DNA of 44,190 nt from a virus: the IMG/VR virus record IMGVR_UViG_3300029911_000063, positions 1 to 44,190 of that record. One strand, given 5' to 3'. The position numbers and the translations under genes are program-made. The stretch's first letter is position 1, and every line of letters starts with the position of its first letter. The notes beneath the pieces are model-generated. The model saw only the letters and a list, made by a program, of their open reading frames with translations, did not search any database and was not told the origin of the DNA. Below are positions 1 to 44,190 of this stretch, piece after piece.

Positions 1-106
1 GGCGTAAACAAGGCTGTGATGGGCACGCCTGATGAAGATGCTGTTTGCGCTACGGAAAGAGTAGCCGTTGGCGAAGCTGTGCCAATCCCTAAACGAAAGT
101 TCGTAT
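1..106. repeat. 106-bp exact direct repeat, left copy
   Basis: Identical to 34553-34658. The match resumes after two mismatches (107-108) and continues to 134 before diverging. It lies in the coding sequence for the shared FRLGIGTASPTATLSVAQ segment of the fibre. Because it starts exactly at base 1, it looks like an assembly-closure overlap, although it is also a true stretch of homology between two fibre alleles. Confidence 0.95.
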
Positions 107-353
107 CGTCCCAAAAGAACTTGGCATTGTCTTGGGCAAGGACACCGGCTGGACCAACAAATAAAACAGAACCCTGTGTCGCACTAGTAATCGTGTCACC
201 AATGGCTAGTGTTAAAGAACCAGTCACGGATAAAAGGAGCCGACCGCTTGAATCAACTTGAACTGGACACACCAAACCAGTCGTTGCATCAACCGCTAAA
301 AGGGTTGGACGTGAGTTTGCATCTCTTGGCGCGTTTCCATCGGGTGCTGCCAT
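1..353 (-). CDS. Tail fibre protein, N-terminal part (cut by window edge)
   Basis: The reading frame opens at 353 (MAAPDGNAPRDANSRP) and runs off the window edge after 117 codons. Residues 1-45 match the N-terminus of the fibre at 31191-32753 (NAPRDxNSRPTLLxVD, then a VQVD/IQVD-xxGRxLLS segment). From about residue 70 (QDNAKFFWDDTNFRLGIGTA) it matches the N-terminus of the fibre at 33004-34800 instead, so this is a mosaic of two fibre types. If base 34552 is joined to base 1, the gene continues in frame to 33004 as a 633-residue protein. The role as an adhesin or fibre is inferred from family resemblance and position at the distal end of the head operon. The start follows the previous stop by 5 nt (TAA-ACTAT-ATG). 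Confidence 0.75.
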   Translation of the reverse strand, partial: MAAPDGNAPRDANSRPTLLAVDATTGLVCPVQVDSSGRLLLSVTGSLTLAIGDTITSATQGSVLFVGPAGVLAQDNAKFFWDDTNFRLGIGTASPTATLSVAQTASSSGVPITALFT

Positions 354-358
354 ATAGT

Positions 359-637
359 TTAGCTAAATGTTCCTAAAAGATTTCCAGTCGAATTTTCAAT
401 CAAACATGCTTGCGTAGTACCGGAAGGATTTTGACCAAGCATTGATCTAACATCATTTGCATCGCTGGCTGCATTCGTTTGAGTTACCGTGATAGACCCA
501 GAAGCCGCTACAATGCTCGCCAATAGATAGCCCGTTGCATGGTCGATTTGAAGTGGAACAACTGTACCGCTGGGATTCACTCCTTTAGCTGGTGGTACGC
601 TGTTCGCATCGGGAGCGAAATTATCTATTTGTGGCAT
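359..637 (-). CDS. Small virion or fibre-associated protein, 92 aa
   Basis: Not assigned to a named family. It seems to hold two copies of a short beta-type module also found at the N-termini of the fibres at 1-353 and 31191-32753: residues about 10-43 (DANSVPP, then PLQIDHATGYLLASI) and about 57-92 (NPSGT, then CLIENSTGNLLGTFS). It overlaps the coiled-coil gene upstream by 17 nt and ends 5 nt before the fibre start, so it is in the same operon. A role as fibre adaptor or base protein is inferred. Module B has a different 114-aa protein (34812-35156) at this position. Confidence 0.65.
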   Translation of the reverse strand: MPQIDNFAPDANSVPPAKGVNPSGTVVPLQIDHATGYLLASIVAASGSITVTQTNAASDANDVRSMLGQNPSGTTQACLIENSTGNLLGTFS

Positions 638-1343
638 ATTTGGTTTTCATTAGATCGAGGGCCGATTTTAACTTCTGACGATCATCAGCGATCTTACTTT
701 CAAGGACTTTCAATTCCTTTCGTTTCTCATCCACCAGAAGTTCTTGAGCATTCAAATCATCTCGATCGTGATCTAAGGCTTGATATTTACGTTCTAACTT
801 CTCCTCCTCATGGGCTACTGCATCACATCGTACTTGTGTTTCTTCTCTTAACTTTTTAGCTTCCGCTTGAGCAAGCTTTACTTTTTGCTCTGCGCTTGTC
901 TTGAGAGAAATAGCATTGGCTTTTTCTTTCGAGGCAACCGCCAATGATGTTTTGGCCTCACGTAAGGTTTGTTCTACTTGTTCGTGAAGTTGGCTTGTTT
1001 GAAACTCCTTAGATGCGATCTCTTGCATCCTAACCTCCAACCACTCGGCTTTCGCCTTTAGACTTGTCTCAAACTCTTGTAGAGGCTCAAGGGCTTTAGA
1101 TTTACGTTTCTCAAGCTCCCAAACAGTCGTTTCGAGGGCATTCTTGCTTATAGTTAGAGGTTCTATGAAGGCTTTATAATCACGTTCATTCGTGAGTTTC
1201 TTTAGTTTCAATTCATCATTGAGGCGGTTCAGATCGTTCGTCTTTTCAGCAAGAGCCTTGGTAATTTTTACCGTCTCCAAAATTACAGCGGCCTTTTGCT
1301 CGTCGTAATCTTTTTGAACTTCTTTCTTGCTGAAAAGTTGCAT
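621..1343 (-). CDS. Long coiled-coil virion-module protein, 240 aa
   Basis: Almost the whole chain is charged, heptad-like helix rich in Glu, Lys, Leu and Ala, with no membrane segment or signal peptide. The N-terminus (MQLFSKKEVQKDYDEQ) resembles that of the 64-aa module B protein at 35160-35354 (MMKLFQKSDLRKAQQEQ), which occupies the same place in the gene order. The two therefore look like a long and a short version of one protein, about 180 residues apart. Function unknown; a structural spacer or chaperone of the fibre/head completion region is possible. It starts 10 nt after the upstream stop. Confidence 0.75.
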   Translation of the reverse strand: MQLFSKKEVQKDYDEQKAAVILETVKITKALAEKTNDLNRLNDELKLKKLTNERDYKAFIEPLTISKNALETTVWELEKRKSKALEPLQEFETSLKAKAEWLEVRMQEIASKEFQTSQLHEQVEQTLREAKTSLAVASKEKANAISLKTSAEQKVKLAQAEAKKLREETQVRCDAVAHEEEKLERKYQALDHDRDDLNAQELLVDEKRKELKVLESKIADDRQKLKSALDLMKTKYATNR

Positions 1344-1353
1344 AAGACTTCTA

Positions 1354-1920
1354 TTAAGTTGTTACGCCTTCAAACTCTTCTGACTGCTTCACCCCTACAA
1401 CTGCTTTAGGTGGACGTCCCATACGTTTCTTTGGGACCGAAACCTCATCTACAACTGGAGCCGGCAGAGCCACACCAGCTAACGATGAAGGAATCGTCAG
1501 AGCTTTCATTGTGTACTGTTCAACCAAATTGGGGTGGCGTGTGTCCCAAATTTGCGTTTTACCTTTTCGAGCCAAGCGTGGATTGCTTTTCAGACCAATA
1601 TAATGAATAGCGATATCACGAGCAAAGTGTCGTGGAATACTTTCGTTCAAGAGCAAACGGCCCATCTCGTCATCATCATCGGAATCGATTGAAACGCGAT
1701 AGACGCAACCTGCCTTAAACGTGTAGTTACGACTGTCCCATTTACCGGTGAAATCGTGATCCATGTAGTTATAGACCACTTGATTTTTAGGATAGACAGG
1801 ACGAGCTTGTTTCTTTCCATTTACCATGGTTGTTGCAACGGTCGGTGATTGACCGCTCATTTTATTCATGGCTTCGGCAACTTGCTTTTGAATCTCGGCA
1901 TTCATTTCTTGAGGTGTCAT
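1354..1920 (-). CDS. Head accessory protein with AT-hook-like tail, 188 aa
   Basis: The chosen start at 1920 (MTPQEMNAEIQK) sits in the AATAATATG context common in this genome; a longer frame to 1974 is open but less likely. The core (YMDHDFTGKWDSRNYTFKAG, then a PRHFARDIAIH segment) resembles module B's 35351-35815 (NFTDRTFTWQWNSVSYTFKP, then LAEHFAKHL). The C-terminal tail differs: here it has KKRMGRPPKA, the Gly-Arg-Pro core of an AT-hook flanked by basic residues, whereas module B has a Cys-rich tail. Position between coat-associated genes and the coiled-coil gene suggests a head-tail joining or internal DNA-contacting role, which is inference. Confidence 0.7.
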   Translation of the reverse strand: MTPQEMNAEIQKQVAEAMNKMSGQSPTVATTMVNGKKQARPVYPKNQVVYNYMDHDFTGKWDSRNYTFKAGCVYRVSIDSDDDDEMGRLLLNESIPRHFARDIAIHYIGLKSNPRLARKGKTQIWDTRHPNLVEQYTMKALTIPSSLAGVALPAPVVDEVSVPKKRMGRPPKAVVGVKQSEEFEGVTT

Positions 1921-2020
1921 ATTATTCCCTGAATAATCTCCCGATGTTAGCAAGGTGGCAGGGATGCGGGACATCCTTTTCGAGGATCAGTCTAGCCACC
2001 TTGTATTTCCTTCTTGAGAA

Positions 2021-2776
2021 CTAGCTCAAGTTGAGGAAAGCCATTTGATAATCTGTCGAGGTAAGCGTCTGCATGGCGTAGCCGACGTTTACGAGCGTGG
2101 AAGCCCATGTCTTCAGCGCACCTGCAGTCGCACCGGAAGGAGCAAGAGCAAGACCAACGGCTGTGCTGGAATCGTTCAACACGTTGCATGGTCCTTTAAC
2201 CTGCAACCAACCGTAGTAAAGTTGAGTGCCAACTACAGAAGCCGAGAGAGGATAAATACACACACCTGCTGGAATGCCAGTAGCGGTCGTTGGGGAAACA
2301 ATCGTGCCCGAGAATGGGTTCAAGATCATATCGACAACCGAACTAGCTGTAATCGCAACTTGCAAAGGATCAGCCAGCGTCAAGACAACAGTGGTTGAGA
2401 GAGCAGCCGCTGGATGAGAAGCGATCTTGTAGGAGTAACCTTGACCTGGTGCCGAGATGACGGACAAGAAACCTTCCGAATATTGGTTGGCAGTAATCGC
2501 GTTCGTACCACCAAGAGCAACGCTCACCTGTGTAGCGCCGATTGCGGCCGCGACTGGTGTCAAACCTTGTTCGGTCGTTACCTGAACAGGGCCTTGTTGA
2601 AGTTTGCCTGGAATACTCGCTACGGTGCCATTTTGGCAATAACGAAATTCCGAACCGTTGTTTGAATACATCTTGGTGCCAAGGGCAACAAGTTCTGTAA
2701 GGTCTTGGTTGAATGGGCCGTTAGATGGCGCGGTCAACGCGGGACCTGTGAAAGCTGTAGCTGGAGCAATAGCCAT
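2021..2776 (-). CDS. Coat-associated virion protein (decoration-like), 251 aa
   Basis: The start at 2776 (MAIAPATAFTGPALTAP) is preferred to an in-frame ATG at 2854, which would overlap the upstream gene. It is a Gly/Ala/Thr-rich beta-type sequence typical of phage surface proteins. The homologue in module B is 35898-36623: both contain a GSEFRYCQ/GREFVYAQ segment followed by PGKLQQG/PGKVYQG, a GT-NAITANQYSEGF/GTASTLGQYANGY segment, and a similar C-terminal end. It lies two genes after the coat gene. Capsid decoration or head-vertex protein is an inference from position and composition. Confidence 0.75.
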   Translation of the reverse strand: MAIAPATAFTGPALTAPSNGPFNQDLTELVALGTKMYSNNGSEFRYCQNGTVASIPGKLQQGPVQVTTEQGLTPVAAAIGATQVSVALGGTNAITANQYSEGFLSVISAPGQGYSYKIASHPAAALSTTVVLTLADPLQVAITASSVVDMILNPFSGTIVSPTTATGIPAGVCIYPLSASVVGTQLYYGWLQVKGPCNVLNDSSTAVGLALAPSGATAGALKTWASTLVNVGYAMQTLTSTDYQMAFLNLS

Positions 2777-2796
2777 AAAATAAACTTTTGTGTGAA

Positions 2797-3384
2797 TTAG
2801 GAAATTGGAGTAGCGAGCGTTCCTGAACCGTAGATCGTTCCCGTTACAAACCACTGGGTCGTAGAGAGGCCGATATAGGTTAAGATCGTACCGATCAAAC
2901 CACCAGTGGTTGTACCGCTCATGGTAATTGTCGAGTTTGATGTACCGTTGGCCGCGAAACCAGCCGGAGATGCTGTGGCGATGCTAAGCACCTCAACGGC
3001 ACCCAAAATGAATTGGGAACCGGTCGCGAAAGTTGCGACGGAATCACCAACCGATGTGACCGAGGTGGTAACCAGGAAAGTAAACTCGAGACCTTTCGCT
3101 GCTGTCGGCAGGACGTATGCCTTTCCAGCAGCAGTATCAAACAGGAAGATTTGACCGCTTTGAGCAGCCGTGAGAGCCAAGCCGGCGGCTGAACCATTAA
3201 CGGCGTATGTGCCCTGAGTGGTACCATTGATAGTTGTGCCAGCAGGAAGTTTTACGCTTGTAACAGTTGAGAAATCTACTAACGAACCAGTGCTCGTAAT
3301 AGTACCGGTCGTTGTAGCATTCTTGGCCGTGTTCCAACCGTCCCACATTCCAGGAGGTAAGACGTTTTCTGTTAATAGAGACAT
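2797..3384 (-). CDS. Coat-associated virion protein, 195 aa
   Basis: First gene after the coat gene, 31 nt downstream. Thr/Ser/Gly-rich beta-type sequence with no membrane segment. Module B's 36643-37224 is clearly homologous: the N-termini (MSLLTENVLPP against MSMLLEDALPL), the ALTAAQSGQIFLFDTAAG against ALTAAQSGQVFLMDAATG segment, and the NGTSNSTITMSGTTTGGLIG against NGTSNYTLSMNGSTTGGLIG segment all align. That conservation in both modules makes a virion role likely, perhaps head decoration or fibre attachment; no named family was recognised. Confidence 0.75.
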   Translation of the reverse strand: MSLLTENVLPPGMWDGWNTAKNATTTGTITSTGSLVDFSTVTSVKLPAGTTINGTTQGTYAVNGSAAGLALTAAQSGQIFLFDTAAGKAYVLPTAAKGLEFTFLVTTSVTSVGDSVATFATGSQFILGAVEVLSIATASPAGFAANGTSNSTITMSGTTTGGLIGTILTYIGLSTTQWFVTGTIYGSGTLATPIS

Positions 3385-3415
3385 AGCGAAGTTGTTATGC
3401 GCCTTGCGCTATGAA

Positions 3416-4453
3416 TTAGATACCTGCCGAGATCGCGTTGAGCTGGGCGTTATAACGTGGGTTTTTGTAGATCATGTTACCCGCAAGCACTGTGAAACCG
3501 GACATAATCATCTGGTTTACAGGGCGTACAAATTCAGTCCAGTGGAAACCGTATTCACGAGCCAATTCTGGGTCTGGTTCACCATCCATGATATCGGCTT
3601 CGGCAAACTTCACTGGCTTACCTTCTGGCCATTCTGGGAGATATTGAAACTCCATCGACATGTCGTTGATAAACCACATGACGTTCGCAGGAGCGATCAT
3701 ATCAGCCCATACTGACGCATTGTTGAATTGCAACGCTTTGGTACCACCAAGGCCCAAGTTATAGCTGCGTCCCGCGGCGTTCGTTGGGACTTCAAAACGC
3801 ATGATAGGATCAAGCAACTGTTGATAATCCGTGCGCACGGCTGTCGTGGTAAAGATATGATTTACCATTTCGACACCCTGCCAGGTGCTGTCGTAGGTCG
3901 AATACATCTGGGCAAGCGTCAATTTGTTGAGAGTCGCAGCGTTTACCGTCGCATCCAATGCTGGATATGTAGCGCGGGATTGTCCACCGATTGTTGCAAC
4001 CGTGTTACCGTTATCAACACCAGCAGCAAGACCAAGCAAATCTTGACCGTTAGAACCTGCGGCATAGAATTGCGTACCAACAAGCTGCGTCAAGTCGCGT
4101 GTATCGGAACCGATCTGGCGCTCAATCAGGTTAGCCACTTCACCTTCTGTTTGGTTCAGGGCTACATCTGTGTAGTTGAGCGTGGTTGCTTGATATAAGA
4201 ACGCACATTGATAGATAAGTTTGATCGTGTTATCAACTTGCGAGTTGCTCAAAAGCTGGGCGCCAACGAACGAACCTTGGTTGGTATTTTCAGTCCACTT
4301 GAAAGCATAGGCGGCTTGCGAACCTTTCCAGGTCGAGGCTGCACCTTTAGAAATAAAGTGACCGGCGGCAATGTTTCCGACAAGGGCACCTTCAATCAAG
4401 CGTTGATAAAGGAACTCGAGTGTCGAATCTGAGACTTTGTTTGTCAAAGCCAT
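3416..4453 (-). CDS. Major capsid (coat) protein, module A
   Basis: 345 aa, the usual length for an HK97-fold coat protein made with a separate scaffold. It lies directly downstream of the scaffold-like gene (14 nt), in the portal-scaffold-coat order of tailed phages. It aligns with 37933-38982 around GLAAGVDNGNTVATIGGQSR (module B GLAAIVDDGTSVATFGGLSR) and near the C-terminus (both end in a short GxL/GxI-rich tail). No protease domain is seen nearby, so maturation cleavage is not predicted. The start context AAAACTTTATGG has no Shine-Dalgarno sequence, odd for such a highly expressed protein. Confidence 0.88.
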   Translation of the reverse strand: MALTNKVSDSTLEFLYQRLIEGALVGNIAAGHFISKGAASTWKGSQAAYAFKWTENTNQGSFVGAQLLSNSQVDNTIKLIYQCAFLYQATTLNYTDVALNQTEGEVANLIERQIGSDTRDLTQLVGTQFYAAGSNGQDLLGLAAGVDNGNTVATIGGQSRATYPALDATVNAATLNKLTLAQMYSTYDSTWQGVEMVNHIFTTTAVRTDYQQLLDPIMRFEVPTNAAGRSYNLGLGGTKALQFNNASVWADMIAPANVMWFINDMSMEFQYLPEWPEGKPVKFAEADIMDGEPDPELAREYGFHWTEFVRPVNQMIMSGFTVLAGNMIYKNPRYNAQLNAISAGI

Positions 4454-4467
4454 AAAGTTTTAATTAA

Positions 4468-5271
4468 CTATCTCTGTGATTTAAGAAATTGAGTGAGAGA
4501 CATATTTCGTACTTGATCTCGTGACAGGAGATTTGGTTTTGGGGATCGTGAAACGACACCCGAACCAGCCATCTTTTTTGCCACTTCGCGGGAAGGATTT
4601 ACTTTAGGTACAGTCGCTTCCTGACGCGTTGCCATGTAGATAGCGAAAGCCTTATCTAAATCGGGAATACGATGACCAAATTCGTTAGGTGATTCCGTGA
4701 GTAGATTTGCTGTTTCAATGATCTTTTTGATCTGCTTAAAATCAGCATTCTTGTCACCATCAGTGAATTTGATACCTGTTTTTTCTTCCCATTCCTTAGT
4801 TTTTTCAGCTTGTAATTCTCGGAATTGAGACAATGATTTTTGTTCATTGGTCTTTTCTTGAATCTCTTGCTGATGTTCAGCTTCCCTAATTTCTTTAGCT
4901 TTTGATGTGATCAGCTTGTTGAGTGAATCAACAGCTTTTGGATCTTTGCCAACGAGATACTCGGCATCGGGGTCTACGGCAGTCGGCTGTGCTGCCTTAG
5001 CACTTTCTGCCAGTTTAGCCTCTAAGTCGGCGATCTTACTTTCAAGAGCTTTGAAGCGAGGGCGTTGATGGTAAGGAATCTTCTCTTTTGGTTCCACTTC
5101 TTCTTTAGTTTGTACGTTGTCCGCGACTTCTGATTCAACAACAGGTTCTGAAACCACTTCCTCGGTCTTTTCAGGCTCTGGTTGTGGTTCTTCTTTTGAT
5201 GGCTTCAAGCTTTCAAAACCATCACTTAACATGTTGTTATTTATTAAATGCGCTGCAATCGAATCTTTCAT
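4468..5271 (-). CDS. Scaffolding protein, module A
   Basis: 267 aa, strongly charged and helical, with a Glu/Pro/Lys-rich acidic N-terminal half (EEPQPEPEKTEEVVSEP), a coiled-coil centre around residues 80-170 (KALESKIADLEAKLAES) and a basic C-terminal end (SRDQVRNMSLTQFLKSQR). Acidic helical proteins with a basic C-terminus just before the coat gene are typical of phage scaffolds, whose basic tail binds coat. Module B has a counterpart at 39001-39780. The start lies in ATTATATGAAAG, the same context as the small peptide frame at 12977; a short hairpin (AGGCC-GAAA-GGCT) precedes it. Confidence 0.82.
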   Translation of the reverse strand: MKDSIAAHLINNNMLSDGFESLKPSKEEPQPEPEKTEEVVSEPVVESEVADNVQTKEEVEPKEKIPYHQRPRFKALESKIADLEAKLAESAKAAQPTAVDPDAEYLVGKDPKAVDSLNKLITSKAKEIREAEHQQEIQEKTNEQKSLSQFRELQAEKTKEWEEKTGIKFTDGDKNADFKQIKKIIETANLLTESPNEFGHRIPDLDKAFAIYMATRQEATVPKVNPSREVAKKMAGSGVVSRSPKPNLLSRDQVRNMSLTQFLKSQR

Positions 5272-5358
5272 ATAATGGATTCAGCCTTTCGGCCTCATTT
5301 AATGACTTACGCAGTGCTGTTCTTTAATGTCTACAACTCGAGGAAAAGACATGATTTG

Positions 5359-5643
5359 TTACTCTGCTGGCTCCTCTTCTTCGTCTCCTTCTGAATATTC
5401 ATCAGGATCACAAACTTTGAGGTCTTCCATCATTCCATCAAGGCATTCTTCCCAATCCATCTCGCCCTCTGCGTATTCTTCCAAATGTTCTTCAATGATT
5501 GATTTGACGAGCTTCAGGCCTTTTTCCCGCTGTTCACTAGACAGCATCTCTTTGACGATCTTTGAACCAGTCTTTTTCTCAACGCCCTTAAGAGCTTCTA
5601 AATAGTCTTTCCGTTCTTCGCTATCTGCGAAATAAGGTGTCAT
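5359..5643 (-). CDS. Acidic small protein between portal and scaffold, 94 aa
   Basis: Highly acidic (DWEECLDGMMEDLKVCDPDE and a run of Glu/Asp at the C-terminus) and predicted helical; no membrane segment or signal. It starts 8 nt after the portal stop, in the AAAATATG context. Module B has an unrelated short Lys-rich protein (39809-39943) at this place. A role in head assembly or DNA mimicry could be imagined but nothing in the sequence proves it. Function unknown. Confidence 0.65.
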   Translation of the reverse strand: MTPYFADSEERKDYLEALKGVEKKTGSKIVKEMLSSEQREKGLKLVKSIIEEHLEEYAEGEMDWEECLDGMMEDLKVCDPDEYSEGDEEEEPAE

Positions 5644-5651
5644 ATTTTAGG

Positions 5652-7541
5652 TTATTGAATAGGCGGCATTGGGACTGGTGCGGCAGGTCCTGGAGGGCCA
5701 GGTGGCGCTGGGGGTGGACCAGGCGGTGCAGCAGGTGGAGGTGGAGCTGCTGGCTGTTGTGGTGCTGCGGGCGCAGGAGCCTGTTGAGGAGCCATGGCTT
5801 GCTGTAACGCTTGCATGGCTTCTGGTGAAAGCGTCGTATACGCTTGCATATAGGCCATGGGGTTTATCTTGAGCAACATGGCTGCCCCTGCGGTTGCTTT
5901 TGGATCGGGATATTCAAGGCGTTCAAGTTCCGTAACAATGTCTATAGACCCAGAGCCAAATAGATCAACTGCTTCGTTGCGTCGCATCAAAGGATTGCGT
6001 GGGAGCATTGAGCCCTCTTCAACAGTGATGTTCAAAATCTTAGTCAAATCAGTCTTTGCAACACCCTCTTCATTTGGCTCATCTTGATAGACGTACATCA
6101 TCTGTGCCATGTAGTTGAAAACGAAATCGACCATTTGCTCGATCTGTTCAACGACAGGAGCCGAGCGCGATGTGTCGTCTTGGTTTTTAATGATCTGACC
6201 ACGCACTGATTCTTCGGAAGCAGTACCGGAAGGCGTAACACCACGAATCCCGAAGATGTTCTGAATCTCTAAACGTTTATCTTGAATATCCTCGACGATA
6301 TACGCTGGTAACGCAGGAGCTTGAAATCGCTGCACAACCTTTGTAATGTCGTCACCTGGTGCCCTGATAGCTCCACCACGTTTTAACGCAGCTACGGCTT
6401 GTGTAGCTTGATCCTGATCCATCTTGTTAGAGAATACCCAACCGTTATTTGAATCGTCGGCATTCTTGTCGATCTGTTTGGTGCGCTTGTTTAACAAGTC
6501 TTGCATCGAGATTGATTGTTCAATGAACGAAGTGAAGTCAAACGGTCGCTCACCATCATTGAAGAACCACATGAAGCTAAATGGCATTTCAGGATGAATG
6601 AAATGGTTAGCTCCAAGAACTTGTTGTGTCTCGCCAGTCTCCTCTCCATCATCACCTTTAATTGGTTCATCGTAACCATAATTCCAGTGAGGATTCTTAT
6701 TCTTATCCAAGATATGCCCGCGCATCTCCCAAAAGACATATTCAGAAGTCCACCACTCACGAAAGCCTAGTACGGTACCTAATTTTCCACCGCATGCACG
6801 TGTGAGCCATTCCTTCTGCTCTGGGAAACGCACGATCAGGTTTTCACCTGAATCAAACACGTATTGACCGATGTAACGACCTGTAAACTTGCCACCATCA
6901 AACGTTCCTTTAGGATCAATAATAAGTTTCTTTGGATCAACCTTTTCAACGTTGATTGATAAAGTCTTTTGATTCCACGTAACTTTTAGCACTCCGAGTA
7001 AGTCAATCAACCAGTCTCGCACCGCGGACCGGACTTTAACGCGTAAATGTACTTTGTCTGATACGTCTTCAAGACTACGACCTACAGCGTCGGCTAAAGC
7101 AATACCTGTATCTGTATCATCAGTCTCTACGTTTGGTTCAGGGTCTTCACGGGCTACCATCGGTAACAACGTTTCAACGGCTTGGAAGATTGCGTTATCT
7201 ACAATTCCATACCCATCACCATTGCCTGTGTGACCATTGCTCATTCCGTAATGTTCACCTTTGTAGTATTTGAAGTTCCTTGAAGAACGCATCTTTACTT
7301 CCGCGTAGTAACCAGCAAACTCAGAAGTCCATGTAGAAGTGAGTGTTGATAACTCCTCGTCAGTCATCTCCAAACTAAGAACATCCTCGGGTGAGGTGAT
7401 GCGCCCTTCTGTTTGGTTATCAATAGCTTTCTTTGTTTTGTTGAAAGGTGCGAAAAGACCACCCACTTGGTCAATAATGCCCTTAAGTGCAGGGTTGATT
7501 CCACCTGTCTCTGATCGTTTGCGACCGATGCCTGAAGCCAT
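5652..7541 (-). CDS. Portal protein, module A
   Basis: 629 aa, within the range of large portals of short-tailed phages. Portals form the dodecameric ring through which the terminase packages DNA. It aligns with the module B portal (39949-41835) in many segments: the DNAIFQAVETLLPMVAREDPEP region (B: DNTLWEALETFIPFSSARNPDP), the PHWNYGYDEP motif (B: PHWNYDIPPD), and EEGSMLPRNPLMRRNEAVDLF (B: KEGSMIPQDPMSRRNEAVELF). The last 50 residues are almost only Pro, Ala, Gly and Gln with Gly-Pro-Pro triplets, probably an unstructured tail. A terminator-like hairpin with a U tract ends 2 nt before the start codon. Confidence 0.88.
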   Translation of the reverse strand: MASGIGRKRSETGGINPALKGIIDQVGGLFAPFNKTKKAIDNQTEGRITSPEDVLSLEMTDEELSTLTSTWTSEFAGYYAEVKMRSSRNFKYYKGEHYGMSNGHTGNGDGYGIVDNAIFQAVETLLPMVAREDPEPNVETDDTDTGIALADAVGRSLEDVSDKVHLRVKVRSAVRDWLIDLLGVLKVTWNQKTLSINVEKVDPKKLIIDPKGTFDGGKFTGRYIGQYVFDSGENLIVRFPEQKEWLTRACGGKLGTVLGFREWWTSEYVFWEMRGHILDKNKNPHWNYGYDEPIKGDDGEETGETQQVLGANHFIHPEMPFSFMWFFNDGERPFDFTSFIEQSISMQDLLNKRTKQIDKNADDSNNGWVFSNKMDQDQATQAVAALKRGGAIRAPGDDITKVVQRFQAPALPAYIVEDIQDKRLEIQNIFGIRGVTPSGTASEESVRGQIIKNQDDTSRSAPVVEQIEQMVDFVFNYMAQMMYVYQDEPNEEGVAKTDLTKILNITVEEGSMLPRNPLMRRNEAVDLFGSGSIDIVTELERLEYPDPKATAGAAMLLKINPMAYMQAYTTLSPEAMQALQQAMAPQQAPAPAAPQQPAAPPPPAAPPGPPPAPPGPPGPAAPVPMPPIQ

Positions 7542-7542
7542 A

Positions 7543-7575
7543 CAAAAAAGGCGACAAAGAATGAATCTTGTCGCC
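7543..7575 (-). terminator. Hairpin plus U tract directly before portal start (module A)
   Basis: On the minus strand an 8-bp stem (GGCGACAA / TTGTCGCC, loop of 10 nt) is followed by TTTTTT and then, after GT, the portal ATG. It has the form of an intrinsic terminator, but its place in front of an essential late gene suggests an attenuator, processing site or start-site structure. An equivalent element precedes the module B portal. Confidence 0.7.
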
Positions 7576-7616
7576 CCTCTCGTTACAAGCTAGGGCTTTC
7601 TAGCTAGAATTAAACA

Positions 7617-7796
7617 CTAAACTTTTGGATGTGTCAAATATAAATGTTTCTCGCATTTAGAATAGTTACCCAAATCATCAAAGTGAGCGACAAAACTTCC
7701 CTGTGTCATATCAAATAATCCGTCCTGCGCGAAAGCAATGATCTTATCAAAATGCATATCACAATAAGCGTGAAATGCTTCTGAACTAGATGTCAC
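7617..7796 (-). CDS. Small protein between TerL and portal, 59 aa
   Basis: The chosen GTG start at 7796 overlaps the TerL stop by 11 nt; an in-frame ATG at 7859 would overlap TerL by 74 nt. The shorter form resembles the module B protein at 41900-42097 in length, position and a shared segment (FDMTQGSFVAHFDDLGNYSKCEKH against FDIAEGSVTIHYDSAGCIKKLERK, similar though not identical). Function unknown. Conservation between two otherwise diverged modules argues that it is a real gene with a packaging- or portal-related role. Confidence 0.6.
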   Translation of the reverse strand: MTSSSEAFHAYCDMHFDKIIAFAQDGLFDMTQGSFVAHFDDLGNYSKCEKHLYLTHPKV

Positions 7797-9405
7797 GCCA
7801 ATCCCTGTCCCGTTCAGGACGACGGTTATTGATCCCAACCCAAGAGGTTTTTCCATCATAAGATGTTATTGGCGCTTGAGGGATTGAATTCCAATCAAAC
7901 GCATTAGGATCAACAAAGTTTCCGCCGTCTTTGAATCCAAACTTGTCCATTCCCACGCGAAAATAGACGAGTGCGTGGACGAGGTGATCTGGCCCGTTTC
8001 GTTGCCATACATATTGCTTTACACCTAACTTATCCTCTTCTTCTGTTCGGTAAATGTTAGCAAAGTGCAGCCAAACTTGTTGCCAGTCCTCTCGTGTGCC
8101 GTAGATCGGAATGCGCTTGGCACTAAACTCATCAATCAACATCTGAATCGTCCTGTTGCGGTCTACAACTACTTTGCCGTACTCGCTTCCTTCTCCCCAT
8201 TGAATGAGCTGTTGGGTTTTTCTGTCTCGCCTGTAGTAAGTGAGAAACACGCGGCCATTATATCGCTCTTGCAACTCTCTAATGCCGATAAGGTCGCCTC
8301 CCTGATCGCTAACCAGGATAGATTTAGGCCAGCGTTTGAGGAGCCGTTCAAGCTCATCATAAGACTCGCAAGATCCCCAATGGAACACTCCGTCTTTATT
8401 TCCACAGACGTACCAAATTGGGAGTCCGGTATCAACACCAATAACAACGGGATCTTCTTCGGTGTGTTGCTCATAATCCTTAAGGTTTTGGAAAAGCTTA
8501 TCCTCAGTCATCTTGCTGCCGCTTCCAACGAACGGTTGGCCTAAGACGAAGTTGCTAAAATTCTCGGCTGTCATCGTCCTGTGGGCTTCAATGATCTCTG
8601 CCGCACTTACCGAAGGAACCATGAGCTGGCTGATCCAGTAACCACTATATTTTGGCTTTACTTCAAATTTTCTGGCATGCCACTCTCCGTGACGTCTATC
8701 GTTATCTGATATTTCTTGCCCACAAGCTGCACATATAAATCTTTTCTGTTGTTGATCCACGTTATTTGGCCATTGAAGAAACTGTTGCTTTTTGCAAAAT
8801 CCACAAGTAACAAACCAATGCTTTTGATCGCTTTCCTGCCAGAATCTATGAACTCCGTTTCCTTCAAAAGAAGGGTTACTAAATCGCCATTGCCACTTCT
8901 TTTTCGAGTGTTGGAGGCGCGAGACATATTGGTCAATTACGGGTTGATTAGACCGATCTTCTTCATCGTGAATGTTTAGATCGCTTGAGAATGATAGGGC
9001 TGCGCGTTCAGTCCAGGTACCACGCAAGTAGACTGTATTTTGTCCTATACGCTTCTGTTCAACACTGTCCTTATCTCCGCTTATCCAACTCTGTAAAACA
9101 GGATTTTCATTGACAATAGGATCGAGTTTACCGCTCACCAGATCATGCGCATCAGTAACTGTAGGCATTGTATATACTGCGTTGATTCCAAAGTTCTTTA
9201 CTGCCCACAACATCTTGAGAAGAAACGTTGTCGTCTTACCACACTGGGCAGCTGCTAGAACAACTTGGAAGGGTGACCAGTCTTTCAGGATGTCCCAAAG
9301 ATAAGGGTGTTCATTTAGATCAAAAGGCTTACCATTCTCTGTCTTGATTTGGTTTGAGTTTATCCAGGCGATAATACTTTGATTTTCAGCATCTTTGAGA
9401 TTCAT
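7786..9405 (-). CDS. Terminase large subunit, module A (GpA-like)
   Basis: 539 aa. DNA-packaging ATPase/nuclease of the lambda GpA-like group. Walker A-like motif at residues 51-59 (AAAQCGKTT), a Walker B-like LNIHDEED at 143-150, and a zinc-binding insert with C201-x2-C204 and C225-x2-C228. C-terminal nuclease half has candidate acidic residues in VIGVDTG (about residue 324) and LVSDQGGD (about 367). The start overlaps the upstream stop in ATGA, so it is translationally coupled. The homologue at 42099-43736 shares the same layout. Confidence 0.92.
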   Translation of the reverse strand: MNLKDAENQSIIAWINSNQIKTENGKPFDLNEHPYLWDILKDWSPFQVVLAAAQCGKTTTFLLKMLWAVKNFGINAVYTMPTVTDAHDLVSGKLDPIVNENPVLQSWISGDKDSVEQKRIGQNTVYLRGTWTERAALSFSSDLNIHDEEDRSNQPVIDQYVSRLQHSKKKWQWRFSNPSFEGNGVHRFWQESDQKHWFVTCGFCKKQQFLQWPNNVDQQQKRFICAACGQEISDNDRRHGEWHARKFEVKPKYSGYWISQLMVPSVSAAEIIEAHRTMTAENFSNFVLGQPFVGSGSKMTEDKLFQNLKDYEQHTEEDPVVIGVDTGLPIWYVCGNKDGVFHWGSCESYDELERLLKRWPKSILVSDQGGDLIGIRELQERYNGRVFLTYYRRDRKTQQLIQWGEGSEYGKVVVDRNRTIQMLIDEFSAKRIPIYGTREDWQQVWLHFANIYRTEEEDKLGVKQYVWQRNGPDHLVHALVYFRVGMDKFGFKDGGNFVDPNAFDWNSIPQAPITSYDGKTSWVGINNRRPERDRDWRDI

Positions 9406-9767
9406 TGGCTCATCATCTCATTACGTCTCTTAATAGTTGAGCGTTTAGGATCGAAATTCGGATTGTTTATTGCATGCTGAAACTTCTCATGCGTACCAAT
9501 CTCCCAATCAGCATGTCGTGTTTCCTTCTCAATCCTGCGCTCATGCTCTTGTTCTGCCTTAGTCTTCACACCATAGCCGTAAATCATTCGATAGATTGGT
9601 TCTGTTAGACCTTGTGGCTGACAGAAGCTCCTCAAATGTGAACGCCAGTAGCGAGACTTCCAACCTCGTGCCTTGTTAATGTCGTCGAGCAAGAAACTAT
9701 CCTTGTGACCACAATAAATACATACCTCAAGTTGCTCACGTTGGTTGCTGTGGCGAACTCGAAACAT
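9402..9767 (-). CDS. Zinc-knuckle protein next to TerL, 121 aa
   Basis: The chosen start at 9767 (MFRVRHSNQREQLEVC) puts a CxxC pair (CIYCGHKDS, residues 16-24) near the N-terminus; a longer frame to 9854 is open but overlaps the upstream gene more. The rest is basic and Arg-rich with many Trp/His (KSRYWRSHLRSFCQPQ). No HNH or nuclease signature is clear. It overlaps TerL by 4 nt (ATGA), so it may act in packaging or modify TerL activity; this is inference from coupling only. Confidence 0.65.
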   Translation of the reverse strand: MFRVRHSNQREQLEVCIYCGHKDSFLLDDINKARGWKSRYWRSHLRSFCQPQGLTEPIYRMIYGYGVKTKAEQEHERRIEKETRHADWEIGTHEKFQHAINNPNFDPKRSTIKRRNEMMSQ

Positions 9768-10056
9768 GTGTAACTTCGCCGACCGGCAACGCGCTTCCTG
9801 TGGGACTAACATAATTAGGATCAACAGGTGTTGAGTTAAAAATGTGCTCACCAATCGTTTCTTCCGGTGGTGGTTCTACAATCGTAAACTTATCGGAACT
9901 CAAAGTACGATCCGTTAAATGAGCAATCGCGTGTTCGACAGCTTTACTGGCTACTTTACCAACCGTTGTCTCAGTATTTCTGTGCCACGTCTCACCAACA
10001 AGAATACCCGTAATGAATCCTAAGATTGCGGTTGCGGCGGGGGTGAGCCAATCCAT
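9736..10056 (-). CDS. Single-pass membrane protein, 106 aa
   Basis: The start at 10056 follows the upstream stop as TAA-T-ATG, the rule in this genome; an ATG at 10071 also opens this frame but lies inside the previous gene. One hydrophobic helix at residues 7-21 (AATAILGFITGILVG), then a polar tail with PPPEE and SSSPQQPT, likely on the opposite side of the membrane. No family recognised. Its place inside the packaging/chaperonin cluster gives no clear role. Confidence 0.65.
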   Translation of the reverse strand: MDWLTPAATAILGFITGILVGETWHRNTETTVGKVASKAVEHAIAHLTDRTLSSDKFTIVEPPPEETIGEHIFNSTPVDPNYVSPTGSALPVGEVTHVSSSPQQPT

Positions 10057-10057
10057 A

Positions 10058-10546
10058 TTATTCAATTCCAAACGCTTTGCTCATCTCTGCGATGAACGGA
10101 CGTGGATTAACAGGAGTACGTGACTTAACACCATCGACAACAGTCTCTTGGGTGAAGTCGTTGAATACTTCTGCTCCTAGCTTTTCAACGAAGCTCTTAA
10201 CAAGATCATATTTATCATCAGCTAACTCGACGGAAGCTTTGGCCTTCTCTTCTGTGAATTCAGCGTTGATCTCTGATTGAAACTGTTCAAGCTGTTCAGT
10301 GGTGTATTTCTCACCGTCGGCTAAGACATGGTCCGCGTCCCATTTCGTTTTGAATTCGTACATTGATTCCACAAGGTCTTTACTCTTGGTTTGAGCAGCA
10401 AACATCAACTCATCACCAATCTTGTCTAAACGATTGATAGAACGCACAGCATCTCCCCCTAAGACGGCTACTTTGCGCGTATCAAATGATTTTACAGCTT
10501 GTCCTAGAACACTTAATGAATTGGCGGTCAATGAGATTGTTTTCAT
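10058..10546 (-). CDS. Hypothetical protein downstream of GroEL, 162 aa
   Basis: Not recognised. Mixed charged helical sequence (KYTTEQLEQFQSEINAEFTE, then VELADDKYDLVKSFVEKLG) without Cys clusters, signal or membrane segment. It begins 6 nt after the GroEL stop in the AATAATATG context and ends one base before the next start, so it is part of the GroES-GroEL transcript. It could be a chaperonin client or cofactor, or an unrelated late protein; only position supports this. Confidence 0.7.
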   Translation of the reverse strand: MKTISLTANSLSVLGQAVKSFDTRKVAVLGGDAVRSINRLDKIGDELMFAAQTKSKDLVESMYEFKTKWDADHVLADGEKYTTEQLEQFQSEINAEFTEEKAKASVELADDKYDLVKSFVEKLGAEVFNDFTQETVVDGVKSRTPVNPRPFIAEMSKAFGIE

Positions 10547-10552
10547 ATTATT

Positions 10553-12440
<1,888 letters not shown>

Positions 12441-12473
12441 AGTCCCGCTATGAAAATAATTAGTAATCCACGA

Positions 12474-12902
12474 TCACTTGATCATGGTTTTCTTTAACAC
12501 ATCTTCAAGTTTTGCAAGAGCCGCTAAGACTTCCGGTGTCTGTTCCACGTTGCTAGTTTTGATTTGTCCCGAGTGTTCTGTTTCTGATTTATCGTGGTAG
12601 CCATGCTTGCCCAAAACGAGCTTGGCGATGTTGGCGTTGTAGTTGCCGGCGAGTCCATGATCTATCAACTTTTCCTGCTGTTTTTGGTTTAATTCATCTA
12701 ATACGTCGGAAAATTCAGGGTGAACCTTTGCCCATTCGTAGAGCGTGTCTATGTTCACTCCCAGCCAATTTGCCATGCCAGGAGCCTTTGGTAAGTTTAC
12801 TATTGGAACCGGTCCGCCTAACTTGTCTTTACAATTAACAATATACTCCCGCGCCATACGGCAAGTTTCTTTATTAAACAGTGTTGGCCTTCCTGCTGGC
12901 AT
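12474..12902 (-). CDS. Terminase small subunit, module A
   Basis: 142 aa. Starts MPAGRPTLFNKET, followed by a helix-turn-helix region (MANWLGVNIDTLYEWAKVHPEF, residues about 50-71) and the segment LAGNYNANIAKLVLGKHGYHDK, which is characteristic of a common family of phage small terminases. It would recognise the packaging site and recruit TerL. Unusually, GroES, GroEL and three small genes separate it from TerL. It is unrelated in sequence to the TerS of module B (43690-44103). No Shine-Dalgarno; context AAATATTATG. Confidence 0.85.
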   Translation of the reverse strand: MPAGRPTLFNKETCRMAREYIVNCKDKLGGPVPIVNLPKAPGMANWLGVNIDTLYEWAKVHPEFSDVLDELNQKQQEKLIDHGLAGNYNANIAKLVLGKHGYHDKSETEHSGQIKTSNVEQTPEVLAALAKLEDVLKKTMIK

Positions 12903-13230
12903 AATATTTATTCATTTTTTATAAATGATCCTTGTGACAGCGGACGCGCATAGGCTACTTAAAACGAAGACTTTCATATAATAGATTCAAGCTCCGTATC
13001 CACTACGTTTCGGTGGTTTAATTTCTCCTGTACAGATACCGTGTGAAGGTCAAGTAGATTCCTAGATTAGAAAGTACAAATAACCATTCACACAGTGTCT
13101 CTAAAGACGAATCAGGCTAGGAGGGGCAAGTCAGTTCGAGGACATTATCCATGTGACAATGTGATTGCTTGCCCGCGTGTTGCCTGTACGCTCTCTATCG
13201 TGAGTAGCTGGACGATACCAGTGATGGTAT
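12903..13230 (-). promoter_or_regulatory. Long structured 5' leader upstream of TerS
   Basis: About 330 nt of transcript between the promoter at 13237-13265 and TerS. Minus-strand RNA has several stems: a 6-bp ATACCA-TCAC-TGGTAT hairpin at the very 5' end (13215-13230); a 7-bp GGGCAAG/CTTGCCC stem (about 13126-13174) enclosing ACATT/AATGT; a 10-12 bp ACTGTGTGAA/TTCACACGGT pairing (about 13040-13095) enclosing two AATCTA direct repeats; and a CCAC/GTGG hairpin near 13000-13016. No known riboswitch class was recognised. A small peptide frame (12912-12977) lies at its 3' end. Confidence 0.55.
12912..12977 (-). CDS. Possible 21-aa leader peptide upstream of TerS
   Basis: Frame MKVFVLSSLCASAVTRIIYKK between ATG at 12977 and TGA at 12912-12914, 9 nt before the TerS start. 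Its start context (ATTATATGAAAG) is the same as that of the scaffold gene at 5271. The peptide resembles a short signal sequence. It could couple translation into TerS or act as a leader peptide, or be chance. Confidence 0.35.
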   Translation of the reverse strand: MKVFVLSSLCASAVTRIIYKK

Positions 13231-13236
13231 GTGGTT

Positions 13237-13265
13237 AGGTTAGCACAAAAAAGTTGAATTGTCAA
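13237..13265 (-). promoter_or_regulatory. Sigma-70-like promoter for the TerS-GroES-GroEL operon
   Basis: Minus strand: -35 TTGACA at 13260-13265, 17-bp spacer, -10 TAACCT at 13237-13242 preceded by TGC (extended -10). The predicted start near 13230 coincides with the first base of the 5' hairpin of the leader. The -35 sits right at the end of the upstream gene. Confidence 0.65.
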
Positions 13266-13646
13266 TTATACAAATTGTATTTTCTTATTGAGCTTAATTG
13301 ACTCTAGCATAAACTTCGCATTTTTCGCTTCGGGGTTTTCGTCGCAGTAATCCTGCAAACCTTTCATAATTCCTTTGCGAGCCGCATCGCTTTTGTAAAT
13401 CGTACTGTTAATTGTTTCTCCAGTAATCCCAGTAAATTCTTTAGCTGTTTCTACAGGCCGCTTGTCGGGGTAGCGTTCGTAATACTGCTGGATGGTTAAA
13501 ATCTCAGCAATGGCTGAACCTTTTATTTTCTGGCCATCGAATGTTTCAAACCATTGATCGGCATGGATTATTTTTAGTGCCTCGTTTTCTTCGGAACCTA
13601 TTAAAAGATGTGATCCTGTAAACGTGATAATAGCATTGGTTTTCAT
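13266..13646 (-). CDS. Hypothetical early protein, 126 aa
   Basis: Not recognised. Soluble, mixed alpha/beta; the C-terminal half is basic (KSDAARKGIMKGLQDYCDEN then FMLESIKLNKKIQFV) and could bind nucleic acid. It starts 4 nt after the replication-like gene stop (TAA-TTGT-ATG), so the two are in one transcript, together with 14405-14659. It ends at the -35 box of the late promoter. Context suggests a replication or transcription-switch role; inference only. Confidence 0.65.
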   Translation of the reverse strand: MKTNAIITFTGSHLLIGSEENEALKIIHADQWFETFDGQKIKGSAIAEILTIQQYYERYPDKRPVETAKEFTGITGETINSTIYKSDAARKGIMKGLQDYCDENPEAKNAKFMLESIKLNKKIQFV

Positions 13647-13650
13647 ACAA

Positions 13651-14403
13651 TTAGTTTGTTTGAGGTTTTTTAGCTCGTACCGTCATGGATTCAATTGTTT
13701 GTTTGTGCGGATCGGTTTTTGTTTTGCTTTGATGAGCTATTAAGGCTGCGAGCTTGTCACGTAGCTGTACTGGAGTGGTTATGGTTGGCGCGTAAACGTC
13801 TCCAGACACGCTTACGGCATAGTCTATGGCTGCTATGACCTTTTGGATGCCGTAACGCTTTATAAGCGATTCTGCGGCCTTGCGTTGGGTTAGGTTTCCG
13901 AATTGTATTTGGGGGTTGAGGGTATCGTAAAATCTCTTAAAGACTTGATTGACTTCATCGCCGCCAGCGAGAGCTGGCAGTTCAGTATTCTTTACATTCT
14001 TATCATTCTTTACATTCTTATTTATAGTGTGGCTTTCGTTTCCCCTCCGTTTCCCCTCTGTGTAGGTTTCCGTGTGGCTTTTGTAATTTTCTAGTGTTTG
14101 ATATTTATCGTAGTTAAGCAAAGAAATGAACATTCCGCGTGTGGTTTTCCGTGTCCCCAACATACCCTGCTCCTTTGCCCATTTTATGAAACTCTCGATT
14201 TGATGCTTAGAAGCCTTGGTATATAGCTGAATTTCGTTGTAGGTCAGCAGGACTTCCCCACGTTTGAACTGCTTTTCATCTTTGTAGTTAGCTAACTGGA
14301 CGAGACAGAACCAAATCTTGAACCACTTATCAGGCTTCCAAAAGAACACGTCACTCTCGAGAGTCTTCCTAGACCATATAGACGCGCCAGCAAGTTCGCG
14401 CAT
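13651..14403 (-). CDS. Replication initiator-like protein (winged-helix N-terminus)
   Basis: 250 aa. Residues about 1-95 look like the N-terminal winged-helix region of phage replisome organisers (WFKIWFCLVQLANYKDEKQF, then a QLYTKASKHQIESFIKWAKEQG helix pair and MFISLLNYDKYQTLENY). A low-complexity Asn/Lys linker (NKNVKNDKNVKN, about 127-138) is followed by a helical domain (FKRFYDTLNPQIQ...RKAAESLIKRYGIQKVIAAI). The linker DNA carries direct repeats (13987-14058) that could be origin iterons, as in the lambda O gene. It starts as TAA-T-ATG after 14405-14659. Assignment rests on domain pattern, not a certain family match. Confidence 0.6.
   Translation of the reverse strand: MRELAGASIWSRKTLESDVFFWKPDKWFKIWFCLVQLANYKDEKQFKRGEVLLTYNEIQLYTKASKHQIESFIKWAKEQGMLGTRKTTRGMFISLLNYDKYQTLENYKSHTETYTEGKRRGNESHTINKNVKNDKNVKNTELPALAGGDEVNQVFKRFYDTLNPQIQFGNLTQRKAAESLIKRYGIQKVIAAIDYAVSVSGDVYAPTITTPVQLRDKLAALIAHQSKTKTDPHKQTIESMTVRAKKPQTN
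13987..14058. repeat. Iteron-like tandem repeats inside the initiator gene (candidate origin)
   Basis: Two adjacent 18-bp copies, ATTCTTTACATTCTTATC (13987-14004) and the same with a final T (14005-14022), in an AT-rich stretch. Then two adjacent 11-bp copies of CGTTTCCCCTC (14037-14047, 14048-14058). In lambdoid phages origin iterons lie within the initiator gene, so this is a candidate replication origin; the repeats also simply encode the Asn/Lys linker. Confidence 0.5.
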
Positions 14404-14404
14404 A

Positions 14405-14659
14405 TTATTTTTTGGCCTCTGGAATCCAGGCGATATCTCCCTTAATCATCACTCCTCCATGCTGTAAAAGATTCTTTTTTAGTTTCTTACCTACTTGGCT
14501 CGTGGAATCATGCCTACCAGGTATGTGGGGTGCGTCTGTTAAGTTCACTTTCTCCCCGACCAAGAGCAAGCGGATGAAAAAAGCTCGCCGTGAATCCATT
14601 GGTAGAAAGTCCAACTGCTTACCTAAATCCTGCCAAACAAACTTCATGTTTTTAGACAT
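14405..14659 (-). CDS. Hypothetical small protein, first gene of the leftward operon, 84 aa
   Basis: Not recognised. Basic protein with a possible winged-helix-like pattern (WQDLGKQLDFLPMDSRRAFFIRLLL, then STSQVGKKLKKNLLQHGGV). It is the promoter-proximal leftward gene and is coupled to the initiator-like gene by TAA-T-ATG. A hairpin with a U6 run touches its start codon. It could be a regulator of the divergent promoters or a replication helper; no direct evidence. Confidence 0.65.
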   Translation of the reverse strand: MSKNMKFVWQDLGKQLDFLPMDSRRAFFIRLLLVGEKVNLTDAPHIPGRHDSTSQVGKKLKKNLLQHGGVMIKGDIAWIPEAKK

Positions 14660-14729
14660 AAAAAACCGGTAATGTTCCAGCCGTGAAGCCCCACACTAGG
14701 TGGCGCGGCCCGAACGCTAACGGTTTTTT
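14660..14729 (-). promoter_or_regulatory. Inverted repeat with U tract abutting a start codon
   Basis: AAAAAACCG (14660-14668) pairs with CGGTTTTTT (14721-14729), with an inner GTTC/GAAC pair (14674-14677, 14712-14715) and a GC-rich centre. In the leftward RNA the structure ends in U6 and then directly the ATG of 14405-14659. It resembles an intrinsic terminator or attenuator in a 5' leader. Confidence 0.55.
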
Positions 14730-14733
14730 AAAG

Positions 14734-14751
14734 TCATGGGCTTACATGACA
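14734..14751. promoter_or_regulatory. Operator-like palindrome in the divergent promoter region
   Basis: GTCATG-GGCTTA-CATGAC, a perfect 6-bp inverted repeat with a 6-bp spacer, just downstream of the predicted leftward transcription start. Such dyads commonly bind dimeric repressors. No second copy was found in this region, so binding is only a guess. Confidence 0.4.
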
Positions 14752-14760
14752 AGCAAAAAC

Positions 14761-14789
14761 ACAATAGCACGTATTTCATCCATTTGCAA
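14761..14789 (-). promoter_or_regulatory. Leftward promoter of the divergent pair
   Basis: Minus strand: -35 TTGCAA at 14784-14789, 17-bp spacer, -10 TATTGT at 14761-14766 with TGC directly upstream (extended -10). It would drive 14405-14659, the initiator-like gene and 13266-13646. Confidence 0.6.
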
Positions 14790-14798
14790 GGGGATGGT

Positions 14799-14827
14799 TT
14801 GACATACTATTTAACAGGTGGTAGCAT
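14799..14827 (+). promoter_or_regulatory. Rightward early promoter
   Basis: -35 TTGACA at 14799-14804 and -10 TAGCAT at 14822-14827, spacer 17 bp. The predicted start near 14834 gives a leader of about 18 nt before the first early gene at 14852. The two -35 boxes of the divergent promoters are only 9 bp apart, so they probably compete or share a regulator. Confidence 0.7.
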
Positions 14828-14851
14828 GGCCTTGGCTTAAAATGTCAACCT

Positions 14852-15019
14852 ATGAATCATATTGAAATTGCTAAAGCTCAAGCCCGCGAATGGGGTCGTA
14901 TTGGAGGCATGCAACGCAAGCAATCAATGAAAAATGGTGGCTATTCAAAGATTGGAAAAGCAGGAGCAGAGAAGCGATGGGGTAAGAAACAGGTTGTGGA
15001 TAAAGATGCCTTGACTTAA
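14852..15019 (+). CDS. Small basic KGG-repeat-like protein, 55 aa
   Basis: First gene after the early promoter. Translation begins MNHIEIAKAQAREWGRIGG and contains GGYSKIGKAGAEKRWGKK. The Gly-Gly plus Lys/Ser/Ala-Gly spacing resembles the short KGG repeats of general-stress proteins, and similar peptides are common in phages. Very basic, no membrane segment; may bind nucleic acid. No Shine-Dalgarno before the ATG. An out-of-frame ATG at 14842 gives only a 7-codon peptide. Confidence 0.6.
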   Translation: MNHIEIAKAQAREWGRIGGMQRKQSMKNGGYSKIGKAGAEKRWGKKQVVDKDALT

Positions 15020-15074
15020 TAGCAGGGGGGTGCTAAAGTATATCCATGAGCCTAACAGCTCACTGACGGACAAC

Positions 15075-15120
15075 CCCTCGTACCTACGACCCGGTAATAA
15101 CTGGCTCTTGCGTACGAGGG
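15075..15120 (+). other. Inverted repeat in early intergenic region
   Basis: CCCTCGTAC (15075-15083) and GTACGAGGG (15112-15120) are perfect 9-bp arms around a 28-nt loop. It has no T tract, so it is not a simple terminator. It lies in a gene-free 126-nt stretch (15020-15145) and may be an RNA processing or regulatory hairpin. Confidence 0.5.
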
Positions 15121-15145
15121 TGAAGAACCACTAATAACCCACATT

Positions 15146-15268
15146 ATGATCTACCGATACTCTGACTGGAAAGCCCGTGAAGAAGGAAAAAAGATCACGT
15201 TTCATCTGCTCTGTGTCGTCGTAGGAATCATTGGTTACGTCATGCTCGCTCATTATCTAGGCATGTGA
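15146..15268 (+). CDS. Small single-pass membrane protein, 40 aa
   Basis: MIYRYSDWKAREEGKK followed by a hydrophobic helix (LLCVVVGIIGYVMLAHYLG). Charged N-terminus and one membrane segment suggest an inner-membrane miniprotein. The stop overlaps the next gene's GTG start (GTGA), so it is coupled to the zinc-ribbon gene. Function unknown. Confidence 0.5.
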   Translation: MIYRYSDWKAREEGKKITFHLLCVVVGIIGYVMLAHYLGM

Positions 15269-15417
15269 AAAAGAAACACACCGCCAAGCCATGTCCTCTG
15301 TGTGGAGGGAAACGGTACTGTAAGCCAGTGAGTATAAAGATGATCACCAATAGTCTGTTTGAACATGAGATGGTAACTACCTGGCGCGAAGTGTGTAAAA
15401 AGTGTTCACCAATATGA
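15265..15417 (+). CDS. Zinc-ribbon mini-protein, 50 aa
   Basis: GTG start overlapping the previous stop. Two Cys pairs, CPLCGG near residues 10-15 and CKKC near the C-terminus, form a likely zinc ribbon; a CKP motif lies between. Overlaps the next ATG by ATGA, so the 15146-15515 genes form a tightly coupled set. Probably a nucleic-acid or protein-binding early factor; not assigned to a named family. Confidence 0.5.
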   Translation: MKKKHTAKPCPLCGGKRYCKPVSIKMITNSLFEHEMVTTWREVCKKCSPI

Positions 15418-15515
15418 AACCTATTATTTGTGAGTTCTGTGATGAACCGCTTGATTATTGCACCTGTGAATTGCCGGAAGACGAGCCGGACCGAGACCTT
15501 TACGACGATAAGTGA
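15414..15515 (+). CDS. Acidic Cys-rich mini-protein, 33 aa
   Basis: MKPIICEFCDEPLDYCTCEL, then an acidic tail (PEDEPDRDLYDDK). C-x2-C and C-x-C pairs could bind one zinc. It is coupled to the zinc-ribbon gene by a 4-nt ATGA overlap and ends 21 nt before the Bet gene. Function unknown. Confidence 0.5.
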   Translation: MKPIICEFCDEPLDYCTCELPEDEPDRDLYDDK

Positions 15516-15536
15516 TTTTATTCATTAACAGATCCT

Positions 15537-16256
15537 ATGGAAAATACAAAAGCTATCGCAGTGAAGCAACCATGGACGAAAGAACAAATGGCTCTTATCA
15601 CACGCACGGTCGCCAAAGGTGCAACGCAGGATGAACTTGGCTTGTTCTTCAACATCGCTAAGCGTTCAGGACTGGACGTCTTCACCAAACAAATTCATTT
15701 CGTGAAACGCAAGGTTTGGAACAAGGACACACAGCAGAGTGAAGAAGTCGGAACGATTCAAACGGGCATTGACGGCTACCGTTCCATCGCTGAACGCTCT
15801 GGGACGCTCGCAGGCATTGATGACGTTTTGTACGACACGGAAACCGATGAACACCCGAACAAGGCCAGCGTGACCGTGTATCGGTTGATTGGTGGCACTC
15901 GCGTTGCGTTCACCGCCTCTGCGCGCTGGACGGAATACGCCGCCATTCATCCAAAATCAAAAGAAGTCATGGGCCAATGGAAAAAGATGCCGTATCTCAT
16001 GCTCGGCAAGTGCGCCGAGGCTCTGGCTCTTCGCAAGGCGTTCCCCAACGACCTTTCAGGCTTGTACACCCAAGAAGAAATGGATCAGGCACAGGAACCG
16101 ATCGTGGACGCTACACCGCCGACCGTTGCCGCGAAGAAAGTCAAGGCAGAAAAGCTGATGGAACGTCAACCCGTGACCGAAAGCATGACGGAGGAGACAC
16201 CGATCACCGCCGAAGAGGTGGCCGAGCTTGATGCTGAAGCAGCCCAACAATCCTAG
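15537..16256 (+). CDS. bet: Bet/RecT-type single-strand annealing recombinase
   Basis: 239 aa, near lambda Bet (261). Family features seen: a KGATQDELGLFFNIAKRSGLD helix, a KQIHFVKRK strand, a GTIQTGIDGYRSIAERSG core, and MPYLMLGKCAEALALRKAFP near residue 155, the signature region of Bet proteins. The Glu-rich C-terminus is likely flexible. It anneals complementary single strands during recombination and replication and works with the exonuclease encoded one base downstream (TAG-T-ATG). Higher GC than the surrounding early genes suggests transfer as a two-gene cassette. Confidence 0.9.
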   Translation: MENTKAIAVKQPWTKEQMALITRTVAKGATQDELGLFFNIAKRSGLDVFTKQIHFVKRKVWNKDTQQSEEVGTIQTGIDGYRSIAERSGTLAGIDDVLYDTETDEHPNKASVTVYRLIGGTRVAFTASARWTEYAAIHPKSKEVMGQWKKMPYLMLGKCAEALALRKAFPNDLSGLYTQEEMDQAQEPIVDATPPTVAAKKVKAEKLMERQPVTESMTEETPITAEEVAELDAEAAQQS

Positions 16257-16257
16257 T

Positions 16258-17016
16258 ATGCCAAAAGAAACAGACATCATCAGTCAGGCATATCACGGAG
16301 CCTACGAAATACGATTTTCTCCAGGCGCGCACCGCTATTGGGTTCGCAAGACGGGCGACGAGAAGTGGGAAAGCATTTCAGGCGTCACGACCATTCTGAA
16401 CAAAGTCATCCCCAAGAACCTTGTTCAGTGGGCCGCAGATCAGGCCGTGGCTTCGCTTACGCCGCATTTGGGACAGGAGTTGACACAAACCATGCTGGAG
16501 GACGCCAGGAACGCTCACCGAGTCACTAAAGAGGAAGCGGGTGGCATTGGCAAGGCCGTCCACGCTTGGGTGGAACGATTCTGCCTCGGAAAAGGCAAAC
16601 CCATCCCGCTGCCTGACGACGAAAAGGAATTGAACGGCGTCACGGGTTTTCTCAACTGGTGGAACAAGACGGGTGCGGAGATCATCGAAAGCGAGCGGTT
16701 CGTGTACCAACCAGAAAAGCACTACATCGGAACGATGGATGCCTATGTCAAAATCAAAGACAAGTTCTACGTCGCGGATTGGAAAACGGGCAAAAACTTC
16801 TACGCCGACCATTTGCTTCAAGTGGCTGGGTACAGTTCAGCTTTTCGAATGGAAACAGGGAACCAAATCGACGGCATCATCGTCGCGAAGTTCAATAAAG
16901 AGGACGGCACGTTCGAAGAAAAGATCATCGAAAACATTACGCCGCTCGAACAAGCGTTCGACCGCGCGCTGAGGTTCTCGCGTGATTTGGATGATGCCGT
17001 AAAATTGGTTAAATGA
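16258..17016 (+). CDS. PD-(D/E)XK exonuclease, partner of Bet
   Basis: The start at 16258 follows the Bet stop as TAG-T-ATG; an upstream in-frame ATG at 16228 lies inside bet. 252 aa. Catalytic core of the RecB/Cas4-like nuclease fold: H102 in VHAWVERF, D161 in GTMDA, D174-x-K176 in VADWKTGK, and a Q188 in HLLQVAGY. It most likely resects 5' ends to make the 3' overhangs that Bet anneals, replacing lambda Exo. It ends as TGA-T-ATG before the next gene. Confidence 0.85.
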   Translation: MPKETDIISQAYHGAYEIRFSPGAHRYWVRKTGDEKWESISGVTTILNKVIPKNLVQWAADQAVASLTPHLGQELTQTMLEDARNAHRVTKEEAGGIGKAVHAWVERFCLGKGKPIPLPDDEKELNGVTGFLNWWNKTGAEIIESERFVYQPEKHYIGTMDAYVKIKDKFYVADWKTGKNFYADHLLQVAGYSSAFRMETGNQIDGIIVAKFNKEDGTFEEKIIENITPLEQAFDRALRFSRDLDDAVKLVK

Positions 17017-17017
17017 T

Positions 17018-17776
17018 ATGCCCAAACAACTTCCTTCCAACCGCGTGAAAGAAATAACAATGGAAAAAGGTTGCACGACTCAAGAAGCCATCCTCGCCTA
17101 CCTCGACGAACGCGAAACTGAAGAGAAGCGTGTCGAAGATGCTACGATGAAATACAACATTGAACTGGCTAAGATGCACAAGTTCTACAACTCAAATAAA
17201 GCAACCCCTGTTACGCCATCTAAGGACGAAGGTAACAAGAATATTTGCCTGCCTGAAACCAAATGTAATTTGTGCGGCATGATGGGAAATCCACCGTGGT
17301 ATCACCAATGTCCTGGTCTGTTCAACCAATCACACTGGGGGACTGACCATCCCCAACTTGTCGGTCTTGCTAAAGAGATTGAAAAGATGACGGAAGAAGC
17401 AAAGCCCTGTCGCCCAAGTAGAGTAGCGGCACCGTCAGAAGTCAATGAAAAAGCCAGCCTTGTTGAAAAACTCTTTGCCCGAAAGTGTGAGGCAAAATAT
17501 AGAGATTTGGTGTCTAATTCTTCAACTATGACTTGTGGAAAATCACTTCCTTGTCCCGACCATCCCCCTCAACCAAAACCACGCTGGAGACCGAGCCTTG
17601 GAGAAACAAGTTATTCCATAGATTGGGATGGCGAAATTGTGAAAGACGGCGCATGGGAAGATTTGGAATATGAAAACGCGCGTTGGGCTTTTGGCAATTG
17701 CTTCCCGTCCCGTGAGAAAGCAGAGGCTGCCGCGCAAGCTATCAAGGAGCTGCTAATGAAAATACAAGGAGAATAA
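17018..17776 (+). CDS. Hypothetical Cys-rich early protein, 252 aa
   Basis: Not recognised. N-terminal 50 residues are helical and charged (VKEITMEKGCTTQEAILAYL). A zinc-finger-like segment around residue 85 (CNLCGMMGNPPWYHQCPG) and a second Cys/His cluster near 175 (MTCGKSLPCPDHPPQ) follow. The C-terminus has an alternating strand/helix pattern ending AAAQAIKELLMKIQGE, which resembles the small domain often found at the ends of early phage proteins. Position after the exonuclease suggests DNA metabolism; inference only. Confidence 0.65.
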   Translation: MPKQLPSNRVKEITMEKGCTTQEAILAYLDERETEEKRVEDATMKYNIELAKMHKFYNSNKATPVTPSKDEGNKNICLPETKCNLCGMMGNPPWYHQCPGLFNQSHWGTDHPQLVGLAKEIEKMTEEAKPCRPSRVAAPSEVNEKASLVEKLFARKCEAKYRDLVSNSSTMTCGKSLPCPDHPPQPKPRWRPSLGETSYSIDWDGEIVKDGAWEDLEYENARWAFGNCFPSREKAEAAAQAIKELLMKIQGE

Positions 17777-17780
17777 TAAT

Positions 17781-18005
17781 ATGGGACACTGGGAAAGAGA
17801 AATTGGATACAGATGTTCTGATGATTGTAAACAGTCTGGCTGTCCAGGACATACAATGAAAGTGGAAATCTTTACCGTAACCGATTCTTTAAAGGTTACT
17901 CCAGATATTAAAGACGGAACCGATTTCTTTTACTTGGATACGAATCGTTTTGAAACTCTTAAAAAAGTTCTAAAAGAATGGGATTATAGTGGTTTCAATT
18001 TCTAA
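17781..18005 (+). CDS. Hypothetical early protein, 74 aa
   Basis: Not recognised. N-terminal CSDDCKQSGCPGH gives a possible zinc knuckle (C-x3-C-x4-C-x2-H); the C-terminal half is beta/alpha (VEIFTVTDSLKVTPD, then FETLKKVLKEW). It starts 4 nt after the previous stop (TAA-TAAT-ATG) within the early operon. Confidence 0.6.
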   Translation: MGHWEREIGYRCSDDCKQSGCPGHTMKVEIFTVTDSLKVTPDIKDGTDFFYLDTNRFETLKKVLKEWDYSGFNF

Positions 18006-18038
18006 CCCCTTTGGCCGCCATCCTAACGAATCCTGAAT

Positions 18039-18290
18039 ATGACTATCGAGACCGCTTGGAACGAAATAGCAATAGGAATGAAGCAAGATGAGCCTCAAGC
18101 AAACTTTGATTTGTTCCAATCCATCCTCCAACGCTTCGCCCTGGAGTTCGTGGAGGCGAGTGTCGGTGTGAAGCAGAAATGTACGCATCAAGACCCACAG
18201 TTTTGCAAGGACGTGAAGTGTCCGAAGATTCAGTGGAACGCTTGTCGTGAGCAAACCTTGGAGGCGGCACGTAAGATACTTGGCTTATGA
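18039..18290 (+). CDS. Hypothetical early protein, 83 aa
   Basis: Not recognised. Helical N-terminus (NEIAIGMKQDEPQANFDLFQ), then a Cys-rich region (CTHQDPQFCKDVKCPKIQWNAC) which could bind a metal. Its stop overlaps the next start as ATGA at 18287-18290. Part of the run of small accessory early genes. Confidence 0.55.
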   Translation: MTIETAWNEIAIGMKQDEPQANFDLFQSILQRFALEFVEASVGVKQKCTHQDPQFCKDVKCPKIQWNACREQTLEAARKILGL

Positions 18291-18382
18291 ACTGCCCACA
18301 ATGCTCCAAATACATTAGCGACTGGCGATGGTGGCCGTTCTATGTGGGGTTCGTGCTTGGCCTTTTACTGGGAACGAAATAA
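18287..18382 (+). CDS. Membrane mini-protein with CxxC, 31 aa
   Basis: MNCPQCSKYISDWRWWPFY followed by a hydrophobic run (VGFVLGLLLG). A CxxC pair at the N-terminus and one membrane helix. Coupled to the gene before by ATGA and to the gene after (TAA-AT-ATG). Function unknown. Confidence 0.45.
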   Translation: MNCPQCSKYISDWRWWPFYVGFVLGLLLGTK

Positions 18383-18384
18383 AT

Positions 18385-18594
18385 ATGAGCCAAATCATTC
18401 ATGGAGATTGCTTGGACTTTATTCCAACTCTCTGTGATGAGATTGATAGGCTCAACGCCCTCCTCTCCCAATATCGTGCCTTCAAAGAGGCGGTGGAGAA
18501 AGGTTTTATGAATCAGAAGGAAGGCAACGAATCGTTTGAAGACTTCAAGAAGCGTCGCGACGCCGCCCTGCTCTTAGCCCCTAAAGACGAATAG
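18385..18594 (+). CDS. Small protein with methyltransferase-like N-terminus, 69 aa
   Basis: The start at 18385 (MSQIIHGDCLDFIPTL) is preferred over an ATG at 18328 that lies in the previous gene. The first 16 residues look like the N-terminus of phage DNA adenine methyltransferases (IIHGDCLE...L), but no SAM-binding or catalytic motif follows; instead a coiled-coil (EIDRLNALLSQYRAFKEAV) and a charged tail. It may be a remnant fused to an unrelated coding end. Its last codons and the following start are repeated at the end of the next gene. Confidence 0.5.
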   Translation: MSQIIHGDCLDFIPTLCDEIDRLNALLSQYRAFKEAVEKGFMNQKEGNESFEDFKKRRDAALLLAPKDE

Positions 18595-18596
18595 GT

Positions 18597-18776
18597 ATGC
18601 TCAAATTCATTGACGAGCTTGCTGACGTATCCGATGCTGATATTGAGGTGATTGAGAAAATGTTACTACGGACGAAGATTGAAAACCACATGGTTTGGAT
18701 TCATGGAGTGACAAAGAAATCTCCCCTCGCTCTTAGTCCTAAAGACGAAATGGTATGCACAAACCAAAAACCGTAA
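18597..18776 (+). CDS. Small hypothetical protein, 59 aa
   Basis: MLKFIDELADVSDADIEVIEKM, a helical acidic start, then HGVTKKSPLALSPKDEMVCTNQKP. The SPKDE region is a nucleotide-level repeat of the end of the previous gene, but the stop codon there (AATAG) reads AAATG here, so this frame runs 7 codons further and overlaps the next gene by 22 nt. Function unknown. Confidence 0.45.
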   Translation: MLKFIDELADVSDADIEVIEKMLLRTKIENHMVWIHGVTKKSPLALSPKDEMVCTNQKP

Positions 18777-18895
18777 CGTATTACTGCTACTGCCAAGAGT
18801 GCATGGACGAATGCCGCTTCACCTTGCAGGGTGCTGAACAAACGCCGTCAGCTCGACCTACCAAATCCGCCAGCCCGACCGTACAAGGTCGCTAA
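18755..18895 (+). CDS. Cys-rich mini-protein, 46 aa
   Basis: MHKPKTVTYYCYCQECMDEC holds four cysteines in a C-x-C-x2-C-x3-C arrangement, a possible zinc knuckle; the rest is Ser/Pro/Thr-rich. It starts inside the previous frame, at the repeated GGTATGC junction. Real but unassigned, or a decaying gene. Confidence 0.4.
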   Translation: MHKPKTVTYYCYCQECMDECRFTLQGAEQTPSARPTKSASPTVQGR

Positions 18896-18906
18896 CCATC
18901 CCTGGT

Positions 18907-19254
18907 ATGAACACCTACTGCCAAAAGCACGCTAAACAGAAAATCTATCTCACCTGTTTGTGTGCTGTTGAGCATGGGTGTCCAGTTTGTAAACATGAAA
19001 TACCTGATATGCCACCTATTAACGAATTGATCGAGAAGTTGAAGGGATTGGAAACGAGGGCTACGAAAGGGCCGTGGAATGGATTTGGAGACATCCTTGA
19101 GTTCGTGATGGCCCTCCGCAACGCCTTTCACCAGCTAGTAAGTGAGATTGAACGGTTGCAGGCGATGTGTTTCAAACAGGCGGTTGTTCTTGGCGAAATG
19201 CAAACCCAACTAAAGCAAGCCGAAGCTCTAAGATGTCCACATACGATTGGATGA
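18907..19254 (+). CDS. Ea22-like accessory early protein, 115 aa
   Basis: N-terminal Cys cluster (CQKHAKQKIYLTCLC, then CPVCKH) is followed by the pattern KLKGLETRATKGPWNG and MALRNAFHQLVSEIERLQ, which recall the Ead/Ea22-type early phage proteins (A-T-x-G-P-W and a LRNA...L..EIERL helix). The C-terminus is coiled-coil. These genes are usually dispensable for growth under laboratory conditions. It ends as TGA-T-ATG. Confidence 0.55.
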   Translation: MNTYCQKHAKQKIYLTCLCAVEHGCPVCKHEIPDMPPINELIEKLKGLETRATKGPWNGFGDILEFVMALRNAFHQLVSEIERLQAMCFKQAVVLGEMQTQLKQAEALRCPHTIG

Positions 19255-19255
19255 T

Positions 19256-19315
19256 ATGCCTTGCAACCATGATGAAGCTGAACGTGATCGAGCATTGAAA
19301 CTTAGACCTCTATGA
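19256..19315 (+). CDS. Tiny coupled frame, 19 aa
   Basis: MPCNHDEAERDRALKLRPL, starting one base after the previous stop (TGA-T-ATG) and overlapping the next gene by ATGA. The double coupling suggests a translated relay peptide or a gene remnant. Confidence 0.3.
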   Translation: MPCNHDEAERDRALKLRPL

Positions 19316-19566
19316 AATCAATCATTATCTCACTCATTACTTGGATATTGTTTTTACTTGCTGCCCGTCGTTCTTATGTGATCTGGTTATATCTAGGCAA
19401 TTTGTTGGATGAAATAAGCTACTACGCCAATAAAGACATTAACAGTAATAAAGACTGGCGATGGCGTTATAAAGAATTTAACAAAGTATCTCAAGTTCAA
19501 ATGCTTATCAAATTTTGGAAACCGTTAAAATCGTTTTGGAAAGACCATTCCTTCCATACAGACTAA
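19312..19566 (+). CDS. Small membrane protein, 84 aa
   Basis: N-terminal hydrophobic helix (IIISLITWILFLLAA, about residues 4-18) with a second moderately hydrophobic stretch (SYVIWLYLGNLL), then a soluble Lys/Trp-rich tail. Coupled upstream by ATGA. Ends as TAA-T-ATG before a 6-codon frame at 19568, so the next gene (19612) begins after a short spacer. Function unknown. Confidence 0.6.
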   Translation: MKSIIISLITWILFLLAARRSYVIWLYLGNLLDEISYYANKDINSNKDWRWRYKEFNKVSQVQMLIKFWKPLKSFWKDHSFHTD

Positions 19567-19611
19567 TATGCTCTGTCTCACCTACTAATCTAATAAAATA
19601 TCAATAAACAT

Positions 19612-19974
19612 ATGAACTCAATCATTATCGACGGAGTAACCTACGTCCCAGAAGGAACAATTAAAGGCCAAACAGCTGTGAACACTGACGGTTTGAAATA
19701 CTGCATTGTTCGTACTTACAGTGCTGGTGTATTCGCTGGTTATCTCAAAAGTCTCGTGGGAAAAGAAGGTATCGTTTTGAATGCTCGACGTTTGTGGTAC
19801 TGGGCAGGAGCCGCTTCACTCTCTCAACTTGCTATGGAAGGTGTGAGTAAACCAAAAGAATGTAAGTTTCCTTGCGAAGTTAACGAGGTGCAATTATCAG
19901 AAGTAATTGAAGTAATCCCATGTACCGAAGAAGCTCAAAAGTCCATCGCTAAGGTGGCGAACTGGAGTGAGTAA
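19612..19974 (+). CDS. DUF6948-like phage protein, 120 aa
   Basis: The segments VRTYSAGVFAGYLKS, VLNARRLWYWAGAASLSQLA and KPKECKFPCEVNEV match my recollection of a widespread phage early family (DUF6948), of unknown function. In many phages it is followed by a Gly-rich low-complexity protein, exactly as here (19976-20242), so the pair likely acts together or is co-inherited. Starts after an AT-rich spacer; ends as TAA-T-ATG. Confidence 0.65.
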   Translation: MNSIIIDGVTYVPEGTIKGQTAVNTDGLKYCIVRTYSAGVFAGYLKSLVGKEGIVLNARRLWYWAGAASLSQLAMEGVSKPKECKFPCEVNEVQLSEVIEVIPCTEEAQKSIAKVANWSE

Positions 19975-19975
19975 T

Positions 19976-20242
19976 ATGACCACTACAATCGCGTCAGGCA
20001 ACGGCTACGGCGACGGCTACGGAAACGGCAACGGCTACGGCTACGGAAACGGCAACGGCTACGGAAACGGCAACGGCTACGGAAACGGCAACGGCGACGG
20101 CTACGGCGACGGCTACGGAAACGGCTACGGCGACGGCAACGGCTACGGCTACGGAAACGGCAACGGCTACGGAAACGGCAACGGCGACGGCAACGGCAAC
20201 GGCTACGGAAACGGAAACGGCAACGGCAACGGCAACGGCTAG
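19976..20242 (+). CDS. Gly-x dipeptide-repeat low-complexity protein, 88 aa
   Basis: After MTTTIAS the whole protein is Gly alternating with Asn, Tyr or Asp (GNGYGDGYGNGNGYGYGNG and so on) to the stop. At DNA level it is a 6-bp-phase repeat of GGC-AAC, GGC-TAC, GGA-AAC and GGC-GAC codons, much GC-richer than its neighbours. The start at 19976 follows TAA-T. Such sequences are disordered and Tyr/Gly-rich, so phase separation or a surface film is possible, not shown. Repeat number is likely to vary between relatives. Confidence 0.7.
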   Translation: MTTTIASGNGYGDGYGNGNGYGYGNGNGYGNGNGYGNGNGDGYGDGYGNGYGDGNGYGYGNGNGYGNGNGDGNGNGYGNGNGNGNGNG

Positions 20243-20283
20243 GCTTGTATGTCTTTTTGTCTCACCTGTGGCTCTACAACACT

Positions 20284-20520
20284 ATGAAAAAGGCATTAGT
20301 TGAACTACGAATTCAAATGGTTATAGATGCGCCGGATTATTCAAATGATCCTGATGAAGAAAACTTAAGTGAATTCTATTTTGAACAACACAAGTGCGTA
20401 GAGGATTTGATAGATGAATTGAAGAAGACGCAAAAGGAAGGAGTCTGTAGGTGTAACGATGCCTCTATCCATTTTCTGGGTTTTGAAGGCGGAGAAAACA
20501 AACTGGAACAACCTGAATAA
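20284..20520 (+). CDS. Hypothetical early protein, 78 aa
   Basis: The start at 20284 (MKKALVELRIQMVID) is preferred to a TTG at 20245. A 12-codon frame (MSFCLTCGSTTL, 20249) overlaps its start by ATGA. Acidic and helical (DDPDEENLSEFYF-type run, then VEDLIDELKKTQKEG), with CRCNDASIHF near the end. Not recognised. Confidence 0.55.
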   Translation: MKKALVELRIQMVIDAPDYSNDPDEENLSEFYFEQHKCVEDLIDELKKTQKEGVCRCNDASIHFLGFEGGENKLEQPE

Positions 20521-20531
20521 AGTAGTATAAT
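20503..20531 (+). promoter_or_regulatory. Putative promoter of the structured non-coding segment
   Basis: A perfect -10 TATAAT at 20526-20531, with a weak -35 CTGGAA at 20503-20508 and a 17-bp spacer. It sits at the end of the upstream gene and just before the gene-free segment 20538-20912. The TATAATGGATT sequence recurs near 5271, and with one change near 12977. Confidence 0.45.
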
Positions 20532-20537
20532 GGATTA

Positions 20538-20912
20538 GCCAATGGTAGCGCGAGCTGGCGAGGTTCCGTCTTCGTCGGTTCCGTCGAGTACATAGTTTAC
20601 GCGTTGAATGGTTCGATTCCGCCCTGGTGGGCAACGGGTTCGGCTGTGTACTCAACAGAACGAAAGCTCAAAAACTTGTTCATTTGATTGAGTTCATGAG
20701 GCGGCCGAGGAGTCGCTAAAAGGTGCATAATGAGACACTGGGGAGGCTCAACCAAGGCCGCAAGGCTGTATTACCAAGTGTGTCTGCCCGTCAAAGCGGG
20801 CCGTGAACTCTATTGAATGAATATGGCTTAGTAATACGCAAGCCTGCGAGTATAAAGATCGTAGAGGATAAGATTCACGACATAATCGCTAAGCCCCACT
20901 GGGCCGAATCAT
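20538..20912 (+). ncRNA. Candidate structured non-coding RNA, ~375 nt, unassigned class
   Basis: No convincing gene in about 390 nt. Complementary segments: GAGTACATAG (about 20585) with CTGTGTACTC (about 20644, one G-U); GCCC-TGGT-GGGC (about 20621-20632); GCGGC/GTCGC (about 20701); AGACACTGG (about 20733) with CCAAGTGTGTCT (about 20774, one bulge); GCCCG-TCAAAG-CGGGC (about 20786-20801); GGCTTAG (20825-20831) with CTAAGCC (20889-20895). A tRNA-like TTCGATT loop (about 20612) lacks a matching T stem. It does not read as tmRNA, RNase P RNA or a group I intron by eye. Large phage-associated RNAs of other classes are possible. Confidence 0.45.
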
Positions 20913-20921
20913 TTGAGTGAT

Positions 20922-21275
20922 ATGGAAGAGAAACCAAAAATAGATAACAAGAGAACGCTATCACAGAATCGAGCTTTGCATTTATACTTTACTCTCGTTG
21001 CCACGTCTTTGAATGCCGCTGGAATAGAAATCAAGGCGTCACTCCCCGACATGGAGATTCCATGGTCGCCAGAGACGGTCAAAATTCTTCTATGGAAGAC
21101 GGTTCAAAGAATACTGGTTCAAAAGGAACACACGGCGGACTTGTCCACAAAGGAAATTGATTTGGTGTATGACGTGGTGAATCGTCATCTGGCATCGCTC
21201 GGCATCCATGAGGCATTTCCAAGCATTGAGACTTTGATGCTGATAAACCCCAGCAAAAGTGATACAATATCCTAA
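20922..21275 (+). CDS. NinB-like recombination protein, 117 aa
   Basis: The start at 20922 (MEEKPKIDNKRTLSQNRALH) is in TGATATG context; a TTG at 20913 is also possible. The RTLSQNRALHLYF opening, IPWSPETVKILLW centre and TKEIDLVYDVVNRHLASLGI end resemble a family of phage NinB-like (Orf/recombination mediator) proteins. It is followed with a 1-nt overlap (TAATG) by a NinG-like gene, the same pairing as in lambdoid nin regions. It is thought to load or assist recombinases on SSB-covered DNA. Confidence 0.6.
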   Translation: MEEKPKIDNKRTLSQNRALHLYFTLVATSLNAAGIEIKASLPDMEIPWSPETVKILLWKTVQRILVQKEHTADLSTKEIDLVYDVVNRHLASLGIHEAFPSIETLMLINPSKSDTIS

Positions 21276-21682
21276 TGAACTACTTCAAAGTAAAATCCAA
21301 AAAGAAACCATCAATAAGTCGTTTGAAAAAACAACTTGAGATTCTAGTAAAACAATTCGTGAAAATAAGGGACAAAAACATTTGTCAGCGGTGCGGCAAG
21401 TACGTTACAGGATCAGATTGTCACGGGTCACACGTCATCCCTGTATCTGCTGGGAATCAATTCCGTTTCGATCCTTTGAACATCAAGACACTTTGTTATC
21501 ACTGCCACATAAATTGGTGGCACAAGAATCCTATTGAAGCTGGTGACTGGTTCCAAGCCAAATTTCCTGAACGCTATGATTACCTATTTGGTAAACCAAG
21601 AATGTCAGTAAAATACACGGTTGAATGGTATCAAGACATGATAGAAAAATATAAAGCACTTTTGAAAACTTTGACGAAATAA
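21275..21682 (+). CDS. NinG/Rap-like recombination endonuclease
   Basis: 135 aa. Basic N-terminus, then C37-x2-C40 (CQRC), a SHVIPVSAGNQFRFDPLN segment (H53) and C74-x2-C77-H (CYHCHINWWH): the zinc-bound HNH-like core seen in NinG and related phage nucleases. C-terminal helix is Tyr/Lys rich. It most likely cuts recombination junctions together with the Bet/exonuclease pair. It is the last rightward gene; a strong terminator follows. Confidence 0.78.
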   Translation: MNYFKVKSKKKPSISRLKKQLEILVKQFVKIRDKNICQRCGKYVTGSDCHGSHVIPVSAGNQFRFDPLNIKTLCYHCHINWWHKNPIEAGDWFQAKFPERYDYLFGKPRMSVKYTVEWYQDMIEKYKALLKTLTK

Positions 21683-21684
21683 TA

Positions 21685-21710
21685 AAACAGGCTCCGAACG
21701 GAGCCTGTTT
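21685..21710. terminator. Bidirectional intrinsic terminator between convergent operons
   Basis: AAACAGGCTCC-GAAC-GGAGCCTGTTT: an 11-bp stem with a tetraloop, flanked by A- and T-runs on both sides, so it can end both rightward early and leftward late transcripts. It is the only convergent junction in the window. The 111 bp from 21711 to 21821 hold no supported gene. Confidence 0.9.
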
Positions 21711-21821
21711 CTGTATCCTCTTGTACTCATCTTGTTGCTTGTAGACCCCCGCCTTGAAGGACGTAATTTTCATAGGGAAAGTATAGCATGTAACTTACAA
21801 TATAGGAAACTGTGTGTAAAG

Positions 21822-22031
21822 TTATTGGGTGACAGCTGCGGGAGCTACAGCTGCGGGTGGATTGAGTAACTGGTCTAAAGCATGGATAGCCGTACTCAAA
21901 ATCAAGATGACTATAGGTGCCCATTCACCTAAGTCGAAACTACCAACTACTTGAAGAGCGTAAGTGAGTATACCAGCGAGAGCTACGATTGCTGCGTGTT
22001 TAAGAATCGACTTGAACATGGAGGATGTCAT
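21822..22031 (-). CDS. Putative holin, 69 aa
   Basis: The start at 22031 follows TAA-T; a longer frame to 22070 lies in the previous gene. Two hydrophobic helices (HAAIVALAGILTYALQVVG and WAPIVILILSTAIHALDQL) with a short polar turn (SFDLGE) and a Pro/Ala-rich tail: the shape of a class II holin. It is the last gene of the lysis cluster, next to a peptidase and near the transglycosylase gene. Function inferred from topology and place. Confidence 0.6.
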   Translation of the reverse strand: MTSSMFKSILKHAAIVALAGILTYALQVVGSFDLGEWAPIVILILSTAIHALDQLLNPPAAVAPAAVTQ

Positions 22032-22032
22032 A

Positions 22033-22173
22033 TTATTTCTTAGCCATTGAAAATTTAGATTTAGAACCACCTCCTACACTCTTAACTTTACGAGACACAA
22101 CTACAGCGTTTGAATGAGCTTTCTTTGGAGCCTTACCGTGTACATTAAGGAATTGATGGGCTGTGTATTGCAT
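22033..22173 (-). CDS. Small basic protein in the lysis cluster, 46 aa
   Basis: MQYTAHQFLNVHGKAPKKAHS then a Lys/Ser/Gly-rich tail (SVGGGSKSKFSMAKK). Very basic. Both its start and the next gene's start are stop-T-ATG junctions (TAATATG), which supports translation. Could be a minor virion or DNA-binding protein; not recognised. Confidence 0.55.
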   Translation of the reverse strand: MQYTAHQFLNVHGKAPKKAHSNAVVVSRKVKSVGGGSKSKFSMAKK

Positions 22174-22174
22174 A

Positions 22175-23182
22175 TTAAGGTTTAGGTTGATTTAGATCGA
22201 ACGGAGCTGTTTCACCACGACGGAAAGCGTAGGTGTAATTTACGCAATCCGTAACGGTATAGTTTCCATAGCTCACGCAATTTATGAAGACGGTCCAAAA
22301 GCGACCGGCTGCATCCATCACGCTTTGATTTTTTAAGGCTGTGAACGCTGCTAATAGATCACTGGCCGTCTGTTGTTCTATTGCTAGATTACGCGCTTTA
22401 CTAAAGTGGCTCAAGGCGTTCGCAAATGGAGCAGCACGCACTGTATCTCGTAAATCCCTCCAGTTAGCCGGCAAAGGAGCAATCGCATAGATACTCGTAA
22501 GTGGGTAATCAGCAGCGATGTAGTGATAACCAGTGAAGGCTGCAGATTCCTCTATGCTATCATGTACGCACCGGCATCCATCTTCCCTCCAACCTACTGC
22601 GATCACACCATGATTGTAGACTCCACCAACAGGGAATTCACAACCATCGACAAACCAATTAGACTCTGCACACACGTTTATCAATACCCCTCCAAAGCTC
22701 ATAATGGCCTGCTGAATAGCTTCCGTAGTTGGATTTATACGCATGTAGCCTATTACGCATTCAGGTGCACTGTAGGCCAAGGTAGCGGCCTTCTGCTGCA
22801 GTTCATTGAACTGACTGGGACCGTATACATCGGCTGGCATTGGGAGCTGGCTATTATCAATGCAACCGGGACTAATAGCTGTGGCCAAGTTTGATCGGAA
22901 GTCGGAACCTTCGGCATTACCACCAGAACGGAAGAACTGAAAAGGTTTGGAAAAGTCGTAAGTCTGCCCGTTGACAGCTTTGATCGCTAGATTTACAAGT
23001 TTACAAGTAGCAAAGGAAACACAGAATGGATAATCACCTTGTGGTTCAAAAGGAATACCCTCAGTAAGAAAAGATTTGGGGATAACTGCCGAACCAGCTA
23101 GGCCAATTTCATCAGCGAATACATCTCGACTGTCGAATGGTAATGGCGCTAAACCTGTATTAACTCCGAGTTGAGAAGGCAT
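22175..23182 (-). CDS. Papain-like (C1 family) cysteine peptidase
   Basis: 335 aa. Oxyanion Gln48 and catalytic Cys54 in EPQGDYPFC (six residues apart, as in papain), His191 in VYNHGVIAVGW, and an Asp208 in VHDS in the place of the catalytic Asn. No signal peptide. Members of this family occur in phages near tail/lysis genes. It could process internal virion proteins, cut host cell-wall peptides during entry, or act at lysis; its place between a single-pass membrane protein and the basic 46-aa protein fits entry or lysis. Start TAG-T-ATG. Confidence 0.85.
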   Translation of the reverse strand: MPSQLGVNTGLAPLPFDSRDVFADEIGLAGSAVIPKSFLTEGIPFEPQGDYPFCVSFATCKLVNLAIKAVNGQTYDFSKPFQFFRSGGNAEGSDFRSNLATAISPGCIDNSQLPMPADVYGPSQFNELQQKAATLAYSAPECVIGYMRINPTTEAIQQAIMSFGGVLINVCAESNWFVDGCEFPVGGVYNHGVIAVGWREDGCRCVHDSIEESAAFTGYHYIAADYPLTSIYAIAPLPANWRDLRDTVRAAPFANALSHFSKARNLAIEQQTASDLLAAFTALKNQSVMDAAGRFWTVFINCVSYGNYTVTDCVNYTYAFRRGETAPFDLNQPKP

Positions 23183-23183
23183 A

Positions 23184-23393
23184 CTATTTATTGGCTAATG
23201 AGTATTTAGAGTTCAATCCATCTAGTTGGTCACTGATCGTAGCTACCTGTCGTTGGATCTGATTCATGCTTATCTGTAGACCTTGTACCTGTTGCCACAT
23301 CGCTCCGTAGGACCATGCCGCCGCAAGTAGACCACTAATAACACCTAAAGGAACTAGGGTTGAGCCGTTTAGAATGTTTTTAGGATCTTGCAT
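23184..23393 (-). CDS. Single-pass membrane/coiled-coil protein, 69 aa
   Basis: One hydrophobic helix (LVPLGVISGLLAAAWSYGAM, about residues 13-32) followed by a heptad coiled coil (QVQGLQISMNQIQRQVATISDQLDGL). Such layouts occur in inner-membrane spanin subunits and some holin-like proteins, but no outer-membrane lipoprotein partner was found. Coupled by TAG-T-ATG to the peptidase gene. Function inferred only. Confidence 0.6.
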   Translation of the reverse strand: MQDPKNILNGSTLVPLGVISGLLAAAWSYGAMWQQVQGLQISMNQIQRQVATISDQLDGLNSKYSLANK

Positions 23394-23395
23394 AC

Positions 23396-23425
23396 TTGAC
23401 TTAAATCACTAATTGTGGTTAGGAT
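23396..23425 (+). promoter_or_regulatory. Promoter of the oppositely oriented membrane gene
   Basis: -35 TTGACT at 23396-23401 and -10 TAGGAT at 23420-23425, spacer 18 bp. The predicted start near 23432 lies 2 nt before the ATG, so the transcript may be leaderless. Confidence 0.4.
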
Positions 23426-23433
23426 ATCCGTAT

Positions 23434-23616
23434 ATGATTTATCTACTTTCAATTATCGGAATCTGGTGCATGCTTTGGGTCATTGGACACAGGTATGAAG
23501 ACAAACAAAGTCCTGTTTCGTTTGCTTTCAAAGGGCTAGCTCTATTAGGTGCCTTTCTGTTTGCCATATTTATTTTAGTGTTCATTATCGGAGCTTCGTG
23601 GGCATCTAAGCATTAA
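23434..23616 (+). CDS. Moron-like membrane protein, 60 aa, against operon direction
   Basis: ATG at 23434 (MIYLLSIIGIWCMLWVIG), with a TTG at 23413 as alternative start. Two membrane helices (residues about 2-18 and 37-56) separated by a charged loop (HRYEDKQSPVS). It is the only rightward gene inside the leftward late operon, has its own promoter-like sequence, and its stop overlaps the stop of 23613-25982 by 3 nt. This arrangement is typical of a moron, a cargo gene expressed separately, for example in superinfection exclusion; the role is inferred. Confidence 0.55.
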   Translation: MIYLLSIIGIWCMLWVIGHRYEDKQSPVSFAFKGLALLGAFLFAIFILVFIIGASWASKH

Positions 23617-25982
23617 CTCCTCTTTCTTTTACTGGCTGCCTCTTTCACGATATTAGGTATATCGTTTTCGCTAACCATGCTTTGATCTCCAAATAGACGA
23701 GAGCGTAAAGCGGCTTGTCTATTTTGTGTTGTAGTGGCTTTAGAAAGACGCTCTTGAATTCCGGCTAATCGTTGTTGACGAAGTGCTTCATTAGCAGCGA
23801 CCCGTGATCGAAGTTCTGCAGCTTGCGATTCATTCAATGCGGCAGCTTGTTCACTCGCAGCCCTGGCGGCAGCTTCGGAAGTGGCTTGTGCAGTAGCTTT
23901 GTCTTGAGCAGCTTTAGTTAGGTCTGCCAACTTGTCTGTAAACTCTTGGGCAGAAATTGCGCCTGGATGTAATGCGATCTCATCTCCAACTCCATTAGCA
24001 AACGTATTCATCATGGCGGCTTTCTGAATGGCCCCCATTCCTTCGCTCGAGATGATCTGACCAAGTGGGCCGAAGTGAATACCTAAAACAGAGCCTAGAC
24101 CTTTTGCAAAGTAAGACCCTAATTTTCCTCCTTCAACCTTTCTTCCATTAAGCTCATCCAAATAATCTTTAATCGCGTAAACATGCGATAAGGCTTTATT
24201 GTGAGCTTTTATATCAACACTATTGGTATTATCTTCAACCAGTGTTTTATAGGTGTTGGCGATATTCTTATCAGCTAATTTATTGCCAGTATTCTGATAA
24301 TCAATAGTTGCGTATTTATTTGTCTTAGCGTCTTGAAGTTCTGAAACAGGTACCTCTCCATTTTGATCTGAAAATAAACTAAGACCGGCAATCTCTCGGT
24401 CGATCTTTGCTTTGGCATTTATCAATGCTTCACCTTTCAAGCTCGAATTATTGAGCATGTTTTCTTCCATAGCTCGCTGTACTTCCGAGATTGGGACCGT
24501 GTTACCCTCGGCTTTAATAAGGGCCGAAGCTCTTTCTACTAATGAGGGAACTCCATTTTCACCTGGAGCATTCAAAACCTTTCCCATTTCGGCAGAAGCT
24601 CCCGTGGTATCAATCGTGCCTGTTTTGTCAATCGTGCCACTCAACAGATTTGATTTAGCGATATCACCCCTAATATCGAAGCCTTGTTTGGTAGCCGTAT
24701 CTGCGATATCTGAAAGTCCTTGACCACCTTTGGATAATTCCAATTTTTCCAATGCTGAAAGATTCTTTTGGGTGGCAGCATCGGTAACACCTTCACCTGC
24801 ATTTTTTACTAGACCACCCAAAGCACCACCAAGTACACCACCAGTTACAAAACCAGTTGCTCCACCTTCTGCTGTTCCCGCTAAAACAGAACCTACAGAG
24901 GCATTTGGGTCTTGCAAAGCACCGCCTGCCCCTTGTGCCGCGCCGGCAAGTCCGGCAACTTTTGCACCAGAACCAGCTCCTTCGGCTATGCGAGAGAGCA
25001 ACGGAACAGCTTCGCGCTCGGCTCCTTCAGCGGCAGCTCCTTCTCCACCTCCCAAAAGTGAGCCTACTTGTAGTCCAGTGCCTATCACATCCTTCGCAAA
25101 TTGACCTGTAGTTGTGTCATTGGTACCTACAGGTGTTACTCTACCCAACCAAGGTAAAGTGATGCCCTGCATCGTTGTGGCAGCCCCTGCTTGATTACCT
25201 GCTGCAAGTTGAGCCGTAGCCTCGATAGGAGCGAAGGCACTTTCGGCAGTGCGAGCAACAGGCATGACAATACCTTTGGCAAAATTGCTTATAGCACCTA
25301 AGGCTTCGGTCCCAAGATTACTATCGGAACCTTGTGAAGAAGTAGGGACACTTGGAACTGTAGCCTTACCTTGAGCCAAAGCATTTACAAAATCACTATC
25401 ATTTTGATACGGGCTTCCAGGTTGGCCATACGATGCTTGAGCCTTGGTAATGGCAGAGTTAAGAGATGGATCAATAGAAGCAACTTTTGCCAAGATAGCT
25501 GTATCGCTCATGCCGAGTTGTGAGCGCATCGCATCAACCTTTTGGCCGAAGTTACTAAAGACACTTTGTGAAAGATTCTGTTTGTATTGTGGAACAACGG
25601 CATCCACATAATTTGAAGTGCTGTAATTTACAGGCTGTCCGTTATCGCCAGTTTTAGTGCCTGATATATTCGGTACCTGACCAGTTTTTGCATATTGATC
25701 TGCCGCGCCTGGTCCACCATTCCATGCCAAAGCTACAGCAGTGGGGTCGTTATTGTATTTATCAAAGTACGAACCAATTTGTTTAGATGCCGTTGCATCC
25801 TGTGCAGCCGGTGAAGTATCAGTTGGTGATTGTCCAGCCGCAGCAGCCCAACCGGAATAATTTGATGGCAAAATTTGATAAGCCCCAACCTCACCCAAGG
25901 AACCTTGTGCATTATAATTTCCGCCACTTTCATGGCTTTTAATAGCCGATGTCATTGCGGCTACTTGGATGGGATTAGCCAT
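23613..25982 (-). CDS. Large internal virion protein with lytic transglycosylase domain
   Basis: 789 aa. N-terminal 150 residues are a transglycosylase (SLT) domain: catalytic Glu18 in SHESGGNYNA, GAYQILP (33-39) and AWNGGPG (86-92). Centre (about 220-400) is Gly/Ala-rich with glycine-zipper-like segments (TGGVLGGALGGLV), suitable for membrane insertion. C-terminal third is long coiled coil (Ala/Glu/Arg-rich). This is the layout of podovirus ejection proteins such as T7 gp16, which open the cell wall and form a channel for DNA entry. A role at lysis is less likely given the size. Confidence 0.82.
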   Translation of the reverse strand: MANPIQVAAMTSAIKSHESGGNYNAQGSLGEVGAYQILPSNYSGWAAAAGQSPTDTSPAAQDATASKQIGSYFDKYNNDPTAVALAWNGGPGAADQYAKTGQVPNISGTKTGDNGQPVNYSTSNYVDAVVPQYKQNLSQSVFSNFGQKVDAMRSQLGMSDTAILAKVASIDPSLNSAITKAQASYGQPGSPYQNDSDFVNALAQGKATVPSVPTSSQGSDSNLGTEALGAISNFAKGIVMPVARTAESAFAPIEATAQLAAGNQAGAATTMQGITLPWLGRVTPVGTNDTTTGQFAKDVIGTGLQVGSLLGGGEGAAAEGAEREAVPLLSRIAEGAGSGAKVAGLAGAAQGAGGALQDPNASVGSVLAGTAEGGATGFVTGGVLGGALGGLVKNAGEGVTDAATQKNLSALEKLELSKGGQGLSDIADTATKQGFDIRGDIAKSNLLSGTIDKTGTIDTTGASAEMGKVLNAPGENGVPSLVERASALIKAEGNTVPISEVQRAMEENMLNNSSLKGEALINAKAKIDREIAGLSLFSDQNGEVPVSELQDAKTNKYATIDYQNTGNKLADKNIANTYKTLVEDNTNSVDIKAHNKALSHVYAIKDYLDELNGRKVEGGKLGSYFAKGLGSVLGIHFGPLGQIISSEGMGAIQKAAMMNTFANGVGDEIALHPGAISAQEFTDKLADLTKAAQDKATAQATSEAAARAASEQAAALNESQAAELRSRVAANEALRQQRLAGIQERLSKATTTQNRQAALRSRLFGDQSMVSENDIPNIVKEAASKRKRS

Positions 25983-25986
25983 AGAG

Positions 25987-27633
25987 TTAGTATTTGCCGT
26001 TTAAGATATCGAGAGCCGGATCACCTGAATTTGATGACGATGAACTGGAAGAACTATTAGGACTTGTAGAGCCCCCACCATAAATTGCATTGTAGGCAGT
26101 AGGACCAATCGCCTTCGTAAGATATGTTTGATCACTGGCTGAAAGAAGTTGTTGAAGTTTAGCAACCGCCGAAAGGTTAGAAGCCTTATCGTTTCCAATG
26201 CTTGGAACCAATGGAGCGATATAATCAACAGCTCCTGCATTATAGCGCGATGTAAAATCAGCACTGTTTACAAGTGTGTTCAGATTCGTGATATCACGGT
26301 TCATGGCTTGTAAATCAGGATTTGTAGTTGTTCCGAATTTACCAGCAAGTGTTTCTTTAGCGTACACATCCGGTCCGGTGTGGTTTAATCCACCACCAAC
26401 TGAATCTGTACCAGCGTAATACTTCGCCATGTCCGTATTGAGAAGACCAAGTTGCGTCTCGACCTGACGATTTCCAATAATCGGCGCGCCAGTAGAAGCA
26501 GGTAAAGCACTTTCAATAGCCGATTGAGCGCTCGGAAGATCGCCACTCGCGAGATAACCACCAACTGTGTTTGCGAATTGCGTGCCCGTTTGTCCAGTCA
26601 AACCAAGATTGCTTTGAAGACCTGTGACAATGCTTGCTGTAGCAGGATCAAGGTTTGCAAGAGCAGCAGTTGAACCGCCAGTTTGCGAAGTAACCTGACC
26701 ATTTGAGGTGGTGACCAATGAGGAACCACCTGGAAGAACTGTCGTAGCTGCAGGAGCTGTTTCTGTATAAAGCGTATCGAAGTTTCCTGTCGAAGGATTA
26801 AGCTGAATCATGTTGCCATTTGCATCCTTTTGAGGAGCGTAAATCTGTGCGTTGTTGTATGCCTTAGTGTAGGCATTCTGACGAGCATTTACCGCAGCAT
26901 TGTATTGCCCCGTAAGCTGTTCAATATTTGAATTTATAACTTGTTGTTGTGCGCCAGCTTCACCTAAATATCCTGCAAGCGTTCCACCCGTTTCGATTGA
27001 ATCTGTAGCTTCTGCATTGTCGCTTTGAGCTTGAAGAGCTGCAATCTTTTGTTGCAAAGAAACTTCATCAGCTCCTGGTACGGCAAGACTATTAGCATTA
27101 GCCAACATGCCTTCGTACGAATTTGGATCAGTTGGAGAAGATGTTGTATCCGTTACAGGAGGTACAACTGGTGGTGTGACTGGCGGAGTAACCGTAGGTA
27201 CAGCAACACCAGAAGTACCGGAAGTAGAACCACCGGTGTAAGCAGGGTTTGGTGCGCCATTCGCAAGGGTAGCTAACGGAGTAGTTGGAGTTGGTACTGA
27301 TGCCGTTGTGATAGGTGAGGCAGCCGCCTTAGGTGAGATGGGTGGTGTTGAATAAGCTGGCTTACCTACGTTTTCAGAAGGCAAACCGCTCGTAGCGGCT
27401 GTTCTTGTTGCTACCATTCCAGGAGTGGTCGTAGCTGGCGGAGTGGCAAGAGGACTAGGCATTATTCCTTTTGCAACACCAGTAGCAAAGTCTCCTAACC
27501 CATTTAATGATATACCAACACCCTTATCAATTTGATTTCCAAACCACCCTCCAATGTTTCCAGCTCCTTTCGCAATAGAACCTAACCCAGCTCCTATGCC
27601 TCCAAAAAATTGTGACGTCGATGGTTGGGCCAT
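25987..27633 (-). CDS. Internal virion (ejection) protein candidate, 548 aa
   Basis: Gly-rich hydrophobic N-terminus (FFGGIGAGLGSIAKGAGNIGGW, glycine-zipper-like), then a Pro/Thr/Ala-rich disordered stretch (about 60-190), a helical Ala/Gln domain, and a Ser-rich tail (about 10 Ser in a row). Composition, lack of enzymes and position next to the transglycosylase protein and upstream of it in transcription suggest an ejection or core protein. No family recognised. Start is TAA-T-ATG. Confidence 0.7.
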   Translation of the reverse strand: MAQPSTSQFFGGIGAGLGSIAKGAGNIGGWFGNQIDKGVGISLNGLGDFATGVAKGIMPSPLATPPATTTPGMVATRTAATSGLPSENVGKPAYSTPPISPKAAASPITTASVPTPTTPLATLANGAPNPAYTGGSTSGTSGVAVPTVTPPVTPPVVPPVTDTTSSPTDPNSYEGMLANANSLAVPGADEVSLQQKIAALQAQSDNAEATDSIETGGTLAGYLGEAGAQQQVINSNIEQLTGQYNAAVNARQNAYTKAYNNAQIYAPQKDANGNMIQLNPSTGNFDTLYTETAPAATTVLPGGSSLVTTSNGQVTSQTGGSTAALANLDPATASIVTGLQSNLGLTGQTGTQFANTVGGYLASGDLPSAQSAIESALPASTGAPIIGNRQVETQLGLLNTDMAKYYAGTDSVGGGLNHTGPDVYAKETLAGKFGTTTNPDLQAMNRDITNLNTLVNSADFTSRYNAGAVDYIAPLVPSIGNDKASNLSAVAKLQQLLSASDQTYLTKAIGPTAYNAIYGGGSTSPNSSSSSSSSNSGDPALDILNGKY

Positions 27634-27634
27634 A

Positions 27635-27934
27635 TTAGTGTTGCATGAACTGGCTCATGCTTGGTTGACCTTGTTTAGCTTGTGGAGGAGGTGCAGAATT
27701 CTTGCCAAACTGATTTAAGTATAACGCCATATTGGAATGGACGGTATGCGACGGTGGAGTACCACCCGTAGCCGGTGGTGGCGTGGGAGTGGATGCTGTT
27801 TGAATACCAACATTCCCTGGAACGCTTGGATTGTTCCCGGGGGCCGTTACTGCTTTTTGGAATTGTGCAATCGGCATAGTGTGGTGTGGATGAAAACCAG
27901 GGGGAACCATCGGTTGTTGAGGTTGGATAACCAT
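27635..27934 (-). CDS. Pro/Gln-rich small virion-module protein, 99 aa
   Basis: MVIQPQQPMVPPGFHPHHTMP followed by a Pro/Thr/Gly-rich disordered chain and a short amphipathic end (ALYLNQFGKN, MSQFMQH). Both neighbours are joined by TAA-T-ATG, so it is translated in the operon. Possibly a small internal or linker protein; function unknown. Confidence 0.6.
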   Translation of the reverse strand: MVIQPQQPMVPPGFHPHHTMPIAQFQKAVTAPGNNPSVPGNVGIQTASTPTPPPATGGTPPSHTVHSNMALYLNQFGKNSAPPPQAKQGQPSMSQFMQH

Positions 27935-27935
27935 A

Positions 27936-28862
27936 TTATAGAATTTGCATCGGAGCTAAGTTAGGATTTACCCAAGTACCGTCATAACCATCATCGAGTA
28001 CTACACTAGCCGTTTTCTTTCCGCAGTCATCAAGCATTTGTTGTGTGAGTTCATCAAACTGTGCTCGGTAGCCTTCTGCTTTACTTGTGTCTCCATTCTT
28101 TAGAAAATATTCACTCACCGCCCACCAAACTGGGCCTATCTGATACTTCTCCGGCGTTACCATCACGTCTCCTATGATACATGATGCTGTGCCCGTAGCG
28201 ATTGATGCACCGACGTAATTATTGACTAGTGTGAGGTGTGTCGTATCCACGAAAGATAAAATCTGATACCACAAACCATCGCCTTTACCAGCAGCGAATG
28301 ATGGAGCGATTTGGATATACGCACCAGCCATACCAGCTGTCATGGCTGTCGTTGCCATGGTCAAAGTAGGTGAACCTTGTGTGGCAGTCACAACCGTTGC
28401 CGTCGTTAAATCAGCAATAGCGAGATCACGAACCGCAATCTTGTAGTTAATTGTAATAGTGTTTGAAGAAGCCGAAGGAATGGGCCAGAAACCAATCTGT
28501 CCATTGAGGATGTAACAGTAAGAAACATCGGTCGAGGTAACACCAGTGGCAGTGTTGATCGTGTCCCAAATATCGCGTGAGGTTGCCTGATAAGTGCGGA
28601 AGATCGTACCACCTGATGTAACTGAACCGACCGTGATTGTTGCTGTGATTAACTTATCGACGTTATTTGGAATGTTGTAGAATTGTTGTCCTGCAATGGT
28701 AGTCGTCTGCACGGTACGTTCAAGGAAAGGCCACTCGGTCGTTCCCAACATGAACTTATAACCCACGTTAATGTTTTGGGCACCTAAAGCAAGGTTGTTG
28801 GTTGTCTGAGAACCAGTGAGTAGACCGTACAAATTCTGTGCTCCCGTATATGTTAAAATCAC
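27936..28862 (-). CDS. Head-tail connector or tail tubular-type protein, 308 aa
   Basis: An early helical segment is followed by beta-rich domains (VQTTTIAGQQFYNIPNNVDKL, ITVGSVTSGG, IGFWPIPSASSNTITINY) and a C-terminal helix (WWAVSEYFLKNGDTSKAEGYRAQFDELTQQMLDDC). The C-terminal helical pattern and QQFYNIP segment resemble adaptor proteins that sit under the portal in short-tailed phages. This is inferred from pattern and place between the nozzle-like and ejection genes. No enzyme motif. Confidence 0.6.
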   Translation of the reverse strand: MILTYTGAQNLYGLLTGSQTTNNLALGAQNINVGYKFMLGTTEWPFLERTVQTTTIAGQQFYNIPNNVDKLITATITVGSVTSGGTIFRTYQATSRDIWDTINTATGVTSTDVSYCYILNGQIGFWPIPSASSNTITINYKIAVRDLAIADLTTATVVTATQGSPTLTMATTAMTAGMAGAYIQIAPSFAAGKGDGLWYQILSFVDTTHLTLVNNYVGASIATGTASCIIGDVMVTPEKYQIGPVWWAVSEYFLKNGDTSKAEGYRAQFDELTQQMLDDCGKKTASVVLDDGYDGTWVNPNLAPMQIL

Positions 28863-28880
28863 ATGGTTAAAGTTAATGTG

Positions 28881-30674
28881 TTATTCCGTCGTTTCGACCT
28901 CGTCATATTCAGCGATTATCCGTTTCACAATAGGCGCACTCGTTGTGTCTGATCCAACTGACCACTGAATGATCGGCGACAAATCCATGAAGTTTGGTAA
29001 TGGTTTCCCACTCGTATCGTATTGAATATGGAAAAGTTGGTTAGTGGCATTGATGAGTTGAAGATTTGTAATCACAGCTGTTGGTTGAGCTGGCGACATG
29101 AAGTTTGAAGCAAGATTCACACTTACTTGTAATCCAACGGAACCTGATTGTTGGTTGGCAAACTCAACACGCAAGCGAGTTACTTTTCCTTGTTTATCAG
29201 CAGCGAATAAAGGAGAAGCCATTGGGAGTTGAACATAAGCTTTTGTGTCGTAACCTGCATTGAATTGATTCAAAGCAGAACCACTGATTAGTGGGCCTTG
29301 CAGGTTATTAAGTGTGCGCAACATCCCACCGGAAGTCTGTGAGGTGATGAAGTTGATAACGTTCAAACCGGAAGGGAGACCAGCGCCCATATAACCGCCT
29401 GGCAGGTGCATTGGAGCCCCGTATTGATACACGACGCCATTGGGCCCTCCATTAACTGTGCTAGACCAACGAATGCAAAGTCCTGATGCTTCGGCACCAC
29501 CATGGATAGGAGGAGAACCGATAAAGTCCATCACCGAAGAAAACTTAGTACCGTCAAAGACTTGCAGTCGAGCCGTGCGAGTTGAAAATTGACCGTCACC
29601 AAATGTTGGGCGAGCTGAAGTAAAACAAGCCACTGTGCCGTTCCATTCCACGGCTTCGGAGACGTAGTTATCAAACAATTCATAAAGATACGTGGCGGCA
29701 TTGCTCGAATAGTCCCACATGTAGCAACGCGCCTCTCCAACTTCTTTCGTAAGAGAACCACTAGCATTTACCGTTGGATAATAGAAACAAAAGATACATA
29801 AGAACGTTTGAAAACGTGCAAAGCAAGTAATACGCCAACCGACTGGTAAAACGAAAACTCCTGGGTAAAATGTTCCTGTGTTTCCTACGTTTCCATCGTA
29901 CATGTGGACTTGGTTTCCATCACCAATATAGAGACGGTTGCCTGTTTCGTTCCCTACTATTAAAGGGTGGTCGAAGAATGGATTTATTGTAAGAGTTGGT
30001 TTGGTATTTGCTGTCGCTATATTTGGGAAACCGAGGGGAGTACCCACTGCATTTAAGGCAACTTCTGACATGAAATTATCTTGAAAAGTACCACTATCTA
30101 GATAATAACGACCCACGTTCCAATAAAAAGTATAGCTCGTACCGCTTACCGTTTTAGTGTAGCCAATTGGAACATTATACGAATAGAAAATAGAAGGGGT
30201 GGGAGAGTACAAACCACTCACAGTTCCATTAGCTGAATAGGCAACAATATCGCAACCATTTATTAAAGTACCTGAAGAATCTGGGTTAATTGAATAGGGC
30301 CAATTACCAGAATTTGTCACGACTGCAGTTGTTGCCATACTGATCTGAGCGATCTGTGCATCGGTAGCAGTGATCATGTAGCCAAAACCTGTTGTAGGCC
30401 CTCCCGAAACTATTGTTGTTAATTCAAAACCAACACAAGCATTTATGGGCTGACTAGTGAGAATTCCTGATGTCGTGATTAAACTTGGTGCAAAGTCAGG
30501 TGAAAAATATCCAGCGAAACGATAAGGGTTAAATTCGGCTGAAACCAAACCAGCTCCGAGTTGTGGTAATGGAGAAGTTGTTGCAATAGCAGAAAGATAT
30601 TGAGGATCAAGACAAGACAAAGCATCCGATTGATCCCAGATGATTAACTTATTTTGATAATCAATTTGTGGCAT
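28881..30674 (-). CDS. Tail nozzle-like or structural tail protein, 597 aa
   Basis: Beta-rich throughout with repeated Gly/Thr/Ser turns and many aromatic residues (blade-like segments such as GNRLYIGDGNQVHMYDGNVG), compatible with a beta-propeller or nozzle protein that caps the short tail. N-terminal MPQID is shared with the small protein at 359-637. No enzymatic motif, signal or membrane segment. Start is TGA-T-ATG after 30676-31188. Assignment is by composition and location. Confidence 0.6.
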   Translation of the reverse strand: MPQIDYQNKLIIWDQSDALSCLDPQYLSAIATTSPLPQLGAGLVSAEFNPYRFAGYFSPDFAPSLITTSGILTSQPINACVGFELTTIVSGGPTTGFGYMITATDAQIAQISMATTAVVTNSGNWPYSINPDSSGTLINGCDIVAYSANGTVSGLYSPTPSIFYSYNVPIGYTKTVSGTSYTFYWNVGRYYLDSGTFQDNFMSEVALNAVGTPLGFPNIATANTKPTLTINPFFDHPLIVGNETGNRLYIGDGNQVHMYDGNVGNTGTFYPGVFVLPVGWRITCFARFQTFLCIFCFYYPTVNASGSLTKEVGEARCYMWDYSSNAATYLYELFDNYVSEAVEWNGTVACFTSARPTFGDGQFSTRTARLQVFDGTKFSSVMDFIGSPPIHGGAEASGLCIRWSSTVNGGPNGVVYQYGAPMHLPGGYMGAGLPSGLNVINFITSQTSGGMLRTLNNLQGPLISGSALNQFNAGYDTKAYVQLPMASPLFAADKQGKVTRLRVEFANQQSGSVGLQVSVNLASNFMSPAQPTAVITNLQLINATNQLFHIQYDTSGKPLPNFMDLSPIIQWSVGSDTTSAPIVKRIIAEYDEVETTE

Positions 30675-30675
30675 A

Positions 30676-31188
30676 TCAAGTAGTTTGGTACGAACCTTTG
30701 TTTAGAGGGATCAGAAACACAGACACTGTAATACTCGTAACTGATGTAAGCGTGCCAGTCGTATGTATGCCTAAAGCTTGTCCACGCGTCAGGGTGCAGT
30801 TTGCAGTATTCAAACCTACCGTAGTTCCTGAATTGATTCCTGAAATAGCTCCAAAGAAAACAGGAGTGTTGGCAGTCCCGCTGATCGGGTAGGCTCCCGC
30901 TGCAAGCATCCCGTTTCCACTACCTGGAGCCGTGCCAATGGGGAGCTGTTCAACTTGAATGGCTGCTGTCCCAGTCCCTGCGGGATTCCATGAAATAGCT
31001 ACTGAGATAACTTGGCAAGGAAAAAAAGCAACAAAGATAGGCACAGTACATCCAGCAGCAGGAACAGGAGCTGCGGCAGCAATATAAAAATTTGCATAAA
31101 ATCCATCCTTCCTCAAGATTTGTTCAAATTGAGGAACCAAACCAGGCGATCCTTGGAGTGCTTGGGTTGGCGCGGATGTAGGATTCAT
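30676..31188 (-). CDS. Small structural protein of the tail region, 170 aa
   Basis: Gly/Thr/Ala-rich beta-type protein after a 30-residue N-terminus (MNPTSAPTQALQGSPGLVPQ). Composition resembles head decoration or fibre-head proteins, and it lies between fibre and nozzle-like genes. Family not recognised. Start context TAA-AT-ATG. Confidence 0.6.
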   Translation of the reverse strand: MNPTSAPTQALQGSPGLVPQFEQILRKDGFYANFYIAAAAPVPAAGCTVPIFVAFFPCQVISVAISWNPAGTGTAAIQVEQLPIGTAPGSGNGMLAAGAYPISGTANTPVFFGAISGINSGTTVGLNTANCTLTRGQALGIHTTGTLTSVTSITVSVFLIPLNKGSYQTT

Positions 31189-31190
31189 AT

Positions 31191-32753
31191 TTAACGTGTA
31201 TAGGTGGCTCCGAAAACGGTAAAAGCACTATCAGAAGCATGTGATACGTTTGACACTCCAAAAGTTGAACCACTTAAACCAGTTGGCATATTCGAGGTCA
31301 AATTAGTGGCAGCAGATAATGCACCGCCATTTTGCCTCCAATAATAGTTCACTGACGTTCCACTAATTACGTGAACAATAAAATCAAATGAATCGAAAGC
31401 AGCCATAGTAACTAAAGCGGCCGAAGCGTTTTCAGTGGTTCCATCAGCCTGCGTAGCGAAAACACTACATGTACCACTAGCTGAACGAGTGATCTTGAAG
31501 CCTATATGAGCAACCGTATAAGTAATACCTGTTCCAGCAACCGTTGGTGATCCCAAACCAAAGAATGCTTGCATATCCGTCCCTAACCCTTGATTGTTAA
31601 CGGAACAAGAGAAAGTAGGATTGCCTATTTCTTCGCTGGCTTGTCCACTAAAAGCCCATGTCACAGAAGCACTTCTAGTCGTCGTTGCAGTCGTATCAAG
31701 CGACAATCCCCCAGAGCCATAGGTAATCGTACCAGAACCGGTCGGAGCAAACCGTGCCGCAACTGAAAAATCCGTGGAAATAATCAATGTTGACTGAGAA
31801 CTACCAGCAGCAGCTTGGAATGACGGTAATGCACCCGCACCATTCGAGGTTAGAACCGTACCAGTGGCCCCAAGAGCAGCTAATGATTGAAAGATACCCG
31901 TAGCTGTAGTGCCAGCACAAATCACGCTATAGGCCGTTGTAGTGGCCAATCCAGTGCCACCATATTGAACGGTAACAGGCGTACCTTGCCATACACCTGT
32001 TCCAATCGTTCCAATGGAAGTAAGAGAGGAGAGAGTCGCTACGGCTGAATTAACCAGCGTGCCAGAAGTGGGAAGCGTGATTGATGTTGAGCCTGTCGTC
32101 GTAAACGTCAAAGCATTGGTTGCAGAGAAAGTCACTACCTCACCCCCCGCGAACGTGATGGCGTTCGTTCCTAAGGTTGTGGAATCTGAAACAGTCAACG
32201 TCTTTAAGTTGGTTACTGTTAATGTACCTGTGGTGGTTGTGATTGTTAATCCATTTAACGAAGTTGCAGTTGCAGCACCTAGAGCTGGCGTGATTAAAGC
32301 TGGAGAGCTAGTCAACACCACATTTCCCGTGCCATTAGTCGAGGCAGCAGAAATGGCCGTACCATTACCCTGCAAGATTCCAGTAATGGAAGTAGAAATA
32401 GTGATGGCTGGTGTCGTAGTCGCAGTGGCTACTGTTCCTGCAAATCCGTTCGTTGAAACGACCGATACACTTGTAACAGAACCAGAACTACCAGAAGCGG
32501 CAATGGTTACCAAACCACTAGCCCCAGCAGTGAGGGTAATGTTTGTTCCGGCAGTTAAGTTTAGAACTGTTTGGCTGCTATTAGAAACACTGTTTGTCTG
32601 TAGTGTGATCCCAGATAAACCTGTAGCTGATAACAGAATTCGACCGTTAGCATCAACCTGAATTGGTGCGACCAAACCCGTAACGTCATCGACGCCAAGC
32701 AAAGTCGGTCTTGAATTTTGATCGCGTGGCGCGTTGCCGTCGGGAGAGGCCAT
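31191..32753 (-). CDS. Tail fibre / receptor-binding protein with lectin-like C-terminus, 520 aa
   Basis: N-terminal anchor module (MASPDGNAPRDQNSRPTLLG) shared with the fibre at 1-353. Middle is a string of short Thr/Ser/Gly strands (LTVTNLKTLTVSDSTTL and similar) with the common fibre motif VQYGGTGLATTTAY followed by GATGTVLTSNGAGALPSF. C-terminal 190 residues (from about STLIISTDFSV) look like a beta-sandwich carbohydrate-binding domain. It would bind the host surface. Start TAA-T-ATG. Confidence 0.8.
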   Translation of the reverse strand: MASPDGNAPRDQNSRPTLLGVDDVTGLVAPIQVDANGRILLSATGLSGITLQTNSVSNSSQTVLNLTAGTNITLTAGASGLVTIAASGSSGSVTSVSVVSTNGFAGTVATATTTPAITISTSITGILQGNGTAISAASTNGTGNVVLTSSPALITPALGAATATSLNGLTITTTTGTLTVTNLKTLTVSDSTTLGTNAITFAGGEVVTFSATNALTFTTTGSTSITLPTSGTLVNSAVATLSSLTSIGTIGTGVWQGTPVTVQYGGTGLATTTAYSVICAGTTATGIFQSLAALGATGTVLTSNGAGALPSFQAAAGSSQSTLIISTDFSVAARFAPTGSGTITYGSGGLSLDTTATTTRSASVTWAFSGQASEEIGNPTFSCSVNNQGLGTDMQAFFGLGSPTVAGTGITYTVAHIGFKITRSASGTCSVFATQADGTTENASAALVTMAAFDSFDFIVHVISGTSVNYYWRQNGGALSAATNLTSNMPTGLSGSTFGVSNVSHASDSAFTVFGATYTR

Positions 32754-32754
32754 A

Positions 32755-32994
32755 TTAAGGTGTGGTTAATGGAACAATAATTGTATTCGCATCACAAAAC
32801 GCTTCCATCGTTTCACAATCAGCGAGAGCTTGTGTGTTGAGCGCAACGGCGGCGGTTACGATAGGTGTTTGTGCCTGTGTATTTGCTTGGATGGCATCAA
32901 CTTGTTCTTTAGAGAACACTTGTACCGAACCGTTGTCGGCAGTGACCTGAAGCGCGTTGTTTCCGTCGGCATCCTGAACGAGTGCGAGGGTCAT
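32755..32994 (-). CDS. Small fibre-associated protein, 79 aa
   Basis: Acidic N-terminal strand segment (ALVQDADGNNALQVTADNGS) followed by a helix (EQVDAIQANTQAQTPIVTAAVALNTQAL) and Cys-containing tail (CETMEAFCDAN). Sits between two fibre genes and is coupled to the second by TAA-T-ATG. Could be a fibre chaperone or trimer clamp; unproven. Confidence 0.55.
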   Translation of the reverse strand: MTLALVQDADGNNALQVTADNGSVQVFSKEQVDAIQANTQAQTPIVTAAVALNTQALADCETMEAFCDANTIIVPLTTP

Positions 32995-33003
32995 AGAAGG
33001 ATT

Positions 33004-34800
33004 TTAGGAGTAAACAGGGATATATCCGACGGTCGCTCCACCCGTGATCACCTTGATAAATCCTTGTGGGTTAGAGGTCGTTGCTCCAGACGTCCAGGTC
33101 GTCGCTGGGGTCGAGGTGGTCGCGGTGTAGGTGATATTGGCTGTCGTACTTCCAATGCCCGAAAGATCAATACCTCCCGTGAAGCGAGACAAGCCAGCCT
33201 TCACGTTGATGGCGTAGGCGTTGGTGAGCGTCGCGTTCGTGCCTGCGATGGGTGCGCCACTGATAGTTACCGTTGATGCAACGGTAAAAGTTGAAGCGGC
33301 GGCGGCGGCAAACGTCGGGGCATTAAATAAAACGTAATCTGCTTCTGCAACGGTACCTGTGGCCCATGTCATCGTAGACGTGACCATGTTCAGCTGTGGA
33401 GCGTTGTTTGTGGCTGTGATCGACGAGAAATTCGGTGGAGTGATGGAAAGCGAAGCTGGGGCCGAACTTGTATTGGTAGGCGTGATGGTGACTGATCCTG
33501 TGGGTGTAAGAGCAAGGTGAGTTAGCCCACCACCCGCACTCAAAATCATTCCACCGCTATTCTTGGCCCATAAGTTGAGCTGACCAGAATTGCTCCAAAT
33601 TTGAGCATTGTTCGTCGTAGCCGTCGAAGCACCGCCTGTGAATCCAACAGCACCACCAGCGATGTTTAGAGCATAACCCTGTGTGATGGTCGCATTCGTT
33701 CCCGCGATCGGAGCACCAGAAATAGTTACGGTCGAAGCCACAGTAAAGGTAGAAGCAGCAGCAGCAGCAAAAGTAGGGGCATTAATTTGCATGTAATCAG
33801 CCTCTGCAACCGTACCTGTCGCCCACGTTTGAGTAGACGTAACGAACAAGAATTCTGGAGCGTTCACTGTGGTCGTTATACCCGTATTATTTGGCGGCGT
33901 CCATGAAGAAAAAGCAACTGCCCCAGATGAAGCTGCAGACCCGTTCCATACTTGTGAGCCAGTGGCTGCAACCGCTAAAGCAATTGTAGTGTTGTTCACA
34001 ATAAACTGAAGTGTCGCATTATTCGGTACAACTCGAAAGACCCCTGCACGACCGAAGGTGCCATTATTTTCAGTAAAACCAACAATTAAACCATAACTAC
34101 CTGCAACACCACTATTAACTGCAAAATAGGATTCATTGGATGTACCTGAACTCGACGTACTTATTTGTAAGACTTGCGTTACATCATTAGTGATGATTGC
34201 TTCACCCGAACCATTAGCTCGATGAAAAAAAGCCGTACATAAACCCATACTAAGGTAGCCTGTTGACACGGAGGCGTTTACTTGAAGCTGACCATCTAAA
34301 CGAGTTACACCGCCTTTAGACCATAAACAATACCCATTCGTAATTGTAGCATTCGTACCAGCAATTGGAGCACCTGAAATAGTAAACGTAGCCGCAGAAG
34401 TAATTGTCGAAGCTCCCGCGAACGCCAAAGTGGGCGCATTGAATTGAGCGTAATCGTATTCAGCCAATGCACCTGTCGCGTAGGTTTGCGTTGAGGTTGC
34501 AAGTATAAATTGCGGCGCGTTTGTCGAGAGCGTGATTGCTGTATTGGATGCTGGCGTAAACAAGGCTGTGATGGGCACGCCTGATGAAGATGCTGTTTGC
34601 GCTACGGAAAGAGTAGCCGTTGGCGAAGCTGTGCCAATCCCTAAACGAAAGTTCGTATTATCCCAAAAGAACTTGGCATTGTCTTGTCCCAGATTTCCTG
34701 AACCGTCTACGAACAAAACTGATCCACTGGTTCCACTCCCAACGGCATCCCCAATAGCCATGACTCCGCTATTGCCGCCGCTTCCAAAAAAAGCTGACAT
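33004..34800 (-). CDS. Repeat-containing tail fibre protein, 598 aa
   Basis: N-terminal QDNAKFFWDNTNFRLGIGTA segment, as in the fibre cut at the left edge. The body has at least three related repeats containing GTVAEADYMQINAPTF-type and TISGAPIAGTNAT cores (near 34360-34510, 33690-33850 and 33240-33400 of the DNA). The last repeat and C-terminus (33004-33400) are visibly more GC-rich than the middle, which suggests recombination or recent exchange. Fibre trimers built from such repeats bind the host. Under the circular reading, the module A fibre is 353 to 1 plus 34552 to 33004. Confidence 0.82.
   Translation of the reverse strand: MSAFFGSGGNSGVMAIGDAVGSGTSGSVLFVDGSGNLGQDNAKFFWDNTNFRLGIGTASPTATLSVAQTASSSGVPITALFTPASNTAITLSTNAPQFILATSTQTYATGALAEYDYAQFNAPTLAFAGASTITSAATFTISGAPIAGTNATITNGYCLWSKGGVTRLDGQLQVNASVSTGYLSMGLCTAFFHRANGSGEAIITNDVTQVLQISTSSSGTSNESYFAVNSGVAGSYGLIVGFTENNGTFGRAGVFRVVPNNATLQFIVNNTTIALAVAATGSQVWNGSAASSGAVAFSSWTPPNNTGITTTVNAPEFLFVTSTQTWATGTVAEADYMQINAPTFAAAAASTFTVASTVTISGAPIAGTNATITQGYALNIAGGAVGFTGGASTATTNNAQIWSNSGQLNLWAKNSGGMILSAGGGLTHLALTPTGSVTITPTNTSSAPASLSITPPNFSSITATNNAPQLNMVTSTMTWATGTVAEADYVLFNAPTFAAAAASTFTVASTVTISGAPIAGTNATLTNAYAINVKAGLSRFTGGIDLSGIGSTTANITYTATTSTPATTWTSGATTSNPQGFIKVITGGATVGYIPVYS
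34553..34658. repeat. 106-bp exact direct repeat, right copy
   Basis: Identical to 1-106. The point where the two alleles part (34659) is followed by module B, with visibly higher GC. The copy lies inside the fibre gene, near its 5' end. Confidence 0.95.
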
Positions 34801-34811
34801 ACGGGGATGTG

Positions 34812-35156
34812 TTAGGAGTTAAGCGTCAAATCTTGTGCGTACCAAACAGAACCACTTACCTGTTGAGAAGCCGACAAGTTGAGGACGAAATTGGAGCCAT
34901 CTGCGAGAACAAACGGGCAGTGATCGCACGAATCATGTTCCCATCCCATATTGGATGTGAAGTCCATCACGTCCATTATTTTTGTCGCTCCGTTGTACAG
35001 CGTGATGTTGTTGCTTACATTGCAAAACAAGGTAATCCGATGGATACGGATCGTCTTTCCAGCAACGCCCGTGATGATGGTGTTGTTGCCAGACGTAGCA
35101 ATCGAGATGTCCGCGCGGATAATCTCGCCTTTGTGTCGAAGAAGTTCTTGGGACAT
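34812..35156 (-). CDS. Small virion protein of module B, 114 aa
   Basis: Beta-rich protein with an EIIRADISIATSGNNTII core, a TIRIHRITLFCNVSNNITLYNG segment and a Cys pair (CDHC) at about residue 78; ends in a SVWYAQDLTLNS strand. It replaces the unrelated 92-aa module A protein at the same position. Similar small beta-rich proteins cap fibres or heads in phages; role unproven. Starts TAA-AAT-ATG. Confidence 0.6.
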   Translation of the reverse strand: MSQELLRHKGEIIRADISIATSGNNTIITGVAGKTIRIHRITLFCNVSNNITLYNGATKIMDVMDFTSNMGWEHDSCDHCPFVLADGSNFVLNLSASQQVSGSVWYAQDLTLNS

Positions 35157-35159
35157 ATT

Positions 35160-35354
35160 TTAGGATAAATCTCTCCGCTTGTTCCGTAAGTCAGTAACGT
35201 CGTTGATGAGGCTCTGATGTTCGTCGCGCAGTTTATTCACGTCCTTGATGAGTTTGGCGATCTCCGATTGAAGTTTCGCTTTCATTTGGGTCAAGGTTGC
35301 AAGTTGTTCCTGCTGCGCTTTTCGTAGGTCGCTCTTTTGAAAGAGCTTCATCAT
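35160..35354 (-). CDS. Short coiled-coil protein of module B, 64 aa
   Basis: MMKLFQKSDLRKAQQEQLATL then heptads with Leu/Ile (LQSEIAKLIKDVNKLRDEH). The N-terminus is similar to module A's 240-aa protein at 621-1343, of which this looks like a short form. Its start overlaps the upstream stop (TATGATG). Function unknown. Confidence 0.65.
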   Translation of the reverse strand: MMKLFQKSDLRKAQQEQLATLTQMKAKLQSEIAKLIKDVNKLRDEHQSLINDVTDLRNKRRDLS

Positions 35355-35815
35355 ACGGCGGCTTCAGTTACGGGAGCGGGAGGAGTGTATTTAGGGCAGC
35401 CTTTTTTGTGTCGAACGCCCTTTGAATCGCATGTGTCGCAGAAAGGAGCTTTGCCCTTAATGCTGGAGCTTGGCTGATCTGGCTGCGGCAAGTGCGGAGG
35501 CACTGGCTTGTTCTTGTTCAAAAGCTCCGTGGTCATTTGGTTCTGGTCAACCTCCTCGGAATCATCTTGCTGGAAGATAATCTTGGCATAGATTTCAGCG
35601 CGCACAGGTACGCTATTCGTGCGAATCTGTTTCTCGGCATCTTTGACGCCAATGTTCATGTGGTTGATCTCGTCGTCGATCAGGTGCTTGGCAAAGTGTT
35701 CTGCCAACCAATCCTCCAAAAAGATTTCCTGGTGAGGTTTGAAGGTGTAACTGACGCTGTTCCACTGCCAGGTAAAGGTACGATCCGTGAAGTTCTTGAA
35801 CAAGACGCTTTTCAT
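35351..35815 (-). CDS. Head accessory protein with Cys-rich tail, module B, 154 aa
   Basis: Core similar to module A's 1354-1920 (NFTDRTFTWQWNSVSYTFKP; LAEHFAKHLIDDEI). The C-terminus has FCDTCDSKGVRHKKGCPKY, a C-x2-C-x9-C arrangement that could bind zinc, in place of the AT-hook-like tail of module A. Both tails suggest nucleic-acid or protein contact at the head vertex. A hairpin (35858-35880) precedes this gene. Confidence 0.65.
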   Translation of the reverse strand: MKSVLFKNFTDRTFTWQWNSVSYTFKPHQEIFLEDWLAEHFAKHLIDDEINHMNIGVKDAEKQIRTNSVPVRAEIYAKIIFQQDDSEEVDQNQMTTELLNKNKPVPPHLPQPDQPSSSIKGKAPFCDTCDSKGVRHKKGCPKYTPPAPVTEAAV

Positions 35816-35857
35816 AAGGGTTTGGCGGTGGATGAGTTCCGCTATTTGACATCCGAC

Positions 35858-35880
35858 GGGGCTGTTTTAGGCACAGCCCC
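35858..35880 (-). other. GC-rich hairpin between 35898-36623 and 35351-35815
   Basis: GGGGCTGT/ACAGCCCC with a 7-nt loop, in an 82-nt gap in the leftward operon. There is no U tract after it in transcript direction, so it may be an mRNA processing or stability element rather than a terminator. Confidence 0.5.
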
Positions 35881-35897
35881 GATAAGCCTTTGAACAA

Positions 35898-36623
35898 TTA
35901 GATGTTCAAGAAAACCAAGTTGTACTTCGTTGTCACGCCCGTTTGAGCGGCCATGCCGATCTGAACGGTCGTCGCAGCCACCGTCATCACAGCACCAGCG
36001 GTGTTGGTTGAAGGGGAAACGCCGAGGCCGACGGTCGTACCAGCATCGTTCAAGACAGCGATCAAACCTTTCGTCTGGAGGAAGCCGAAATCTGTCGCAG
36101 CGACAGGATAAAGAGCCACACCAGCAACGGCGTTGGTTGCGGTCGTAGGATAGATGATGGTGTTCGCGTACAAGTTCGGCATCAAGCTGATGCGCGAGGT
36201 CGTGTCGAGCGTCGTGATCACAGGATCTTCAATCGTGATGACCACCGTACCAGTCGTGGTGGACTGGGCCGTGTTGGTTTTCACGAAGAAGGTTTGACCA
36301 GCACCCGTGCCGTCGTTCACGAAGCAATAGCCGTTCGCGTATTGACCGAGTGTCGAGGCGGTGCCGCCGAGCGTTGCGCTGATGGATTGACCACCAGTGA
36401 CAGTGAACGGTGTGACGCAAACCATGTTTTGGTGGTTGGCGACGACAGCCGCGCCTTGATAGACCTTACCTGGAACCCAGGCGGTCGCGCCGACTTGGGC
36501 GTAAACGAACTCGCGACCGTCCGTTGAACGGATACGATCACCGAGGTTCGCACCTTGTGTGGTGTTGTCCGAGAAGGCCAGATCAGGCGCGGTGACCATT
36601 CCTGGACAGAGTTTTGTAGCCAT
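35898..36623 (-). CDS. Coat-associated virion protein (decoration-like), module B, 241 aa
   Basis: The start at 36623 (MATKLCPGMVTAPDLAFS) is preferred to an in-frame ATG at 36662, which lies inside the upstream gene. It is homologous to module A's 2021-2776 (shared REFVYAQ, PGKVYQG and QYANGY segments), with higher GC. Two genes downstream of coat, in the same order. Function inferred as capsid surface or vertex protein. Confidence 0.75.
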   Translation of the reverse strand: MATKLCPGMVTAPDLAFSDNTTQGANLGDRIRSTDGREFVYAQVGATAWVPGKVYQGAAVVANHQNMVCVTPFTVTGGQSISATLGGTASTLGQYANGYCFVNDGTGAGQTFFVKTNTAQSTTTGTVVITIEDPVITTLDTTSRISLMPNLYANTIIYPTTATNAVAGVALYPVAATDFGFLQTKGLIAVLNDAGTTVGLGVSPSTNTAGAVMTVAATTVQIGMAAQTGVTTKYNLVFLNI

Positions 36624-36642
36624 AAAATAGGGCTTAGATGAT

Positions 36643-37224
36643 TTATGTAATCGGTGTGGCAAGCGTACCAGAGGCGGCGACCAAACCTGTTACGTTCCAC
36701 ACGGTCGCGGAGATGGCCGTGAACGTGAGCGTGGTCCCGATCAATCCACCCGTCGTTGAACCGTTCATCGAGAGGGTGTAGTTGCTCGTTCCGTTTGCGA
36801 AGAACGCTTTGGTAGTAGCCGATGCGCTGATAAGCGATTGAACCGCGCCTGAAAGAAAGATGCTTGACTGGACTGCTGTGACGCTGTGCGCGTTGGAGGT
36901 AACCGACACGCTCACAATGAACGTGAAGATCATCCCCGCAACAGGCGTCGTCGGTAGCGTATACGCGATACCCGTCGCAGCATCCATCAAGAATACCTGA
37001 CCGCTTTGGGCGGCCGTGAGCGCAACGGTCGCGCCACCAGAGGCGTTGACTGCGCCTGGAACACCGAGCACGCCGCCAATCGTCGTACCAGCGGGAAGCG
37101 TGGTCGCACCCGTAACAGCGAGCGTGCCCGTAACAGCGAGCGTGCCGCCGAGTACCACGTTCTTGTTCGTGTTGAGCCCCTGGTACTTCACCAGAGGCAA
37201 AGCATCTTCGAGTAACATCGACAT
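36643..37224 (-). CDS. Coat-associated virion protein, module B, 193 aa
   Basis: Homologous to module A's 2797-3384 (MSMLLEDALPL; ALTAAQSGQVFLMDAATG; NGTSNYTLSMNGSTTGGLIG). Beta-rich, Ala/Thr/Gly composition. Includes a short duplicated segment (TLAVTGTLAVTGATTLPAG). In module A this gene directly follows coat; here a homing endonuclease gene separates them. Confidence 0.75.
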   Translation of the reverse strand: MSMLLEDALPLVKYQGLNTNKNVVLGGTLAVTGTLAVTGATTLPAGTTIGGVLGVPGAVNASGGATVALTAAQSGQVFLMDAATGIAYTLPTTPVAGMIFTFIVSVSVTSNAHSVTAVQSSIFLSGAVQSLISASATTKAFFANGTSNYTLSMNGSTTGGLIGTTLTFTAISATVWNVTGLVAASGTLATPIT

Positions 37225-37264
37225 AATCTTGTAGACCCTCCCCCGTAAACGGGGTCAAAGGTGA

Positions 37265-37888
37265 TTATTTTTTCTTAGAAGACCAGAATCGTTTAGAACG
37301 TAGTTCACTCACTCGTTTCGCCTGCCAGTCTTTCATTTCGGGACGATCCCAATGTTCGTGGCTATGCGTCGACTGAGTAAGCAGTTCAAGATTTTCTGGT
37401 CGATTATCGTCTTTGAATCCATTGATGTGGTGAACAACCTCATGCTCTTCGAGCAATCTTCCAAGTTTTGTTTCCATCACAAGGCGATGTTCTCGAACAT
37501 ATCCATTCGCTAATGCGTTCGGATGATCTGGCTGTCTCACATAAACGTATCCATCTTTGCTTAAGACCTTTCCGCCTTTCCAAACATTGTTTCCGTTTCC
37601 AGTTCCATGATTGAGAGTCTGAATGACTTTCAAACGATGTTCCTCGGTTAGTTTCTTCCCAAGATGAGCCTGACGCAGCTTTTCTTTGGTTTCTATCGAA
37701 TGATGATAACCAAGCCGTGAAAATGGAATCCCTTTAGTTGAGAACGGACGAGCCTTTACTCCGAGCTTTTTCAATCGGCGCGAGATTGACTTTGCGTCGC
37801 AGCCGAATTGCTTACCGAGGACTGTCATTGACTTTCCTTCGGCGTATTCCTTGACGAGCTGATCTTCGTTGAGAGATGTGGGTTTCAT
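37265..37888 (-). CDS. Free-standing HNH homing endonuclease
   Basis: 207 aa. N-terminal helix-turn-helix (MTVLGKQFGCDAKSISRRLKKLG, residues 21-43), then a NUMOD3-type stretch (ETKEKLRQAHLGKKLTEEH, 66-84) and an HNH nuclease core (EHRLVMET at 133-140, HHINGFKDDNRPENLELL at 153-170). It interrupts the conserved coat to 36643-37224 junction, which is intact in module A (31 nt apart), so it is a mobile insertion between genes. A promoter-like pair (TTGACG, then GAATAT after 17 nt) lies in its 44-nt upstream gap. It should cut alleles that lack it. Confidence 0.88.
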   Translation of the reverse strand: MKPTSLNEDQLVKEYAEGKSMTVLGKQFGCDAKSISRRLKKLGVKARPFSTKGIPFSRLGYHHSIETKEKLRQAHLGKKLTEEHRLKVIQTLNHGTGNGNNVWKGGKVLSKDGYVYVRQPDHPNALANGYVREHRLVMETKLGRLLEEHEVVHHINGFKDDNRPENLELLTQSTHSHEHWDRPEMKDWQAKRVSELRSKRFWSSKKK

Positions 37889-37932
37889 AGGCCACTATAT
37901 TCTCACTTCTGATCTACACCGTCAAGCAATTT

Positions 37933-38982
37933 TTACACACCTGTCACGCCTGTCAAAACGCCCTGGCGCAACGGGTTGTCGCAGCAGAGTTCGCCACCGA
38001 GGTAAATGTGACCGACGACAGCAGCGGCATCCGAAGGCTTGATCCAGCCGCTCCATGAGAAGCCGAGGCCCAGCACGTTCGAGTAATCGTTGCCTTCGAT
38101 GTCAACGGACTTGTACTTAATGGCTTCCGTCATCGCCATCGGGAGCGCGCGCCACTCAATGAAGTTTTCGTTCAAGAAGTAGAGGTTGCCGACCGTACAC
38201 TTTTCATCAGCCAAGATCGCGAAGCCCTTATAGTCCAAGCCAGTGAAGCCTGTACCACCGATGAAGCCCGACTGGGAGTTCAAGCCCTTGTTGTCGTTCT
38301 TCATGTTAGCTGGCGTCTTGTTGATGCGTTCTTGCGGCTGGAGAAGCTGTTCGTACAAAGCCCAGGTCGCGGGATCGGTCACACCGACAGTCGGCTTGAT
38401 CGTGCCAGAGGTCACGGCGTTGTAGAGCGTCGCCATTTTCGGCAAGGACAGTGTGCCGCCCGAAGCCGTTTTGGTTGCTTTGATGGTTGGGAAAGTCGTG
38501 CGGGACAATCCACCGAACGTCGCAACGGAAGTACCGTCATCGACGATCGCAGCGAGACCCAAAGGATCTTTGTTTCCGTTGCCCGTGCCATCGAGATAGA
38601 ACAAGCCACCGACCGAATCGGCCATGTCTTGTGCGGCACCCTTCACTTCGATCGCAGCGAGGTCGATGATCTGATCATCCGTCGCGTTGGCGGACAATTC
38701 ATCAAGCGGCAAGGCGACCGAGATTTGATAGAAAGCAGGATCGAAGGCCAAGAGCTGGCGGTTGTTCGTGGCGGACGTGGAGAACGTATCCATGCCTGCG
38801 AACGAGGTTCCCGTGCTGTTCTTAGAGACTTTCACTGGGTACTTCATTTGGTTACCGCTCCACTTTTTCGCGCGCGATACAGTGCGTGTGAAGAACACGT
38901 TGCTTTTAAGCACAGTGTCAACCACGAAAGGCATCAGCTTGAAACGTGTGGTAGTGGTAACTCGATTGCCTAATGTAGCCAT
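37933..38982 (-). CDS. Major capsid (coat) protein, module B
   Basis: 349 aa. Aligns with the module A coat in the GLAAIVDDGTSVATFGGLSR segment and in general length and order. N-terminus (MATLGNRVTTTTRFKLMPF) differs from module A, as expected for diverged coats. HK97-type fold is inferred. It lies 18 nt downstream of the scaffold-like gene and is more GC-rich than its module A counterpart. Confidence 0.86.
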   Translation of the reverse strand: MATLGNRVTTTTRFKLMPFVVDTVLKSNVFFTRTVSRAKKWSGNQMKYPVKVSKNSTGTSFAGMDTFSTSATNNRQLLAFDPAFYQISVALPLDELSANATDDQIIDLAAIEVKGAAQDMADSVGGLFYLDGTGNGNKDPLGLAAIVDDGTSVATFGGLSRTTFPTIKATKTASGGTLSLPKMATLYNAVTSGTIKPTVGVTDPATWALYEQLLQPQERINKTPANMKNDNKGLNSQSGFIGGTGFTGLDYKGFAILADEKCTVGNLYFLNENFIEWRALPMAMTEAIKYKSVDIEGNDYSNVLGLGFSWSGWIKPSDAAAVVGHIYLGGELCCDNPLRQGVLTGVTGV

Positions 38983-39000
38983 AGAGTTGAATGAGTGAGA

Positions 39001-39780
39001 TTAAAACAGGTCGGTTACGTCTTTTCCTGCGAAGTCCGCAGCGGTCATGTAGTCTTTTTCACCGCTTCCATCACCGCCGCTGTGCGAGGGTGACAGTGAA
39101 TTGGCGAAGGACTTGCGCGCACCCATGCGGGCTGCGTTGGAATTGCCGTTGATTTTTTCCATCAGCGTCAGACCCTTGGCCAGATCGTAGTTTCCGTCTT
39201 GATCCATGACTGGATTTTCGAGCATAAACTTCGCGAGTTCCTGGCGTTGCTCTGGGGTTTTGATACGCCCGCTTTCTTCAAGCGCGGCATACTGATCGTC
39301 GATGAAATCATTAGCTTCTTCAGTTGCTCGCTGCTCCGCAAGTCGTGGAGCCTCTTGTTCGCGAACCAATTCTTCCTTCACGCGCTGACGTTCAGACGCT
39401 TGATGGGCTTGGTATGCGTCCCAAGCGGCCTTGTCGCCTCCAAACCATGCTGGCACCGCCTGATCAGTGCTGGCGGCTGGTGCGGCGGCTTGCGTAGCTT
39501 TACGCTCCTGCTCTTCCTTGAAGGCAAGAAGTTCTTCGTTCTGGCGTAACAGTTCGCGATTGCGGCGCGCAACTTCGCGCAAGCGACCAACTGGTACTTT
39601 GTGCGATTCCGCACTCTTAGGATCAGTGACTTCGCCAGGAGTATTCTCGCCCTCCTGCGATGGCTCGTCTTCCTCTGATTCTTTGTCCGCTAGCGGGGCG
39701 GGAGGAGTTGTCATCTCCTCTGTCTGCTCGACAAACGGATCTTCACCGTCGGTCGGCAGGCTCGCTAAAAAGTCTGACAC
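39001..39780 (-). CDS. Scaffolding protein, module B
   Basis: 259 aa. Acidic, Pro/Glu-rich first 60 residues (PFVEQTEEMTTPPAPLADKE), a long coiled coil (VGRLREVARRNRELLRQNEE) around 60-150, then a short C-terminal domain with basic and acidic residues (KDYMTAADFAGKDVTDLF). Same place and layout as module A's scaffold, with limited sequence similarity. Assembles the coat shell and is normally lost from the mature head. Confidence 0.8.
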   Translation of the reverse strand: MSDFLASLPTDGEDPFVEQTEEMTTPPAPLADKESEEDEPSQEGENTPGEVTDPKSAESHKVPVGRLREVARRNRELLRQNEELLAFKEEQERKATQAAAPAASTDQAVPAWFGGDKAAWDAYQAHQASERQRVKEELVREQEAPRLAEQRATEEANDFIDDQYAALEESGRIKTPEQRQELAKFMLENPVMDQDGNYDLAKGLTLMEKINGNSNAARMGARKSFANSLSPSHSGGDGSGEKDYMTAADFAGKDVTDLF

Positions 39781-39808
39781 AAGGTTTTTGGTTTAATTGT
39801 GAATGAAA

Positions 39809-39943
39809 TTACTTACCTGGCATCGGCTGTGGCGCGGCGGCGGCAGCCTTCAACGCGTCGGCTTGATAGCCCAGTTTCGACTTTTTCTTTTTCTTCATCG
39901 GCATCTTTCCTTTCGGCATAGCTGCGGGCGGGGGAAAAGGCAT
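39809..39943 (-). CDS. Lys-rich small protein after portal, 44 aa
   Basis: MPFPPPAAMPKGKMPMKKKKK then an Ala/Pro-rich tail. A second frame of identical length (ATG 39947 to stop 39813, also 44 aa) overlaps it almost fully. The Lys-rich, Pro/Met form fits better with known short phage head peptides, and is preferred. Its module A counterpart by position is acidic (5359-5643). Function unknown. Confidence 0.45.
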   Translation of the reverse strand: MPFPPPAAMPKGKMPMKKKKKSKLGYQADALKAAAAAPQPMPGK

Positions 39944-39948
39944 ACATC

Positions 39949-41835
39949 TTAGGCTAAGGGGTTATTAGAGGCTCCGAGCGCAGGCATCGGGCCTGCTGGA
40001 GGTGCTGGGGCTTGTTGCGGTGGCGGTAGACCCGCTGGGGAACCAGGCGGCGCACCAGGGACACCAGGCGGTGCTGGCGGCGCGGCTGGCCCACCCGCAG
40101 GTGATACCTGACCAGAATCATCTGGCTTCTGTGGCTGATTCAATTCTGGGAAGAGCGAAGCAGGATTTGATTTCCACAGATACAAGTTCTTCGCGGCCTC
40201 GCGTGGGTTCGGGTAATCGAGGCGTTCAAACAGCGTGATAGGATCGAGCGCACCAGCCGAGAACAATTCCACGGCTTCGTTGCGGCGCGACATCGGATCT
40301 TGCGGGATCATCGAACCTTCCTTGATCGTGACGCGGATGCGGCGGTTCAGATCCGACTTCTTCAGCTCGACGTACTCGACGGCGTTTTCCTTCCCGATGA
40401 TCGAAGCAGTGTGATCCTCGGAGTAGTAGACGTAGAAGAGTTGAACCCACCAGTTGTAAATGTTGTCGGCTGCCTGTTCGATGAAGGCTGTGACACCCCC
40501 ACCGATTCGATCCAATTCCTGCGAGCGCGCGGCTGCTTGACCCTTCTGCGTCTTGGAATCGCCTTGAGCAGCTTGACCACCCGACAAGACTTTCGTTCCA
40601 AATATGCCTTTGAGTTCGTTGCGATAGTCCAGGAGTGTTTGATAGACCATCGGAGCCAACTCTGGGGCTGCTAGGCGTGCGATGGCTTTATTCACGTCAC
40701 CGCTTGGAACCCAGATCGTGTTGCCCTTGCGGACGGCTCCAGCGACGCTGTATGCCTGCTCCTTGGTGAACACGTCGCCCGACACTGCCAAACCATTGTT
40801 GGTATTCTGCGCGTTCTTGCGGATCTGTTTGTTCAGTTCGTTGATGTTCTTTTGGTTTGGAATCGCTTGCTCGAACATGTTCGTATCGTCCACTGGATGC
40901 TTGCCCAAGTTGAAGACCGACAGGAAGATGAACGGCATTTTGCGCTGCTGGAAGTGGTTCAACCCACGGCGCAAGGCTTTCGGACTGACACCTGGAATGT
41001 TCGGATCAGGCGGGATGTCGTAGTTCCAGTGAGGATTGCGGCCTTTGGAAAGGACTTTCTTCTTCAACGTCGAGAACGTCATGTCGGGCGTCCACCACTC
41101 GATGAAGCCGATCTCAGTTGCATCGTTGTCCTTTGATTCCGTGTCGATTTCCTTGGCCATCGACTTGAACATGCGCTTCATGTCGCCTGCCGTTTCCTTG
41201 CGGTGAATGCCGAGGTACCCGCCCGTGTACTCGCCTTTCTCGTCGATCGTGGCATCAGGGTCGAGGATCATCACCTGTGGACGTTTGACGACCGTCTTGA
41301 TGTCGTCCGACTGCTCTGACCAACCGACCTGCACCACACCGAGGAAGTACATAGCCCAGTAGCGCGTGAGACGCGACAGGCTGATTTTGAGCGACTGACG
41401 ATCGGCCTGGAAGCGGAGGAACTGGGCCACCTTGTCCGCGAGATCAATGCCGTCAGGCGTGTTGTCCGTCGTCACGACTGGATCAGGATTGCGCGCCGAT
41501 GAGAACGGGATGAAGGTTTCGAGAGCTTCCCAAAGCGTGTTGTCCGCCATTGGATCGTTCTTCACCATGTCGTCGATGTTGTTGTTGAACGCCTTGCCCA
41601 ACCAGTATTCATCCGAGGCTTTGCGACGCTTCTGAAGGCCAGAATCAAAATCCTTCCAGCGATCCTCCCAAGTTTTCGCTGATTTCAAAAGATCAGCGTC
41701 ATTGGTGTCTGTTTGTAATTCAGGAAGAGAAGGCGTGAGTGGGCCTTCCATCGTTTCCAGTTTTTCGGGATTCTCAACCTTGTTGATATCTTGGCCAAGG
41801 GAGAAGAATCCATCGAGTAAATCAGGAGAACCCAT
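39949..41835 (-). CDS. Portal protein, module B
   Basis: 628 aa, one residue shorter than the module A portal and clearly homologous (segments described there). Contains the PHWNYDIPPD and EGSMIPQDPMSRRNEAVELF regions and a C-terminal Pro/Ala/Gly tail (PAAPPAPPGVPGAPPGSPAG) with collagen-like Gly-x-x triplets. The start lies 2 nt after a U tract (see 41838-41882). Confidence 0.88.
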   Translation of the reverse strand: MGSPDLLDGFFSLGQDINKVENPEKLETMEGPLTPSLPELQTDTNDADLLKSAKTWEDRWKDFDSGLQKRRKASDEYWLGKAFNNNIDDMVKNDPMADNTLWEALETFIPFSSARNPDPVVTTDNTPDGIDLADKVAQFLRFQADRQSLKISLSRLTRYWAMYFLGVVQVGWSEQSDDIKTVVKRPQVMILDPDATIDEKGEYTGGYLGIHRKETAGDMKRMFKSMAKEIDTESKDNDATEIGFIEWWTPDMTFSTLKKKVLSKGRNPHWNYDIPPDPNIPGVSPKALRRGLNHFQQRKMPFIFLSVFNLGKHPVDDTNMFEQAIPNQKNINELNKQIRKNAQNTNNGLAVSGDVFTKEQAYSVAGAVRKGNTIWVPSGDVNKAIARLAAPELAPMVYQTLLDYRNELKGIFGTKVLSGGQAAQGDSKTQKGQAAARSQELDRIGGGVTAFIEQAADNIYNWWVQLFYVYYSEDHTASIIGKENAVEYVELKKSDLNRRIRVTIKEGSMIPQDPMSRRNEAVELFSAGALDPITLFERLDYPNPREAAKNLYLWKSNPASLFPELNQPQKPDDSGQVSPAGGPAAPPAPPGVPGAPPGSPAGLPPPQQAPAPPAGPMPALGASNNPLA

Positions 41836-41837
41836 AC

Positions 41838-41882
41838 AAAAAGGCGAGACACCAAAGAATAAATTCTTGAAGGTATCCCGCC
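41838..41882 (-). terminator. Hairpin plus U tract directly before portal start (module B)
   Basis: On the minus strand an 11-bp stem (GGCGGGATACC / GGTGTCTCGCC, two G-U pairs) with an inner AAGAAT/ATTCTT stem is followed by TTTTT, GT and the portal ATG. It matches the element before the module A portal in form and place although stem sequences differ. Confidence 0.7.
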
Positions 41883-41899
41883 GCTGTATAGGTAGGGAA

Positions 41900-42097
41900 T
41901 CAGGAGCAACCGAGTACGGCTAAGTTGTCTTTACGTTCCAATTTCTTGATACAACCCGCGCTATCATAGTGGATTGTAACACTTCCTTCCGCTATGTCAA
42001 AAGCACCCGAAGCAATCAAGATGTTTGCCAGGTCAATGTACCGCTGGATCTTGGTGTCAGCCGATACGATCTGGATTGAAAGCAGGGTGGGTGGCAT
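41900..42097 (-). CDS. Small protein between TerL and portal, module B, 65 aa
   Basis: The start at 42097 follows the TerL stop as TGA-T-ATG; an ATG at 42106 lies within TerL. Similar in size and in its GAFDIAEGSVTIHYDSAG segment to module A's 7617-7796 (GLFDMTQGSFVAHFDDLG). Not recognised otherwise; probably involved in packaging or portal assembly. Confidence 0.6.
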   Translation of the reverse strand: MPPTLLSIQIVSADTKIQRYIDLANILIASGAFDIAEGSVTIHYDSAGCIKKLERKDNLAVLGCS

Positions 42098-42098
42098 A

Positions 42099-43736
42099 TC
42101 AATCATCGGTTACCTCGTCCTCGTCTGGAAACGCTGGCGATGGCGCGTGCGTCTTGCCGAAGATGAGCGATGGCGACGGTCGAAGCTCGGTTGAGTCCTC
42201 GCCTGATGACATGAACGAGGCTTGACCCTTCTGCCCGTATTTCTCCATGCCGACGCGCCACAGCACCGTTGCGTGCGCCCAGTGATCCATGCCGTTTGAA
42301 GAGAGCCACTGGAAGATGTCGTTGGCCCGCGAATCCTTGCCGTTGACCTTGTAGAGCGTGCGCCAGTGTTTGATGTAATCCTCCCAATCCATCAGGTTGC
42401 CTTGAAGCGGGATGCGGCGCGTCAGGAACTCGTCAATCACTAACTGGATCATCGGGTTACGATCCGAGGCCACGGAGCCGAAGTCTTGTTTCTCACCCCA
42501 TTTTATAAGATTGAAGTTCTTCTTGTCGCGTGCGTAGTGGTTCAGAAACACTCGACCAGGGAACTTCTCACGCAACTCGCGCGGCCCTGTGATGTCAGGG
42601 GCACCATCGACGATCAGAACAGCAGTTGAATCGTTGCGAAGATATTGCTCGATCGTCTTCCAGCTTTCCGTCACGCCGTAGAAGTAAAGTCCCTCGGAGT
42701 TGCCCATGACGTAGTGCTTCTTGACGCCACTATCGCAGCCGATGATTGTTCCCTTCTGCGAGTTGACCTGGAGCGTCATGTTGCGCGTGAAGATGTCGTC
42801 GCTGATCGACGAACCATCCACAGCGTATGGCAGACCGAGAACCGATCCCCAAAAGTATTCGTGTCCCTTGGTGTTGAAGTATCCCAGGATCTCGCGTGCC
42901 GTGACCCAGGGAGCCATCATCAGGCTCATGTGGTAGCCAGACCATTCACCAACAGCTGTGGGCTTCCAGACGCCAACCCGACGTGTCTCACGGGTGATCT
43001 CGGCGTCACAACCGAGACATTGGTAACACTCGCGCACCTTGTCGATGGATTCAGGCCAGCGAAGATACTGCTCCTCACCACACTCGGGGCAGGTGATGAA
43101 CCATTCTTTCTTGTCCGAGAGTTCCCACGCAACGGAGCCAGCCGCACCCATGTTGCGAGGGTTGGTGAACTGCCACTTGCCTTTGTACTTGGACTGCTGA
43201 AGGCGTGAGTCCAGCTTCTCGATGTTCTCCTGGCTCGACGCGTCGAGTTCGTCGTTGACGTTCAGATCCGACGTGGTGATGAGCGTGTCGGCCAGCGTGT
43301 TGGTTCCCTGGTAGTTGACCATGTTATCCCCAACCTGCTTCTGTTCGAGCGTGTCTGATGTTTTGATGTACTTCTGAAGCTCTGGGTTGTTTTCGATGAT
43401 GCGGTTGACCTTGGAGCGAACGAAGCCGTACATCGCATCCATCGTCGGCAGTGTGTAGATGATCTCAAACCTTTTATACTTTGCGGCCCACAGAGTCTTG
43501 ATGATCATCAGCGTTGAGAAGCCGAGCTGCGCTGCCTTCAGCACGATCTGAAGCGACGACCAATCATCAGCGATATCAAAAAGAAAAAGATGGTCGCGCC
43601 AATCGAGCGATTCACCTTTCTCGTTCTTCACGTTGTAGAGATCAAGCCAAATGGAAAACTCCAACGTCGTCAGGTCGATGAGATCCTGCTTAGTTGGACT
43701 TGACGTATTTTGTTCGGACGTTGGTTTTGATCCCAT
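42099..43736 (-). CDS. Terminase large subunit, module B (GpA-like)
   Basis: 545 aa from ATG 43736 (MGSKPTSEQN); an ATG at 43775 is also in frame, and TerS overlaps it. Walker A-like region at residues 67-75 reads KAAQLGFST and lacks the lysine present in module A (AAAQCGKTT); Walker B-like LNVNDELD at 158-165; zinc insert C216-x2-C219 and C237/C240/C243; nuclease candidate acidic residues in IIGCDSG and LIVDGAPD. Otherwise aligns with module A TerL throughout. The altered Walker A is compatible with GpA-type terminases, where the lysine is placed differently. Confidence 0.9.
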   Translation of the reverse strand: MGSKPTSEQNTSSPTKQDLIDLTTLEFSIWLDLYNVKNEKGESLDWRDHLFLFDIADDWSSLQIVLKAAQLGFSTLMIIKTLWAAKYKRFEIIYTLPTMDAMYGFVRSKVNRIIENNPELQKYIKTSDTLEQKQVGDNMVNYQGTNTLADTLITTSDLNVNDELDASSQENIEKLDSRLQQSKYKGKWQFTNPRNMGAAGSVAWELSDKKEWFITCPECGEEQYLRWPESIDKVRECYQCLGCDAEITRETRRVGVWKPTAVGEWSGYHMSLMMAPWVTAREILGYFNTKGHEYFWGSVLGLPYAVDGSSISDDIFTRNMTLQVNSQKGTIIGCDSGVKKHYVMGNSEGLYFYGVTESWKTIEQYLRNDSTAVLIVDGAPDITGPRELREKFPGRVFLNHYARDKKNFNLIKWGEKQDFGSVASDRNPMIQLVIDEFLTRRIPLQGNLMDWEDYIKHWRTLYKVNGKDSRANDIFQWLSSNGMDHWAHATVLWRVGMEKYGQKGQASFMSSGEDSTELRPSPSLIFGKTHAPSPAFPDEDEVTDD

Positions 43737-44103
43737 GTGAGAGGAGAGCCAATTCTTCCAAACGAGCCTGATCAATGTTCACTTGAAGCACTTCAGCCTT
43801 AATGGGCGCGTATGTCCCATGAACCTTGAAAGTCATGTCAGCAGCCGTCAAACGATCTCGCGCTTTCTCTTCCACATTGGTAAGGATCTCGCTCACAACT
43901 CCCTTGGCAGTTTCAGGATCGAAGCCAAGTATTCTCATTTCCTCTTGGACGCCTTTTGCGGCTATCACACGGCCAGGTGTTGCTTTCGCTGTCGTTTCGT
44001 CGTAGCCAGCTGAAACCAGCATTGTGTCTAACCTGTCGTAATCCCCATTAGACACTGCCTCGACGAGTTTCTTAGCAAGCCGTTTCTGTCGCAAAGTGGC
44101 CAT
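43690..44103 (-). CDS. Terminase small subunit candidate, module B, 137 aa
   Basis: Starts MATLRQKRLAKKLVEAV and has a GYDETTAKATPGRVIAAKGVQEE segment typical of a helical DNA-binding small terminase family with the T-P-G-x-V..K-G-V-Q-E pattern. It overlaps the TerL start by 47 nt, so they are tightly coupled, unlike in module A. Unrelated to module A's TerS, so the packaging-site specificity probably differs. Assignment is from order and pattern. Confidence 0.7.
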   Translation of the reverse strand: MATLRQKRLAKKLVEAVSNGDYDRLDTMLVSAGYDETTAKATPGRVIAAKGVQEEMRILGFDPETAKGVVSEILTNVEEKARDRLTAADMTFKVHGTYAPIKAEVLQVNIDQARLEELALLSHGIKTNVRTKYVKSN

Positions 44104-44109
44104 ATCTCA

Positions 44110-44190
44110 TCATAATAGCTCGTTACCCTCCTGTTTAGCCAGTTTCGTTGCGAATGGATCGGTGGGAGATCCGTAAACCTTCTCAAACAA
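44110..44190 (-). CDS. Partial gene at the right edge, C-terminal 26 codons
   Basis: A frame entering from the right end (LFEKVYGSPTDPFATKLAKQ, then EGNELL and stop at 44110-44112), 6 nt before TerS. Too short to assign. In module A the gene before TerS is unrelated. Confidence 0.4.
   Translation of the reverse strand: MFEKVYGSPTDPFATKLAKQEGNELL

Follow-up and report, generated by a model that had tools for sequence, protein, structure and literature searches.

Two head modules in a 44-kb viral contig most likely reflect an assembly chimera of two phages that share part of a fibre gene

Introduction

The IMG/VR virus record IMGVR_UViG_3300029911_000063 (positions 1–44,190, the whole of which was analyzed and is referred to in the following as the window) carries two sets of phage head genes. 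This raises the question of whether one phage possesses two head modules, or whether two genomes have been joined in one contig. A previous sequence-only reading had left both options standing: either assembly had run past the closure of a 34,552-bp phage into a related strain through shared fibre sequence, or a single replicon carried both modules. Judged from comparisons with other IMG/VR records, the presence of two head modules most likely results from misassembly and is not a real feature. The phages that make up the first and last parts of the window are referred to as phage A and phage B, respectively.

Phage A is complete at 34,552 bp

When the window was compared with itself, positions 1–106 matched positions 34,553–34,658 exactly, and the match extended to 134 bp at 98.5% identity. 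The first 106 bp are thus a second copy of 34,553–34,658, which forms the right end of a 431-bp run (34,228–34,658) that is identical in phages A and B. We also considered the 106 bp as the terminal repeat of a linear genome, but rejected this, as the match stops at position 34,659, the point of divergence between A and B, and other records continue across this site. Joining position 34,552 to position 1 kept a fibre frame open across the join (1902 nt, 633 aa); the portion at 3–353 on the minus strand encodes the N-terminus of the phage A fibre, and the gene continues at 34,552.

An independent contig, IMG/VR 3300030508_000050 (34,418 bp, hereafter G005), starts at position 19,879 of the proposed circle and ends at 19,744. 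It read through the 34,552-to-1 join and showed two differences from circle A in 34,418 bp, while the 134 bp of the 34,552-bp circle that are absent from G005 were found in the window. The two contigs are rotations of one circle, of which positions 1–34,552 of the window make up one full turn. Because G005 is the same circle cut elsewhere and crosses the join, we conclude that the phage A genome is closed, with a length of 34,552 bp, and since each contig spans the other's ends, the genome is either a circle or circularly permuted. The rotation evidence fits a physical circle, a concatemer or permuted linear ends alike. The exact repeat, the restored fibre frame and the closed circle had all been proposed from the sequence alone, and all three held.

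The main frames picked in this analysis lie on the minus strand up to position 14,659, on the plus strand from 15,537 to 21,682 and on the minus strand again from 22,175. This strand order gives one divergent and one convergent region, in agreement with the earlier description. A 12-pair stem with a T-rich tail was located at 21,684–21,711 (one terminator-like site, with 0.3 expected). The divergent region contained five promoter-like sites against a shuffle mean of 2.2 (sd 1.5), a count to which we give no evidential weight. A tRNA scan found none.

The head module of phage A includes, on the minus strand, genes for the major head protein (3416–4453; phrog_9953, E 1.4e-22), the portal protein (5652–7541; phrog_156, E 1.1e-9) and the terminase large subunit, TerL (7786–9405; phrog_675 terminase family, E 1.2e-91). 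A protein at 4468–5271 is placed in the scaffold position by its place in the module. The terminase small subunit (12,474–12,902, minus strand; phrog_309, E 1.7e-12) is separated from TerL by GroEL (10,553–12,139) and GroES (12,141–12,440) genes on the same strand. On the plus strand, phage A encodes a RecT-like annealing protein (15,537–16,256), recognized also in Pfam, and an exonuclease (16,228–17,016), followed at 20,913–21,682 by a weakly matching NinB/Orf-like gene (E 0.0014) and a NinG/Rap-like gene (E 3.6e-15). No convincing integrase was found among the scanned proteins; there was one marginal match (E 0.0049), to the scaffold-position protein at 4468–5271.

The last part of the window belongs to a different phage

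Phage B was found alone in IMG/VR 3300029953_000096 (G011), a contig of 35,775 bp. Over positions 34,228–44,190 the window had 0 differences in 9963 bp from G011, and the same was true against a second record, 3300029986_000023 (G003). Positions 34,659–44,190 accordingly comprise the fibre N-terminus and head module of phage B, cut by the window end. In phage B itself, the fibre frame has a length of 445 aa. As had been reported, GC content is higher in this part, at 52.9% for 34,659–44,190 versus 45.7% for circle A.

The B head module encodes, on the minus strand, an HNH endonuclease adjoining the coat gene (37,265–37,888; phrog_20891, E 4.7e-29), the major head protein (37,933–38,982; phrog_9953, E 8.8e-49), the portal protein (39,949–41,835; phrog_156, E 5.4e-9) and TerL (42,099–43,775; phrog_675, E 1.5e-60), with a protein at 39,001–39,780 in the scaffold position. 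The two modules thus agree in gene types and gene order, and TerL, portal and head protein fall in the same three families in both. Amino acid identity between A and B is 38% for TerL, 32% for portal and 27% for the major head protein. Two small genes of the module are 37% and 52% identical, and a third is weakly similar (25% over 59 aa). The earlier statement that the modules repeat gene for gene holds for these six genes, with the third small gene as a weak case, but not for the rest: the two scaffold-position proteins did not match each other at E 0.1, the HNH endonuclease of B matched none of the module A frames in the comparison, and no match to the GroEL and GroES of A was listed among the G011 frames of at least 70 aa.

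On these comparisons, the head modules are two distant modules, not alleles. Most of the larger B frames beyond the head module and the shared segments had no match in A at E 1e-4, and at the DNA level A and B could be aligned only over certain regions, including three near-identical segments in the same order. The terms "allele" and "related strain" used in the first description therefore understate the distance, since with a TerL at 38% identity and DNA alignment confined to those regions, B is a different phage.

Phages A and B meet in an identical stretch of the fibre gene

The nearest differences between A and B around the fibre run are at 34,227 on the left and 34,659 on the right, leaving 431 bp (34,228–34,658) identical. 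The window carries A alleles at 34,209, 34,210 and 34,227, and B alleles from 34,659 onwards, so the change from A to B takes place inside this run. Altogether, there are 31 distinct exact runs of at least 25 bp between A and B, the longest being the 431-bp run, followed by runs of 388 (19,618–20,005), 328 (21,246–21,573), 155 and 147 bp; two others, of 127 bp (20,931–21,057) and 108 bp (21,137–21,244), are truncated where G011 ends and may together form a single run of at most 314 bp. The 388-bp run lies in the second shared segment (19,562–20,315, 92% identity), and the 328-bp run lies in the third, inside the NinG/Rap-like gene region; the NinG/Rap-like gene of phage A falls inside this third segment. 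Beside the second segment, at 19,997–20,241, there are imperfect internal repeats, 86–90% alike, which have another arrangement in B.

As a consequence of the switch, the window contains a 598-aa fibre frame (33,004–34,800, minus strand) with a B N-terminus on an A body, as opposed to the 633 aa and 445 aa of the separate phages. This frame is probably an artefact, since A on the left and B on the right of the run were seen together in the window only. In a DNA comparison with 50,697 phage records, the fibre had no match.

Our interpretation, held with very high confidence, is that the window is a chimera, consisting of a complete phage A and part of phage B that assembly has linked at the common 431-bp run. 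In this scenario, the assembler would have started inside the fibre sequence that is exact in two co-occurring phages, made one circuit of phage A (34,552 bp), reached the shared sequence again and left it on the B side, adding 9.5 kb of the B head module. We infer that the same picture would emerge from the sequencing reads of the window's own sample. Among the points against this scheme, only 106 bp of the shared run lie at the start of the window, a length that is not accounted for by graph assembly with k = 127.

Comparable products are described in excerpts from Roux et al. 2017 (PMC5610896), where chimeric contigs occurred in each simulated virome assembly, usually as <5% of contigs of at least 10 kb. 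Like the window, these joined two genomes at a region of high similarity; the window differs in also holding a complete circular genome. Repeat regions can likewise yield chimeric contigs, and mosaic phage genomes are hard to assemble, according to the corresponding parts of the Phables paper (PMC10563150).

Other records carry the two phages separately

IMG/VR was scanned with two pieces of the 431-bp run, which yielded five records besides the window. The complete run was present at five places in four of these, with its nearest flanks being A on both sides in G001, G003 and G005 and B on both sides in G003 and G011. The fifth record, G008, ends within the run and has the B side only. The A–B junction was found at 0 of the 5 other places and thus in the window only, within IMG/VR scans that may omit records very near the window's genome, so that a second A–B record could be hidden. 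The picture is otherwise that expected of a chimera: each part has been assembled separately elsewhere (A in G005, B in G011), and the join falls within sequence common to both genomes. Of the two explanations offered at the outset, these records support assembly past closure through the shared fibre sequence, and the flanks and the separate A and B records leave the two-module replicon unsupported.

In its fullest form, the latter would place A and B, joined via the repeated fibre segment, on a single molecule of about 70 kb, whether a cointegrate or a phage naturally equipped with two head modules. There are two TerL genes both in the window and in the 56,139-bp G003, and the three near-identical segments occur in the same order in A and B, as such a replicon might predict. 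It is contradicted for G005, which represents A alone round the circle, and for G011, which represents B alone, and the nearest flanks at all five other places, A–A or B–B, also speak against it. Furthermore, G003 starts with the A fibre, continues as A to the 328-bp run, follows B for most of the circle and returns to A after the 388-bp run. The junctions of the two double contigs therefore lie in different shared runs, and not at one common place. We consider such a replicon highly improbable.

We then followed A and B alleles by 31-mer painting across twelve records (the window and G001–G011). There were six changes between A and B in five of the twelve, four of them in the three longest runs: in the 431-bp run in the window, in the 328- and 388-bp runs in G003, in the 388-bp run in G008, in the 147-bp run in G006 and in a 56-bp run in G001. 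This count omits two patches, at base 18,848 (window versus G003, G004, G005 and G006) and near 20,006–20,023 in G004. G006 is A up to the end of the 147-bp run, followed by 26 bases of B. In G008, B gives way to A inside the 388-bp run. Since the change in this run is seen in two samples, those of G003 and G008, some B phages may naturally carry an A segment, and the B-to-A version at the 388-bp run may be a natural variant of B. In the region corresponding to window positions 19,618–21,057, both records (loci L010 and L011) are B with A's version of about 1 kb, where the stretch in G011 differs and is longer.

The fibre of G001 (locus L024), compared over window positions 33,600–34,690, has B alleles up to 34,029 and A alleles from 34,086, changing in the 56-bp run at 34,030–34,085; it is 98.8% identical to the window in the fibre. 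The A–A flanks of G001 thus apply only near the 431-bp run, and farther left the record is B. This mixed fibre could have arisen by true recombination or by the merging of an assembly bubble. It is one point in favour of another possibility, that the window contains a real hybrid phage with B head genes and an A fibre body, generated by recombination in the shared run and present as a minority beside A and B. The fibre segment has evidently been exchanged at some point, with 17 differences in 938 positions (33,749–34,686) between phages that are otherwise far apart. No other fetched record has the junction, though, and the window holds a complete A circle, which is unexpected for a hybrid with B head genes; there is very little chance that this explanation is correct.

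The ends of the records also bear on assembly. G005 ends 127 bp within the 388-bp run from both sides, as would be expected if a graph assembler using k = 127 had met a branch there. G011 ends 127 and 108 bp within shared sequence, so that only one of its ends fits this k. In total, for 10 of the 24 ends of the twelve records, the terminal 30-mer occurred in both A and B. With record ends sitting in shared sequence, the samples cannot be called free of the other phage. We had considered sample 3300030508 as a case of A without B, two B protein scans having found no B gene there, but dropped this because G005 breaks within a B-shared run; B-like sequence is probably present in that sample, too. 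The A TerL was found at 100% identity at six IMG/VR loci, and the eight loci found with the B TerL comprised six at 100% and two at 47%. The two TerLs occurred together in samples 3300030688 and 3300037278, on separate contigs, and in 3300029986, on one contig.

For users of this record, neither a double-module phage of 44 kb nor its 598-aa fibre frame most likely exists as such. The genuine genomes would measure 34,552 bp and about 36 kb, and this pair also produced the other double contig, of 56 kb.

The shared fibre segment probably reflects recent exchange

With only 17 of 938 positions differing in the fibre and alignment elsewhere restricted to certain regions, recent exchange is the plain reading, and the shared fibre segment was probably acquired by homologous recombination. 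The shared segments would have arisen in this way, and phage A carries fitting tools in its RecT-like, exonuclease, NinG/Rap-like and, weakly, NinB/Orf-like genes. Excerpts from De Paepe et al. 2014 (PMC3945230) describe how Rad52-like recombinases, with contributions from orf and rap, make phage mosaics. The resemblance lies in distant phages with near-identical segments and in the set of RecT-like, (weak) NinB/Orf-like and NinG/Rap-like genes in A. The phages in those excerpts differ in being E. coli phages with exchange involving temperate phages, whereas the exchange between A and B is deduced from sequence and no convincing integrase was seen among the scanned proteins.

A stronger version is that the 431-bp run is a live exchange point, at which phages only 27–38% alike in coat, portal and terminase swap the fibre body, and that the A–B join of the window or G001 represents real hybrids. 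We regard this as unlikely. The identical 431-bp fibre piece and two more long pieces that are likewise identical, one of them in the NinG/Rap-like gene, in distant phages that co-occur make recent exchange testable.

Relatives of the two TerL proteins

With a profile built from four TerLs, we searched 20 records, namely the 16 longest (23–40 kb) of 74 other loci, which came from 80 kept of 467 relatives found, together with the window, G003, G005 and G011. Two full-length TerLs were present in two of the 20, the window and G003, and each of the 16 more distant records had one, although some of these may be fragments. This is a weaker point against the replicon of about 70 kb. Among 50,697 named phage records, no match to the A and B TerLs reached 60% identity, and those listed, 20 per protein, were at about 22–26%. 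Related TerLs at six loci (L035–L040) were in bins assigned to Ignavibacteriae, an uncultured bacterium, Parcubacteria, Woesearchaeota, Bacillota and Nanoarchaeota; these are probably phage contigs binned by chance, naming no host.

In G016, two TerL pieces turned out to be one frame split by an intein-like insert. The TerL of a relative at L054 (10,010–12,511) is an 833-aa frame, the C-terminal half of which matches Hint above the cut-off and an intein-splicing domain below it, pointing to an intein-like insert. The TerL of a 40-kb relative (L052, G015:11,070–12,626) has one in-frame TGA, representing a sequencing error, a broken gene or a recoded stop.
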